Shown here: one piece after another, positions 1-64,000 of the stretch | Numbering within the stretch: the stretch's first letter is position 1 | How the letters are laid out: each line of letters starts with the position of its first letter | Source of the DNA: Bryum argenteum | Taxonomy: Eukaryota > Streptophyta > Bryopsida > Bryales > Bryaceae | Length of the DNA: 64,000 bases | Assembly (NCBI GenBank): GCA_037043015.1 | Contig: CM073323.1 | Span: forward strand, 124,001 to 188,000 | Reading direction: 5' to 3' | Position numbers and translations under genes: made by a program | Notes under the pieces: model-generated | The model's input: only the letters and a program-made list of their open reading frames with translations | Told to the model about the DNA's origin: nothing | The model's database searches: none

Positions 1-2011
1 TGTGACCTATCTCCCTCACCATTTGATGTGCTTGCGATTGTTGTGGTATGTTTATTTTTTGAAACAAGTGTACAGTTTTGGGAGGTCCAGATGGTTGAGT
101 TGCCTACAAGGATTTGGAGTTGGAATTTCAAGGTTTTAGGGCTATAGGTTTAGCGTTGCATGGGTATTCTAAGGCTTTAGGGTTTGGGAGTTAGGATCTG
201 GATGGAGTCTATCTCCTTCTCTTTTTGACCACTATGATTCCAATAGTGCAACAAAAAGCCCAAAGGTCTCAACAACAAGAATGCAATGCATTCGTGGGGA
301 CACAGTTACACCTTCTTACAAAGAAGGTACATTGGTGTAACTTATTCTTTAAGAATGCGAGTTGAAATCATCCACCTCTTAAAGCATCTGTGCATGGTTG
401 CTTGTCCTTCGCTCTAGAACCTATTATGCCCCATGTATCCGTTGATCTCTCTTTGCTAGCCTAATCATAATTCTACAGCAAACATATACAAACTTGACAA
501 GACAAAAAAGAGTAAACTCACCAGACGGGACTTGTTTCAGGCTCAAGGACCCATCACACATAAAATATCAAGAAAATATATTTCAAGCATAACAAACATA
601 AAGAAGAAAACAAGACACTGAGTCTCTTACAACTCATCCTTTAAATATTAAAACTTCCTAACGTAAAAGTGTTACTCCGAACATTCGCCCACACCACTGT
701 AGTCGCAGACGGCAGCAACGATAAGGATTGGGAGTTAGCCGCGACTTCCAAAGACGACCTTTTAGTATAAAGGCATAGGATCAGAACTAGGCAGGTCTCT
801 CGGAATTTTGTTAAGAGCTTAGTCTTAGGTTAGGAAGACATTCCTAGCTAGAACTTGGACGACCCCTATTTTTGTAAGCTCTCATGCTCCAACGTTTTGA
901 CTAACGAAAGACCTATTTTGGCCAAACCCTTGCTCCCTTGTCTGGTCTCTTGCTTGCTTGTTTACTGTCTGGTTGTATACACCTCTGCTCCCTTGTCTCT
1001 CTTATTATCTGAATGATATTCTCCTTGACTCCAAGACACCGTGGCCCTCCAAGATCTGTTTTTCCTCTCTATGAAGTCTAAGACGACCTTTGCTCACTTC
1101 CTACTCCTTGTCTCATCTCACTCTCGTCGTAACCTCCTTCACTAAGACTACCTGACCAACCCTAACGTCGAGGCGTCCCGCCCCTGTGACACCCGACCCC
1201 CTTGACGTCTCGGTCGTTGGATCCAACCCGGATATGAATTGTAACCAGATTATTCCCTTTTTCCCAACTTCTAACAAAATTGATCAATCATGAAGCAGGT
1301 TTAATTTTTGGGAATAGTTCAATTTGAAGGACACCACTGATGCATGCATTAGTTTTAGGGTTTAGGGATTAGGGTTGCAAGAGGGTGGGAGTCCTTCATC
1401 ATGTATGTTGCCTCTTGATGTCTTAGAGCCTATCTAGCAGCCGGTCCTCTACTTGAGAATGACAGGGCTGGCGCAGTTTAAAAAGCCTTTAGGCTCTTGC
1501 ACCCATGTTTTCCAAGTGAGCTCGCTGGGTGTATACTTGGGATGAATTGACAGAGGCAAACAAGAGCAACATCGACACGATCGGCTTTGGAAGTCTAAGC
1601 CTTCTCCAAACCATAGAATGGTGGCTGCGTCTTAAGGGGCATTGATATTGGTTGGCCAGTTGTGATGTCTGTGAGGGAATGCGGTTTGATTGGAGAGTGT
1701 TTCGGAGTTGTGGAGCAATCTAGACTGTCTCAAAAAACCTTTGTGTGCGTTGTTGGTAACTATAGAACCAACGTAAGATTGGGATGCATTCATGTTCAGG
1801 TGAACGGAATAACAAAGTTCGATCTAGAGTTTTGTATCACGGTGCACTTACTATTGGAAGTTCAGGATAAATGCTATGAAATGATTATACTGTTTGTTGT
1901 TGCTGGTACAGATTGCTCAAACGTCGTAGGAAGATCAAGTTCTAATCCGTTTTTTAGATTAATCCATGCCAAATACCTGATTGATTTCCTTGATGATGTT
2001 TTGTGGAGCAG
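1..2011. other. No gene recognised; sparse telomere-like motifs
   Basis: I see no convincing coding region here. Short stretches such as TTTAGGG-like motifs near 140-190 and 1350-1375 are isolated and do not form an array. Upstream exons of the XH-domain gene that starts at about 2012 would be expected in this stretch, but I could not identify any. The open frame at 1662-2066 overlaps the XH exon in another frame and has no recognisable motif. Confidence 0.5.
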
Positions 2012-2787
2012 ATGTTGCACAGGTATGGCACCGCCGAGATTGGAATTAAAGTGTTGGGACAGATAAATACAAACGGGTGGTGGGAGGAGTGTAAAGACAG
2101 GTTCCTTGGCAATCAAGAAAAGTTCAGTGCTTGGCAAAGCCGGGTGGACCAACTGTTGCGAAATATGACCTTCAATCCAATTAAGGTGCTGCCTAACGGC
2201 AAAGGGGGATTCCAGGTTTGCTACAATCCTCAGTCTTTGAAAAGCCTCCACCGATCTCACTTGCTCCATCATGGTTTCCGAATGTAGTCTGAAGTTGATT
2301 TTGGCTGGTTGAAATGCTTCTAAAGGTTTGTGAGCTCAGGACTGTTATCTCTCTTTGTTTAAATTCAGTATGCAATATCTTGAACAATATGGTCATAGAC
2401 TGACCTCACATATCCTTGAATATCTTGCTGTCTACGAATGTTTAATATCTTGAGTGCCTGTGTGTTAATGATCTGCAGAACGTGGTCGATGACGACGATG
2501 AGGAACTGACGAGTCTCCGCAAGACATATGGCCCTCTAGTCGCGAATGCTGTCGGAGTTGCCACCTTGGAGCTTGCAGATTGGAATCCTAGTGGAAGGTA
2601 TAATGTCTCCATGCCATGGGATTTCAATGCAAATCAGCAAGCCAGCATGAGCCAAGTATTTCAGCTCTTTATAGACGTGCTGCAAGAAAAGGAGAAGGAA
2701 ATCAAAGAGAAGGACATGCAACTCAAGGCGTTGGCACCGGCCAAGACTTCTGATGGTTTAGCATCAAAGAGGAGGAGGGGCCGTTAA
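2012..2787 (+). CDS. XH-domain protein, FDM/IDN2-like (3' exons only)
   Basis: Two exons join in phase 0: about 2012-2215 (donor CAG|GTTTGC) and 2479-2787 (acceptor CTGCAG). Exon 1 encodes GIKVLGQINTNGWWEECKD and later WQSRVDQLL and FNPIKV. Exon 2 encodes VVDDDDEELTSLRKTYG, LADWNPSGRY and a PWDF block, then a Lys/Glu-rich helix and the basic tail SKRRRGR before the stop. This is the order seen in the XH domain of plant FDM/IDN2 (Factor of DNA Methylation) proteins, which act with SGS3-like XS partners in RNA-directed DNA methylation. The XS, zinc-finger and coiled-coil parts usual upstream are not visible, so the gene is either XH-only, continues in small upstream exons I cannot see, or is a fragment. 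The family call rests on motif order; function in this organism is inferred. Confidence 0.72.
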
Positions 2788-2820
2788 AGAATTATGTTGT
2801 ATAAAACTATATGGAACTAC

Positions 2821-3365
2821 GTGACACATGGATGCATATATAAAATGAATTCCAAACTGTGTATATGAATTGCCCCTAATTTTGTAAAGAACCCATAAGT
2901 TAGACCCGCAATTCTTATTGACTTTGACATGTAATTTGGAACCCTCAAAGTTATATGTAAAGGGACTTTGTTATGTGAAACTAGATGCCACGCCAGGCTC
3001 ATGGATGAATATATCAATGAGATCTCAATCATAGCGTCTTGCAAATTGCCCCTATATTTTTAAAGAACCCATAAGTTAGATTTGCAATTGTAATCCGGCT
3101 TCGACACGTAGTCTAGAACCCTAAAAGTTTCATGGAAAAGGACTACGGATGTTATGTGAAACTAAATGTCACACCACACTCATGGATGAATTTAAGAATG
3201 AGATTTTAAAGCGCGTTTATAAATTTCCCTAATTTTTCTTTAAAGAATCCATAAATGAGATTTTCAATTTGACTTGGACACATAAATTGGAACCCAAAAA
3301 GTTATTCATAAAAGGGCCATGTTAAATGAAACCAAATGGTACAGCACGCACACAATTGGATATAT
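2821..3365. repeat. About 177-bp diverged tandem repeat, three units plus a partial
   Basis: The phrase TTGCCCCTAATTTT, followed by AAGAACCCATAAGTTAGA and a CTCATGGATGAAT-like tail, recurs at about 2871, 3047 and 3225 (spacing 176-178 bp), with a partial unit before the first. The third unit is the most diverged. The array begins just after the stop codon of the XH-domain gene. There is no coding potential. Confidence 0.75.
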
Positions 3366-4122
3366 ATGTCAAAGCACTAGCAAAATAATGAGCCCTTTAA
3401 TATTTGACATTCATTGTTAAAATACATGAAGCCTAGTAGAGGTACATGTGTGTGAAGTGTCACTACCTTGTATGACTTTCTTGTTGAACAAGTGCTAAAT
3501 GCCACACAAGGCATGTAAACTTGTACATGCACAACTCACGGCCAATGGAGGTTGAACATGCCAATGTGATCCAGCACTTAAAGCTTCAGGTGAAGGAAAG
3601 TAGGATGTCAAACATTATTTTTCCATATTCCATTTGAAATACAAATTAAAACCTTAATTAAGATTCTTTGAAAGGGATTTGCGTAGGGGCCTTCTACGAG
3701 GTTCATTATTTTGCTTATGTTTGAACTATAATTGATAAAAGTTATCCGTAAAATTCAAATAAGATTGGGACGTAACTTGGTTTCAGAGAACAAAGTTGAA
3801 TTGGAGCCTTGAGTTGGAACCCTAGAGTTACATATATGACTAAATACCTAATATGATGAAACAAAAATTGAGACTCTACTAGGGTACTAAGTAGGAATTT
3901 TGCTTTGCACCCATCAAACAAACATTACTTGAATACTGTATTTGGAGGCATTGATGTGCGTACTGTTAAACGCAAAGGTTAGTCTCACTAGTGTTCATAA
4001 GTTGTAATCAATAGTTGAAAATTATTTTCATTTTTGGAGATTTGTGTACTAGGAAATGATTTACTAGATTTGATTTTCTAAAATCAAATTTCTTTTAACC
4101 CTTTAGCGTGTTGTCGTCCACT
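3366..4122. other. AT-rich intergenic stretch, nothing recognised
   Basis: No open frame of useful length, no RNA-gene-like structure and no clear repeat was seen between the 177-bp array and the MULE-like pseudogene. Confidence 0.5.
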
Positions 4123-5429
4123 ATATAGACGACGAATGATTTCCACATGTGGTGTTGTTTTCCATCCATCTATTTTGAATACCAATAACGAAAGGCACGT
4201 TCTCAGAAATTAGGACACCTTCGACCCTAGTTCCGGGATCTTCGCAATAGAAAACCATATTTGGATTCTCCCAAACCCACATCCGCACACTTTCTGCATC
4301 GTTATCGTGTTTCTTGTACAATTGCTGTGCACGGTCCCTACATATATTCCGTCTGTCCTCAATGCTCAAGAACAAATCTCTGGACTCCGGTACGGTGCCT
4401 TCGTCACGTTTTTTAAGAGCCAACTTCTCATACTTTGCTTCATGGCTTCGGGTAGAACACACTCATCGTGTTGTCGAAGGATCCAATCACGTACTTTGTC
4501 CGATATGCACCTACGGAATCTAAGTTTTCCTTTCTACATATTCGTCTTATCGTGGACGGTACTGCCATCTCTATCAACATGATCTACGCAGAAGTATGAT
4601 ATCTCCGCGATAAGTGGTAGGAAGTAGTACCTCTTCATGAAGAATTTGCATTGGCATCCAACTTTTACAACCCCCCCTCCTTCGCAGCTATCGCCCTGGG
4701 ACCCTTCTGGCCGCGTCCGGAATAAATCTGTTTACCTTTTCAATTGAGTCCTCGTGATCTATGCATCATGTCAGGCATGATATCGTGATGGTTATCTCTC
4801 AAGTCTTCTGGCCCATATTGACAACGCCAACTGAACGATAAGTGTTAGAGACTAGTACACGAACAAATTACACATCAGAGATCGATATCACAATCTAAAC
4901 TAAACATTCTAACGACATCTTCTCACCGCTGCAGCTCGAGAAGACGATTCCACCGAAACAGAGTTTTCTCGCCCACGTTTGTTGGATCATACTTGTCGCG
5001 CACGAATGTCGTCTCTACATCCTTTCTCGCCGACTCTTCTCCCCTCACGAAGTCCTCTACTCTATCCCAAGGAATATATGTGATAAGCTTAGAGTCCTTC
5101 TTCTTCAGACAACCGTTTACATCGTAATCGTCACCTTCACTCTTAATTCCCTTGTCCATAGCTACATCCCAACGGAGATCTTTCCAAGTAAGAAGGCCTG
5201 GTGGGAGGTGCTTCACTTTATCGCGCATCTCACGCAGTCTATGTCCATACTTCAAAAGATAGTCCGCATGGGGACCTTCTCTCGAAGCAAGATCTAGATC
5301 AACCACACCCTCCTCTCGCACACCATCTGTTTTCTTACGACCCTGCCGCCTAGAACCCTTTGTAGCAAACTCCTTTAACTCAGCGCTCGAGATGCCCTGC
5401 ACTGGAAGATTCAAGTCAAAAGAGTCCAT
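4123..5429 (-). pseudogene. MULE/FAR1-like transposase remnant, N-terminal half
   Basis: Exon 1 runs from ATG at 5429 down to about 4923 and starts MDSFDLNLP; it contains IPWDRVEDFVRGEE. A donor follows CTGCAGCG and the reading resumes near 4840 with QYGPEDLRDNHHD. Further on there is a cysteine/histidine segment, VGCQCKFF through VDHVDRDGSTVH, of the FLYWCH/WRKY-GCM type that precedes MULE catalytic domains, and then ENPNMVF and PFVIGIQNRWM, the lead-in to the DDE domain. Stops (near 4745 and 4530) and a frameshift at a G-run near 4680 break the frame. The copy ends at 4123 before any catalytic Asp, so it cannot transpose. It is unrelated in detail to the SWIM transposases at 19.7 and 52 kb. 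Confidence 0.6.
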
Positions 5430-5805
5430 CTTCTACAAATCCCTCTCCGCACCGGAGGACTGCAAAGGCGGGCGCATGTGACAGAGTCCACATGACAACC
5501 GCGACTGCATCCACGATAAGCTCAGATGTGGACGGGGTGATCTTATCGTGTGTTAGATCCAAGGGCATATCGTGAAGCCCTGATATCGTGTGGGACCCAA
5601 ACTGCAGTTATCTCGAGAGGCTAAACGTGAGAGAGTGCGAAGATATTGGCTGACGAGAGGTAACATTATCGTCAGGAGATAAGAGGAAATGCCGATAGGT
5701 GCAGGCGGTGATATCGTTTCGGGCAGGCGATGACTGATTGTGATTGGGCAGGGCAAAAGCAAAAAGAGCACGCGTCGGAAGGAAAAAGAAGCCGCTACAT
5801 GGTGG
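5430..5805. other. 5' flank of the MULE-like remnant
   Basis: Contains several TATCGTG/ATATCGT words but no clear TIR and no gene. It is separated from its probable continuation at 10,602 by the solo LTR insertion. Confidence 0.35.
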
Positions 5806-5810
5806 GCCAT

Positions 5811-8800
5811 TGTCATAATTCGTGTTAGCGATATTTCCCTTTAGTATTCTTTTAAGTGTTAAGTACACCCTCAGAAGTGATATCCGGATTAATCGATCCG
5901 CGGGGATTCACTGAGCTCCAAAATGACTAGGATAACCTCCCCAGGACAGTGCTTCTATCACCGCCCTGTCTTGCTTCTCCTTCTACCAGGATAGGACTGA
6001 TCTCCTGGTCAACAATTCTGCTTCTCCTGTCCTGGTTTCCTTCCAGGGGAGTTTGGCTCCTCCTACCCTGGTCCACCAGTATATCTCAAGTTGGTTTAGT
6101 TTTACCTCAGTTGGTCCATTAGAGGGTTCTCCCTTAATTTAAAGTGCTGGATTTAGGGCACTTGACTTCCTCTCTCCTCGAATATCTCACTACTCAACCC
6201 AACACACAAACCTCACAACGCAACAATGCTCTTTTCTCTTAGTTCATCTTTTGCCCAGGGTTAGGCCCGGCCCCCTTCAGTACCAGGGTTGTTAATCCTG
6301 GTACAGGTCACTATAAGGGTGCCAATGGTCCCCTGTTAGTATGGCTACTCACACGTTAACCCCCAAACCAGGATAGAAGATAGAAAGGGACAATTTTGGA
6401 TACAGATCCAGGATAGTAGGAGGACCAAGACCCACTCTCCGCAACAGTGACCAACTTCCCCGCGCTAGACCACCGTCCCCGGGGAATATTAGGGAACCCC
6501 TGTTCACCTAAAGTACTGACTCGTAATGGCGCCTAACTGCCAAGACTCCTTACCCTGGACACTAGTACAGATCTCACCAATCCTGTCCTTCGCTCCAGAT
6601 CTTCAAGCAAACAATGCAAGGGACTCAATTACACCATCACACACACACAAAACATCAAGGAAACGGGTTAGACTTGAAAAGGCGGCCGCAACCCTAGATA
6701 CTCCGAAATGATGATGATACACAAAGAGACCGAAGGAATGAGAACATTCCTTGGCTAAGTATCCCTAACGACTACCCCGGTTTCCATGCTCTAAATCCGC
6801 TTTAAGTGGATCCCGGGATACCCGGATAGGATAAAGCCCACGTGGCCTGTCCTACACCTCCTATCAGTCAAACACAAAAACTACTACAAGTCCAAAACAA
6901 TGTGAACACACCTCTATCTTTCTACTATTAACTGCCTATCTCCTAATCTAAGACTAAATGGATCTAGCCCTAGTTAACTTGATGGGAGATTGCCTCTCGA
7001 ACCCAACCAGGGTAGATGCTGCCCGCTTGGCCGCTCCCCTTGTCCCTTCGGACAAAGATGCTGGTCACCTCCGGTTCTCCTCGCTCCTCCGGATTGCCAC
7101 CCGTGCCTTCCCTGAGTCCTGGTCCTCCCCTGGATGCGACTACCTCGGGTTCCACATCCAATGGTTCCGTCCCCCCGGAGAGGGCATCTACCTCAGCTAG
7201 GATGACTTCTTCGGGAACCACTACGGGAGTCTCGGGTATCATCATTAACCCTGGCTCAGCTTCGCTTAGATGCGGGTCGGTGGTGTCCGGGGCAGGCTCT
7301 TCAGTGGGTGGACCCATCGGTTCTCCTGGCGTGACTCGCCCTTCTACGATGACCTCCTCTCCTGGTTGAGCTTCCCTCTCTACCTCTGCTCCAGGTACGC
7401 AATCGGTCACCTTCTCTGTGAGTGGCACCTCTCCCACTACTCCCAACTCGGATGGAGCAACCGCAATGGCTTCTTCTCCCGGTGGAGCTCGTTCCTTTCA
7501 CGACTTGGTTGGGATAACCAAGGTGACATCTTCCCCTGTTCGACTTGTTCCTCTGTCTCCAGTGTATGTGGGACAAAGAACTATCTCCTCCTCCATCGGT
7601 GAGGGTGCCTCTCCTACTTCCCCGCTTGGGTAAATCCTCTCTTTCCTCTCTCGGTGCGGAACCTCCTCCTCTACCCCCGGATTCGGGTTGGGCTTGATTC
7701 TTTGGCACTTCTACTGGCTGTACTTCTTGCGCTCCTGCAAGATCGAATGGGACAACGTCCATTGCCTCTGGCGCTTCTGGGGGAACCTCCGTCACTACCA
7801 TGGATCATGGCTGGGCCTCAGCTACTACCCCTGGATCAATTACCTCTTCCCCTACCCTTCCAACATCGGATTGGGCTTCTTTCGCCATCTGCTCCCCTGG
7901 AACAGCTCCGGCTAATGGGGTGGACATCGAAGGAGTCTCACCTGGTCCTCCCGTTTCCACTGTTCGCAATGTTGCATCCCGGGTTGCCTCCGCTTCTGCT
8001 GCTGCGGCTTCGGCTGCTGCTGCCTCTCCTGGGAACCGCTGATACATCTCCTTGAGTAGGATTCGCATCTCCTCCAGAGCACCCTCTATCCGCGTTGTGT
8101 GCTTCTTCAGGAAGGAAGCCATGCGTACAACAGCATCTGCACCATCACCCTGCAGGTGCGCGTCAAACAAACGTGCCTTGGCTTGAGCCTCCCCTGGCGT
8201 GAGCAGAGTCTTCTGTAAGGCGAAGAGGTTAGCCCGCGCCCATCCATTCTCAGTCGAAACGTACTTCTTCAACTCCGCGATCTCCTTATCCTGGGTCAGG
8301 ATATTGATGGAGAAGTCCATAGCCTGATCTCGCAGCTCCTTCACCTCCTTGTTGAGCGCATCCCGCTGCTCCTTCATAGCTTTAACCAGCTCGGGGTGAC
8401 GCTCCACTGCGTTCGTCTTCAGGACTCCCCCTACTCCCCTGAGCGACTGATACATCAGTTTGTGCTCCTCCATGCACATCTGCAGGGTTACCTCGATGGG
8501 ATTCAGGGGACTCTCTTCTGTTATCCTGAACAGGGGAGTGGGTGCACCGGGGATGGCTCCTCTTCTTCTCTCCGGGACAGTCTCCTTACTTGGAGCGGGT
8601 ATGCTGGACTCTCCTGCGTTAGACGAGGGTCCTGCAGACTCTCGGGGTATATTCATGGGCTCGGGGTCGGCCCCGCTGCTCTCCTCAGTTGTCTCCTCCC
8701 TGGGCACCCTCTCTTGTCCTGGACCCGCGTACCCCTTCTTCGGGATGCTCCTCTTCACCTTCCCCTTGGCCAGGGGTGCCACTTCTTCTGGAGGCTGAGT

Positions 8801-10596
8801 CTCTCCTACTCCCCTGTCCGATGCGAAGGTGACCTTCCTTCTTTTCGAAGGCTTCGTCAGCTTGGCCGCAAGGGACCCCATCCATAGGTTTGCTGGCAAC
8901 TCCGGATGCATCTCCTGGGTGGTCTTTCTCTTCTTTCTCAGCTTGGGCTCTCCTTCCAGCGGATCCATTGGCTCCTTCTCCTGGTCTGGAGCGTGAGAAG
9001 GTCCTTCTCCTGGAGACATTGATTGCCACACAGGGTCTTCTTCCTCCGAGTCATCCAGTTGAATGGGACCTCGGGATGCTGGTTGTGGTGTCTGCATACG
9101 TTGTTGCCTGGTGCTGCGGCGCATTGCCCTGGTGCTGATGGCTGGCGACTCCTCCTCTCCTGAGCCACTCCCCTGGACTGGACTGATGGGGGAGAAGGGG
9201 TTGTACTCACCTGCCGAAGTCTCCTGTTGTACTCGTGGTGGAGCTGTTGTGGGAGCCCGGGTGGAGTTACCGCTACCCCTTCTACTGCTGCAGCTCCGCT
9301 GACATCCCCTGGTTCTGCTGGCTCAGCTTGTCCTGACGTCCCGGCTTGTCCTGCTCCTTCCACCAGGGGAAACTCTCCTGGAAACATGGTTCGCCTCTTC
9401 TCCAGAGCCTTGGCGTACTGCGCAGCCTCATCATCATCCAGGCAGTTGTATGCGTCGTAGAGGTGGAAGAGGAATGGCGTCAGTGGGCAACCCTTGCCAT
9501 TGTTTATCCTGGTCACTGCCCGGATTACTACATCCTCCAGGATGATGTGCCATCCAATCACCTGCCTCTCCTCGTATGCTTCCAGGATAGCCTTGGCGAG
9601 TTTGTTGGCAACGCTCGAGGGTCTGTCCGGGGTGAGTATGGGCAGGAGAAACTGCAGCACCCTCCTGAACCTGGGATCGAGGCAATACTCCACCCTGAAT
9701 CCGTCATGCTCATGCGCAGGATGGGAGAAGCACCGCTGCACTTCCTCGTCTCCCCGCACCGTGATGTACCCCACCTCAGATTCTACGAGTTTGTAGGTGA
9801 ACTTCCAAAGTCCCCTCTCCCGGACTTCAGGCTGTCCCCGCACCATGTCCTCCTTGAACTTGGCGATGCGCTCCCCTGTCTGGACCTCCTTCAGCAACGC
9901 GGGCCTCTGCAAGTTCCAGGGCCGATTGTAGAATTCGTAGCAGCCCATCCGCTTCAAGTCTTCCTTTAGCTGCCTGCGGTAATCCGCTTTGACGGGGATC
10001 CCCGGGTGCACTACCCTCTCCTTAATGATCTCGGGCAAGGGCTTCTCCTTCCGAGCTTTGCCCTTAGCTGCCTTCTCCTTCGGCGCCATAGCTCCCGCTC
10101 TCCGCACTTCCAACCTAAATGCTGGGCATCTCACGCACCTCCACTCAACTCGGATACACTCTCCTGGTGCGCAATCTCCTGGCCTACCGACACCACAATC
10201 CGCGTTCGCTAGACAACAAAAACTCTGGCTGCAACACGTCAAAACGTGGAGAAAACACAGCGCGAGGGGGAAGAGAAGAAGGTGGCGCAAAATGTGGGCT
10301 GCCCGTTGAAAAGGGGTACGGCTTGAAAGGACTGACAGGCCCGGGTAAGCCCGCCGCCAATCACCCCCAACCCGCGCCCGACCAGGACACCGGCTACCCA
10401 GGGTTGCCTTATCCGGACTGACCTTCCCAGCCGGTAACCTCCAAAATCACTTTAACCGGGGCTAACCAACTTTATTTATCCCTACCCCTTCTAAACTAGG
10501 GAAACAAAAAGAAAGGTTCCCTTTTATTCCTAATGCTAACTAAAATTCAAAAATTTTAAGCTAAATGCAGAAAACCAAAGAAATAGGAGTTTGACA
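5811..10596 (-). mobile_element. 4.8-kb solo LTR with 5-bp target-site duplication
   Basis: The block runs from TGTCATAATTCG at 5811 to GGAGTTTGACA ending at 10,596, so it has TG...CA ends and short TGTCA/TGACA inverted tips. It is flanked by the identical pentamer GCCAT at 5806-5810 and 10,597-10,601. No gag-pol lies beside it, so it is best read as a solo LTR left by LTR-LTR recombination. The embedded coding region runs on the minus strand, and I take that as the sense orientation because the related gypsy LTR at 31,153 has the same gene in sense. At 4.8 kb it is unusually long. A fragment at 17,818-18,025 starts with a similar minus-strand TGTCAAAC tip. Confidence 0.78.
6970..10089 (-). 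CDS. LTR-encoded protein (coiled coil, E/P-rich), possibly plant-transposon-protein-like
   Basis: The likely start is ATG at 10,089 (MAPKEKAAKGKARKEK, very basic). A globular region follows with LKEDLKRMGCYEFYNRPW, HEHDGFRVEYCLDPRFRRVL and a PLTPFLFHLYDAYNCLDDDE block. After a Gly/Ala/Pro stretch the frame changes at a donor-like CAG|GTGAGT (exon side 9211). The frame at 9124-7805 has basic segments (KPSKRRKVTF), a long coiled coil (about 8,420-8,200) and RANLFALQKTLL. The tail is Glu/Pro/Gly-rich and changes frame again near 7800 and 7440. The same domain order occurs in the gypsy LTR at 31.7-33.6 kb. The HEHDG...PLTPFL region is reminiscent of the 'putative plant transposon protein' domain (PF20167-like), but that match is weak. 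No gag or pol motif is present. Confidence 0.55.
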
Positions 10597-10601
10597 GCCA
10601 T

Positions 10602-10903
10602 ATCGCGAGCGATGCTCGCGGAAAGACGCCTAAATCAGGGCCTGACAGGGAGAAACCGGATTGATTCTAGTGAGCGGCCTATTGTTAAGAGAAACCCGGC
10701 CACTTATTTTAAGCCTCTAGTGGCACAACATAACCCACAGTTAGTATACACCACACGTAGACGTCAAAGAAAACAATGAATCTAGGCTGCCGATGACGCT
10801 CCGGACCAGGCCGCAGTAGCAGCCACCGGAGCTAGGCCCTTCGACGAATCACAAACATTGTTTGCTTACTCACTGAGCGCCAGATCGAAGTGACTTTCAC
10901 AAA
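10602..10903. other. Flank between solo LTR and methyltransferase-carrying element
   Basis: About 300 bp without a convincing gene, starting with the palindromic CGCGAGCGATGCTCGCG. It may be the continuation of whatever the solo LTR inserted into, and it abuts the outer tip GGGGAATGCAC of the next element at 10,904. Confidence 0.35.
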
Positions 10904-11950
10904 GGGGAATGCACGGGTGTGAGCGGAGAGCGGTGAGCGATGAGTGGTGATTGGCAGATTTTTTTTTTCATGAAAGATTAAGACCCTATTACCACTCATT
11001 GCAAAAAAAAATTTAAAAGTTAATAGCCTTATTACCATGAAATGGGTGGTTCTGAAATTTTGCAATGGTTATTATTAGGCATAAAAGTACCCAAAACCGT
11101 GGATATAGGTCCTTTATCCATATATTTTTATGGTATTGAGGTACTACACTATTTCAGAAATAATCCACATTTGCAAGTTTAGATATCCCTTAACTAAATT
11201 ATGGGCTAGCATCTAAATGTGTAACCAATACAATTCACATCATATACAAAATCTAAACCAACCTTTGGGATGGCCCTTTAGGGCATCAATAAATTTATTT
11301 TACCAATTTTAAAATTTGGAGACTCATTAGGGCTGACGTCATCAATTTCCTATTACACTTGTCAGAATTATATGTAGATGCTTCGGTTTATATAATGTGA
11401 AATTTATCACTACATGTCGTCTTTCCGTGTCTCCTTGTAAGGTGTACAGAAAGACATTCACGTGGCCTTGTAATGGTCCGAGTTCGATTCTCCTCGGCCT
11501 CGTTTGAGCGTTGCATTGCGTCTTAAAGCCGCTATCCTGAGCTATACAAATACTAGACTATAGCCCCTACCAACATTGGCAAGATTCAATCACTCCAATG
11601 GAAAATTAAAAAACCTTCTAAACCTTTTTGTCTGCATTGAGTTTTAAAGTTAATCATTTAGATACACTGATGCATTGAAATTAGAAATGAAGAAGTTACA
11701 TCAAAACTAGGACTGACGTCACCATTAAAGGCAAGCATAGCTTTAGATAACATTGTATTGAGATACTTAGAGTAATACTTGAAGCACTTACTGTAGGTTA
11801 AGCTATAAACGATAATCACGATAAATAAAAATATAAAACCGTATATATATTGAAAAACACGTATAGGGTAGTATATAAGTACTAGATCATGGTAAACTAC
11901 GAATGTATGGCGCTACCGTATCCGGTACATATCGAAAAACAAATCACACA

Positions 11951-14900
11951 CTAAATTTGAAGGTGTAGTACCATTAAAGTCTTGATCACACTCATCACCT
12001 CAAAGTCCGTAAACTTAAGCACACTATTGCTATAACGTAAACGTGGAGTCTCGGACATAATAGGAGATGGAGCTTGAACAAACTCTTGAGCAAGTCGTCG
12101 CTCGGCGTAGGATGCTAGGGTGAATGTTGATGGAGGGCTATTGAAGAGATGAGCGTTGCGAGTCAATCGCCATTTCAGACTTGCGATCCTAAAATTGCAA
12201 AGAATGTCAATACTACCGATTTGAAAGTGCGTAATTTAAAATCAAGAAAGAGAATAGAAGATGGTATTACGCACCAATGAACTTTCGTGGCTTCTTCACA
12301 ACCGGTTCGTCAGAGTCATAGTTTGCGGGAGGGGCTGATTCTCCACTTTCTTCATCACTGGGAGAACCATTCTTGTAATCCGCTAGTACACCGTCAAAGA
12401 TCTCTTCGTCAGGTTCCATAGCGATGAGGTGTCGGTTGGAGCGCGCCCAAGCAATCACAGCTGCGCCTAAAAATCAGAAGCCCGCGTTAGAAATGCGAAA
12501 TGTTTAAACGAATTCTAATGTAGAGTCTACGGAAACATTACCTGTACTTGCGCTCCAGTCGAAGACTATACCCCCCTCGTCCGTGAGACAATCGACAAAA
12601 CATTGAATGAAAGAGGGGTCCTTCTCTCGTGAGCCTCGCCATGACGTACCATCCGGACGATAACGCAGTGTCTCTTTGTCTGCAAAGTTACAGAGGTGGT
12701 CTTCCTCATCAGGTACGATAGCCACACCCCCGTATGCGTGAGCCACTTGCCGAGTTTGGAACTTCGAAAGATACTCTTTACGAACATAAACTTTGATATG
12801 AAAGCAGTGAGTCTGCCAAACACCAGTATAGACACATTAACATAGAAGCATAGAAGGCAATAATAAGAAATTGTGAAATTGGAAACCAGAATCTGCTTCG
12901 TACCTCTTTCGGTTTAGGTACGGTAGAGGCCATAGGGAGGGGGTTATATCCCCACCAGTCTCGAACAAGAGGAAAACTATATGTATGGGACTCAGAATCG
13001 AGAGTACGCTGGATTCTACGACATTTTGGATGTATCAGAAGAATGGCTCCAACGTCCGTCAAATGATACGCGGCAAACACGAAGAGGCTCACAAAGTAGG
13101 TTTTGTCACATCGGTTCCAGGATGGAATTTCTGTTGGAGACACACCCGGTACAGGCAAGTTCTCCGAAGCATCTGCAAAAATGGGATCAATCCCTGGATG
13201 CTTGGGATCATACTCCATCGCAGAAGACGGGTACTTTCGGTCTTTTCCAATCTGAGATACAAGTAAATAATTAGATAGTGGCTAATAGATTAAAAAGTAC
13301 AAAACGTAATTAAGGAAATTATAAATGACAAATGTATGAAATAATACCTTCTTGATGTGCTCGATGATATCGAGGATTTGCGAATCCCATTTTGTAGTCT
13401 TCGACGACTGATGAACCAAATCTCCAATGTTGCCCTTCTCAAGATACATAGGCAGAGTGACTGAAATTTTTGACGACGAGCTGCTACCAATGTGATTGGG
13501 TTTTGGAAGAGGGCGTTTGGCGAATATTGGCTGGCTGAGGCGACGTGGGGAGTGCAGGGAGTTGTGGTCAACTGTGAATGATTGAGGAGGGGACCCAGCA
13601 TTCGTAAGTTCACCTGTAGAAAGTTGAGTCAATCTTGGACCGCGTCGAATTGTATTGTTTGTGGCTCCCGCTGAAGCCTGAGTCTCATCAGCATCTTCAG
13701 GCCCTACAATGTCTCGTGCGAGGGGAGCAGTTTCCTTTGATTTTTGCTCAAGATCTACAACAGGCTCCGCAACAGCATTGCGTCGCTTGTTGTTTGCACG
13801 AGACTTGGGCACTGCAGCTGGTGAAGAAGGAGAAGAGATTGGATCAGGTGCGACTGGTAAAATGGAGAGGTCGTCATCGTCATCGTCGTCAATGTCCATC
13901 GGTGCAGAGTCAGCTGGGTTTGAAGCGAGATTCCGAAGAAGATGCTTCTCCTCCTTGTGCACGTAGTTGTCATCGCACTCAAGGAACCATCCACCGGTAG
14001 TCAATTGGGAGTTGGTAAACCGCTCTTGTTGGGCTGAGGAGAAAAAGCTGCGGGGATCATTCGTGACTGAAATGTCCTCGAACTCCATTGGAATGGAGAA
14101 CGAAGCTAATGCTCCCTTGGCAACGAGCTCTTGTTTTAAGTACCTACAAAAAATAAACAAATTAGATTGTGAAAATTGAACAAGTTGTACCAATTTTATT
14201 AATATTGAATAAAAAATTAGAGGCATACCGGAATAAAAGCCGCTTTATTGTAACTTTGCCCCTGGTAATCTTTTGAATATCTGAGCCTTTGATGAACTTT
14301 GGGCTTGTATTAGGACGAGGATAGTTGTTGAAAGCCTTGTACCATAAGAGCAACCTCCACTTCTCCACATACGCTGATGGCTTTACAACAACGCTAGACC
14401 ACTCAATGTTGAGGTTTTCGTGGTCAACCAATTTCTGCAATTCACTTTCAAGTGATTGCTCTAGCTGGAAAAAACAAAAACATGTTAGACATTTAAATAT
14501 GAGAAAACTGAAATTGAGAAACTCGTAACGGAATAGTAAGTTACATGGGCCCAAAGAGAAGCGCGATGTAGGAATGCAATCAAAGTTCTATCTTTCATTG
14601 GGCGTTCTTCCGGGAAGCGAAAAGATCGTCAAACTTCGTTTGATGCGTTCCACCATTGAAGCCACTTTCGCTTGAATTCGAAGTGAACATTGGTAGTGGC
14701 TACCATTTGTAAGCGATCGATTGTCATATCGGGTTTCAAGTTCTTGCTGTAATGAGAATAAATCTGGACATGAAAGTCATAAGTAAGAATCGAGTTATAA
14801 AACATTATTACAAATAGAGTCATATGAAACCTGAAAGGGGTGCATTCTTTACCTCCTTCGCAAATACTTTCCCGAGTTTGTTGTTGGCCACAGCGACCAT

Positions 14901-14972
14901 CTTGTCGAAGTTTTTGCCACGAATGGCCTTTATTTTTGCTTTGATCGCATTATCCATGGCACTCCATACTCC
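11951..14972 (-). pseudogene. Beta-class DNA methyltransferase-like gene, copy 1 (broken)
   Basis: Exons on the minus strand: 14972-14853, 14763-14545, 14464-14229, 14143-13348, 13251-12904, 12812-12542, 12466-12275 and a last exon ending at 11,951. Lengths 219, 236 and 348 are identical to the matching exons of the copy at 44 kb, as are the splice phases. The fifth exon has HPGIDPIFADASENL, at the place of the D-P-P-Y catalytic motif IV, followed by LTDVGAILLIHP. Exons 6-7 join to give VFDWSASTG then AAVIA and NRHLIAMEPDEEIF, matching motif I (SAM binding). Motif IV before motif I is the beta-class order (N6/N4 amino-methyltransferases). The fourth exon encodes a long acidic/Ser linker. An in-frame TGA at 14,629-14,631, a doubtful last acceptor and the CACTA insertion at its 5' edge mean it is probably inactive. 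ParB-like exons are missing. Confidence 0.66.
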
Positions 14973-17584
14973 CACTAGAGGAAAACAGGGTCCTCGGACA
15001 CTGTTTTTAACGTTGTTTTTAACGCGGTTTAACGTGGTTTAACGCGGACAAAAAAAGTGACGCAAATAAATCAAAAATGTCACGGACGTCTTTTGAGTTT
15101 AACGTGTAGTGTTAAAAAATGTTAACGGGGACAAATGATTTATGACGCAGTGTTAAAATGACATTTTTCCACTTGGGTAAGTTACCGAGGGTCAGTAACT
15201 TGGAAAGTAAATTACTTTCCACGTCAGCTTTTCCCGCGTTTGTACATGCCACGTGGGACAAGTTTTCATCCTTGTGATAGATGAAATCTGATCTGATGTG
15301 GCGTCGGAAATCTGACGTGGCATTTAAATTTCGGTGGCTGAGATCGTGACACGTGGCCACATCCTAGAATGTGAAAGAAGTTCGGAGTTTGTGTCAAAAG
15401 AAACAGGAGATAGTGTCCACATTGACGTTGAGGAACACTTGTGTCCTTTGTTTTAACGCGATTTCCAAAACATACTTAGACGTTGTTTAATATCGTTAAA
15501 CACAAATGTCGTTTGTTTTAACGCGTTTTGGATGTGTCTTTAGACGTAGGGTGACATTCACGTTATCAAGTTATGTGTGAAAAGAAACAGGGCATCGTGT
15601 CAAAGTTGACGCACTTAAACACGAATGTCACGTGTTTTAGCGTGTTTCAAGTAAAGAGACAAGATGAAGGATGACGTTCGCCACGCCATCCATTCAACGC
15701 AATTCGATGGCAGACGTGTGTCAAAAGAAACACAACATGACACATTATGACGGAAATGAAAACGTTAAAAGTGACGTTACATGACACATTCGATAACGTA
15801 AATGCAACGTCAAACATAACACACTCTGACAGAAACATACACGAAATAGAGTGCAACATAAACCTGGTCAGTGCTTTCGCTGTATTAGATGGAAAATTAG
15901 CCACTGGTACAAAGTTGCAAGTATTGAGTAGCATAAAGCATAAAGGCTACATATATGTGCTGTGTGCTAGGGTACTCCTTGCGTTACACTACGTCAAAAG
16001 TGACGCGCTAGCGTTAATCTTGCGTCAATAGTGACGCATTCAAGCACTCTATATGATGACGTCTCTAAAAACAGTGTTTAACACAACCTATGTCACTTTT
16101 GACGGGCGCGTCACTTTTCATGCAGAAACCCTAGCCGCCGTAGAGTGACTTTCTGGGTTTCCTCATGCTCGATTTTTCTTGATCTGCACAACACACATTA
16201 CCACGGACACGCTGAGTTTAATAAGGCACATCATGCAATCAAACTGTGATGGAGATCATCATAATGCAACTCTTGAACAACCTAATAATTGCAAAAAAAG
16301 AAGACAAACTTGTAAAACTCCAACACCTCTACAACTCATACTTTAACAATCTAACATGCTACTTTCTAAAACTGTAGAGCTCTAACACAGAATGTGAAGA
16401 AGAGAAATTGCAAAGAAAGAAGAAAAACTTGTAAAACTCCAACACCTCTACAACTCATACTTTAACAATCTAATATGTTAATCTCTAAAACTGTAGAACT
16501 CTAACACAAAATGTGTAGAAATGAAAGCAAGAGTGACATTCTAGCTTATATCTTCCCTAAAAGTACCATGACCTAACTATGGCGGCTAACCCTAGCCGCC
16601 TCTCATCCACCCCGATGAAAGTCATCCTCCGAACGGACTAAAGTGCGTTATTCTAGACGTCATAGTAGACGTCTTTTTCACATGCTTGTGTTGATGTGAT
16701 CATGTCACTAGTGACACGTTCACGTTATACAAGTAACACGACGTCAGTAATGACTCGCTAGCGTTAACCATGCGTCAATTGAAACGCATCCATGATGACA
16801 TCTTTAGGATCAGTGTTTAACATATCGTATGTCTTTTTTAGACACGTACGTCAATTTTGACACATGTCAAACCCTAGCCGCCGTAGGTCAAACCCTAACC
16901 CTAAAGCACAATTAAAAATAATATGTGTTACTTTTGACATTCACGTCAACATTGACACTCTCTAGGATCATTGACCAAGTCAAACCCGAACTGCCACGTC
17001 ACCCTATCATAAATGCACTTGACACGTCGGCTATGTCATTACGTTTTCTTAAACACATGTTGACACACCGCGTCAAAATATAAACGGCAACGCCACTATT
17101 GACATCCACGCTCGGACAAACACCAACTTGTCCTAGTCACCCCTATCCTCCACATAAGCCTTCCACATCAATGAAGGCATTCCACGTAGGATTTATGAAT
17201 ATGTCAAAAGTAACACATCAACGCCGCCCATGTCACTTTAAACGTTATCAATGTTAAAAGAAACGTCTTGGACGTGGATCATGAATATATTTAATCATTT
17301 AAAAATTACTAGAAGGTAAAAATGAAGTGCTAAAGTTACCCCGGCGTACATGTCAACGTTGACGTGGCTCGCTTCGTTTTAACGCGTTCCGTTCCTCCAA
17401 AATCCATTAGTGTCACTATGACACTCGCTGTTAAACCAACGTCAATAGTGACGGAAGTATGTTAAACCGATTAACATGCAGAAAGTCACTTTGGTCAAGT
17501 TACCCACACTAATTTCGACTAGTCTGGGTAAACGTCACTTTTGACGCGAAATAACGCGGGACAAATCACTGTTTTCCTCTAGTG
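14973..17584. mobile_element. Non-autonomous CACTA (EnSpm-type) element
   Basis: Both ends carry the 16-bp inverted repeat CACTAGAGGAAAACAG (14,973 inward; its reverse complement ends at 17,584). The flanking trinucleotides are TCC and TTC, so a 3-bp duplication is only two-thirds matched. The 2.6-kb interior holds no transposase. It is filled with dozens of words such as GTCAAAAGTGACG, GTCACTTTTGACG and TTAACGCG on both strands, as in the subterminal transposase-binding repeats of CACTA elements, though here they fill most of the element. A direct duplication of about 119 bp lies at 16,288-16,515. The element splits the first methyltransferase exon. Confidence 0.8.
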
Positions 17585-17817
17585 TTCAATGTTTCTCAAG
17601 TTCGATTTTGCTCGGCAGGTCAACTGAACATGACCATGTCGAAGACGGGTTGTGTGCAAAATTGCAGCGCATGAGGAAGTTTGGTAGTCTGGAAGATAGG
17701 GTACTTTACTTTGAAAAAAAAATGTTATAAAATAGTCAAAATTGTCCCGTCACCGCTCTACGCTCGCCGCTCACCGCTCTACGCTCTACGCTCTACGCTC
17801 ACGCCTCTACGTTCCCC

Positions 17818-18025
17818 GAAGCAAAAGGCGGTTCAGAAATTCCGCTATCCTATCCTGCCCACTAAGCTTTAGGATGTCCCCGGGCAGGCAGGTCCCTGGC
17901 TAAGCTAACCCTACCCGGTTATTACCCGGATAGCCGGTTATCAGGGCGTTATTTATTCTATTTAACTACTACTAAGTACTATCCGGACCAAATTGGGGCA
18001 AAAAACGAAAAAATGAGGTTTGACA
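17818..18025 (-). repeat. LTR-start fragment related to the solo LTR
   Basis: Read on the minus strand, this begins TGTCAAACCTCA at 18,025, like TGTCAAACTCC at 10,596. It continues into a Pu/Py-rich stretch with GGATAACC/CCGGGTA words also seen in the solo LTR. It is cut at 17,817 by the outer tip of the methyltransferase element, suggesting that element inserted into or beside an older LTR. Confidence 0.4.
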
Positions 18026-18357
18026 TTATACATAATATAATAATGTCATTCCAGACTTCAAATATACATCCTCTCTGATGTGCTTCGTCGTCATTTCAAA
18101 AACTCTTCATGTACTTCTGATCGCATACAGTATTATAGAATTGTATATTGTACACTCCCAAAGAATTTTACATACACAGAAGTATAGTACTTATAAGTAT
18201 CACGTACTCTCTACTTAGTAACTCTAATCAGATCTGTCATGATTTATAATTATCAGCACAAATCAAACATATATTAAGAAGAACGTTAGATTCTCTTTAC
18301 TAATGCAATACTTAATCGAAATGTACATTGCCGTACCGTGCAAACATAATCGCATAT

Positions 18358-18783
18358 CTAATCTATGAGAGTGAATGCTAAAATGTGCCCTGACTCCTTC
18401 ATGACACTTAAGAAAAACGTCATGTCATTTACCTCCTCCTGTGCAACCTCATCACCACTTCTTCCGCGCTCCTGCTCATCAATAAATCTCATGAAATCGT
18501 TCACATCTTTAGCTGTATCTTTCCCAACAATCACGGGCACGGTGTCTAAATTGATCGACCGCATTTTGAGATTCCGCCTGCACTGCGGCCCGACTTCATC
18601 ATCGTCCAAGTTAAAATCAGCAAGTTCCCCCTCATCTCTACTGGACCTAGGCGCACCCACCTTTCGCAATGCGCTCCGTTTGCGCGCTTTCGTGTTACTA
18701 AAACAGGTACCCCCTCTCTTCTTCTTCTTCTTTGGCACACTCTCATTGGATCTCCCAGACCCCATGCTCACCGCGTCCATCAC
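18358..18783 (-). CDS. Small basic nuclear-type protein, transposon partner (copy 3)
   Basis: An intact 141-codon frame. The N-terminus has PKKKKKRGGTCFSNTKARKR, a strong bipartite nuclear localisation pattern. Then comes a Ser/Asp-rich stretch and the core CRRNLKMRSINLDTVPVIV, then a helical acidic C-terminus. The same plan occurs in the minus-strand gene at 50.7-51.5 kb (RRGGIKFSGS, FRKNVKMRLLNLDAI) and, more decayed, at 24.1-24.5 kb. In those two cases it lies divergent to a SWIM-type transposase. Here the divergent transposase is missing: the sequence runs through the conserved promoter motif at 19,033 and is cut at 19,288. I recognise no known domain; a DNA-binding or transposase-accessory role is inferred from context only. 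Confidence 0.55.
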   Translation of the reverse strand: MMDAVSMGSGRSNESVPKKKKKRGGTCFSNTKARKRSALRKVGAPRSSRDEGELADFNLDDDEVGPQCRRNLKMRSINLDTVPVIVGKDTAKDVNDFMRFIDEQERGRSGDEVAQEEVNDMTFFLSVMKESGHILAFTLID

Positions 18784-19032
18784 GTCAAAATTCTATTGAA
18801 ATGAACAAGGAACAGAACGTCTCAATACCTTACCAACACCATCTAAACAAACAATGGAAAGGTCCATATCGACGTCCTACTCCTATTTATACAAAATTTA
18901 CAAGCCGCCCACTAACGTAATTTTCGCAGTTGATCATTAATGATTGCAACAACTATGACGGCTCATGGGCTGCCAAATGTGACAGTCTCTGACATGAGAT
19001 GCTAATCTATTTTTCGAATTTAGATTCAAATG

Positions 19033-19055
19033 CTCTGACAATGACGGCCGCCGTC
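19033..19055. promoter_or_regulatory. Conserved divergent-promoter motif, copy 3
   Basis: CTCTGACAATGACGGCCGCC followed by GTC. The same motif sits between the small-protein gene and the transposase at 51,836-51,858 (ATG replaced by GTG) and, inverted, at 23,769-23,788. Its core CGGCCG/GGCGGCCGCC is palindromic. Conservation in three otherwise diverged intergenic regions suggests a regulatory or protein-binding site. Confidence 0.5.
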
Positions 19056-19288
19056 GCTTTTCCAAATCTGAGACTACCAACACTTGCGCATTCATGACAC
19101 TAATTACAATTGCCTAATAGTATTCAACATTACTCTCCAACATTGTAATTGTCAAATTTATCCAATCTACTGTACTTATTTAATTCTTTACAACTTCCGG
19201 CAACCAATTTCTTCTTAAAAACTGCATCATACCTAGTTCGTATTCTTTTCTCACATCCACTGTTGATGCTCGTCGGATCTCTCGCGCA

Positions 19289-19500
19289 GGACGTTACTGT
19301 GGCGTGAGCGTTGAGCGGTGAGCGCTGAATTTCAAATTTTTTAGCAAGGAAAAGTTATTAATAGTAAAAAAATTACTAAAAATATTTTTTAAATTTAAAA
19401 AACGAATATTTTCAAGAATATTTGCAAGATTCTCACCTATTACCGTGGATCTGAGTACCTATAACCGTGGAATTTATAGGCATATACTTTGGATCTTTTG
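19289..19500. repeat. Type B terminal inverted repeat of the composite element
   Basis: Reverse-complemented, this region shares with 56,180-56,359 the phrase CCACGGTAATA, an AT-rich middle with AATATTC words, the GCTCACCGCTC array, and the tip CTCACGCC(C)A(A)GTAACGTCC. The transposase stop codon lies about 230 bp inside. Confidence 0.65.
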
Positions 19501-19604
19501 TGGTGAAGACACGTTGTTCACAACAAATTGAACCGAGTTTGATCACTTGGACAATTCATCATATATCCAAAATTAGTGACGACTGTGACACGGAAAACAT
19601 GGTA

Positions 19605-19633
19605 TTCATATATATATATATATATATATATAT
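19605..19633. repeat. (TA)n microsatellite
   Basis: A run of about 14 TA units, in the 3' flank of transposase copy 1 between the type B end and the stop codon. Confidence 0.9.
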
Positions 19634-19729
19634 TAATGTTTAGATATATCGTGTTACATAATGTTTAGAGGTCTAGCCAATACGAAAAACTATAGAGAGT
19701 AAACTAGTAGATAAAGTGACTGGGGTGAA

Positions 19730-22700
19730 CTAAGAAGTAACGTGGTCTAGTACCCCCCTCTCGAGAATTGTCTTGACCTCGTTGAAACTAAGGGTAGCCG
19801 CATGCGTGAAGAGATCCATTTCGACATCTAGTTTGCAGACTGACTCTAGACTAAAGTAGAGATGCTTGCAGTTTTTATACGGGTTCCCACGTCTACCTAA
19901 CTTAGCCATTGTCTCTTTGAATGCTGGGCAATTGCATTTTGGAACGAGCTGATCGAGACTTGATAGATCGACTTGGTCGGAGGCGGTTTAGACTGCAACA
20001 TAACCATACACCCAAAACCGGGTTCGGGGATCATAGTCACCTTCAAAATGGTTGCCTTCATCGCCTTAGCAGAGTATATGTTCTTCATTTGCTTCGACGA
20101 GGCTGTCGGACATGAGCGACGGATGGTCTTGGAGTTTCGCGTCTTCGGAAAAACATCTGCGTTATCCGGTACAGGAACATTGGACAAATCACGAGGTGGA
20201 GCACCATTCGTAAACGTTTGGTTTACAGGGACACGCTCCTTTTGAGGAAGTTGAAATCCGGCATTTTTCAATGCATCAATTTCACCACGCGTGAGATTGG
20301 TCCCGATTTTCACAGGCCAAACCAAAGGGATAGGCGGTCGTTCATCCGTCTCGCTGAAGGGCTCAATCCACCTACGACGAAATCCCTTCACGCACCTCTC
20401 AATATCATCTGCACAGAAGAAGAACTCTTGTACCACCTTGCGGGGAGCTTTCTGAAGGTGGTTCCAAACTCCGGTGTAAGTTGGAGCTGGGGTGCTCCTC
20501 CCGTTTAGGACTATCCGGGCGGTACATTTCTTCCTAGTTACAGCCATCTGTGCCCAACATGCTTTAGCGGAAAGCTTTCCGACACGGGCAATATGCCATA
20601 GCTTCTCGTTCACTCGAGTCTCTTGCACGGCACTGACGCCACAAATATCAGACCCAGCGGAGCTCAAAGGTTGAGCAGGACTTTCCTCCACTTCATGTTC
20701 TTCACGAATTGTGCTCAAAGTATGAGCTCGTGCTCGAGTGACTCTAATTCCTACCTTAGGTCGGGAGAAGTTCACAGTGTCCGGTCTATGAGTTTCTTCT
20801 TCAGCGCCAATGGGAACATCTGCCTTTCGTTTCATGGAACCGAAAACCTCAGCTCCCTCGTGATGTGCATCACGAGTGCAGAACTCTTCGGCTCCAGGCA
20901 TCTCAAGGACTGCCTTGTTGAGGGAGGAAGGATCTCCAGTGCGGTGCGCACGTCGTTGGGCTGTTCAAAGTCGAAGTTCCTCCCTCGACGGTCCAGAACC
21001 ACCCGCTCCGCCTTTGAGGTACTGGTAATAAGCCACCACTTGCAAGAAGGCTCGAATGTAATCGTCCACGGCTGCAACGTATAGGTCTCCACCTTTTTTG
21101 CCCGAAGCTTGAAGCCATTTGTTGTGTACTGACTTGGCAAGATTGCAAGATGGCATCTCCGCTAACTCCTCTTGAGTGTATTGTTTTTCCTACGTTCAAG
21201 AACATCAAGTTTTGGTCACAGAGGATGAGAAAAGTCACAAGACATTTGGAAGGTAGGGGGCTCCCTCGTACACGAGGGAGCCTCCTAAATATAGATTTTT
21301 AAAAAAAAAATTAAAAAAATTGAGTAAAAAAATTTACTTTTTACCGGAGTAGTAAAAGGCATAACTCATAGAATCACGTAAGGTTGAACTTACTAGCTCC
21401 ATAAACCCCCCCCCATTGGCGATATCGAAAATGCCAGAATGCGAGCCAAAACCCCAAATGTCTCACTCCATCCTCGGAAGCAGCGCGTGAAGACGTCCAC
21501 CATGCTTTTATTCCCAAATAGCGTGTCTCAGCCTCTTCCATGGACGAGGCATTTTTATATTGAAAACACAAATGCTTGTCTTGGTCTTGTAGTTCATGGC
21601 GAATGTACTGCTTGGTGTGTTTCTCAAGCGACTGAGACCAATGGAAGAAGCACGTTCTCTCTTGTCCTTCCATGGGCACGGTAGGGTTGCCAGAACCGTA
21701 TATGATCCGGACCGCATTCCAATCGGCTTGTGCACTATCAGCCATGAAACCTTGAAACTGAGGCTCATGGACCCCATTTCTTGACATCACATGGTTCAGA
21801 TTCTTCCAAAAAACAATCTGAGCTTCTCTATCCTCGGACATAAAATCACAACAAGCAATTGTAAGTACTCGTTGGTAACTGGAGTCGTACACGTGGCACG
21901 CCATGGTCGTCCAGTGGATAACACGTTTGACGTGATCAAACATCATCCAAGCATGCTCTAGATCACTACCAGGTTGCATCCGCCGGACCAGGTCCACTCC
22001 ACTAGCAGGGCCAACTTCTGACATCTTGAAAATGAAGACTTTGTCCAAGTCATCTCCTTGCCCTGGAAACATGTTACGCTGAACAAAGGCCCAATTACTG
22101 AGCCCTCTGAGTTTGGTAATACTGTCCATGACTCCATAGCGCCTTAGATACCTGAACGTATAGACACGGTTTCTAATACTTGGAGAGTTTAGGTCTTTAC
22201 AACTATCGAACACAGGCTCTAGTTGTTTCAAAGATAGGTGGGTATGAGGCTCGTCCTCTTGACGTAAAAGGTAGTTTCCTAGAAGGTCTCTGCTGGCCTC
22301 CATAACAATCTTAGAAACAGGAGCCTGTGGATTGCGTTCGACATGTTCTTCAATCAACTCGTCAATCTTCCTCCGTGTACCTCTGTAGTCCCCAACCTTG
22401 ACAGGGTGGTCGTGATTGCCAATATGAACGCACGCACGCTCTTGGTTTTCATCACCAAAAATATAATAGATCTTAGCTTTACAAGCGGCAACGCAAATAG
22501 GAGGTTCCTTACAAATCCTGCAGACGATCGTGGATGCGGAAGGAGGTGGTCCACCAACTCCGAATGGGTCTTTAGAGGATCCATCGAACTCAACTTCGTT
22601 CACCTCTGCTGCACGCTCAGGTCTCTGCAAGAATGGACAATTCTGTTTGCGACACTGGACATGACCAACACAATTAGAAGATCTAAAAGTCAAGTTCATG

Positions 22701-23514
22701 GTGTTGGAGATGTTAGTGGTCATGGTTTTAGTCCATGAGTGTCCGTCGTAACGTTTATCCATTCCATCCATGGATTTTGCATTTTTGTTAGCAGCAGATA
22801 GAAGAACGGGTGGAAGAATAAAGAGAATGTCACCATTGAAAGATGGTGGTAAACTAACTACACGGACTGTCTGGATGTTAGCATAATCTAGTTTCTTCAG
22901 CATCGTCTTGCTACTGGGCATACTACCTAACTTGAGGAGGCAGGTGAGAATGTTTTTGGGTTTTGACGTTTGTGAGGAATGTTCTTGAGGGATAGGGGTA
23001 GACAAGTGAGATGTAGTAGACGGGGATTGAAGCGGAAGAGGAGAACAATTACTTGGAACCGAAGTGTTGCGCTCGTCATCAGATGACTCAGTAAGGTCTA
23101 TGCTAACACGTTCACATGGTTCGACCTTTATACGACGTAGAACGGGAGTGATCGTTGATAGAGTAGAGGAACTACGGGGTCGATGGGGCGATTGAAGCGA
23201 CCATTATAGATTCTCGACAATCCGTATAGGCGGTACTTGCCGGTATTAAGATCCCAAATGGCATGCTTCTCATTCACAAGCACTGGACTAGGTTCAACAA
23301 CCATGGAATACATGACGTTTAAGGTGATAGGGTCTACAACGTCCTTCTCTAACCACAAAGACGACGAATTGAACCCAAATCTAATTGATAACACTTGAGC
23401 AGTTACGCGAGCTACTCCTTGGGGGCCTGATGGTATGCATAGAGGAACTGGAGCACCGGGAGAGAGAATTTCGACAACGTTCGGACTAGTAAGCTCTGAA
23501 GACGAGGATGCCAT
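19730..23514 (-). pseudogene. MULE-like SWIM-finger transposase, copy 1
   Basis: Start at 23,514 (MASSSSELTSPNVVEILSP). The first exon runs to about 21,394 and the second from 21,189 to a stop at 19,730. Exon 1 contains the zinc-binding segment FRSSNCVGHVQCRKQNCPF, CRICKEPP and CVHIGNHDHP (GCM/FLYWCH-like). The catalytic region has MMFDHVKRV, ACHVYD, the second acidic site FMADSAQADWNAVRI and the CxxH pair in RTCFFHWSQSLEKH. Exon 2 ends in a SWIM finger, CNCP...NCKHLYF. Breaks: a frameshift near 23,180, a G-run shift near 21,412, a shift near 20,960 and one just before the SWIM cysteines (about 19,945). The central 543-codon frame is intact. It likely cut and joined DNA at the GTGAGCG-type ends. 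The MULE assignment rests on D, D, CxxH and SWIM order; I did not place the catalytic Glu. Confidence 0.7.
21255..21286. repeat. Near-perfect palindrome in the transposase intron
   Basis: Arms GGGGGCTCCCTCGT and ACGAGGGAGCCTCC around a central AC, with one mismatch. It lies in the intron between the two transposase exons. The intron of copy 2 has a related hairpin (TTTCGT-CA-ACGAAA near 54,452), and the same CTCGT...ACGAG core forms the array at 26.6-28.7 kb. Confidence 0.75.
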
Positions 23515-23768
23515 GATGATAGAACGAGGTACGACAATAGTAGAAAGGAGAATGGAAGTCTTTCTGCAGAGTATATGTATTTTGAATAGTTATTACCTCT
23601 AACCCTAGATTAGTATGAATAAAACCAGTTGTATACTCCACGTATAAAGGCTGACAGAGTAGGTTTAAAAGTTTGCTACATGACTAAAAGTAAGTCACAT
23701 TGACTTAGAATTATCCTTATTTGGTTTTTTGCAGATCACACAATGGTGTTATGTAAACGTGTAAAGTT

Positions 23769-23788
23769 GCGGCGGCCGTCATTGTCAG
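23769..23788. promoter_or_regulatory. Conserved divergent-promoter motif, copy 1
   Basis: GCGGCGGCCGTCATTGTCAG, the inverted form of the motif at 19,033 and 51,836. It lies about 255 bp upstream of the transposase start (minus) and about 340 bp upstream of the decayed small-protein gene (plus). Confidence 0.5.
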
Positions 23789-24130
23789 GAAGACGCGTAG
23801 ATATTCTTAGCGCTTTAAGCGTAAGATAGAATTTAGAATCCTATGTTAAGCCAGTAACACAGAGGATGTCAGATGTTCAAGATTGGAATGACGGGTGGTA
23901 AAAGACAACGAGATGCGGGTCGTAGATCTATTTTATTATATTTTGAAATTGAATATGAGTTCCGGGGACAATGTATATAGTAAGAGGGGAGCAAGGATTC
24001 AAAATCATTTTACCTTGAGAGCTGAAGTAGTGGGCATCTAGAGCTGTATTCTTGTTTTCTTGTGTGGTGTTCTGAGTTCTAGAGACTACATGAAGGACAT
24101 AGTTGAAATACCAGAGAGTAGTGCAGACAT

Positions 24131-24485
24131 TCAACAGAAACGGAAGAAGAAGAGAGGAGGTTTGAAGTTTAGTGGTTCTTAACAGCGCAGGCGGATGGTG
24201 TTGAGGAGGAAAGAGTCAATGTCTCAATCCAAATGCGATGGAACAAGAGAGGTGCGCGAACTTGTAGGGAATGCGGAGCGGCCGGAGCCAACCACATTCC
24301 AACTGAGGTGTATTAGACGAGCCACTAACTTAGAGAGTGTTTCAGAGATCGATGAGTATGATAAAGTAGAGGAAGATTGCGAGAAAACTATAGACGAGGT
24401 TTTCTCTACTGCTTCAAAGTATTGCACTTCCCAGAGTGATTCTCACCACGCCGAGAATGACGATGAAGACCAAGGAGTTGATTAA
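24131..24485 (+). pseudogene. Small basic protein gene, copy 1 (decayed)
   Basis: In one frame the sequence gives RKKKRGGLKFSGS followed by a stop, and then RRRMVLRRKESMS and an acidic tail ending DDEDQGVD before TAA at 24,485. This matches the N-terminal plan of the partner genes at 51.5 kb (RRGGIKFSGSK) and 18.7 kb (KKRGGTCFSNTK). The start codon and the KMR.LNLD core are not evident. It is divergent from transposase copy 1, as expected for the element. Confidence 0.45.
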
Positions 24486-25285
24486 GATGAATTGGTAATT
24501 TTTCAATTGCACATTAACTTCTCTATTTGCCTAATCTAAGTACTTATTGTTGGGTGACAAATTTTTTTATTGACATATTAAAATTTGCCCTTAATAGTTG
24601 GATAGTTTATTTGGATACTTTTTACATATTAAAAAATTGTTTCTCGTGTAAAACTATTTTGTAAACTCGATGGTATCTCGTCTTATATCAGTTATATGTG
24701 TGGGAGGATGAGGGTCTTGGAACTTTATTCTATGATGTCATGCATTATAGCATAGGCATCATATGCTTTGATTTGCCCAAACATGGGGCATCTTTTACCG
24801 TTCAAACCATTTGAAGAATAATCAACTGTAGTTTTTTATGATTTTTTTTTTACATACATACAATTTCTAGATCCATCGTAACGTCTTTCTAGTTGCAAAT
24901 TTTCGGATCCAAATGACATTGGTATTGGATGTGCAAATTAATTTTACATTGGAATAAGTGAAAAAATATATGCACTTTTAAAAGCTGGATCTTCATTATC
25001 CACCGTTACATTTTAATTTCATAATTGAGATTGCTTCCTGTAATAGATTAGTTTTAGTGGTAGATTCCTTATCCTAATAAAAAATTATAATGAATGTAGG
25101 GCATGGATTTGAATGCAAAAGTTCCAGGTTTTGACCGTTTTTTCGTTGTAAACTTTGGGACATTTTTCACCATTGAAAGGCCAATATTTGAGCCAATTTT
25201 TTTTTTTAAAAATGATTTGTTTAAGTACGAGTGTGTTTTTGGGATGAAGATGAGCAACTTCGTAGTTTATGATTTTTTGGTTGGA
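24486..25285. other. AT-rich spacer inside the composite element
   Basis: No gene recognised. Poly-A/T tracts are common. No terminal repeat of either type is visible here, which is part of the case for treating the transposase and the ParB-methyltransferase gene as one element. Confidence 0.4.
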
Positions 25286-25375
25286 TACCACGCCCGATAC
25301 CATGAGGCCCGATACCATGAGGCCCGATACCCGGCCATGAGGTCCGATACCATGAGGCCCGATACCCGGCCACGG
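25286..25375. repeat. Short tandem repeat, 15-bp GATACCATGAGGCCC unit
   Basis: Units of GATACCATGAGGCCC (15 bp), with longer variants inserting CGGCCATGAGGTC, repeat about five times. Confidence 0.8.
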
Positions 25376-25444
25376 GGGGCAAGGGCACCATTGAAGCCGT
25401 TGGGGCAGGGCTCCAGGGCCATCGCGCCGAGTCTGGTTGCCAAC

Positions 25445-25573
25445 CAGGGCTTCTTTTTTCGTTTGCCAGATTCCCCTCTTGGCCAGTAACATATCTTCCT
25501 TCCAGAATATGACCTAACCCATGTTTGACAGCAAAGGGAATCTGTCAGTTTGTTGCCAAAAAAAAAAACGCTG
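25445..25573. mobile_element. hAT-like MITE, copy 1
   Basis: A 129-bp element starting CAGGGCTTCTTTTTTCG and ending AAAACGCTG. Its two ends form an imperfect inverted repeat (CAG(G/C)G, T-run, GCCAGATTCCC/GACAGATTCCC). It is flanked by the perfect 8-bp duplication TTGCCAAC (25,437-25,444 and 25,574-25,581). CAGNG tips with an 8-bp duplication are typical of hAT-family non-autonomous elements. Confidence 0.88.
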
Positions 25574-25675
25574 TTGCCAACCCTAAGCCGTCGCTGGAGC
25601 ATGCTTTTTTCCTCTCTTGTTTTGTGAAGCGAGGAGTTGTTTTTTCCTCTTCGGATCCAAGTTATCCTCACAGTA

Positions 25676-25909
25676 ATGGCTGGGCCGATTGGAGGAGAGA
25701 TTCAGGTTGGAGAACGAACCCGAGTCGGAGGAGATCACGATGTTGGAGCGGGAAGGGAGGATGCAGACGTCGACGTGGTGAGCATTCAGACACAGGATTC
25801 GTTTTGGGGGCATCTAAGAACTTGTGGGAAAACTTTGCCCATTTGGATTGAAGTAGGAAGAGAGAGTATCCTCGCTAAATTGGAGACCGAGACAGACACA
25901 CAAGAAGAG
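25676..25909 (+). CDS. Putative first coding exon of the ParB-methyltransferase gene
   Basis: ATG at 25,676 opens 78 codons (MAGPIGGEIQVGERTRVGGD...) ending at a good donor, GAG|GTAAGA. The phase (0) matches the next exon at 29,428, and both are rich in acidic residues. The intron would be about 3.5 kb and holds the palindrome array and one MITE. No domain is recognised. That it belongs to the same gene as the ParB-like exons is inferred from strand, phase and position, not from homology. Confidence 0.35.
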
Positions 25910-26628
25910 GTAAGATCGACCTGTTCATACCTTTCTACATTCTGATCAACCTAAACCCTCATGAACTGCTCTTCGTGATCATGCTCGTCGTGGTCCTGTT
26001 CAATCTTCGTGATCTTGTTCCTGGTAATCGTCGGGGACATTAACCGCTCTTCCTTCAACAACAAAATTGATAGAATGTTCTCCATACATCGGTTAAGGGT
26101 TTAAGGTCCGTGAAATCGCAATGCTGAATCGGGTGTTACGTCTAAAATTCCGAGTGTCGGAAATCCATCTCTCATCGGCTCAATTGTGTAAGGGTTTGGG
26201 CTTTTGAGTAGGATCAAGGAAGTTGCAAGTAGGATTGTCTGACCTGACGCTTTCATTCTGCAAGTTGACCAAACGGGTTATGTAGCAGTCTTAGAACTAC
26301 GACGGAGCTTCCTACTGAACAACTTTCTATCGGAGATTTAAGTCGGTACAATTCTTTTGCACCTCAGGGTAGTGGTCATGGATGTCACGGCGATGGCAGT
26401 GTCGCATATTCATCGTTCATCGAGTCGTTCTTACAACAAAATTTTGCAAGGGTTCAGGGGTTCAGCGGTACAAGCTTGAATGTGTGAGCCTTGATGTTAT
26501 TAAAGACAACATGCCGTAAAGTATGCTTGCACTGCTACCTCATCTGACGTCGAACTTGTTGTTCGAATCTCTCTCAGCAACCAAACGTGAGTCTGCGATG
26601 AACACGATTGGTGTCGTCTGGGTTCTAG

Positions 26629-27415
26629 AATTTCTACCCCTACCCTCGTGTACGAGGGAGGCTTGGAGACTTTTAAGATTCGTGGTCAGCATCTCTGAAG
26701 GGTTGACTGATCATCGTAATCGTGGTCTAGATCATCGTGATCGTGGTCTGATCATTGTGATCAACTTGTTCATCATTCTGCTGCTGTGTGGAGAAAGCCA
26801 AGTTAAGGGCTCAAGACCTTTGATGTAAGGTAGGCATTAAAATGATATCTTACCAGTCTGTAAGAATGTGAAGGACTCAGTTTCTTGATAAAGTGGGATC
26901 CAAACGCCAATTTGGTGGGAGAGTATGATGGTCGATCAACGCTCCTGTTCCTTCCTTCGTTTCTTGAGAGGTCCAGTGACGCAACAGAGATACTTCGATC
27001 TTTTGTCCATTTAGAAGCGGCCAAGCTGGAGTCCCGATGATATATGTAGACGTAAAACCTGGAGAATTCAACCAGTTCGAAGACCAGTTCGAGGACTTCG
27101 TGATCAACTTGATCAAGTTGTTCGTGTGGAACAGCGAATGAGGGGTGCCCTCGTGTACGAGGGTGGGTAAGATGTAAACCTCGTGTTTGATCTAAACCCG
27201 GGTTCTAGAATTTCTACTTCTACCCTCGTGTACGAGGGAGGCTTGGAGACTGTTAAGATTCGTGGTCAGCATCTCTGAAGGGTTAACCGATCATCGTAAT
27301 CGTAGTCTAGATGATCATAATCGTGGTCTAGATCATCGTGATTGTGGTCTGATCATTGTGATCAACTTGTTCATCATTTTGCTGTTGTGTGGAGAGAAGC
27401 CAAGTTAAGGGCTCC
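26629..27415. repeat. About 200-bp direct repeat pair
   Basis: The block beginning GGTTCTAGAATTTCTAC, containing TACCCTCGTGTACGAGGGAG, ATCATCGTAATCGT words and a GTGTGGAGA...AGCCAAGTTAAGGGCTC tail, occurs at about 26,629-26,815 and again at about 27,204-27,414 with high identity. Within each block ATCATCGTGATCGTGGTC is itself reiterated. Confidence 0.75.
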
Positions 27416-28703
27416 CTCGTGTACGATGGTAGTCAAGCGGTTGTTTCTGATGATCATCGTGTTCAAGTTCTTCGTGATTTTGTGATGATCATCGTGTTCA
27501 AGGTCCCCCGATATTTGTTCTTCGTGATGATCATCCTGTTCAAGTTCCCCCGAAATTGTGATTTTGGTGGTGGTCAACAGAACACCCTGGATTCATGAAC
27601 TTGTACGTGTACCCTCGTACACGAGGGAGTGTTGGACGCTGGTCATCGTCTACTCGTCTTCATGACATGAGGGCATGGTCAGCAATAAAAGGTGGTGATA
27701 CTGTTAATAATTGTGATCGTTTTCATCTACTCATCTTCGTGTTTTTGTTGATCTGGTCGTGAAATTTCGTGGTAACTTCGAGTGAAGGGGTGCCCTCGCG
27801 TACGAGTGTGGGATCAAATGGTTGCTGCTATGTGGGAAATCAGAATTTGAGGGCTTCCTCGTGTACGAGGATGCCCACACATATGTTTCTGCTTGTCTGA
27901 TCCTTTCATGCTGACGGTCTGATTAATGAATGGGGCATGAGCTCGTGTACGAGGATTTCCAGGGAATCGGGTACTGGTCTTTGTGATGCTGTTTATTTTC
28001 TTGATTTTGTCAAGCAGACATGAGGGTGGTCAAACCAGGGTGACCTCGTATACGAGGTTGTAGTAATGGGAGTCATATCTGCTACTATTTAATCTTCATT
28101 ATGCTCTCAAAATCTTAAATCTTCTAAATTTAGGATATTCTTGTAGTTCATTATGATTAAATTGACCATTCTTGCAAATTATTGTAGTTTTTGGTGCATT
28201 CATTTCGTTCCATTGTTTTTGAGGTAAGGTAGGCATTAAAATGTTTCTCTATTGAACCGATTTTGATTATACTTCGTTTACAAAGAAGGATAGCAAATAG
28301 AGTTTCGACGGGTGCCTCGTGTATGAGGTTGGGTAAAGAATTCGGTTGTTGATCATATTTTTGTCTATTCTTTTGATTACATTTTGGGCATGGGCATTGT
28401 GCTCAGCGTTTTTTTTTTTTTGGCAACAAACTGACAGATTCCCTTTGCTGTCAAACATGGGTTAGGTCATATTCTGGAAGGAAGATATGTTACTGGCCAA
28501 GAGGGGAATCTGGCGAACGAAAAAAGAAGCCCTGATTGTGCTTAAGCATCTCTCCACTTATGGTAGGGATCCTCGTATACAAGGGTGGGAGGGAGTCTAA
28601 ACCAGTTAGATCAAAAGTTTGTAAATGTTGGTAACCATTTGAAACAATGGGCTTTGGAATTGGGCATCACTCCACTTGTGGTAGGTACCCTCGTATACGA
28701 GGG
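26643..28703. repeat. Array of CCTCGTGTACGAGG palindromes
   Basis: At least twelve copies of the palindromic core CTCGT-GT/AT/AC-ACGAG occur at about 26,643, 27,148, 27,223, 27,416, 27,611, 27,791, 27,857, 27,941, 28,043, 28,314, 28,571 and 28,687, spaced roughly 65-500 bp. The dyad is kept while the centre varies (GT, AC, AT). Further copies lie at 21,261 and 47,326, all inside the composite element. The array lies in the inferred intron upstream of the ParB-like exons. It may be a protein-binding array. Confidence 0.7.
28404..28534. mobile_element. hAT-like MITE, copy 2 (inverted)
   Basis: A 131-bp element, the reverse complement of the MITE at 25,445 with only a few differences, flanked by the perfect 8-bp duplication ATTGTGCT (28,396-28,403 and 28,535-28,542). 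The near identity of the two copies suggests recent movement. Confidence 0.88.
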
Positions 28704-29427
28704 TGGGCGTATATAGGAGAAAATTTCAGCCAACTTTGATCATTATAATCTCACAAATGAAGAAAAATCAACGGTTCATATTTGAGATGTGAGTAGAATG
28801 CCAAGTTCAATTTCAGATCCTACGGTTAAATCTTCTAAATAATTTTTAGATTGGGATTCTTTAAGCCTAAAGTAGAAGAAGGTCAAATTTTGTGTGTTAG
28901 ATTATTTTGCATCAAGAAAATGGTAGGGGCTAAACTAGTTAGATCAAGAGTTTGTAAATGTGGAAAATCGTTTGAAATAATTGAAATTAATTATCATAGG
29001 CTTCTACGGAAGTGGGTTTGCTAAACGGTTTATGTTTGAAATAATGTGCATTTCCAATTGTCATAGAAAGAACCTCAAACTCTTAATTGAATCTCCAGTA
29101 TGATATTCGATGCTTATTTGTTTGGGTAGGTGGCATGTTGGGCAAGTGGGTAAAATCTGGCTTTCCTTGGGCTCAACTATGCGTACAATGTTTCTATAGT
29201 GGTTTTGAATGTTCTCTTGTTTGTAAAGTTTCCGATACCTACTATTTGAATCTTTGAGTCCTAGAAGAAATATTTAGTAGATATGTTACTCTACATTCTT
29301 GAGCTCGAAATTCAACCATCTCTTTTTGTTTCAGTCTGAACATGGTTTAATTTGTTGTGTGAATTATTCTTTTTTGCCAGTGTGCACTCATGATTATTAC
29401 TAAAACTCTATTTTTTTTTGGGTGCAG

Positions 29428-29754
29428 GAGTTCTCTGCGGATAGCATAGATCATGTCATTGAGTCTGACACTGATAGTAGTGATTTTGATGGATCAAGTC
29501 AGCATTTTCAAAAATGGATTGGAGACCGTACCGTTGTCTTAGGTTTACCTGCGACGATCATTGCTATGGCTGAGCCCTCTAATGGGGATTCTTTTCCTCG
29601 TTCCAATGTTACATCATCCAATATTGTTGACAAGGAGGATCATGCTCTATATATGAGAGAATGGCGATGTCATACACATGAGAAGAGACTAGAAGCTCGA
29701 GATGCGGCCCGTTTAGCCCCTAGACGGTCTCCTAGTTTAACATCTTTTACTTAA
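29428..29754 (+). CDS. Putative second exon of the ParB-methyltransferase gene
   Basis: After the acceptor GGTGCAG the frame reads EFSADSIDHVIESDTDSSD and later EDHALYMREWRCHTHEKRLEARDAARLAPRR, ending at a stop at 29,754. The middle is Ser/Asn-rich and the end basic. A donor that would join it in phase to the next exon at 29,931 is not obvious, so the real 3' edge is unknown. No domain recognised. Confidence 0.35.
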   Translation, partial: EFSADSIDHVIESDTDSSDFDGSSQHFQKWIGDRTVVLGLPATIIAMAEPSNGDSFPRSNVTSSNIVDKEDHALYMREWRCHTHEKRLEARDAARLAPRRSPSLTSFT

Positions 29755-29930
29755 CTTGATTCATGATTTCTCTCAATCACATTGTATTGTCTTTGACAAT
29801 ATAATTATTTATATTTTTTATTATCCATGGATGATAATTTACTAATCATCATATTCTTATTGATATATATCTATTGACATTTCTTGTCTACATAAGTTTA
29901 ATTTATTGTTTTACCCTTTCATTTATCCAG

Positions 29931-31107
29931 CCAAGGGATGCCTATGACGATAATGAGAATGGCGAGCATATTCCCTTGAGTATTCCGGAGACCCAACCCA
30001 TAGAAGAGGATCGGAGTTTCCCGAACGTCCCGTCACCATCCACTGGACAAGACATCCCCCCCCCCCGTGACCACATGAGTGACATTCAGAATGGGGACGG
30101 ACCAACGCTTGCTCTGGATCAAGGTGCCCAAGCAGTGCTTCCTAGTGAGCATCTTGCTATTGTTCACGCAGCGCACGCCCTTGGGCTTGCTTCACCGGAG
30201 AGAGAGCAACAAATGGAGGGCCCGTCATCTCTTTCCGAGGATTCCGACAATGATGAGGCCGCTAAACATCCTTCACATCTCAAGGACAAGGATATGAAGT
30301 TTAGCGAGCACGAGATTCGAGTTTGCACCACGACGGACACGGTTAGGGCCATCAAGGGGATTCTCAACAAACCGGAAGATAAGTCTCGGTTTCGAATTCC
30401 TTTATGTCGCCTTAAATCTTACCCGAAGGTTAGACCTGTTCTTGAAGCCGACGTCCAGAGGCTTCAAAACGAGTTTGCCCGAGGTTATAGGGAGGGTGAT
30501 CGCGTCATGTACGTCTCGTTATATGACGAGGATAGTCGGGATCTTCTTGTTTCCCCGGAGATTGTCAGCACTTGGGATGAACATTAGGTGAATGAAAATA
30601 GACGATTCGAGGACGACCTCTCTCGTGACGTCCACCTCCATCAATTTCAAGGCAAAATGTTTTTTGTCTATGAAAAGAATCACCGTTTGGCTGCATGGAT
30701 GCGAGAGATTGGAGAGTTTCACCAAGACAATCCTTCTTGGCACATTCGGGTTGACTGCATCGTGCTTGATGCACGGGGAAGGAATGGCGTTCTCGTCAAC
30801 ACCATGGCTGACGTCAATTGGTAAGTTGGTTGTCTTCTATGAAGTTCGCTTTACATTGTTTTTTTCATTAAGCTTATCTTCTCACATCCTTATGCATACG
30901 GTTGGAATTGTAGGTCGACCGAGAACAACTTCGTGAAGAGTAGTCTTCCAGCGAAGTTACAACGTATTCGGACGTTTGGATCCATGAAACTTGAGGCTTT
31001 CAGGGACTTGATTTCGGAAGAGGCATATGATTTTTGCCAAAAAGAGAAATCAAGGCGTATGACTTGGTATTCTGACAGTTGACGTATTTGTAGCATTCTT
31101 GTTCAAG
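29931..31107 (+). pseudogene. ParB/sulfiredoxin-like domain exons of the ParB-methyltransferase gene
   Basis: Exon 29,931-30,820 starts PRDAYDDNENGEHIP, an acidic low-complexity region. A globular part follows with FRIPLCRLKSYPKVRPVLEA, DVQRLQNEFARGYREGD, QGKMFFVYEKNHRLAAWM and WHIRVDCIVLD. This is the ParB N-terminal pattern: a VRP segment, a helix 'xxLxxxFxxG', then 'G-x-x-x-V-x-x-x-N-H-R-x-x-A' (the GxxR-like box) and a strand. The next exon starts at 30,914 and encodes TENNFVKSSLPAKLQRIRTFG. ParB-like domains fused to amino-methyltransferases are well known in bacteria and phages. Breaks: an in-frame TAG at 30,585-30,587 with ParB-like sequence continuing in frame beyond it, and a TGA at 31,080. 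The donor AAG|GTAATC at 31,107 opens the intron that received the gypsy element. The ParB call is by motif pattern only. Confidence 0.5.
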
Positions 31108-31152
31108 GTAATCATTTTAAGTATTGTTCTTCCAAATACTGCTTATGACTAT

Positions 31153-34100
31153 TGTCGGACCCCGTTTTTTTCGATTTTTGGCCATTATGTTCTAATGCGC
31201 ATTAAGAATAAGTATAGTGTTTAGAATCCGACCTATGTATTTGTTAAGCCGTATACTTTAAGACAATTACGTTTTTACAAATAAAGGACTTAGCTAAAAT
31301 CTAGTTTCTGTTAAGTAGGACGGATTTGCCAATCCGTACTCTGTCCCCGTACGGCTAGGACGTGCTGTCAGAGGACGGATTAGGAGTTATGATGGTAGGT
31401 AAAGGACGGAGTGGCGAAGAATATAATAAATAGCGAGAAATCTAGAAGGCGGCCCCGTACGGGGAAGTACAATGATGGCGGCGGACCATGTCATGATGGT
31501 CGGACTTAACTCCGGCCCCCTCGATATAAGGCAACCCGTCCGCCCTTGTCGTCACCTGCCTCCTCGTTTTCTGCGCCCCTTGTCGTCTTGCGCCCCGCCC
31601 CGTCTTTCGCTTTCCGTCCTTAGTCCGCGATCCGCCCACCGGCCGACCTTAGCCCGGCGACACTCTATTTCCTTGCGCACTTCTTTCCGATGGCGGGGCG
31701 GCTTCCACTTCCGCTCGGGAGCGGGAGGAGTCAAGATCTCCATCAAGCTCGTGTCACCATGCATTCCGATCGAGGAGGACGAAAAAAAAGTCCTTGACGG
31801 AAGATCTCGAAAGGATGGGATTAGCCGGCCTGCTGATACGCCCGGGGTTTGCGCGACGCGAGATGGTGCGCGAGATCAAGGTCGGCGCGCCAAACCCGAT
31901 TCGAGGGGACGGTTAGAGGAAAGCCGGCTTCTGGGACGGCCGAAAGATCGAGAGTCAAGCACGGCCTGGACCAGAAACAACGGAGTAGGGTTGTGCGGCG
32001 GAAACACAAGTGGGCGAAGAAGGCGTTCCACGGAGATCCGCACAAGCACAACGGCTACTCAATAGAAGATTGTAAGAATCCGAGGGAGCGCGCCGTCATC
32101 AAGTTCTTGGCGCCGATTATTCACGGGGAGAAGCCGCACCGCATCACCGTCTGGTAGCCAACACCGTCCCGGGTTCCTTGCGTGGCGAACGAGAGACGGA
32201 CTGGGGGATGATCATCCGCGACTTGGTCGCCCGGCTTGCGGAGAACGTAGGTAAAACCCGTCCTAGCCCTATTACTCCTTTTCTTTACCACCCGCATAAG
32301 AAGGAGGAGGTGGTGCACGGATGAGGAGGAGTCGAACTATGAGATCGCTACCGTCGTCGCAAAACAACGGCGTATTCGAATCGGAGGAGAGTACGGATAG
32401 CAAGGCCGTGTACTCGGATGAGGAGGAGGACGAGGTCGGATCGAGATGAAGGGGGACGTTCCACCCGACGCACTGTAAGAGCCGGCTCGGAGGCAACCCC
32501 ACCACGAGCGCGTCGAGGTAATCATCCTTCCGTCCCGTCCCCTCCCACGAATCCGACCGAGGCCGGAACTCGATCGAGGAGGCCAGCCTTCGAGGCCGGT
32601 AGATGAAGGGGAAGTTACGGCCGATTGGGAGAACCCCATGAATCCGAACGACCCCCGACTTCCCCCACTTCTCAGTCCGTCCGCCAATCACCCGGATCCC
32701 ATGAGGCGAGCATGGCACCACTTCACGGAAGCCAGGTGCCAGTACTTCCTCTACCAAGAAATGCTGGCGAAGCTATGCCAAGAATTTGGAGTGAAGACGT
32801 TGCTGGAGGTCAAGGCGAAGTGGGATTCCAAGCCGGACGCGGAGCAATTTCGACAAATGGAGAAGCAAGTGACCAAGCTGGTCCTGGAGAATAGACGGCT
32901 TCGCGAGACGGTCAGGAGAAGGGAGGAGGAACTCCTGGTCGGAAGGCAGGCCGTAATCACGGCAAACGAACAGGTCGTGAAGCTCGTAGAAATCTGCGAG
33001 GTTCCGGCCGAGGTGCTGCAGAGGGCGAACTTGTTCGAGGCCGGAATTTTGGAGTCGGAGGTTTTCAAGGCGGAGACATTCAAGAAGTTCCTCTTGGCGG
33101 CGAAGACGTACGCTACGAAAGTGGAGAAGAGCAACGCCGAGGTCAAGGTGTTGCTCGACGCCGTCCGAGAGCAGATGAAGGAGGTAGTGATGCCGGCCTT
33201 CACTTCTACTCCGGCCAAGACTCCGCGGCGGATACAAAGAAGGACGGATCTTTGGCCGTCGATCCGACCGACCCGAAGGGCAAGGCGAAGGTGAAGACGG
33301 AGTCGGATGCACCCGCCCCAAACTCGCCGGCCAAGAATACGCGCACCGCGAAGAGGAAGCTCACGGCCGAGGAATACGAGAAGTCCCGGAGCGCGAAGCT
33401 TCACGACATCGGCCTCGAGCATTCCGAAGAGGAAGAGTTGAAGAGCGGGGGCGAGACTAACTCCAGCGAGGGCGAGTACGTGATCACCGACACGGGCAAG
33501 AGGGTGAAGGCGGGGCGTATCGCAAATGACGCCATCAAGCGGCCAAGCACGGAGTTAGTTCGCGAAGGAAGAGGTAGGACGTCTTAGAGGACGGCTGTCA
33601 CAGGACGGCCAGGGCTAGGAGGCCGGATTGGTATCCGTCCTAGGCAGTATAGTGTTTTCTTTTTGGGAATGCGTGCCGCTTTTTGAGGAGTAGGCCTGGT
33701 AGGCCGGCGCCGCAATCCAGTTAGGGATCTAAGTCGTTGACTTAGAAGTACTTATAGGTGGAAGTTTGGCCACCTAAAACATTCCTTGCTTGAGTGTTAA
33801 TCAAACCTTCTTATGCGCATATTTGGTGTGATCATTTCCCTGTCTCCTTTTCAGTTGAGTGCTTGGAAAGCCGGATCTACTATGTGTGTTGTAAGTTGGG
33901 AGTTAGGAATCCGGATTCCTTGTTAGATCGTTTCTGTGGAGTTGAAGTCGGGTTGGGCGTATTCTTGAGTGCCTTGTGTCTTGAATCGGTCTAGGCGTCG
34001 AGAGAGGAAAACTACGTGTAAGCACTTACGATGCGGAAGGTTACGGGAGTACGATGTGTGAGGACGGATTCCAATCCGGCTTCCAGTTGCCACAGACTTG

Positions 34101-34576
34101 GGTTCCTCTGTAGTCTCAGAGGACGGATCAAGCGCAGTACGTGACCAAAATACGTGTAGACGTCTTCTAGCCGGATTCGGAGCTCTTGGAGTCTGTCATT
34201 GTAGTAAGGGTGATAGGGTAACCAGGACGGCCTGCGTGACCTGCTAGTTCGAACGGATAGGACGGATTAGTTGTGAGGACGTAATGTGTGCCTTAGTGTG
34301 TGTGTGTGTGTGTGTAGAGTCTAAGTGTGGAAGTTTCCGCCACGATAAACATAAGGGAAAGAGTCTTTGTGCATCCCCTCTTGCAAAGGGATACCCTTGC
34401 CCTGCAAGGCTAAAACATAAGTTGGGACTAGGAAACGGTTGTGGGTTTGGGTGTTCTAGCACTACTTGTCTTGGTCACTTCACAGAATCCCTGGAACGAT
34501 ACACGAGTCACCTGAACACGGGTTTTACACCAATAAACGTGTAAGGGAAGATAAAGTGAATACATGGCATCCGACA
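31153..34576 (+). repeat. 5' LTR of the gypsy element
   Basis: 3,424 bp against 3,414 bp for the 3' LTR. The two are close to identical over long stretches, but differences cluster in 34,010-34,260 here and in 41,000-43,000 in the other copy. It contains a coding region (see next entry) and a (GT)n run at 34,299-34,316. Confidence 0.92.
31733..33587 (+). CDS. LTR-encoded protein of the gypsy element
   Basis: Coding segments in several frames: 31,733-31,800 (KISIKLVSPCIPIEEDEKK), 31,980-32,157 (HKHNGYSIEDCKNPRERAVI), a TRPSPITPFLYHPH block near 32,250, 32,638-33,294 (AWHHFTEARCQYFLYQEMLA, then a coiled coil with RANLFEAGILESEVF and TFKKFLLAAKTYATKVEKSN) and 33,252-33,587 (basic PKGKAKVKTE and an acidic Ser-rich tail). 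The same order is found in the solo LTR at 5.8-10.6 kb (HEHDGFRVEYC, PLTPFLFHLYD, RANLF, FLKKHTTRIEGAL), where spacing and orientation also match. No gag, pol or env motif is present. Frameshifts interrupt both LTR copies at different places, so an intact parent frame likely existed. Function unknown. Confidence 0.55.
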
Positions 34577-34588
34577 TGTAAAAATTTT

Positions 34589-34606
34589 TGGCGCCGCTGC
34601 CGGGGA
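34589..34606 (+). promoter_or_regulatory. Primer-binding site, tRNA-Asp type
   Basis: TGGCGCCGCTGCCGGGGA begins 12 bp after the 5' LTR. It is complementary to the 3' end of a plant-type tRNA-Asp (CCCCGGCA.CGGCGCCA), as in Athila and other plant gypsy elements. Confidence 0.8.
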
Positions 34607-34898
34607 TTCTAACAGCTGACCGAGTGGTAGTGTTAGTACGTGAGGACGGATTCGGATAGGACGTACTCTTTATCCGGCCTGCTTGTGAGAATCGTTCTGC
34701 GTAGATACAGAAGCTGCAAGTGCAGGTCGGTTTCTATTGTTGTGAATGAAGTACTAGAGAGTTACCTAGTTACTTCTTTATGAGTCAGAAGGCACAAGAG
34801 GTGCAGGACGTAAGAAGGTCTGTCCGGATTGGTGCTAGGAGGTCGGAAGGTGTGAGTACTCGGCCGTCCCCCCGACGTCTGACGGCGCGTCGATTCAC

Positions 34899-36475
34899 GT
34901 GAGAAGGAGGAATTGTGTACGTCTCCTTGGACGGAAGGACGGTGAACACAAGAGTAGAAGAATCGGCGCGGAAGTAACCTTCTTGGTTCCGGATCGAAAC
35001 AAAGCGGGAAGAAGGGAGCCGGAACAAGAGGAGCTCGAGATGGCACCCCACAACCGGCTAAAATACAAACGATTCGAGGAACCGGGAAGACGGACGTGGA
35101 TGATTGGTATGGCGAGTTTGAGGCCACAAATAATGCTAACGAAGAAACTCCGGATTCCAAACATCGGATTTTTCAAGGATTGTTGAAGGGAGAAGCGCTG
35201 AGGTGGTATCAAGATCTCGAGGTAGCAGAAAGAGCAAATTGGAATACTCTCATTCCATTGTTCTTGCGAACTTTTAGGGAGGCCGGAGGAGAAGACCGTG
35301 CGTTGGGGCAACTCAAAGAAGATCTACCTCGGTCGGATGAGACAGTCCGGAAGTACGGCCAGCGAGTGAAGGCGCTGATCCGGAAGTTGACGGACAATGT
35401 CGCCCCAAAGATTCAGATTGCTTGGTATGTGGCCGGATTGCCGGAAGAGATGGGATTCCAGATCCGCCAAACTAGGCCGGCCACACTACGCGAAGCTATG
35501 GAGTCCGCCCAGAATTATGAAAATTCTGCAAATCTGCGAACATCCGTCCTCAAGGCTGAGAAGAAGAAAGAGAAAGAGAAGGAGGCAGCACGACGTAGAG
35601 GAAGACGACATAGGAGTTCGGATGAATCGGAGCCGGAAAGCGACAGCGAGGCCGGATCTGAATACGACTCAGAGCCGGAATCCTCTTCTCCAGAGAGGAG
35701 GACGGAATCGTCGAGACGGCCGCATAAGTGCAAAGACCTCAGATTGGAGCGCGATCGCAGTACACGCCTTGCATCAAAGGTAAAGAAGGAAGATGACGAA
35801 TCAAAGAAGACGCTAAAAGGCATCCAGGAGACTCTTGAAGCCATCAGAGTTAATCTCGCGGAAGAGCGGAAACCAAGGAAGATGATTCCGGTCTCCAGGG
35901 CAAACGTCTTCTGCGTCTTGTGTGGTGGACAAGGGCATTTTGCTACAGAATGCCCAAAACGTGTCAAGAACGTCCGGTACGTAACGGAGGAGGACGTATG
36001 GCAGGATGAAGAGTCAGCAGAGATGGACGAGCTGGTTTTCCAAATTCAGCAATCGTACGGCAGAGGTAAACCTCAGGCGAGGCCGGCCACAGGACCTAGG
36101 ACGGCTGGGCAAGCGACTCCAAGTACGTACACCGGACCTCGCACGCAGGTCGGATTCTGTTTCCTCTGTGGCAGTGGGGAGCATTATGCAAATAATTGCC
36201 CATGGAAGAAGGAAGTGGGAGGAGGTGCTCCGCTACCACTACCGTGTCAAAATTGCGGAAAGTGGGGACACGTAGCCAAGGATTGTCCAGAGCCGGAAGT
36301 TCAGAAAGCACCGGTCAAACACGTCCAGATCTTACCGAGGAGAGCAGACCGCCTCAACTACGCGCATCGGCCGGGACGGAAAGGCCGGATAAATGATGTT
36401 TGGGCGTGGAGCAGCGGACGGAGAGGACGTATTCAGTGGCCACCCGCAGCTCCACGCGAAAGAGTCACGCCATAG
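34899..36475 (+). CDS. Gag polyprotein (three CCHC zinc knuckles)
   Basis: The capsid-like region (LLKGEALRWYQDLE, RTFREAGGEDRALGQL, VRKYGQRVKALIRKLTDN, YVAGLPEEMGF) is the retrotransposon-gag fold seen in plant gypsy elements. A long charged, Arg/Ser/Glu-rich linker follows. Then come three zinc knuckles: CVLCGGQGHFATEC (about 35,922), CFLCGSGEHYANNC (about 36,155) and CQNCGKWGHVAKDC (about 36,244). The main frame is 35,096-36,475; the first residues are in the frame of 34,899-35,095, with a 1-nt shift near 35,085. Most plant gypsy Gag proteins have one or two knuckles, so three is somewhat unusual. Confidence 0.82.
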
Positions 36476-36641
36476 TCGTAGGAAAAATAGGAGAAGCAAA
36501 AGGAGATCCAGTAGAAGTAGTACACCTGGGACGGATTCAGATAACCCACCCGTCCCAGTAGTTGACAGTACGGCCACCTTTGAAAAGGGGGTGGAAGCAA
36601 ATCGCATTAGACGTAGATATTAGCGGAAAATCGGGGACTCG

Positions 36642-37517
36642 TTGGGAGACATGACCGATGAAGAGGAGCAGGGGCGAAAGATTTTGAGGACGGAATCAGC
36701 CGGCCGGACAGTGAAGTTCAATGACGTCCCCATTGTGATTAGTCCTCGATTGAGGGTGGACGAATACGACATAGTCCAGGACATTAAGGATCAGATGGCG
36801 AACGTCACATTTGGACAATTGCTGCATGATAATATCAATTATCAAAAGCTGCTCAAGGACGCTTGGACGAAGAAGCGTCAACGACGGATCAAACTTCCGG
36901 CCGTGGCGACCGTAAACTACACAGGGACAGAAGATCATGGAGCTCCCGAAATTGAAGTGGAAGTGGAGGGCTGCATGATCAAGAAAGTTCCAGTGGACGG
37001 GGGATCCGGTGTCAACATAATGCTAGAAGGCACCGCACACGAACTCGGCTTCACAAATTTCGAGCCAACCAAACAAGTACTCAGAATGGCTGATCAGACG
37101 AGGGTGATTCCAGTAGGACGGCTATCACTAGTACCCGTCCGAATCAGCAAGTTCACGTACTTGCTCAACTTCGTCATCATCAGGGTCGGTATTGGGCAAC
37201 CGTTCCCCATTCTGTTGGGAAGGCCGTGGCTGTACTTGTCCAAAGCACTTGTTGACTGGGGAGCAAGAGAGTTCGTCATCGGCAAGCCGTCCGTAAGGAT
37301 TCCTTGGGAAACAGTCTCTAAGATGGGGGAGACGGCTAGCTCGGACGGGTACACGACCGACTGGTCAGGACCGGAGGAGGAAGACAATGAAGTTTCTAGC
37401 TATTTTGTCAGCCCAATTGACAGGCTGACAGAGGACGACCTGAAGTTCCCGTACCCGGTCGTAAATGAGGAAGAAGCCAACACGGCCGAGGTCGTGTATC
37501 AACCAACAGAGAGATGA
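36642..37517 (+). CDS. Pol: retroviral-type aspartic protease region
   Basis: The active-site strand reads VPVDGGSGVNIM, a D-G-G-S variant common in plant gypsy proteases. It is followed by the second lobe signature FPILLGRPWLY. Upstream is an acidic leader. It lies between gag and reverse transcriptase and ends at a stop at 37,517, so the joining to RT is broken or needs a frame change. Confidence 0.78.
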   Translation: MGDMTDEEEQGRKILRTESAGRTVKFNDVPIVISPRLRVDEYDIVQDIKDQMANVTFGQLLHDNINYQKLLKDAWTKKRQRRIKLPAVATVNYTGTEDHGAPEIEVEVEGCMIKKVPVDGGSGVNIMLEGTAHELGFTNFEPTKQVLRMADQTRVIPVGRLSLVPVRISKFTYLLNFVIIRVGIGQPFPILLGRPWLYLSKALVDWGAREFVIGKPSVRIPWETVSKMGETASSDGYTTDWSGPEEEDNEVSSYFVSPIDRLTEDDLKFPYPVVNEEEANTAEVVYQPTER

Positions 37518-37548
37518 TAGGTCGCTGGGAGAAGCAAGCGTCGATTGA

Positions 37549-39441
37549 TTGATCGCAAAATGGGTTCGACAGCAAATATCGGACGGCCTTCTACCACCAG
37601 TTCGGTTGAGCATTGGCAAAGTAGGACGGAAATGGTCCGATCTGCTACCAGATCCAGAAGAAGCAGCAGTGGATAAGGTAAAACCCATTGTCAATCCGAA
37701 TAATTACGAGAAGACGGAAGTGATGGAGGGGAAATCCTTCTTCTTGGGCAAGTCAATGATGGGAGAGGAGAGAACTGCGTACATAGAGACATTAAGGGAA
37801 TACCAGGACGTATTCGCCTGGGCGCCATCTGACCTCAGGGGTATTCCGGCCTGGTTGGGGGAGCATCGAATAGATCTCGAGGACGGAGCAACTCCGGTGA
37901 GGCAGAGGCAGTACCGGCTAAATCCGAAGTACTCACTCATGGTGAAGGACGAGATCGACAAACTCCTCGAGGCCGGATTCATCTATCCGGTCGACAACTC
38001 CGAGTGGGTGTCACCAATCGTCGTGGTGCCAAAGAAGGTTGGAGCGGACGGAAAAGTCAAAATACGGGTGTGCCAGGACTTCCGCAAGTTAAACGCAGCA
38101 ACTAAGAAGGACCACTTCCCGATTCCATTCACGGACATCATCCTGGATCATGTAGCAGGACGGGAATACTACAGTTTCCTGGACGGATTCTCAGGGTACA
38201 ACCAGGTCGTAATCAGGAAGGAGGATCAGCTGAAGACAACGTTCACAACGGAGTGGGGGACGTTTGCATTCAATCGCATGCCATTTGGGTTATGCAATGC
38301 ACCAGGGACGTTTCAGCGCCTCATGATGGACATCTTCAGAGACTTTCTTCGACACTTCCTAGAGGTGTTCATAGACGACTTTGCGCCTCTTGACTCAAGG
38401 ACGGATCACCTCGGCCTACCTACGGAGGACGTTTGAGAGATGCGAGAAACAGGTGCTGAAGCTCCATCCGGGTAAGTGTTTCTTCGAATGCTATCCGGCC
38501 TGTTGCTTGGACATGTGGTCACCGGAAGGAATCCAAGTGGACATTGACAAGGTCGGGGCAATACTCGTGACCGGTGGCACCAACAAATGTGAAAGAAGTA
38601 CGAGGGTTCCTAGGTTGCGTGGGGTACTACAGGGCGTTTCATCCATAGCTACGCAGAATCGGCAACACCTCTCACGGAGAGTCACTGAAAAAGGAAACAG
38701 AGTTCACCGGACGGACGTCCGACAGACGCCGAGAAACTCAAGCCGAGGCTCACTTCAAAGACCCGTCCTCTCAACTCCGGGATCGGGACAAGCCGTTCCA
38801 TGTCACGCTTGATGCATCCGGTGGTGTGTAGGGGCAATACTGGCAAAGCGGGAGACGACAAGAAGGAGTATCCGATCTACTATGCAAGCCGGCAGATGAG
38901 TCCGGCCGAGCGTAAGTATACCACTACAGAGCGTGAGGCTTTGGCCGTAGTGTATGCTTGCAAGAAATTCAGGCATTACCTGCTTGGGTACCATGTGATC
39001 TTCCATACTGACCATGACTCATTAAAGTACTTGGTCAACAAGCCGGATTTGTCAGGACGGATTGCAAGGTGGATTCTCCTCCTCCAGGAATTCAACTACG
39101 AGGTCAAGGTGAAAGCCGGGAAGGCCAACGTTAATGCCGACTTCCTCTCCAGACAGCGAGGCAAAGAAGCAGTTTCCGACCTCCGGGCAGAGTTTCCAGA
39201 CGAGTTCTTGCAGGAGGACGGATTGGTAAACGTACACAGCGTACAGGACGAGCACAAATCCGAATTCCAGCAAACAATCGATTTCCTCACACAACAGAAG
39301 TACCCGGACGGGATGACAAGAGAAGAGAAGAGCGTGTTCGTGCATCAAATAGCCCCTTTTACTATGATCGATGGGGTGTTGTTCAAGATGGGTGCAGATG
39401 AGGTCTTTGCGCGTCGTCAAGGCAAAAACAAGAACAAATGA
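37549..39441 (+). pseudogene. Pol: reverse transcriptase and RNase H (frameshifted)
   Basis: RT motifs: QRQYRLNPKYSLMVKDEID, WVSPIVVVPKK, RVCQDFRKLNAATKKDHFP, YSFLDGFSGYNQ, FNRMPFGLCNAPGTFQRLM and the catalytic box VFIDDF (FIDD for YVDD). The frame shifts near 38,385 and again near 38,815. RNase H resumes with YYASRQMSPAERKYTTTEREALAVV-type sequence, HTDHDSLKYL and the ADFLSRQRG end. The thumb/connection part (38,430-38,800) is readable only in pieces. Confidence 0.82.
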
Positions 39442-40536
39442 TCCGAGAGCTGCATTCCGGACCGTCCGGGGGACACTTAGCAGCAGTGTCAATCATCGGC
39501 CGGATACGACAGGCCGGATACTGGTGGCCGAGACTCGTACGAGACGTCAAGAAGTACGTGTCATCATCGCGACCGATGCGCCAGACGGGTGCACCATCCT
39601 TCAGAATCACCGGCCGCTAACTCAATCATCCCTCTAGCACCGTTTGAGAAATCGGGCATTGACTTCATCGCCCCCATCATCCGGTCACCGTTCGCAACGG
39701 AGGTACATAATTCTCGCCACGGACTATGCAACCAAATGGGTGGAGGCAAAGGCAACAGACGGAATGACGCCAGACGGCCGCACGCTTTCTTTTTTGAAAA
39801 CATCATGATGCGCTTTGGAGCACCGAGCCGAGTGGTGAGTGATCGAGGACTTCATTTCCTCAATGATGTCATCAAAAACATAACGGAGAAGTACTACATC
39901 AAGCATCGCAAAACAACCCCGTACAACCCACGAGCAAACGGCCTCACGGAGCGTGCAAACGGCATTGTGGGCAAGATGTTGAACAAGATGGTTTCAGCTC
40001 ACAAGACGGATTGGGACCAGAAGCTCCCTTCGGCCGTACACGCATACAACACGGTCCAGAAAAAGACGACGGGTAAGTCGCCCTATTTTCTCGTGTTTGG
40101 ACAAGAAGTGTTGCATGGCATAGAAATGGAGGTGGAGACGTACAGGGTGCTCGCAACCCGATCCGGCCTCCAGGTTGAGAATCCGGAAACCAGACTGCTG
40201 GCCATTGAGGATATGGAAGAAGCAAGGAGGGACGCATTAGAGCAAACGTACGCGGTACAGACAAAGCGCAAGTCGGATCATGACGGCCGGATTCAAAACG
40301 ACCACAAAATCCGACCGGGAGGACTAGTACTGTTGTATGACAACCGCCATAAAGAATTTCCGGGCAAGCTTCACACGAGATGGATGGGTCCCTACCGCGT
40401 ACAGGACGTCTACGCAAACGGCTCGTTGCAGTTAGCCGACCTGGCCGGAAACCAGATGGATACACGCGTGAACGGATCGAGGGTCAAGAAATACAACGCT
40501 GAAAGTTTTTCGGACGGAAGTTCGGAATACAGCTAA
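39438..40536 (+). pseudogene. Pol: integrase (frameshifted)
   Basis: The zinc-binding N-terminus keeps HSGPSGGHLAAVS and the GYWWPRL strand, but the two cysteines expected near 39,560-39,580 are not readable in frame. The core keeps GIDFIAP, a frameshift around the first catalytic Asp (near 39,715), then RVVSDRGLHF (second Asp) and NGLTERANG (Glu). The C-terminus has RWMGPYRV, a GPY/F-like module, and no chromodomain. Stop at 40,536, 25 bp before the polypurine tract. Confidence 0.8.
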
Positions 40537-40561
40537 GTGTTCGCGAGGACGCTTCACAATT

Positions 40562-40571
40562 GAAAAGGGGG
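40562..40571 (+). promoter_or_regulatory. Polypurine tract
   Basis: GAAAAGGGGG directly upstream of the 3' LTR (starts 40,575), at the expected position for plus-strand priming. Confidence 0.82.
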
Positions 40572-40574
40572 TAA

Positions 40575-43500
40575 TGTCGGACCCCGTTTTTTTCGATTTT
40601 TGGCCATTATGTTCTAATGCGCATTAAGAATAAGTATAGTGTTTAGAATCCGACCTATGTATTTGTTAAGCCGTATACTTTAAGACAATTACGTTTTTAC
40701 AAATAAAGGACTTAGCTAAAATCTAGTTTCTGTTAAGTAGGACGGATTTGCCAATCCGTACTCTGTCCCCGTACGGCTAGGACGTGCTGTCAGAGGACGG
40801 ATTAGGAGTTATGATGGTAGGTAAAGGACGGAGTGGCGAAGAATATAATAAATAGCGAGAAATCTAGAAGGCGGCCCCCGCACGGGAAGTACAATGATGG
40901 CGGCGGACCATGTCATGATGGTCGGACTTAACTCCGCCCTCGATATATAAGGCAACCCGTCCGCCTTTGCCGCCACCGCCTCCTCGTTTTTCTGCGCCCC
41001 TTGTCGTCTTGCGCCCGCCCTCCGTCTTTTCGCTTTCCGTCCTTAGCCGCGATCCGCCCACCGGCCGACCTTAGCCCGCGACACTCTATTTCCTTGCGCA
41101 CTTCTTTCCGATGGCCGGGACGGCTTCCACTTCCGCTCGGGAGCGGGAGGAGCAAGATCTCCATCAAGCTCGTGTCACCATGCATTCCGATCGAGGAGGA
41201 CGAAAAAAAGTCCTTGACGGAAGATCTCGAAAGGATGGGATTAGCCGGCTCGCTTGAGATACGCCCGGGGTTTGCGCGACGCGAGATGGTGCGCGAGATC
41301 AAGGTCGGCGCGCCAAACCAGATTCGAGGGGACGGTTAGAGGAAAGCCGGCTTCCTGGACGGCCGAAAGACTGAGAGTCATTTACGGCCCGATCAGAACA
41401 ACGGAGTAGGGTTGTGCGGCCGGAAACACAAGTGGGCGAAGAAGGCGTTCCACGAGATCCGCACAAGCACAACGGCTACTCAATAGAAGATTGTAAGAAT
41501 CCGAGGGAGCGCGCCGTCATCAAGTTCTTGGCGCCGATTATTCACGGGAGAAGCCGCACCGCATCACCGTCGGCCGGCCAACACCGTCCCCGGGTTCCTT
41601 GCGTGGCGAACGAGAGACGGATCGGGGATGATCATCCGCGACTTGGTCGCCCGGCTTATGGAGAACGTAGGTAAAACCCGTCCTAGCCCTATTACTCCTT
41701 TTCTTTACCACCCAACAAGAAGGAGGAGGAGGTGCTGACGGATGAGGAGGAGTCGAACTATGAGATCGCTACTGTCGTCGCAAAACAACGGCGTATTCGA
41801 ATCGGAGGAGAGTACGGATAGCAAGGCCGTGTACTCGGATGAGGAGGAGGACGAGGTCGGATCGATGAAGGGGACGTTCCACCCGACGCACTGTAAGAGC
41901 CGGCTCGGAGGCAACCCCACCACGAGCGAGCGTCAGGTAATCATCCTTCCGTCCCCCCCGTCCCCTCCCACGAATCCGACCGAGGCCGGAACTCGGGACG
42001 AGGAGGCCACCTTGAGGCCGGTAGATGAAGGGGAAGTTACGGCCGATTGGGAGAACCCCATGAATCGAACGACCCCGACTTCCCCACTTCTCGGTCCGTC
42101 CGCCAATCACCCGGATCCCATGAGGCGAGCATGGCACCACTTCACGGAAGCCAGTGCCGCATTTCCTCTACCAAGAAATGTTTGGCGAAGCTATGCCAAG
42201 AATTTGGAGTGAAGACGTTCTTTGGAGGTCAAGGCGAAGTGGGATTCCAAGCGGACGCGGAGCAATTTCGACAAATGGAGAAGCAAGTGACCAAGCTGGT
42301 CCTGAGAATAGACGGCTTCGCGAGACGGTCGGAGAAGGGAGGAGGAACTCCTGTCGGAAGGCGGCCCGTAATCACGGCAAACGAACAGTCGTGAAGCTCG
42401 TAGAAATCTGCGAGGTTCCGGCCGAGGTGTCTTCAGAGGGCGAACTTGTTCGAGGCCGGAATTTTGGAGTCGGAGGTTTTCAAGGCGGAGACATTCAAGA
42501 AGTTCCTCTTGGCGGCGAAGACGTACGCTACGAAAGTGGAGAAGAGCAACGCCGAGGTCAAGGTGTTGCTCGACGCCGTCCGAGAGCGATGAAGGAGGTA
42601 GTGATGCCGCCTTCACTTCTACTCCGGCCAAGACTCCGCGGCGGATACAAAGAGGGACGGATCTTTGGGCCGTCGATCCGACCGACCGAAGGGCAAGGCG
42701 AAGGTGAAGACGGAGTCGGATGCACCCGCCCCAGCTCTCGCGGCCAAGAATACGCGCACCGCGAAGAGGAAGCTCACGGCCGAGGAATACGAGAAGTCCC
42801 CTGAGCGCGAAAGCTTCACGACATCGGCCTCGAGCATTCCGAAGAGGAAGAGTTGAAGAGCGGGGACGAGACTAACTCCAGCGAGGACGAGTACGTGATC
42901 ACCGACACGGGCAAGAGGGTGAAGGCGGGGCGTATCGCGCCGACGCCATCAAGCGGCCAAGCACGGAGTTAGTTCGCGAAGGAAGAGGTAGGACGTCTTA
43001 GAGGACGGGCCACGCGGGACGGCCAGGGTTAGGAGGCCGGATTGGTATCCGTCCTAGGCAGTATAGTGTTTTCTTTTTGGGAATGCGTGCCGCTTTTTGA
43101 GGAGTAGGCCTGGTAGGCCGGCGCCGCAATCCAGTTAGGGATCTAAGTCGTTGACTTAGAAGTACTTATAGGTGGAAGTTTGGCCACCTAAAACATTCCT
43201 TGCTTGAGTGTTAATCAAACCTTCTTATGCGCATATTTGGTGTGATCATTTCCCTGTCTCCTTTTCAGTTGAGTGCTTGGAAAGCCGGATCTACTATGTG
43301 TGTTGTAAGTTGGGAGTTAGGAATCCGGATTCCTTGTTAGATCGTTTCTGTGGAGTTGAAGTCGGGTTGGGCGTATTCTTGAGTGCCTTGTGTCTTGAAC
43401 TGGTCTAGGCGTCTGAGAGAGGAAAACTACTGTGGTAAGCACTTACGGTCTGGAAGGTTCTGGGAGTACAGTGTGTGAGGACGGATTCCAATCCGGCTTC

Positions 43501-43988
43501 CAGCTTGCCACAGACTTGGGTTCCTCTGTAGTCTCGGAGGACGGATCAAGTGCGATGACGTGACCGAATACGTGTAGACGTCTTCTAGCCGGATTCGAGC
43601 TCTTGGAGTCCGTCATTGTAGTAAGGGTGATAGGGTAACCAGACGGCTGCGTGACTGCTAGTTCGAACGGATAGGACGGATTAGTTGTGAGGACGTAATG
43701 TGTGCCTTAGTGTGTGTGTGTGTGTGTAGAGTCTAAGTGTGGAAGTTTCCGCCACGATAAACATAAGGGAAAGAGTCTTTGTGCATCCCCTCTTGCAAAG
43801 GGATACCCTTGCCCTGCAAGGCTAAAACATAAGTTGGGACTAGGAAACGGTTGTGGGTTTGGGTGTTCTAGCACTACTTGTCTTGGTCACTTCACAGAAT
43901 CCCTGGAACGATACACGAGTCACCTGAACACGGGTTTTACACCAATAAACGTGTAAGGGAAGATAAAGTGAATACATGGCATCCGACA
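40575..43988 (+). repeat. 3' LTR of the gypsy element
   Basis: 3,414 bp. It carries the same coding region as the 5' LTR at about 41,139-43,000, with many 1-2 nt differences, mostly next to CAG or CTG triplets. The last 700 bp match the 5' LTR closely apart from the stretch corresponding to 34,010-34,260. Its TATA and start site are not assigned. Confidence 0.92.
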
Positions 43989-44040
43989 ACTATGGTCCAA
44001 TGTTATGTAATTTATACTGTGTGTTTTTCGTAATTTACAG

Positions 44041-47000
44041 AGAGACATTTCTCGGGCTCAAGACCTTGCTGCAAAGGTTTACAAGGAGACCACTGCTAAA
44101 GAGAAGCAAACCGGACACGGGGTGTGGTTGGCTATGCATCATGCGCAACAAAAGACCATCAAGATCTTAAAGGGTCGAAATTTTGAGGAAAATTTATCGC
44201 GGTGGCTAATCCACATAATGGCCCGAAGTTCTTCGACGAGGTACGTATAATATATCATTGCTTTCTATTTGATCATCTGGAAGTTGATAATTGACGTGAG
44301 TTATGTCTTATTCAGATTACTACACACTACTCGACTTTTCCAGTAGCCGAGTTGTCAATTGAGCGACTTCAAAATATTGCTACATCTCATGTTGAGTCGA
44401 AATTCAAGGCGAAGTGGCTGTCTTGGTGGAATAGCACGGATAATGAAAGACAGCTTGTGTGTTTTCCTTTGGATCGTCCAATGAAAGAGAAAACCTTTGA
44501 TGCCCGGATTCAGAAGGCTTCTTTTTGGGCACAAGTATGCATGCTGTCTGATTAAACTTGTGCTTTGGGTTGTTCGAATCTTTGAAACTATATCATGATT
44601 TAATTCTCATTTATGCAATTCACAATCGTTTTTGCAGTTGGAGTTCGAACTCGTACAAGAGTTTAATAAGATCCTCGAAAATCACGCTATGCCTATTGTG
44701 TGGAAAGTCGACGTTCTTCCTCCATCCGCTTACGTAGAGCATTGGAGGGTGACCCTTTGGGATCACGCATACCTTGCATATCTCGCACCAACTGGAGGCC
44801 CAAAGTTTGTCAAAGTAACCGATTTAAAGACGTTCGAGAATGGCATGTTGATCATCAAACTCCTGGTCTATAGGTATTATATCCTAAACCGCTTACTTAT
44901 TTATTTGCTACTTATTAATAATTAGTTTTCTAAACCATTTTTTTTTTCAGGTACTTTACCCGCCAGTTGATGGCCAAAGGTGCTCTTTGTTTGTCTTCTC
45001 TTCTCGAGTTTCTGAGGGATGCTCGTGATAAAGACTCCAAACATAACGCATTCACTCCTCGCCAGTACGAGAGGTTCTCAACAGGAGCCCTCAAGACTGG
45101 AGCTTGGTTTTTGGACTGCTCGGCCCCGTTTGTTCCTACGGAGGAGCAAGATCTTGCAGTGTCAATGGGCATCGTCTCTGCACCTCAAGCTCGTATCGAC
45201 ATTGAAGACGACAATGATGCAGGAGACTTCGTCGACTATATGCCTAACCGTGCTCCTAAAGTTGGGAAGAAATGTGCTCAAGTGCCAGCAAGATCACGAC
45301 CTGCAGCCATGAACGCACCTATTGCTCAAGATGGTCCTTCGTCACAAGCTGAATCTGGTCCTTCCCTTACTCAAGCAAGTGAACGTCTTGGTGACAGTGT
45401 TGGCTTGCCATCCGAGGCCACGAAATTTAATCGGCTTGTTCGTGGTCGCGATATGGTGCGTCCTGACTTGTCTGAGAAAATCTCTGCTAACGTATCTACT
45501 TTGCCCATATTCCTCGAGCACGGAGACATGGGTGAGGTTTTGAACATGAGCGACACTAATTCCCGCATGGAACCTCAAGCGGTACGCATTATGCAGCATA
45601 TTCGTAAGGTAAACCCATATTCTCATAATTTCATATTGTTTCCAATGTCCCTCTCTAATCGTGGTGATTTTATGACACTAATAATTGTTACACTTTATCG
45701 TCCAGGTTGGGAAAGGTCGTGATAAGCCTGTTCAAAACATGACTATGAAGCCCAAACATCCCGGCATTGACCTAATCATCGCTGATGCACCTGAAAACCT
45801 CACCGTGCCTCTCATGGAACCACACGTTGTACCCATGTGGAACATGCGAGATGACGATTATTTCGATAACGTATTCGCATTTGCAGATGCGAATCTAACG
45901 GATGATGGGGTTATACTTCTCATGCACCCAAGGGATAGGGCCATTGAACGAGAGTTGGACGAGTGCACGTATAGTTACCAGTTCAAGATTGTTCGTGACT
46001 GGTGGGGTTATAACCCACTTCGTTTGACATCCGCGTTGTACTCTGATAGAACGGTAAATCTACAGTGTTTATATTTCTATATGTTTTCTCCGTTCAATTT
46101 GATAGATTGTAATGTGGTTTTCTAATCGCCCAATTGGATTATGTAGACTCAGAACTTCCACATCAAGGTCTTTGCAAGAAAGGATGCAAAGTTTGAAATA
46201 AAGAGATCGAATGGTCTATGGGGGCAGCTCGACATTCTCCCGGACGACAATGACAACTTAACCAACTTCACCCACGCCGAAGACCAGTTGTTACGCCCAG
46301 ATGGGAAACCGTGGCGCGGCGCTCGGGAGAAGCATCCAGATTTCATCCAGTGTTTTATCGAGTGCTTGACCGACGAGAATGACATCGTATTTTATTGGAG
46401 TGTTTCTACAGGTATGTGGTTTATGTCAAGATTGAGGATAAATGTGATCAAGTGATTTATACTAACACTTGCTCGCATTGTTTTTGTACAGGAGCTTCCG
46501 TTATCGCATGCAAACGAACGAATCGTTTTCTCATTGGCTTGGAGCGAGATGAGGAAATCTTCGCGACAGTCTTGAAACCGATGTTAGAGCAATCGCAAAG
46601 TCGGCTTAATGCAAGCTCATCCAGAGATCATACGGAGGATGTGGAGCCTAGGAGGAAGAAACCTCGCAAGTACATGGGTGCGTTATACCTTCACTTTGTA
46701 TTCAAATTTTTATGACGCTTTTGTCATCGGAAATTTCTTAACTTCACTTTGGAATCTAGTCACGCAGGATTGACTCGGAGATTATCTCTCCATTCGGATC
46801 TCATTCGGAGTCCTCCATCGCCATTTGCGCTTCCCTCGTATGCTGAGCGACTTGCCGAGCAGTGGGTGGCAACTCCATCTCCGATTCATGCTGAAGCCCA
46901 GCGACCGAAGTTTCCTCAGAGTATTTTGCGCTTCATCGATTTTGAAGCTGACCAATGTGATGAAGAATTTGACATGCCCACGATAGCGACCATTCTCTTG

Positions 47001-47048
47001 ATTACTATTGAACTTAGCCTTCATATATCTTTTGGCAACAATATTTGA
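44041..47048 (+). CDS. Beta-class DNA methyltransferase-like gene, copy 2 (C-terminal half)
   Basis: Eight exons: 44041-44240, 44316-44534, 44638-44873, 44951-45608, 45706-46053, 46147-46411, 46492-46677, 46768-47048; phases agree throughout except exon 1, which is 1 nt short (200 bp), with a frame break near 44,190. Exon 5 has HPGIDLIIADAPENL in the position of catalytic motif IV (normally DPPY/F/W), then LTDDGVILLMHPRDRAI and FKIVRDWWGYNPL. Exons 6-7 join to IVFYWSVSTG-ASVIA and NRFLIGLERDEEIF, like motif I of N6/N4 amino-methyltransferases. IV-before-I is the beta-class order. A basic KKPRK patch and a Ser/Pro-rich tail follow. Upstream exons with the ParB-like domain are separated by the gypsy insertion. 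The altered motif IV makes activity uncertain; a DNA-binding or divergent catalytic role is possible. Confidence 0.68.
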
Positions 47049-47317
47049 TATTTTCGTATTCGTATGTTTTCAACTCATTTATGAGTTACTATTATTTATT
47101 TATACATATTGGCGTATTGGTCATATATTAAACCGTTTCAATTCCAATTACCATGTCTAAATCGCTCTTATATTTTTTTAATCACGCCAAATCAACTTTG
47201 TTGTTTAAGTAAGTCATTGTATATAAGACTCCGTTTGTATTAAGTAAGTTTCTGAGGTAATTGAGATTTTGAAACCATAATATGTAAATCGAACAATTTT
47301 TTTTTTAATCTATTTTT

Positions 47318-47348
47318 AGGGGGTTCCTCATGTACGAGGAAGCCCCCT
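47318..47348. repeat. Hairpin palindrome, CTCATGTACGAG core
   Basis: AGGGGGTTCCTCATGTACGA and its partner AGGAAGCCCCCT form an imperfect dyad closely related to the one at 21,255. It lies between the methyltransferase stop and the right end of the element. Confidence 0.7.
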
Positions 47349-47564
47349 GCATCCGACAATTATATCAACTTCTCTCGCCCTTTACGACTTTTACTTTTGC
47401 GAGAGAAACCCTAAACCTCCTAAACCTCCAAAGTAATGACGTTTGTGATGATGTCAGCCCTAACTTATGTATAGTGCATCCAAAATCTAAACAAATGTGA
47501 CTTAATTCTACGGGTTTAGGAGCATTTGTTTCATAACCCTATACCAAAATTTTAGTTTTATATA

Positions 47565-47718
47565 CCCTAAACCGTGGTAATAGGATACTTAATGTTCGTA
47601 AATTCGGGGGGATTTTTTTGAGAATTTTCTCACCGCTCACCGCTCACCGCTCACAGCTCACCGCTCACCGCTCACAGCTCACCGCTCACCGCTCACCGCT
47701 CACGCCTGTGCATTCCCC
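47565..47718. repeat. Type A terminal inverted repeat
   Basis: ACCGTGGTAATAGG is followed by a G/T-rich spacer, then about ten GCTCACC(G/A) units and the tip CTCACGCCTGTGCATTCCCC. It mirrors the left end of the element at 10,904 (GGGGAATGCACGGGTGTGAG). Confidence 0.7.
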
Positions 47719-47723
47719 ATTCA

Positions 47724-48100
47724 GGACCAGTTTAACTTTCGAGCATTTCGGTGGCTAGACCGAAGGCTTCGTCAACGAACGTGCATCAAAGGCACTACAT
47801 AAACGACACTATATCGCAAGACCAGTTCAGAACCAGTTCAACTTTTGAGCATTTCGGAGGCTAGACCGAAGGCTTCGTCAACGAACCTGCATCGAAGGCA
47901 CTATATAAAAGGCACTATATCGCAGGACCAATTCTAAACTAGTTCAGCTTTCAAGCATTTCGGAGGCTAGACCGGAGGCTTCGTCAACGAACCTGCATTG
48001 ACGGCATTGCATCGACGACACAAAATCTCAGAACAAGTTCGGCATTGGAGCAGTTTGGAGGCCAAACCGATTGCTTCGTCAACGAAGCTACTGTTCTGAG
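47724..48100. repeat. About 105-bp tandem repeat with TTCGTCAACGAA
   Basis: Four units with landmarks GAGCATTTCGG, GGCTAGACCG and GGCTTCGTCAACGAAC at about 47,761, 47,867, 47,972 and 48,067 (spacing 106, 105 and 95 bp). The TTCGT-CA-ACGAA part is a small dyad. The array starts a few bases outside the element end at 47,718. Confidence 0.78.
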
Positions 48101-50742
48101 CACTTCCACCTCATATGGCAGGTCGTCATTTACACAATCCAGATAGAAGGCGGAACGGGCATGAGCACCCTGAAGGCCCACTACACTTTCTAATCTCATT
48201 TTAGATGACTAGAAACTCGCAGTCTCGTTGACGAAAGTAGGAAAGAACACTCATGAACCAGAGCCAGAACTGAATTCGAGCACTTTCACAGATAATCCAA
48301 ATAGTTCGAGGTCCACCACAACACTCCATAAATGGATCAGACATCGAAATCCCATTCTCAGAACATACGGAATGACAGACACAAGCTCTCCCTCATGCAC
48401 ATACAAGGTATCAAAATGGGGACGGACCTTCAAGCCTCGCATCTGGTGCATTGCTAACAAAGCTAGTACCCCTCATGCAAGTAGCCATTAACTCGATGTA
48501 ATATGAAACGGTCATGATAAGCTGATAGTAAAGGTGTCTGGGTTTGTCACAAAACTTGTACTTTTGAACTGGAAAGGTAGCACTCGCTATGGCCGCTACT
48601 AGGACTCTGCAACGGAGCAGCCAGGGCCAGTACAGAATTCCAGAAGTTCAAAAGCCAAAACGACGGCGTTGTCGACAAAGCTGACTAAGTCGGTAATGGT
48701 GAATTTTATTTCTAGCAGCATAGTCCAGCAACGGAGCAGCCAACGATGATCACAAATGCAGACTCCAGCAACATAATCACGAAATGGAGCATCCAGCGAA
48801 AAGCCAAGCACAGAACTGTCATGAACGAGAGCCTTGCCCGAAATCGAGGGTTCCAGTTGAGTATTTCGAACGTGGAATGTGAATGAGGGAACGTTTACTT
48901 TGCAAAAGTGAAAGCGTACCTGCTGAGGACTTCCTGGGTTCATATCTTTCTTCGTCACCACCCTTTTCCCTTTCAATTTGCACTGCAACTATCTCCACCC
49001 AGAGATGAGGAAGATGGTCAGGGGAGAATAAATGCTTACATCGTCGCTTGATTCCCGCGGCGTCGTAACCTCCCCTCCAGGATTCGCCATTGCTGAAACT
49101 ATCTGCATCTAACAAATTCAAAAGATGCTCTCAGTTCTCTCGATTCTCTGCAAGCTCTCTAGCACTTCACAACGGGATTCACTCAAGCACCGGTGGTCAT
49201 CGCAGTCACGCATGGAATCTTCAGAAACAACGACCTCGTGAACTAACAGAAGCAAGTTGACGCTGAAAGGCGGGAAAAGGATTGGGCGCCCCCTGCCGAG
49301 TCCCCCAACTTTGCGGCTCGCCGAAGGATGAGCGCTCTGATGCGCCGACCATCTCGGCGTTACATACCCACAGTTCATGTCGATCTTCTCCGGGACGGCC
49401 AGTTCTACTCAGCCCCTAAGAGAGTGTGGTGGGGGGGCGCGGTGACGCCAATGCATGATTTCCGTTCATCTCGATCGATGCCGTGACGGCCAGTTCTACC
49501 CAGACTCTAAGAGAGTGTGGTGGGGGGGGCGGTGTGACGCTCTCAGTGCATGCTGCCGATCATCCTGAGGTTGCAGCAGATTGCAAGCCTCGGTGCGGCC
49601 AGCGAGAGTTTGACTGGGGCGGCACACCAGGGATCCCTGTATTTCACTCCTACGAGCGTTTTTTGAAGAGCCCATCAGGCAATGAGATTTTATCCTCAAA
49701 ATTTGTGGAATTCACCATTTCGACCCCCTGGTGACCGATTTTGATGATTTCCAATTTAAATCTGAGGTCAGCGACTCCAAATTACCCATGGAATGCTACT
49801 CCTTGGCATTTACACCCTATACATAAAAAAATTGGGGGGCTCATTACGCAGCCCCTCTCAGGGCACCGAAAAACGCTCGTACGACTAAAATACAGTGATC
49901 CGCACACCAACCAGCTGCCAATACTGAGCATTGGCTTCCTTACATCGTTTTCATTCTCCTAAACTCCATTAACCTTCCATTGTAAAAAACCATGCACGGT
50001 CTAATATAATATAATGAGAATGATTAGTGAGCAATTTGGAATACACTAATCGATAACGGTTTAAATTATTCAATGACATTATTTTCAAAATTTAGAACCC
50101 AAATAAATCCTGCCTCAGTTTTGTAACAACTATTTTAGTTCACTCATAGCATTACATACCCCAATTAATAAAGAAATCATTACATACCCCAATTCAATGA
50201 AGATTTTGCTTTCTCTATAGACTACCTTAAAATTTAAGATAATTATGATGATCCTATGTGTCATGAGTGTTTAAAGTGAAGTCCCATAAATTATAGATAA
50301 GATACCTTTAAGTTTATTTATATTATTTACTGGAATTAATTATAATGTCTGAAGCTTTCCGATGGCGTTCCATTCTCAGGTGTGCAATGGCATAGAGGTC
50401 TTTCAGGTATGTGGAATTTTATGAGCATTAAATTTTTATGACCATCTGTACTACCATTCTTTTTTGCAAGGCGTGGTTTTTTCGAGTGTGTTCGAAGAAC
50501 ATGAGTACAAATCATTACGCAATTCATAGGATCATAAAAGTTCAGAGAAAGGAATTTTTGTTTGTTACAATCAAGAACACAAAATACATGCTAGTCATAG
50601 TTTGGTGATAATTTTGTGAACATGATCTTTATTTATTGGCCACTACCTCACATAAATTTTGACGTTTCTAATAGTACATCCGCTTTCTGTTTTAGTTCAC
50701 ATATAATTAAAGGCTTCATTGTGTCTACATACTAGTGACACA
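48100..50742. other. No gene recognised; one 94-bp tandem duplication
   Basis: Open frames here (for example minus 48,599-48,988) have no recognisable motif. GACGGCCAGTTCTAC...AGAGAGTGTGGTGGGGGG occurs twice, at about 49,394 and 49,488. The expected A end of the second transposon copy was looked for here and not found, so that copy appears truncated. Confidence 0.45.
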
Positions 50743-51545
50743 TTAACTATCAGGAACCGCTTCGCTCACGTCTTCATCGTCAGCCCATGGGAACTCATTA
50801 TTATCTATCAACGAGCATTGAATGAAGCCATTAGGGTGTTCATAAATCATAAACTCAGGACGACACTCTAGATCAACCTCCTCTCCAAGGTTGGGGATTT
50901 GTACCGGTGATCGTTCCAGATCTAATTCCACTTCGTCTGTTTCATTATCGCCATCCATCGCTTTCTGTTCTTCCACTTGACAATCTTGGGTTGTTCCATG
51001 TGCTACTACTTCAAATTGCTGAGGATGAACACCAAAGATGTTATCAATGAATGTCTCCATATCATCCCACTGAACAAATCCATCAAAACATTTAAGACTG
51101 TATATCACATCAATTTTTACAAATACTGCAAACCCAGACAACCATTTAAACTTACTGCTTTTTCGAACTCTTTATCCACGCTCTCACGTCCAAATTCTTG
51201 AGATCCACTCCTGCTTAGCGATTGCTTACTAGACTCTAGCTCCTCCACTCCTTCGATCCAATCAATCCGTTCTCCTTTGTCTTCACAGCCAGTATTCTCA
51301 GTAATGGCGTCCAAGTTCAACAGTCGCATCTTCACATTCTTTCTAAACCTCCCGGGGAGGAACTCATCAATCGTTTCTTCCGTATCTTGCATTAGATCGT
51401 CATCAGACACATCCGACGCATCTTTCTTTCGCATCGCACTCCTTCACAAAGCTTTCGATCCAGAAAACTTTATGCCACCTCTTCTCTTCTTCTTTCCGCG
51501 TCCGCCATCCTTCCCTCTCTCTACTTGACTACTGTCACCCTCCAT
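50743..51545 (-). pseudogene. Small basic partner protein, copy 2
   Basis: Start at 51,545 (MEGDSSQVERGKDGGRGKKK). The sequence has RRGGIKFSGSKAL then an in-frame TGA, RSAMRKKDASDVSDDD, the core FRKNVKMRLLNLDAITENTG and a Glu/Ser-rich part. The first exon ends at a donor near 51,156. A second segment (down to 50,743) encodes CFDGFVQWDDMETFIDNIFG and a very acidic tail ending WADDEDVSEAVPDS. The gene is divergent to transposase copy 2, with the conserved promoter motif between them. No known domain; a nuclear accessory protein is inferred. Confidence 0.5.
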
Positions 51546-51835
51546 TGCGAACAATTACAAACTCCTGCCACTTAAGACACGATATTCTGAACTACGTGAC
51601 TCTGAGAATACAACTATATCATACAACTGAAACAAAGAGGATTATCTCTTCTAACCCGATGACTATATACTCTTTGAATGCGTCGTTCTTCTAACCCTAA
51701 CTACTCTAAACGGGTATCTCAATAACACTCATCGCCACTTCAGCACACCGATACAGTACAAAATCTTTTACTCTGATTCCGTGTCTGACACTCTATACTA
51801 ATCTATTTTCAATTATAATTTTTGGTGCTCTTATT

Positions 51836-51858
51836 CTCTGACAGTGGCGGCCGCCGTC
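51836..51858. promoter_or_regulatory. Conserved divergent-promoter motif, copy 2
   Basis: CTCTGACAGTGGCGGCCGCC followed by GTC, 187 bp upstream of the transposase ATG and about 290 bp upstream of the small-protein start on the other strand. Same motif as at 19,033 and 23,769. Confidence 0.5.
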
Positions 51859-52044
51859 ACAAATTCAATTCTTAGTTCCTTAATTAGTTTTCCCATCTTT
51901 ATAAATAAACTAGATAAATTTGCAACTCTTTTTTACATTCACTAATTACAATAGTACATTTTTTCAGTACATAAACTTCGCCGCAGGACCTCATTATCTC
52001 CTTTGTACCACTCGTTCGTCCATTCTCTTGTACTAGCTTCTATC

Positions 52045-55000
52045 ATGGCTTCCTCCTCTCAGCAACCTTGCCCGGATTTGATCGAGATTAAGTCAGTTGC
52101 CTCTAATGTCCCGGCTTCTCTTCCTTCTCGCCCTGGTAGTGTGGCTGAAGTCATGGCTTCCACCACTGAGCCTCCTTCTCCGGATTTGATCGAGATTAAG
52201 TCAGTCGCCTCTGATGTCCCTCTCTGTCTTCCCATTGGCCCTCATGGTGTGGCTGAAGTCACCTCTTCTTGGCTTGCAATCCGCTTTGGCTATGATGTAT
52301 CCACATTGTGGTTAGAAACCGACGTTCTTGATCCACATACTTATCATGTCCTGTACTCCACGGTTGTAGAACCTGTCGTCTTAGATAATAACGCTACCAT
52401 GTGGAAGCTGAAGTCAGGAAAGTATCGCCTATACGGTTTGACAGAGTCAGTTATGAACGCCTCCACTCAACTTCTAACACCTCGTAGCTCCTCCACGATC
52501 TCTAACGTTGGTCCCCTCTTTGCTCGTGTCAAGATCGAACCAGACAAGCGTATTAGTATCGATATATCAGATTCATTGACGAACGAAAGCCATCCGTTCC
52601 ACCCCGTCGTCCTTCTGCCAAGCTTCCATCCATCTCCTCTATTTCTGAGAACTCTTCTCTATCAACGCCCTTTTCGTTAGCCTCTCCCTCACCATCTTCT
52701 CAAACAGGAAAACCCAAAAAAATTCTCCCATGTCTACGGAAACTTGGTAGCATGCCCGGTAGCAAGAATATACTCAAGAAACTAGATTTCAATTCCATCC
52801 CTACTCACATTGTATCCTTTCTGCCTCCATCTTTCAATGGAGATGCCCTATATGTTCTCCCCCCGGCACTTCCTTCCGCTGTACTCAAGAATGCAAAATC
52901 AATGGAAGGGATGGACAAACGGTATGACGGACATGTCTGGACTAGGACGATGACAACTAATATCAGCAACACCCTGGGCTTGTCATTTCGATTTTCAAAT
53001 TGCGTGGGTCATCTCCAATGCCACAATGACAAGTGCCCTTTCTTGGAACGCCCGGATCGTGCAACGGGAGTCAATGAGGTGGAGTTTGAAGGTATCACCA
53101 AAGAACCTTTCTCAGTAAGCAATCCGCCTCCCTCATCGTCCACCCTAGTCTGTAAGATTTGCAGAGAACCTCCAGTCTGCGTTGCTCTGTGTTCTGCCAG
53201 TATCTTCTACGTTTTTGGAGATGATATTCAAGAGCGTGCTTGTGTGCATATCGGTACCCACGAGCACCCTGTCAAAGTCGGAGACTATAGATGCGCACGT
53301 CAAATCATAGATGAGTTAATCGAACAGCATGTTGATCGCAACCCCCAAGCAACAATTTCCAAAATTGTCTTGAAGACTAGCAAGGACGTAGTAGGTAACA
53401 TTCTTCTACGTGATGAAGATGACCCCAAATCCGGCCACCTAACTCTTGAAGAACTTGAACCAGTCTTTGATAGATGTCAACTCTTGAACTCTCCGAGCTT
53501 GCGGAATCGTATCTACTCTTTCAAGTACATGCGCAGATTCGGCACCCTTGATGGCATCACGAAGCTTAGAGGACTCAGCAACTGGGCTTACGTGCAACGC
53601 AACATGTTCCCGGGCCAAGGAGACGATTCTGACAAAGTCTTCATTTTTAAGATGTCAGAAGTTGGACCCGGTAGTGGTGTCGACCTCGTTCGCCGGATGC
53701 AGCCTGGAGGCGACCTCTCCAATGCATGGATGATGTTTGACCATGTTAAACGGGTGAAGCCATGGACTACCATGGCGTGCCATGTGTACGACCCTAATTA
53801 CCAGCGCATTCTAACCATTGCATGTTCAGATTTTCAATCTGAAGATACTCAAGCTCAACTCGTCTTCTGGAGGAATCTCAACCACGTCATGGCTAGGCAC
53901 GGAGTACCCAAACCTAAGTTTCAAGGATTTATGGCTGACGGTGCTCAAGCCAACTGGAACGCAGTGCGCATTGTTTACGGCTCTGGAGATCCTTCAATTC
54001 CGATGGAAGACCAAGAACGGACTTGTTACTTTCATTGGACGCAATCATTAGAAACTCATACCAAGAAGTACATCGTCCACAAATTGCAAGATCAACATAG
54101 GGTCCTCTGTAAGCAATAAAAGGATGCTTGTTCATCCGACGAAGCTGAGACCCGGTATTTGGCAATCAGAGCGTGGTGGTCATCCTCAAATGCCACCTCC
54201 GAGAATGGCCTCTACAACCTAGGCCTATGGCTTTCGTATTGGCATCACCGCTATAGACAGTGGGGTGGATTCATGGAACTGGTAAGTAAATGTTTACTAC
54301 GGTAATTTTCAAGTTATAGTAATTTTGATTTTACAATTAAGTCGGGATAAACGTAAATTATTATCTCTTTCCACAAAAAAAATAAAAATAAATAAAAAAA
54401 TAAAAAAAAAATAAAAAATATATATATATATGTATATTTTTTTAGGAGGCAGTTTCGTCAACGAAATTACCTCTTCCTACACTTTGAGCTTGACATCAAT
54501 ACTTATGTACCTGGCAGGAACAAAAATTATCTGCAGAAGAGCTAGCTGAGATGCCATGCTGCAACCTTGCACAATCCATTCATAACAAATGGTTGCAAGC
54601 TTCGGGAAATAAGGGTGGTGATCTCTATATGGCAGCTGTTGATGATTACGTTCGTGCTTTCCTTCAAGTTGTGGGTTACTATCAATACACCAAAGGTGGA
54701 GCGGGTGGACATGGTCCGTCTAGGGAGGAACTCCGACTTCGCAGTGCACAACGTAAGGCTCATAGAACCGGCGATCCATCAGCTCTCAATAAGGCAGTAA
54801 TAGAGTTCCCGGAGGCAGATATATTTTGTACTCGCGATGCTCACTTGGAGGGTGCCGAGATTTTTGGTTCGAAGAAATGTAAGCATGATGTTCCAATCGG
54901 AGCGGAAGAGGAAACCCATAGGCATGACACTGTGAATTTCTCGCGCCCCCGAATCGGCAGAAGGGTTACCCGGGGTTGTGGTGAGAGTCTGACAACTATT

Positions 55001-55966
55001 CACGGGGACGACGAAGACGAAGCACGCCCAATCGAATCTTCCACATCCGCTGGTGCCTCTATTAATCGAGTGACAACTGTACAAGAGACAAAAGTGAACG
55101 AAAACTTATGGCATATTGCTCGATTGAAGGAGCACTCAGCCAAGTCCTGTTGGGCACAACATGCAGTGACCAAGAAGAAATGCGAGTCTCGTATAGTGCA
55201 AAACGGGAAGTCCACACCTGCACCAACTTATACCGGAATATGGATGCCTCCTAAAAATGGTCACCTCAAGAAGGTGGAAAAGTTTTATTTCTGCCCCGAC
55301 GATATTGAGAGGTGTGTGAAGGGCACTCGTTGGAAGTGGGTGGAGCCGTTCTCTCGAACTCAAGATCAACCCCCAATTCCAACAATCTGGCCAGTGAAGA
55401 TAGGGACAAATCTGACACGTTCGGAGATGGAGGCGTTAGAGAATGCTGGTTTTCGACTCCCTCAGAAGGAGAGACTTCCACTCAACCGCACTTTCAACAC
55501 TGCATCCGCGCCACGGGACCTGTCACATATTCCAGTGCCGGAGAATGCAGATGTCTTCCCAAAATCAAGGAAGTCAAGGAACCTCCGGCGCATCTGCAAC
55601 GTAACTTCTAAGCACACACGGAATATTGATTCTGCCCGTGCGATGCAGGCAAAGATTCTAAAGGTCACTATGGTCCCATCGCCAGGAATTGGATGCATTA
55701 TTTCCATGGAGTCAGATTCGCAAGCGATTTATCAACTATCAATAGGTGCATTACCAGATTGCACTTGTCCGGTGTTAGAAAGCACAATTGCAAAACTAGG
55801 GCGCAGAGGAGAACCGTATAGACCTTGCAAGCACCTATACTATGTCTTTGTGTTGGTGTGCAAGTTTGAAGCAGATGTAGACCTCTTCATCCATGCGCCT
55901 ACCCTAAGTTTCAATGAGGTGAAGATGATCATGGAGAGAGGCATCCTTGAGCTCGCCATAGTTTAG
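52045..55966 (+). pseudogene. MULE-like SWIM-finger transposase, copy 2
   Basis: Start at 52,045. Exon 1 runs to 54,281 (donor CTG|GTAAGT), exon 2 from 54,518 to the stop at 55,966. The first 70 residues hold a direct duplication of about 36 residues around PDLIEIKSVAS. Zinc-binding FRFSNCVGHLQCHNDKCPF and CVHIGTHEHP precede the catalytic region with MMFDHVKRV, ACHVYD, FMADGAQANWNAVRI and RTCYFHWTQSLETH (CxxH). Exon 2 carries the intact SWIM finger CTCP...PCKHLYYV. A frameshift near 52,585 and a TAA at 54,117 (the other copy reads through as Tyr) break it. Exon 2 (471 codons from 54,551) is intact, so decay is light. Acts, if functional, on the GTGAGCG-type ends. Confidence 0.72.
54358..54430. 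repeat. A-rich/TA low-complexity tract in the transposase intron
   Basis: AAATAAAAATAAATAAA-type sequence ending in a (TA)n run, directly before the small hairpin TTTCGTCAACGAAA at about 54,452. Confidence 0.8.
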
Positions 55967-56179
55967 ATGTCATAGTTTCCACACTATATTCCCTATTCGC
56001 CCTTATCCCTAGACTGTGTAGTTTATACGTTGTGTGACTATATTTTGCAATATAGCATTATAAAAAATATATTAGTATCTATGTCCACAAAATTGTTTAA
56101 GTAATGTCACACCATAAGTGTCTCCATGTCTTCTGAATGTTATTGAAGTTTGCCAAATTTCAGAATTTTTTCCCTCATT

Positions 56180-56359
56180 TCCACGGGTTCGGGTTCCAAA
56201 TCCACGGTAATAAGTCAAGAATATTCGAATATTCTCTAGAATATTATGTATAAATTTAGAATTTTTATATTTTTAGTAAAATTTTCCAAAAAAATGTTCT
56301 CACCACCGCTCTCCAATCTGAAATTCTCCGCTCTACGCTCACGCCCAAGTAACGTCCCC
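56180..56359. repeat. Type B terminal inverted repeat, copy 2
   Basis: CCACGGTAATAAG, AATATTCGAATATTC, an AT-rich stretch, CTCACCACCGCTCTCC and GCTCTACGCTCACGCC, then CAAGTAACGTCCCC. Inverted relative to 19,289-19,500 and matching the 17,700-17,817 end. Confidence 0.65.
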
Positions 56360-56549
56360 ATCGGAATTGCGAAAGATATGGGTCTTGGAAATTGGCTGCA
56401 ACGTGCAAAAACAGCGTTACAAAAGGGGGCTGTAGAAATCAAATGGTGAGGGAGGCGCCGATCACATTTCTGGACCTAAACCCAAAATTCCAGTCAAGGT
56501 AAGCTTAATCAGATTGTAATTTGGACAAAAATTTGAAGTATGATGTGCA

Positions 56550-57345
56550 TTCGCTACACCGGTGTAACCCCCGTGTAAAAACGATGGTGGTGTAGACCCG
56601 GAATGCGGCACATCTACCTGTAAGCCCCGTGCAGTGTTGGCGTAATGGTGAATCCAATCCTATCACACCGGTGTAGCCCCGTCCTATACACCGGTGTAGC
56701 CCTATCGTCTGACACTGGTGTAAAACTGTCCTATGACACCACAGTAAAAACCGTCTTTTGAACTTGGTGTAGCTCCGCCATGTGTGACACTGGTTCCTAA
56801 TCCCGTTCCCTAAAACCGGTGTAGCTCCCTCCCTATACACCGGTGTAGCCCCGTCAAGTGACAACGCCTAAGCCCCGTCGTGTGACACCGGTGTAAAACA
56901 ATTTTTGTGACACTGGTATAGCCCCCTCCTATATGACACCGGTTGCAAAAAATCTTTGAGTAAACAACGGTGTGGCCCCGTCTCGTGACACCCCACATGT
57001 GACACCGGTGTTAAACCGACATGGGCAACCGGTGTTAAACCGACTTGTGACACCGGTGTAAAACCGTCGTGTGACACTGGTGTAGCCTCTTACTGAATGA
57101 CACCGGTTGTTACAACCTAAACCATTAACAATGTTGTGGGCTCTAAACCCTTGACACCAGTGTAGCTCCGTCCTGTGACATGGATGAAGCCCCGTCGTGT
57201 GCCTAAACCGGTGTAGCCCCGTCGTGTGACTATGGTGTAGCCCGGTCGTGTTACAAGGGTGTAAAAACCGTCATGTAACACCCGTATAAACCGGCATGTG
57301 ACGCTGGAGTCGTCCCGTCCTAAACATCAGTGTAGCCCCGTCCTA
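56550..57345. repeat. Array of ACACCGGTGT palindromes
   Basis: About two dozen variants of GACACCGGTGTAGCCCCGTC, irregularly spaced (roughly 20-60 bp). The 10-bp core ACACCGGTGT is a perfect palindrome. Further single copies at 57,724 and 58,374 belong to the dispersed repeat. Confidence 0.8.
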
Positions 57346-57814
57346 CGGAGGAGGCACAGGAGCAGTCGGTTTAAGGCGGGGCGGGGGTGGTAGGAGTCGG
57401 ACGAGGTGCAGAAGAGATTGAACGACAACGGAGGAGGGGTCAGACGAGGTCCGAGGACGGGCCGGACGAGGTCGGAAGAAAGGCCGGACGGGGCGGACCA
57501 GGAGCCGGACGGGACGGACCAGGGGCCGGACGGGACAGACCAGGGGCCGGACGGGAGTTCGCCGCAGCGCGCAAAAACAGCGTAAGAACAAAAGGCTGTA
57601 GAAATCGATTGGTGATGAACTGGAAGGCTCAACTTACCTTCTTGGAATCAGCGAAGAATTTCACTCAAGATAGGCTCAACAAAATTGCGATTCCAAAAAG
57701 AATTGAGCATTTCACACAATAGCTACACCGGTGTCCCACCATGGGGGAATATTCGCCGGTGTCACCCTAGAATGTGCAGCATTCCGGTTTGTTCTTACTA
57801 TAGGAGACGCCGTT

Positions 57815-58180
57815 GTAACCCTAAACCCTAAGCCCTAAACTGAAAATAGGGGGTAGGTCCAAAAAAAATCCAATTTTGGGAAGTCGATTGACCATAGATC
57901 ACCCTGACCCATGTAACCCTGAACCCTAAACCCTAAACCCTAAATCCAAAAACCCTAAACTCTAAACCCTAAAACCCCTAAATCCTAAATGTTAGCCTTA
58001 ACCCTAAAACCTAAACCCTAAAGGTTACCCTAAACCCTAAGGACCTTCGGTAGTCTGCGTTTTTTGGATGTCGGTTGTTTTTCTGTGCAATTCTCCTTGT
58101 GACGCGCCTTAAAAACCCAAAAAGGAGATTACTCAACCCTCGGGAACCCCAAATCCTAAAGGTTAGCCTAAACCCTAAAC
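57815..58180. repeat. Interstitial telomere-like CCCTAAA block
   Basis: Many CCCTAAA, CCTAAACCCTAAACCCTAAA and degenerate AACCCTAAA units, interspersed with unrelated sequence (57,820-58,040 and 58,135-58,180). The unit is the Arabidopsis-type telomere repeat. The degeneracy shows an internal position rather than a chromosome end. Confidence 0.8.
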
Positions 58181-58445
58181 CCATAAGATATGGGTCGTAG
58201 AAGTTGCCGCTAGAGCGTGCAAAAACAGCGTCAGAAAAAGAGGGCTGTAGAAATTGATTGGTGAGGAATTAGAGGACGCGGATTACATTTCTGGAATCAG
58301 TGCAAAATTTTAGTCAGGATAGGCTCAACAAGATTGCGATTCCGACAAGAATTGAGCATTTTGCACAAACGCTACACCGGTGTCAAACCATGGGGGAATA
58401 TTCGCCGGTGTCAACCTGGAATGCGCAGCCTTCCGGTATGTTCTT

Positions 58446-59474
58446 ACTATAGAGCAGCAGCTACAAGTTGCATAGAAGTCAACATTGTTAGTGAAGCAGG
58501 GAGCAAGCGAGTGCGGAGCCATTGTGGAGCATGCTACGAGGCTAAATATGTGCATTTGGGTTGAGCTACGCGCATTCTCAAGGGGCGGGTTATACCAGTG
58601 TAACTCGTAGTGTTAAATGGTGTAACTCAAAAATCTGAATGCATTGTATTCATCTTCTTTCTAACTATAAGCTTACGAGCTGTATGCAGTGGTTGTAACT
58701 TATGAGACTAGTTGCAGTTGAGAGGTCATAGTCACTATAGTCGGAGCAACGTGAAGCATTGTGCTATTTGTTTCTGGTCCTGTGCAGTTTCGACAAGAGG
58801 CAGCTCTTTTCAACAACCATGATCTCAAATGCAGGATCTGAGGTTTTCTGCTTTTGTAGTTTTTCTTGCCTAAGTTTGTTTAATTGTTTGCTAGGATTTT
58901 TTGTGTGTGTTTTTATAGTGACGTCGATTACAAATACATGTATCCTGAAGACACCTTGTGCAACCTCACTAACCATACATACTTTTGTTTGTGTGTGTCA
59001 TTGGGATGGGCATAGGTGAGGGATACAGATTCTAGGAGTATTTTACACTACTTTCTTGCTAACTCTCAATGAACTATAGCTTTTTAGTAGTGATGGTTTT
59101 TTGTGCAAAAAACTATTACTGTCTTTATTCTAGGCGTGTATGGATTTTTATAACTTAATGTTCACATTTTGTGTATGTAAATTCTAATCACGAATTTTGC
59201 ACCTTGTTCATCTCCATAGCTTTGATGTAAATTAATCCATACCCTTCTTATACTTCAAACGCCCCCTACTACGGAGTCCAGTTCTCATATTAGTGGCTTA
59301 AAACCATATGTCATGATTTAATCATAAATTCGGTTGTAGAATGTGTTAGCTTAAGCTTATCAATCTAACCGGGCACTACACATGTGGCACCAAAACGATT
59401 CAACTTTGGGTGTCTTCATCTTCCAGGGTGTTTACATGGTCATGAGGCATTGTAAAGGGCTCTTTACAATACTA
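58446..59474. other. No gene recognised
   Basis: AT-rich DNA. The open frame at 58,759-59,019 is hydrophobic by composition but has no start context, homologue or partner I can recognise. Confidence 0.45.
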
Positions 59475-59800
59475 CAATATTGATAGAATCGATGTCAACA
59501 TTGACAAAATCGATGTTAATATTGACAAAACTGATGTTGATATTGATAAAATCAACGCCAATATTGACTTATCGGATATCAAGATTGATGGAATTGACGT
59601 CAATATTGATAGAATCAACGTTTGTATTGATAGAACTGACGTCAACATTGATGGAATCAATGTTAATACTAATTGATATAACGTCAAGATTGACTAAATC
59701 AACGTTAATATTGACAGAATCGATGTCAATATTGATAGATTAGGTGTCTTTATTGACAAAATTGAAGTTGACAAAATTGACGTCAATATTGATATCAGAC
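59475..59800 (+). repeat. 21-bp minisatellite (ATTGATAGAATCGACGTCAAT)
   Basis: About fifteen units of 21 bp, roughly AATATTGATAGAATCGATGT. Read on the plus strand the unit encodes the heptapeptide NIDRIDV with many variants. The frame is broken by stops at two places and there is no start context, so I treat it as a satellite rather than a gene. Confidence 0.85.
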
Positions 59801-61697
59801 CAGGTTTAGAAAGCTTTCAACATTCACAGAGCTGCTTTAGCTTTAATACCAACCTACTACTTACGCTCGAGGTTGTTTTTTAGGTTCTTTTTGTTTCTTT
59901 AGGAATACAAAATTACTACTTACATCTCCAACGTTGTACATGTGACTGGTTTGTAGTCTTACATAGACTATTAAATGTCTCCATGACGGTCTCCAGTGGC
60001 TCTTTCAGCATTCTGCAATGACATATTTTTTGATAATGCACGCTCTATTGTCCACGCTGTAGTAATGGTTTTGTAGATACTATTGCATATTGTTTAAGTC
60101 ATGCAATGATTTTGACATATAGATGTATTATTTGTTATTTTAATATGTAACCTTAAAAGTTATAATATGTATCTTGTGCTAGTTTATGACCGATCTGTAT
60201 AAAGAGTGTTTTGTTTAGACAGAGATTGGAAAGAATGGTGCCCATCTTGGATGTTCTACCTGCCTACCTAGGTATCCTAAAACCGAGACCTCCTTTGAAA
60301 GTAATTTTAATTGTATATTTTTTGTTTCCTCCACATATATATATATATCTTGTTTTTGAATTTGGTTTTTTATTTTATTTTATTTTTTCTAAAACAACTT
60401 GTCTATATAATTAAGAATGGATTAGAAATCTATTTTGATAATGGATAGTTTTATTTTTAGGAAGCTAAAAGCACATATGAAGCAAGTCCTTGACAAAGTT
60501 GTGGTGGTGATTTTTGTGTGAGGGGTGGCAGCCAAGACGTCATATAATAGAAGAATAAGAAGGGGAAGCAGACAAAGAATCAAGCGAGTGAAGTTTGAAG
60601 TAGGTAATGTTGGAGAGGATATATGGGGAGTATAAGGGAGGAGGAATAGCAGTTAAAGATTGGTGAAGGTATTACAAGAATAGAAAATTGAAATAGGATA
60701 AGATTTGGGTTCAATTAGGACTAAATCAAATTATAAATCTAAAACTTTTCCAACATCATTTTCCATTTTTGAAGCGTTCATAGAGGTCTTTATGGCCAAT
60801 CATATACAAGAAAAGTTCTAAACTCAAAAAAATTCTAATGAAACCTCAACATATTGCACTTCAAAAACCCTTCAGATTCTCTTGAAACCCTAAATCCTAA
60901 ACCCTAAACCATGGCGCCGTAGAAGGATTTCAACAAATTCATCTTTAAAGATGGCAAGATTCTCACCTTTATGTATAAGACGGTGGAGGATAAGGATGAC
61001 AAAGTTCATTATGTTGACAAGACACGGATGATGATCATCCAAGTGAATTGTAATTTGTTTCATGTTAACCAATTCTTTTCCCGCTCTACAGCAAATTAAA
61101 CAACTAGCATGCATCAATTGCATATTAGGATATTTTCAAGCTATGGTGGTCATGGGCTCATTTATGAAATAGAAACTGACAGTTAAGAAAACAATATTGA
61201 TGGACCAATGAATCCAAAAACTTTCAACCTCTATAACAATTGCATACAATATCTGCATTCTTTGATGTGTTGGAATCTTCTTACATTTGCCAATAATCAT
61301 ATTTAAAAGTTAGACATGTCTAATAATAGTAACAGCAAAAGGTGACAATTTAAGGAATAATAGAATAATACAAAGATAGGCCCTTTATTTTTAAGAAAGT
61401 ATTAAAATTAAAGCCATTTCTAGAATATTGAATATAAATGTGTTTCAAAAGTAGCTATATCAAGACTTAAAAACTAATCATATCTAGATATAGAATGATA
61501 ATTATCCCTAAAGGTTTAGGGATCTATCCCTAAATCCTAAACCCTAAACATTGTTCACATGGCACCTTCAATTGGTCAATTAAATTTGTAAAGTTGTGCA
61601 TCAAATTCCAGAGATGCAAGCTGCAACTTTATTACATTGTGCATCACTCAGGCTCCTGCATTTTCATGCTCGTAGAAGGAAGCAGGTTGTACAACTG
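59801..61697. other. AT-rich, no gene recognised; short telomere-like motif at 60,886
   Basis: CCCTAAATCCTAAACCCTAAACC occurs at 60,888-60,910, directly before ATGGCGCCG at 60,911, whose frame stops at once. A further CCCTAAA pair lies at about 61,520-61,545. No other feature supported. Confidence 0.45.
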
Positions 61698-63332
61698 CTA
61701 TGAGCAGGTTGTAGAATCTATACACATAGCTAGGCATGCTTTCCAGGCTTTCCGTCGATCCACACAACCCACAAACACTGTTGATAGGTGCTCACATCCA
61801 GGTCCCAACAGTCCAGACATCGAACCGGTTCCAGAGAACAGGGCCGTAATTGAACTTGCAACAGAAGTCAGTGGATCCCCAGTAGGGCCCTTATTCAAGG
61901 TAACCAACGTATGCGCCAATTCCACGGGGAGGCGGTCCGCTGAACGTAAAGTTGGTGGCTGCATCTGGAGATGGAAGAAGCACCATGTAATTTTATTCAA
62001 ACGCAATACTGTTAAACATATCATGGACTTTCCGTAAACGAGCTCCATTCACTGAGTGTGTTGCTCCGACGGTGTACTGGAAGTACACGAATACTTGCTC
62101 ATGTTCCTTCCCATCTTTGGAGTACCTCGTACACTTCGCAATACTGTCGATGTCGGGAAATGTTCCGAAGGCAGGGTGCCAATAAGTAGCCCCAAGGTCT
62201 GTTGACCACTCGACAAAATCATTTAAACTATGCACCTGATCTTCACCGGAACGGACCGCTCGACCATGTGAAATTTTAAGATGTGTAGAGTAGTCTTCCT
62301 TAAGATATTCTCGTGCTCTCACGGAAAATTTCTCACTGGAGGAAGCCCGCTTGTGGAGGTACATCTCAAACGCCCCCCCGTAAACCGATCCGCCCAACAC
62401 AGCAGTGGCGTCCCGAAAATTCTCATAATCTTGCACAGTACATCTATCCAGAGCCTTCATCTGTACATAAGGAGAATCGACAAGAAGCTTCTACTTGTCT
62501 ACAGTCAAATAATGACGATGGTCGTTGACGTCCACGACGTAAATTCGGCGGAGTCTATCCAGCTGGTCCGATGACAGGGCACCATATTCGGACAGCAACA
62601 GTAGTGCCTCTCTATTGATATTTGCCAGGGCAAGCGAAATCAGGTTCAAGGTTTTTGTACGGTCTCTCTTAAATTCCCTCAAACTCCCCCCTCAGAGAAA
62701 ATAACCCTCAGTGACCTTCTCCTCTAGAGCGTCTCTCCTCGAACATCCCATCCATCTCAAAGAAACTTTATAAGATCATCCAGCTGCCAAGCCGGTAGGA
62801 CCACCAGTGTCGTAGGATCGTCACTCTTAAGGTCGTATTGAGATGAAGTAGCCAGAACGTTGTATGTCCCAAGAGAAGCGAAATGATCAATGCGCACACC
62901 TTTTGGCGTAAACCGTCCACAAAGTACCACAAGGTAGTCTGCGGACATTTCGAAAGAAAATTGTTCCGAATGTCAAGTATATCACTTAGATTGTGGAACC
63001 GCCACCCAGACCAGCCATCCTGTGATAAAAGCAGCACCGCATACGAAGATAGCCCACCACTCAACTTGCGGACAAGAAAGACCTTTTGTGACCGGCATCT
63101 AGCCGAATAAAACGCCGAAAACACCACCGAAGTAGGACTTGCCGACTCTCAGCAACCCTAATATCGCCAATTTAGGTTGATAACCCAATGGATTCCGGCG
63201 GTCCCAATCGACCCCCATTTCTTCTACAACACACTTGAACAACATCGTTTCCTCAAGACGCACAAAATACTTCGGTGGGAACCCATCAAAGTCCTTCATT
63301 AGTTGGCTTATGCTGTCGGTTGGCACCAGGGT
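61698..63332 (-). pseudogene. CRN/RHS-like P-loop NTPase plus REase-type nuclease remnant
   Basis: On the minus strand, fragments appear in the order typical of the Crinkler-RHS-type family: a Walker A-like GLLRVGKSYFGG (about 63,165-63,130), LWYFVDG near 62,945, a LVVLPAWQLDDL strand (about 62,800), a helical linker (62,682-62,491), and then a nuclease-like region with GGAFEMYLHKRA, ATYWHPAFGTFPDIDSI and VYFQYTVGATHSV (62,460-61,993). The last set resembles the E...D...Q restriction-endonuclease fold core of these proteins. At least one frameshift (near 62,940) and several stops break it, and its 5' end is cut at about 63,332 by an LTR-like sequence. Family assignment is by motif order alone; role unknown here. 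Confidence 0.45.
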
Positions 63333-64000
63333 TGTCAAATCGGTCGACATTCGGGGTAAACCTAGTCCGCGGACGTAGTCCGGACTATGTCGACCGGGAC
63401 CATAGTCCGGACCATGGTCCGGGGTAAATGGGAGTTACCCGGTCCCTGGTAACTTCGGGGCCGTTGGATCATCCACCGGCTACATCTCGCCCGTCAAAAT
63501 TTGATCCCTGGTTCGCCGACCGACCTCCGGGTCTCGGTCGATCGGACGGCGCGCCGACCGCATCAAATCCGGGCCGTCGGATCATTTGTAAGCGCTATGG
63601 GCCGTTGGATCGGCCCGACGGCCATCAGATCCGGGCGCGGCCGACCGATCGGTCGGCCAGGAGGTCGGGCTGTCCGATCGGTCGGATCGGTCGGCCAGGT
63701 GGGCGGTCGGTCGGCCAGGCGGGCGGTCGGCCAGGCGGTCGGGCCGTCCGATCGGTCGGATCGGTCGGCCATCCGGGCGGGCCGTCCGATCGGTCGGCCA
63801 GGCGACGGATCGGCCGTCGGATCCAGGGCCGGCCGTCCGCCGCTATAAAAGGCCGACCGGCCTCCTTTTCCTCCACTTCTTTTCTCCATTTCTCACGAAG
63901 AGAGGATGCGGAGTGTCTCTGGCTGGGAATTCTTGTAATTCCTGTCCACTGGCTCCTTGTCTTTTGGAAGAAGGAAGTGACTCGTTATACAGGGGGAGTT
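63333..64000 (+). mobile_element. Start of an LTR-like element with promoter (runs off the window)
   Basis: Begins at about TGTCAAATCGGTCGAC (63,333), where the nuclease-like remnant is interrupted. Contains CCGTTGGATC/CCGTCGGATC words common in plant LTRs, a GC-rich tandem stretch of CGGTCGGCCAGG units (63,640-63,800), a TATA box (CTATAAAAGG at 63,842) and a pyrimidine-rich likely start region (63,860-63,890). The window ends before a second LTR or coding region could confirm it. Confidence 0.45.
63842..63851 (+). promoter_or_regulatory. TATA box of the LTR-like element
   Basis: CTATAAAAGG, followed after about 10 bp by a C/T-rich tract, as in plant retrotransposon promoters. Confidence 0.6.

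Follow-up and report, generated by a model that had tools for sequence, protein, structure and literature searches.

Can a single plant DNA transposon carry, together with its transposase, a large protein that acts on the transposon's own DNA? This question is raised by a 64,000-nucleotide stretch of the genome of the moss Bryum argenteum (hereafter the window; contig CM073323.1, positions 124,001 to 188,000), in which a first-pass annotation had read positions 19,289-47,718 as one MULE-like element encoding a DNA-modifying or DNA-marking protein. We find that the locus belongs to a plant DNA transposon, ~14-17 kb long and with target duplications of 10 bp, whose genes specify a transposase, two small proteins and one large protein with ParB-like and methyltransferase-like parts, here termed the cargo. 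Such cargo is not new as such. The giant transposon Sola1-1_Ec32 of Ectocarpus encodes a 1104-aa protein with a ParB-like and an N4/N6-methyltransferase domain, which the authors of that report suggest binds and marks its own DNA (PMC12477816). What is new in this analysis is a set of family-specific 14-bp palindromes clustered in the long intron of the cargo gene.

Organization of the window copy

The window copy (19,289-47,718) is a 15.6-kb DNA transposon interrupted by a 12.8-kb LTR retroelement. The annotated interval was thus correctly taken as a transposon, except for the foreign retroelement within it. Its ends and genes are as follows.

19,289-19,324, plus strand: A end, terminal GGACGTTACTGTGGC followed by GTGAGCG-type subterminal repeats
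19,730-23,514, minus strand: transposase gene, exon 1 at 21,394-23,514 and exon 2 at 19,730-21,189 (boundaries by eye)
24,090-24,485, plus strand: small basic protein (KRKKKRGG), interrupted by a stop in this copy
25,676-25,909, plus strand: small 'ac' gene, exon 1, 79 codons in the majority reading, phase 0 (the same phase in the second family, D1)
29,428-29,754, plus strand: small 'ac' gene, exon 2, stop-terminated, with a basic C-terminus
29,931-30,820 and 30,914-31,107, plus strand: ParB-like exons, with a stop at ~30,584 in this copy
31,153-43,988, plus strand: nested Ty3-type LTR retroelement, 12,836 bp, not part of the transposon
44,041-44,240, 44,316-44,534, 44,638-44,873 and 44,951-45,608, plus strand: middle exons of the cargo gene, with a frameshift near 44,185 in this copy
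45,706-46,053, 46,147-46,411, 46,492-46,677 and 46,768-about 47,011, plus strand: methyltransferase-like exons
47,634-47,718, minus strand: B end, GCTCACC/CGCTCAC array followed by GCCTGTGCATTCCCC

The gene order, with the transposase on the minus strand and the small basic protein and the ParB-like and methyltransferase-like exons on the plus strand, is as first described, and the two ends do share a GTGAGCG/GCTCACC array. The window contains GTGAGCG at 17 places where 5.5 would be expected, and 14 of these occurrences are clustered at ends (10,919-10,939, 17,768-17,802, 19,304-19,324 and 47,634-47,703). Genome-wide, the A end is found in 36 copies at at least 90% identity and coincides with the target-duplication boundary in other copies, and the B end yields ~35 long matches. 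No target duplication was seen at the window copy itself. Both its transposase (frameshift near 23,200, stop near 20,965) and its cargo gene carry stops and frameshifts, and no fully intact copy was present among the copies read. The nested retroelement, which interrupts a cargo-gene intron, is bordered by a separate 5-bp duplication (ACTAT), and its LTRs are 95.7% identical.

With respect to the small genes, the basic protein region in three other copies weakly matches, at E values from 2e-4 to 7e-3, a basic ORF that occurs in D1 and at 18,361-18,792. The 'ac' gene was absent from the first-pass list; its second exon has a D1 counterpart that is 39% identical over 95 columns, and its first exon possibly doubles as the first exon of the ParB/methyltransferase transcript. 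For the cargo gene, we infer from splice sites and phases that exons 3-12 encode one protein, which in the majority reading of 11 copies is ~1145 aa long.

Copies across the genome and a second family

Same-orientation A-to-B pairs within 20 kb were found for 18 of the 36 A ends, at a spacing of 13.9-17.5 kb, whereas a control with flipped B strands gave none. A cargo exon lies between the paired ends in 16 of these 18 cases. At one locus (L061) the ParB exon was missed. All ten further whole copies are collinear with the window copy, although L019 lacks part of its cargo, and a 10-bp target duplication flanks 10 of the 12 window-family copies checked, two of the 10 with one mismatch. The second family, D1, has all genes in the same order between an end of each type, is flanked by an exact 10-bp duplication, GTTATCTGGG, and is 61-72% identical to the window family in the transposase and 37-47% in the cargo.

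The window also holds two related fragments, both of which had been annotated and are real.

10,904-17,817, minus strand: second-family element with the cargo alone and an end of each type
50,743-56,359, plus strand: transposase-half fragment, with an A-type end at 56,359

The first is 83% identical to D1 over ~4.1 kb, and no target duplication was seen around it. The second contains a transposase (~52,045-55,966, plus strand) that is 68% identical over the core, as well as a basic protein (51,177-51,476, minus strand). The idea of a family consisting cleanly of one half, cargo or transposase, was considered and rejected: the first fragment is cargo-only, yet its relative D1 has both halves.

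Taken together, the collinear copies, target duplications, end pairing and the identically arranged second family establish the transposase, the small basic protein and the cargo as one unit, conserved in two diverged families, as the first-pass annotation had proposed. Full-length copies between A and B ends, with a duplication of constant length, do exist, and the opposing case, in which the transposase and methyltransferase halves always lie apart, did not occur.

Relationship of the transposase to Mutator-like elements

The Mutator-like (MULE) superfamily is characterized by target duplications of 8-11 bp. Similar to Mutator-like elements such as MuDR, the moss element combines a 10-bp duplication with a large transposase, in which zinc-finger-like N- and C-termini and a CxxH between acidic residues can be discerned by eye. 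The related transposase core at 52,557-54,116 has 249 homologues, and profile and residue checks were made on 33 sequences, namely this window fragment and 32 of the 120 homologues listed. D395 and D461 are invariant and C490 and H493 nearly invariant across the 33, and are putative DDE/CxxH residues. In contrast to Mutator-like elements, no MULE profile matched any of these sequences, and the ends are short unequal repeats with 7-bp arrays. Transposase_mut (PF00872) was matched by one of the 33 (E 0.18), the SWIM zinc finger (PF04434), expected at the C-terminus, scored below its cutoff in D1 (E 0.38, 10.8 bits against 19.6), and PDB searches with the transposase core and profile A2 returned nothing meaningful. 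The label 'MULE-like' fits in duplication and layout but not in profile. Between window subfamilies, exon 1 of the transposase shows no constraint (9 non-synonymous and 2 synonymous changes).

Selection on the cargo gene

The cargo is under purifying selection, with dN/dS values between 0.1 and 0.3: 0.10 for exon 9 (11 D1-like copies, 55 pairs), 0.10 for the ParB exon (D1 against a C9 copy) and 0.29 between window subfamilies (1081 codons). Exon-9 matches are free of stops in 137 of the 150 scored. Exon 10 was present in full in two copies only, with no synonymous change between them. Outside Bryum, cargo homologues occur in the moss Ceratodon, and a search for homologues returned two Ceratodon proteins only. 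These observations bear on the idea that the cargo is a captured passenger gene, useless to the element, of the Pack-MULE type. Gene capture by plant MULEs is known (PMC12477816), but a useless passenger is very hard to reconcile with a gene that is retained in two families, constrained in sequence and present in Ceratodon, and we consider this reading highly improbable.

The ParB-like and methyltransferase-like parts

The ParB assignment of the N-terminal part is weak. Its exon has 80 homologues, and 12 of 46 members match the ParB-like family PHROG 1033 (best E 0.0021); none of the 46 matches Pfam ParB, and hhalign comparison with three ParB-family proteins (SopB, N15 ParB and PifC) was negative, at a probability of 0.3%. 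The ParB exon found no match among phages, and PDB searches with the ParB exons and the ParB-like profile A4 gave nothing meaningful. By eye, EGNHR in the cargo may correspond to the GxRR box.

The C-terminal part resembles beta-class DNA N6/N4 methyltransferases (DpnA, CcrM, MboIIA) in that motif IV precedes motif I (DAPEN lies in exon 45,706-46,053, and motif I starts in 46,147-46,411) and in that the core can be aligned. The cargo matches Pfam N6_N4_Mtase (E 9e-6; 26.2 bits, short of the 26.7-bit cutoff) and DpnA (E 4.8e-4), and a phage adenine methyltransferase was matched over 240 aa (E 0.03). The Ceratodon proteins match the Pfam family at E 0.0024 and 0.034, and one matches the DNA methyltransferase family PHROG 3008 at E 2.5e-5. 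Pfam searches with single window-copy exons gave nothing useful, and of 27 pattern matches of the cargo exon in viral contigs none was confirmed.

This fold and motif order would be expected if the cargo were an active N6-adenine or N4-cytosine DNA methyltransferase marking the transposon that encodes it, which is the role suggested for the protein of Ectocarpus. The motifs themselves differ from those of the beta class. The catalytic (D/N/S)PP(Y/F/W) of these enzymes is absent from all 20 sequences read (DAPE in 15, DVPE in 2, DVPD, DAPK and DASE in one each, DPPY in none), both Ceratodon proteins have DAPE, alignment to DpnA and CcrM places DAPE at DPPY, and motif I is DWSxSTG rather than DxFxGSG. 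Because both motifs are altered, the cargo is probably not an ordinary methyltransferase; the annotation of the protein as DNA-modifying is not borne out, and we regard an active enzyme as unlikely.

Family-specific palindromes

The window contains 13 palindromes of the window family, against 0.03 expected, each 14 bp long in a 6-2-6 form with a variable central dinucleotide.

21,264-21,277: palindrome CCTCGT-AC-ACGAGG, in the transposase intron
26,644-28,702: cluster of 11 palindromes CCTCGTNNACGAGG (at most one mismatch), inside the long cargo-gene intron
47,326-47,339: palindrome with one mismatch, near the B end

All 11 window-family copies carry 9-13 such sites, with one in the transposase intron in 10 of 11 and one near the B end in 11 of 11. 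Genome-wide, CCTCGTNNACGAGG has 341 sites versus 14 for a control, and 48 of the 50 sites listed fall within the window family. In five copies tested, the arms are 0.94-1.00 identical and the 40-bp flanks 0.35-0.36 (random 0.29-0.30). Since most sites occupy shared positions, the window-family palindromes are partly inherited rather than independently kept.

Other families have palindromes of their own, likewise built as 6-2-6. That of D1, CTTCGGNNCCGAAG, is carried in tandem repeats (flank identity 0.52). Another family's, TTTCGTNNACGAAA, has 464 sites versus 32 genome-wide; among 50 sites listed, 19 lie upstream of a known cargo exon and none downstream (random mean 1.1). TTTCGTCAACGAAA lies at 54,453, inside the transposase intron of the 50,743-56,359 fragment. 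CTTCGTNNACGAAG shows no genome-wide excess (42 versus 49), and the 10,904-17,817 fragment has no 6-2-6 cluster.

Perfect palindromes can form hairpins, and the sites might be transposase or host-factor sites, or sources of small-RNA hairpins, unrelated to the ParB-like protein. That their sequence varies by family and that the listed sites concentrate in one family argue against this reading, as does the variable central dinucleotide, which fits a dimer contacting the arms; we give it little credence. A somewhat stronger candidate, still on the doubtful side, is that cargo and palindromes serve transposition, with the cargo acting as a cofactor in transposase loading or end pairing, in the manner of MURB-type accessory proteins. 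The window-family palindromes inside the transposase intron and close to the B end are in keeping with such a role, as is the cargo in all ten whole copies (partly deleted in L019), but most palindromes lie mid-element and the terminal arrays differ in sequence (GTGAGCG).

A candidate self-recognition module

Our best reading, by analogy, is that the cargo and palindromes may form a module for self-recognition, with VANC of VANDAL elements or ParB/parS as counterparts. The cargo would be a dimeric DNA-binding protein recognizing its family's 14-bp palindromes within the long intron of its own gene; in the window family it would recognize those inside the transposase intron and next to the B end as well. 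Binding would mark copies of the cargo's own family, and marking would most likely keep these copies expressed or mobile against host silencing, or tune the cargo's own expression. The methyltransferase fold would serve as a binding or structural module, not as an ordinary DNA amino-methylase. We put the chances of this explanation as a whole, with an element as described, a cargo that binds its own family's palindromes and a non-catalytic methyltransferase fold, at about even; it is possible that the binder is the transposase, the small proteins or a host factor. More tentatively, one may picture a one-protein, ParA-less system of the ParB/parS type for sequence-specific anti-silencing, in which a ParB-like protein joined to a methyltransferase fold with altered catalysis would bind the palindromes, and protein and site would co-diverge such that each family recognizes only itself; we hold this to be less likely than not.

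Known systems offer partial parallels. In Arabidopsis VANDAL21 and VANDAL6, VANC anti-silencing proteins target short, family-divergent motifs repeated in non-coding regions of the element (PMC10398659); the moss element is likewise a plant transposon with a transposase, a predicted DNA-binding cargo and family-specific motifs. Loss of methylation in trans is a defining trait of VANC. ParB proteins, for their part, bind a palindromic parS site and form a CTP-dependent clamp. VirB, an anti-silencer of the ParB superfamily, counters transcriptional silencing, and the candidate palindromic sites resemble its 'parS-like' site (PMC10653881). ParB/parS and VirB, however, are bacterial, and no ParA gene was seen in the moss element. 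Sola1-1_Ec32 is similarly a large DNA transposon in which a ParB/methyltransferase-like gene runs opposite to that for the transposase (PMC12477816). It is a Sola1 transposon, and the moss element differs from it in having another transposase with a 10-bp duplication, a land plant host, changed catalytic motifs, two additional small genes and palindromes specific to each family. Literature searches for ParB and methyltransferase in Mutator-like transposons, for Mutator-like transposons in Ceratodon and for Porphyridium EnSpm transposons with a methyltransferase found none, and a search on ParB-like proteins or palindromic parS with transposons, judged by title, found none on eukaryotic transposons.

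The earlier proposal, that a ParB-methyltransferase cargo enables a transposon to locate and mark its own DNA, names no target site in the accessible part of that report (PMC12477816). Two diverged families in one moss genome, with hundreds of first-look candidate copies, now provide the protein together with palindromes that differ by family and, in the window family, rarely occur outside it, and the idea of self-marking becomes directly testable as binding to the element's own palindrome versus that of the sister family. If true, plants, algae and bacteria would share, or would have reached, one kind of self-recognition, and a methyltransferase fold lacking the usual catalytic motif would have been put to renewed use by mobile DNA.

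Structure and Copies of the Window Element

With respect to the claim of a single element of about 15 kb over 19,289-47,718, the size stands at 15,589 bp once an LTR retroelement and one copy of its ACTAT duplication are removed, but the interval also includes that nested retroelement. The window maps to C3:124,001-188,000 of the 258.8-Mb genome, and the features discussed here are as follows.

10,904-17,817: cargo-only fragment
19,289-47,718: window copy of the transposon, with the A end at 19,289 and the B end at 47,718; its cargo gene (plus strand) encodes a large ParB-like/methyltransferase-like protein
31,153-43,988: LTR retroelement of Ty3 type inserted within a cargo-gene intron, flanked on both sides by the ACTAT duplication, LTRs 95.7% identical
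50,743-56,359: fragment keeping the transposase half
C1:25.12-25.15 Mb: D1, a copy of a second family (loci L039, L037 and L038)

The GTGAGCG arrays described in the first-pass annotation are borne out, as the motif is in excess in the window (17 observed vs 5.5 expected) and lies at both ends. The genes of the window copy are disrupted by stops and frameshifts, and a search at its ends found no target duplication, so this copy may be recombinant.

Genome-wide, at least 36 matches to the A end at ≥90% identity (40 scored of 334 candidates) and at least about 35 long matches to the B end (40 scored of 84) were found, both counts being lower bounds. A B end in the same orientation lay within 20 kb downstream of 18 of the 36 A ends, at a spacing of 13.9-17.5 kb, and of 25 when the range was widened to 40 kb; a strand-flip control for the B ends gave 0 pairs within 20 kb. 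A cargo exon was present between the paired ends in 16 of these 18 pairs. Ten of the 18 paired copies were compared whole, and in all ten both halves, transposase and cargo, match those of the window element, in agreement with the expected full-length arrangement; one (L019) has lost ~1.3 kb of cargo. The anticipated target duplication of constant length was likewise found, at 10 bp in 10 of 12 copies (the ten whole copies plus the ends of two more); a single mismatch occurs in two of these duplications, and both the mismatches and the two additional copies were read by eye. Locus L021 showed none when examined, and L017 is missing its terminal B bases. The window element is a transposon.

Between window subfamilies (the window copy and L017 vs nine others), the transposase half (19,289-24,530) differs by ~1-5% and the cargo half (28,500-47,718) by ~2-12%; the two halves may therefore have separate histories, for example via recombination.

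A Second, Diverged Family

D1 carries, in order, an A end, transposase, basic protein, small gene, cargo gene and B end, and is bounded by a perfect 10-bp target duplication, GTTATCTGGG. Its segments are 61-72% (transposase) and 37-47% (cargo) identical to the window element. Since D1 has the same genes between A and B ends, two diverged families carry the transposase and cargo halves together, which upholds the proposed single unit; a cargo-only derivative exists besides. The fragment at 10,904-17,817 is itself a D1-family member (83% identity over 4.1 kb).

First-look candidates for the D1 ends numbered 645 and 529 (40 scored each), and among the matches listed for both ends, 9 of 40 A ends had a B end within 20 kb. 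The D1 cargo contains one stop and one probable frameshift; in the D1 transposase gene, a stop occurs late in exon 1 and the frame changes within exon 2. Cargo exon 9 is stop-free in 137 of 150 scored matches (of 921 candidates).

Another repeated gene encloses or adjoins D1 (L039:1233-2027 and L038), with GHTHEDIDA(L/M)FGRW open reading frames on both sides; this gene is perhaps itself a mobile element.

Transposase and Small Proteins

The transposase gene (minus strand) has two exons. A CxxH and two acidic residues 66 apart are kept in the core throughout the 33 sequences compared, of which 32 come from the 120 homologues listed and one is a window fragment; for a related core, 249 homologues reach E 1e-3 or better. 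The 10-bp duplication and the layout fit the earlier MULE-like label, but membership in the superfamily does not follow, as the MULE profile matched none of the 33 sequences and a SWIM match in the D1 transposase scored below cutoff. Between window subfamilies, exon 1 has 9 non-synonymous vs 2 synonymous changes (ratio 1.27), small counts in which constraint is not visible, and exon 2 has 2 vs 4 (ratio 0.15), counts that are also small.

The small basic protein gene comes next, on the opposite strand. An extra open reading frame of this kind lies outside the element at 18,361-18,792 (minus), 59% identical over 111 aa to that of D1. In the gene that follows, exon 1 is of phase 0 in both families, and the next exon is stop-terminated and is followed by the ParB-like exon. 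Given the phase 0 shared by exon 1 and the ParB-like exon, exon 1 may join either downstream exon on splicing, yielding a short or a long protein. Exon-end stretches at 46,030-46,070, near 31,070 and near 25,680 are highly variable among copies, with conserved surroundings.

The Cargo Protein

The predicted long cargo protein comprises about 1145 aa (majority reading). Two Ceratodon purpureus homologues align over 71-72% of the query at 43 and 41% identity (8000 candidates scored), and the ParB-like exon has 80 matches, including a third Ceratodon protein. An alignment of 46 ParB-like sequences (2 of our exons and 44 of the 80 matches) shares the core IPLCRL..P.VRP..DV..L...F..GYR followed by EGNHR..AW. 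Twelve of the 46 match PHROG 1033, a ParB-like partition protein (best E 0.0021), the runner-up family matching 3; none of the 46 matches Pfam ParB, and three ParB-family proteins gave a negative result in a profile comparison. On this evidence, ParB identity is likely but unproven.

The methyltransferase-like part matches Pfam N6_N4_Mtase slightly below cutoff (E 9e-6), as well as DpnA, CcrM and MboIIA; in the DpnA alignment, cargo GIDLIIADAPENLTV lies opposite KVDAIITDPPYNISV. Among 23 sequences (20 fetched loci, D1, the window and the fragment), motif IV was readable in 20, as DAPE (15), DVPE (2), DVPD, DAPK and DASE (1 each), and it is DAPE in both Ceratodon proteins examined. For motif I, a search demanding DWSxS(T/A)G found this pattern in 15 of 23; the window copy reads YWSVSTG, the majority DWSVSTG. 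The alteration is stable across distant families, as opposed to random decay, and the change in motif IV makes an ordinary methylase less likely.

In terms of selection, dN/dS is 0.099 for exon 9 (11 D1-like copies, 55 pairs; 12 of 23 sequences excluded as other groups or incomplete), a value biased low by taking copies mostly from open matches. Between window subfamilies it is 0.29 (54 non-synonymous and 52 synonymous changes over 1081 codons); for the ParB exon, a comparison of D1 with a C9 copy gives 0.10.

Family-Specific Palindromes

The 6-2-6 palindrome CCTCGTNNACGAGG occurs at 9-13 sites per copy (≤1 mismatch) in 11 of 11 window-family copies, with one in the transposase intron (10 of 11), a long-intron cluster and one near the B end (11 of 11). 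The window holds 13 sites vs 0.03 expected and the genome 341 exact sites vs 14 for the reversed pattern; 48 of 50 sites listed fall within five A-B intervals that together span 116 kb. Across five copies, the 40-bp flanks of the sites average 0.35-0.36 identity (random places 0.29-0.30) and the arms 0.94-1.00, the exception being a single near-duplicate pair (0.93), present in two of these copies. The sites are thus mostly separate rather than one repeat unit multiplied. They are also largely inherited, since other copies share the window positions (12 of 12 in L017; 7-10 per copy in nine others). A 6-2-6 cluster was sought in the fragment at 10,904-17,817 and none was found.

D1 instead carries CTTCGGNNCCGAAG, at 22 sites (≤2 mismatches) in the same long intron and near the A end, within tandem repeats; of the 25 genomic sites (25 vs 8), D1 and its sister at C1:37.52 Mb account for 12. 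Two sites of a third form, TTTCGTNNACGAAA, were seen in 1.9 kb of the intron of a C9 copy (one exact, one with a single unpaired position) and one more in the fragment at 50,743-56,359, within its transposase intron; genome-wide the count is 464 vs 32. Of 50 such sites listed, 19 lie within 13 kb upstream of a known cargo exon and 0 downstream (1.1 expected). All three enriched forms share TCG-N4-CGA; CTTCGTNNACGAAG is not enriched genome-wide (42 vs 49).

The D1 long intron (L037:1-3300) consists of tandem repeats spaced ~117 bp, with units that include the palindrome, and that of the C9 copy (L062) has longer units, again containing it. Just beyond the B end, 47,719-48,089 holds 106-bp tandem repeats with CTTCGTCAACGAAC/G palindromes, possibly an intron of another family's cargo gene.

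Implications for Cargo Function

No report of such cargo in a land plant, nor of palindromes accompanying it, appeared among the open-licence papers listed in our literature search; Sola1-1_Ec32 of Ectocarpus provides a precedent for such cargo in a transposon (PMC12477816). A selected cargo with family-specific palindromes filling its own intron resembles VANC and its target motifs (PMC10398659), and the pairing of cargo with intron palindromes resembles ParB or VirB with parS-like sites (PMC10653881). The likeliest role of the cargo and its palindromes would be self-recognition, and we infer that the cargo may have an effect on silencing.
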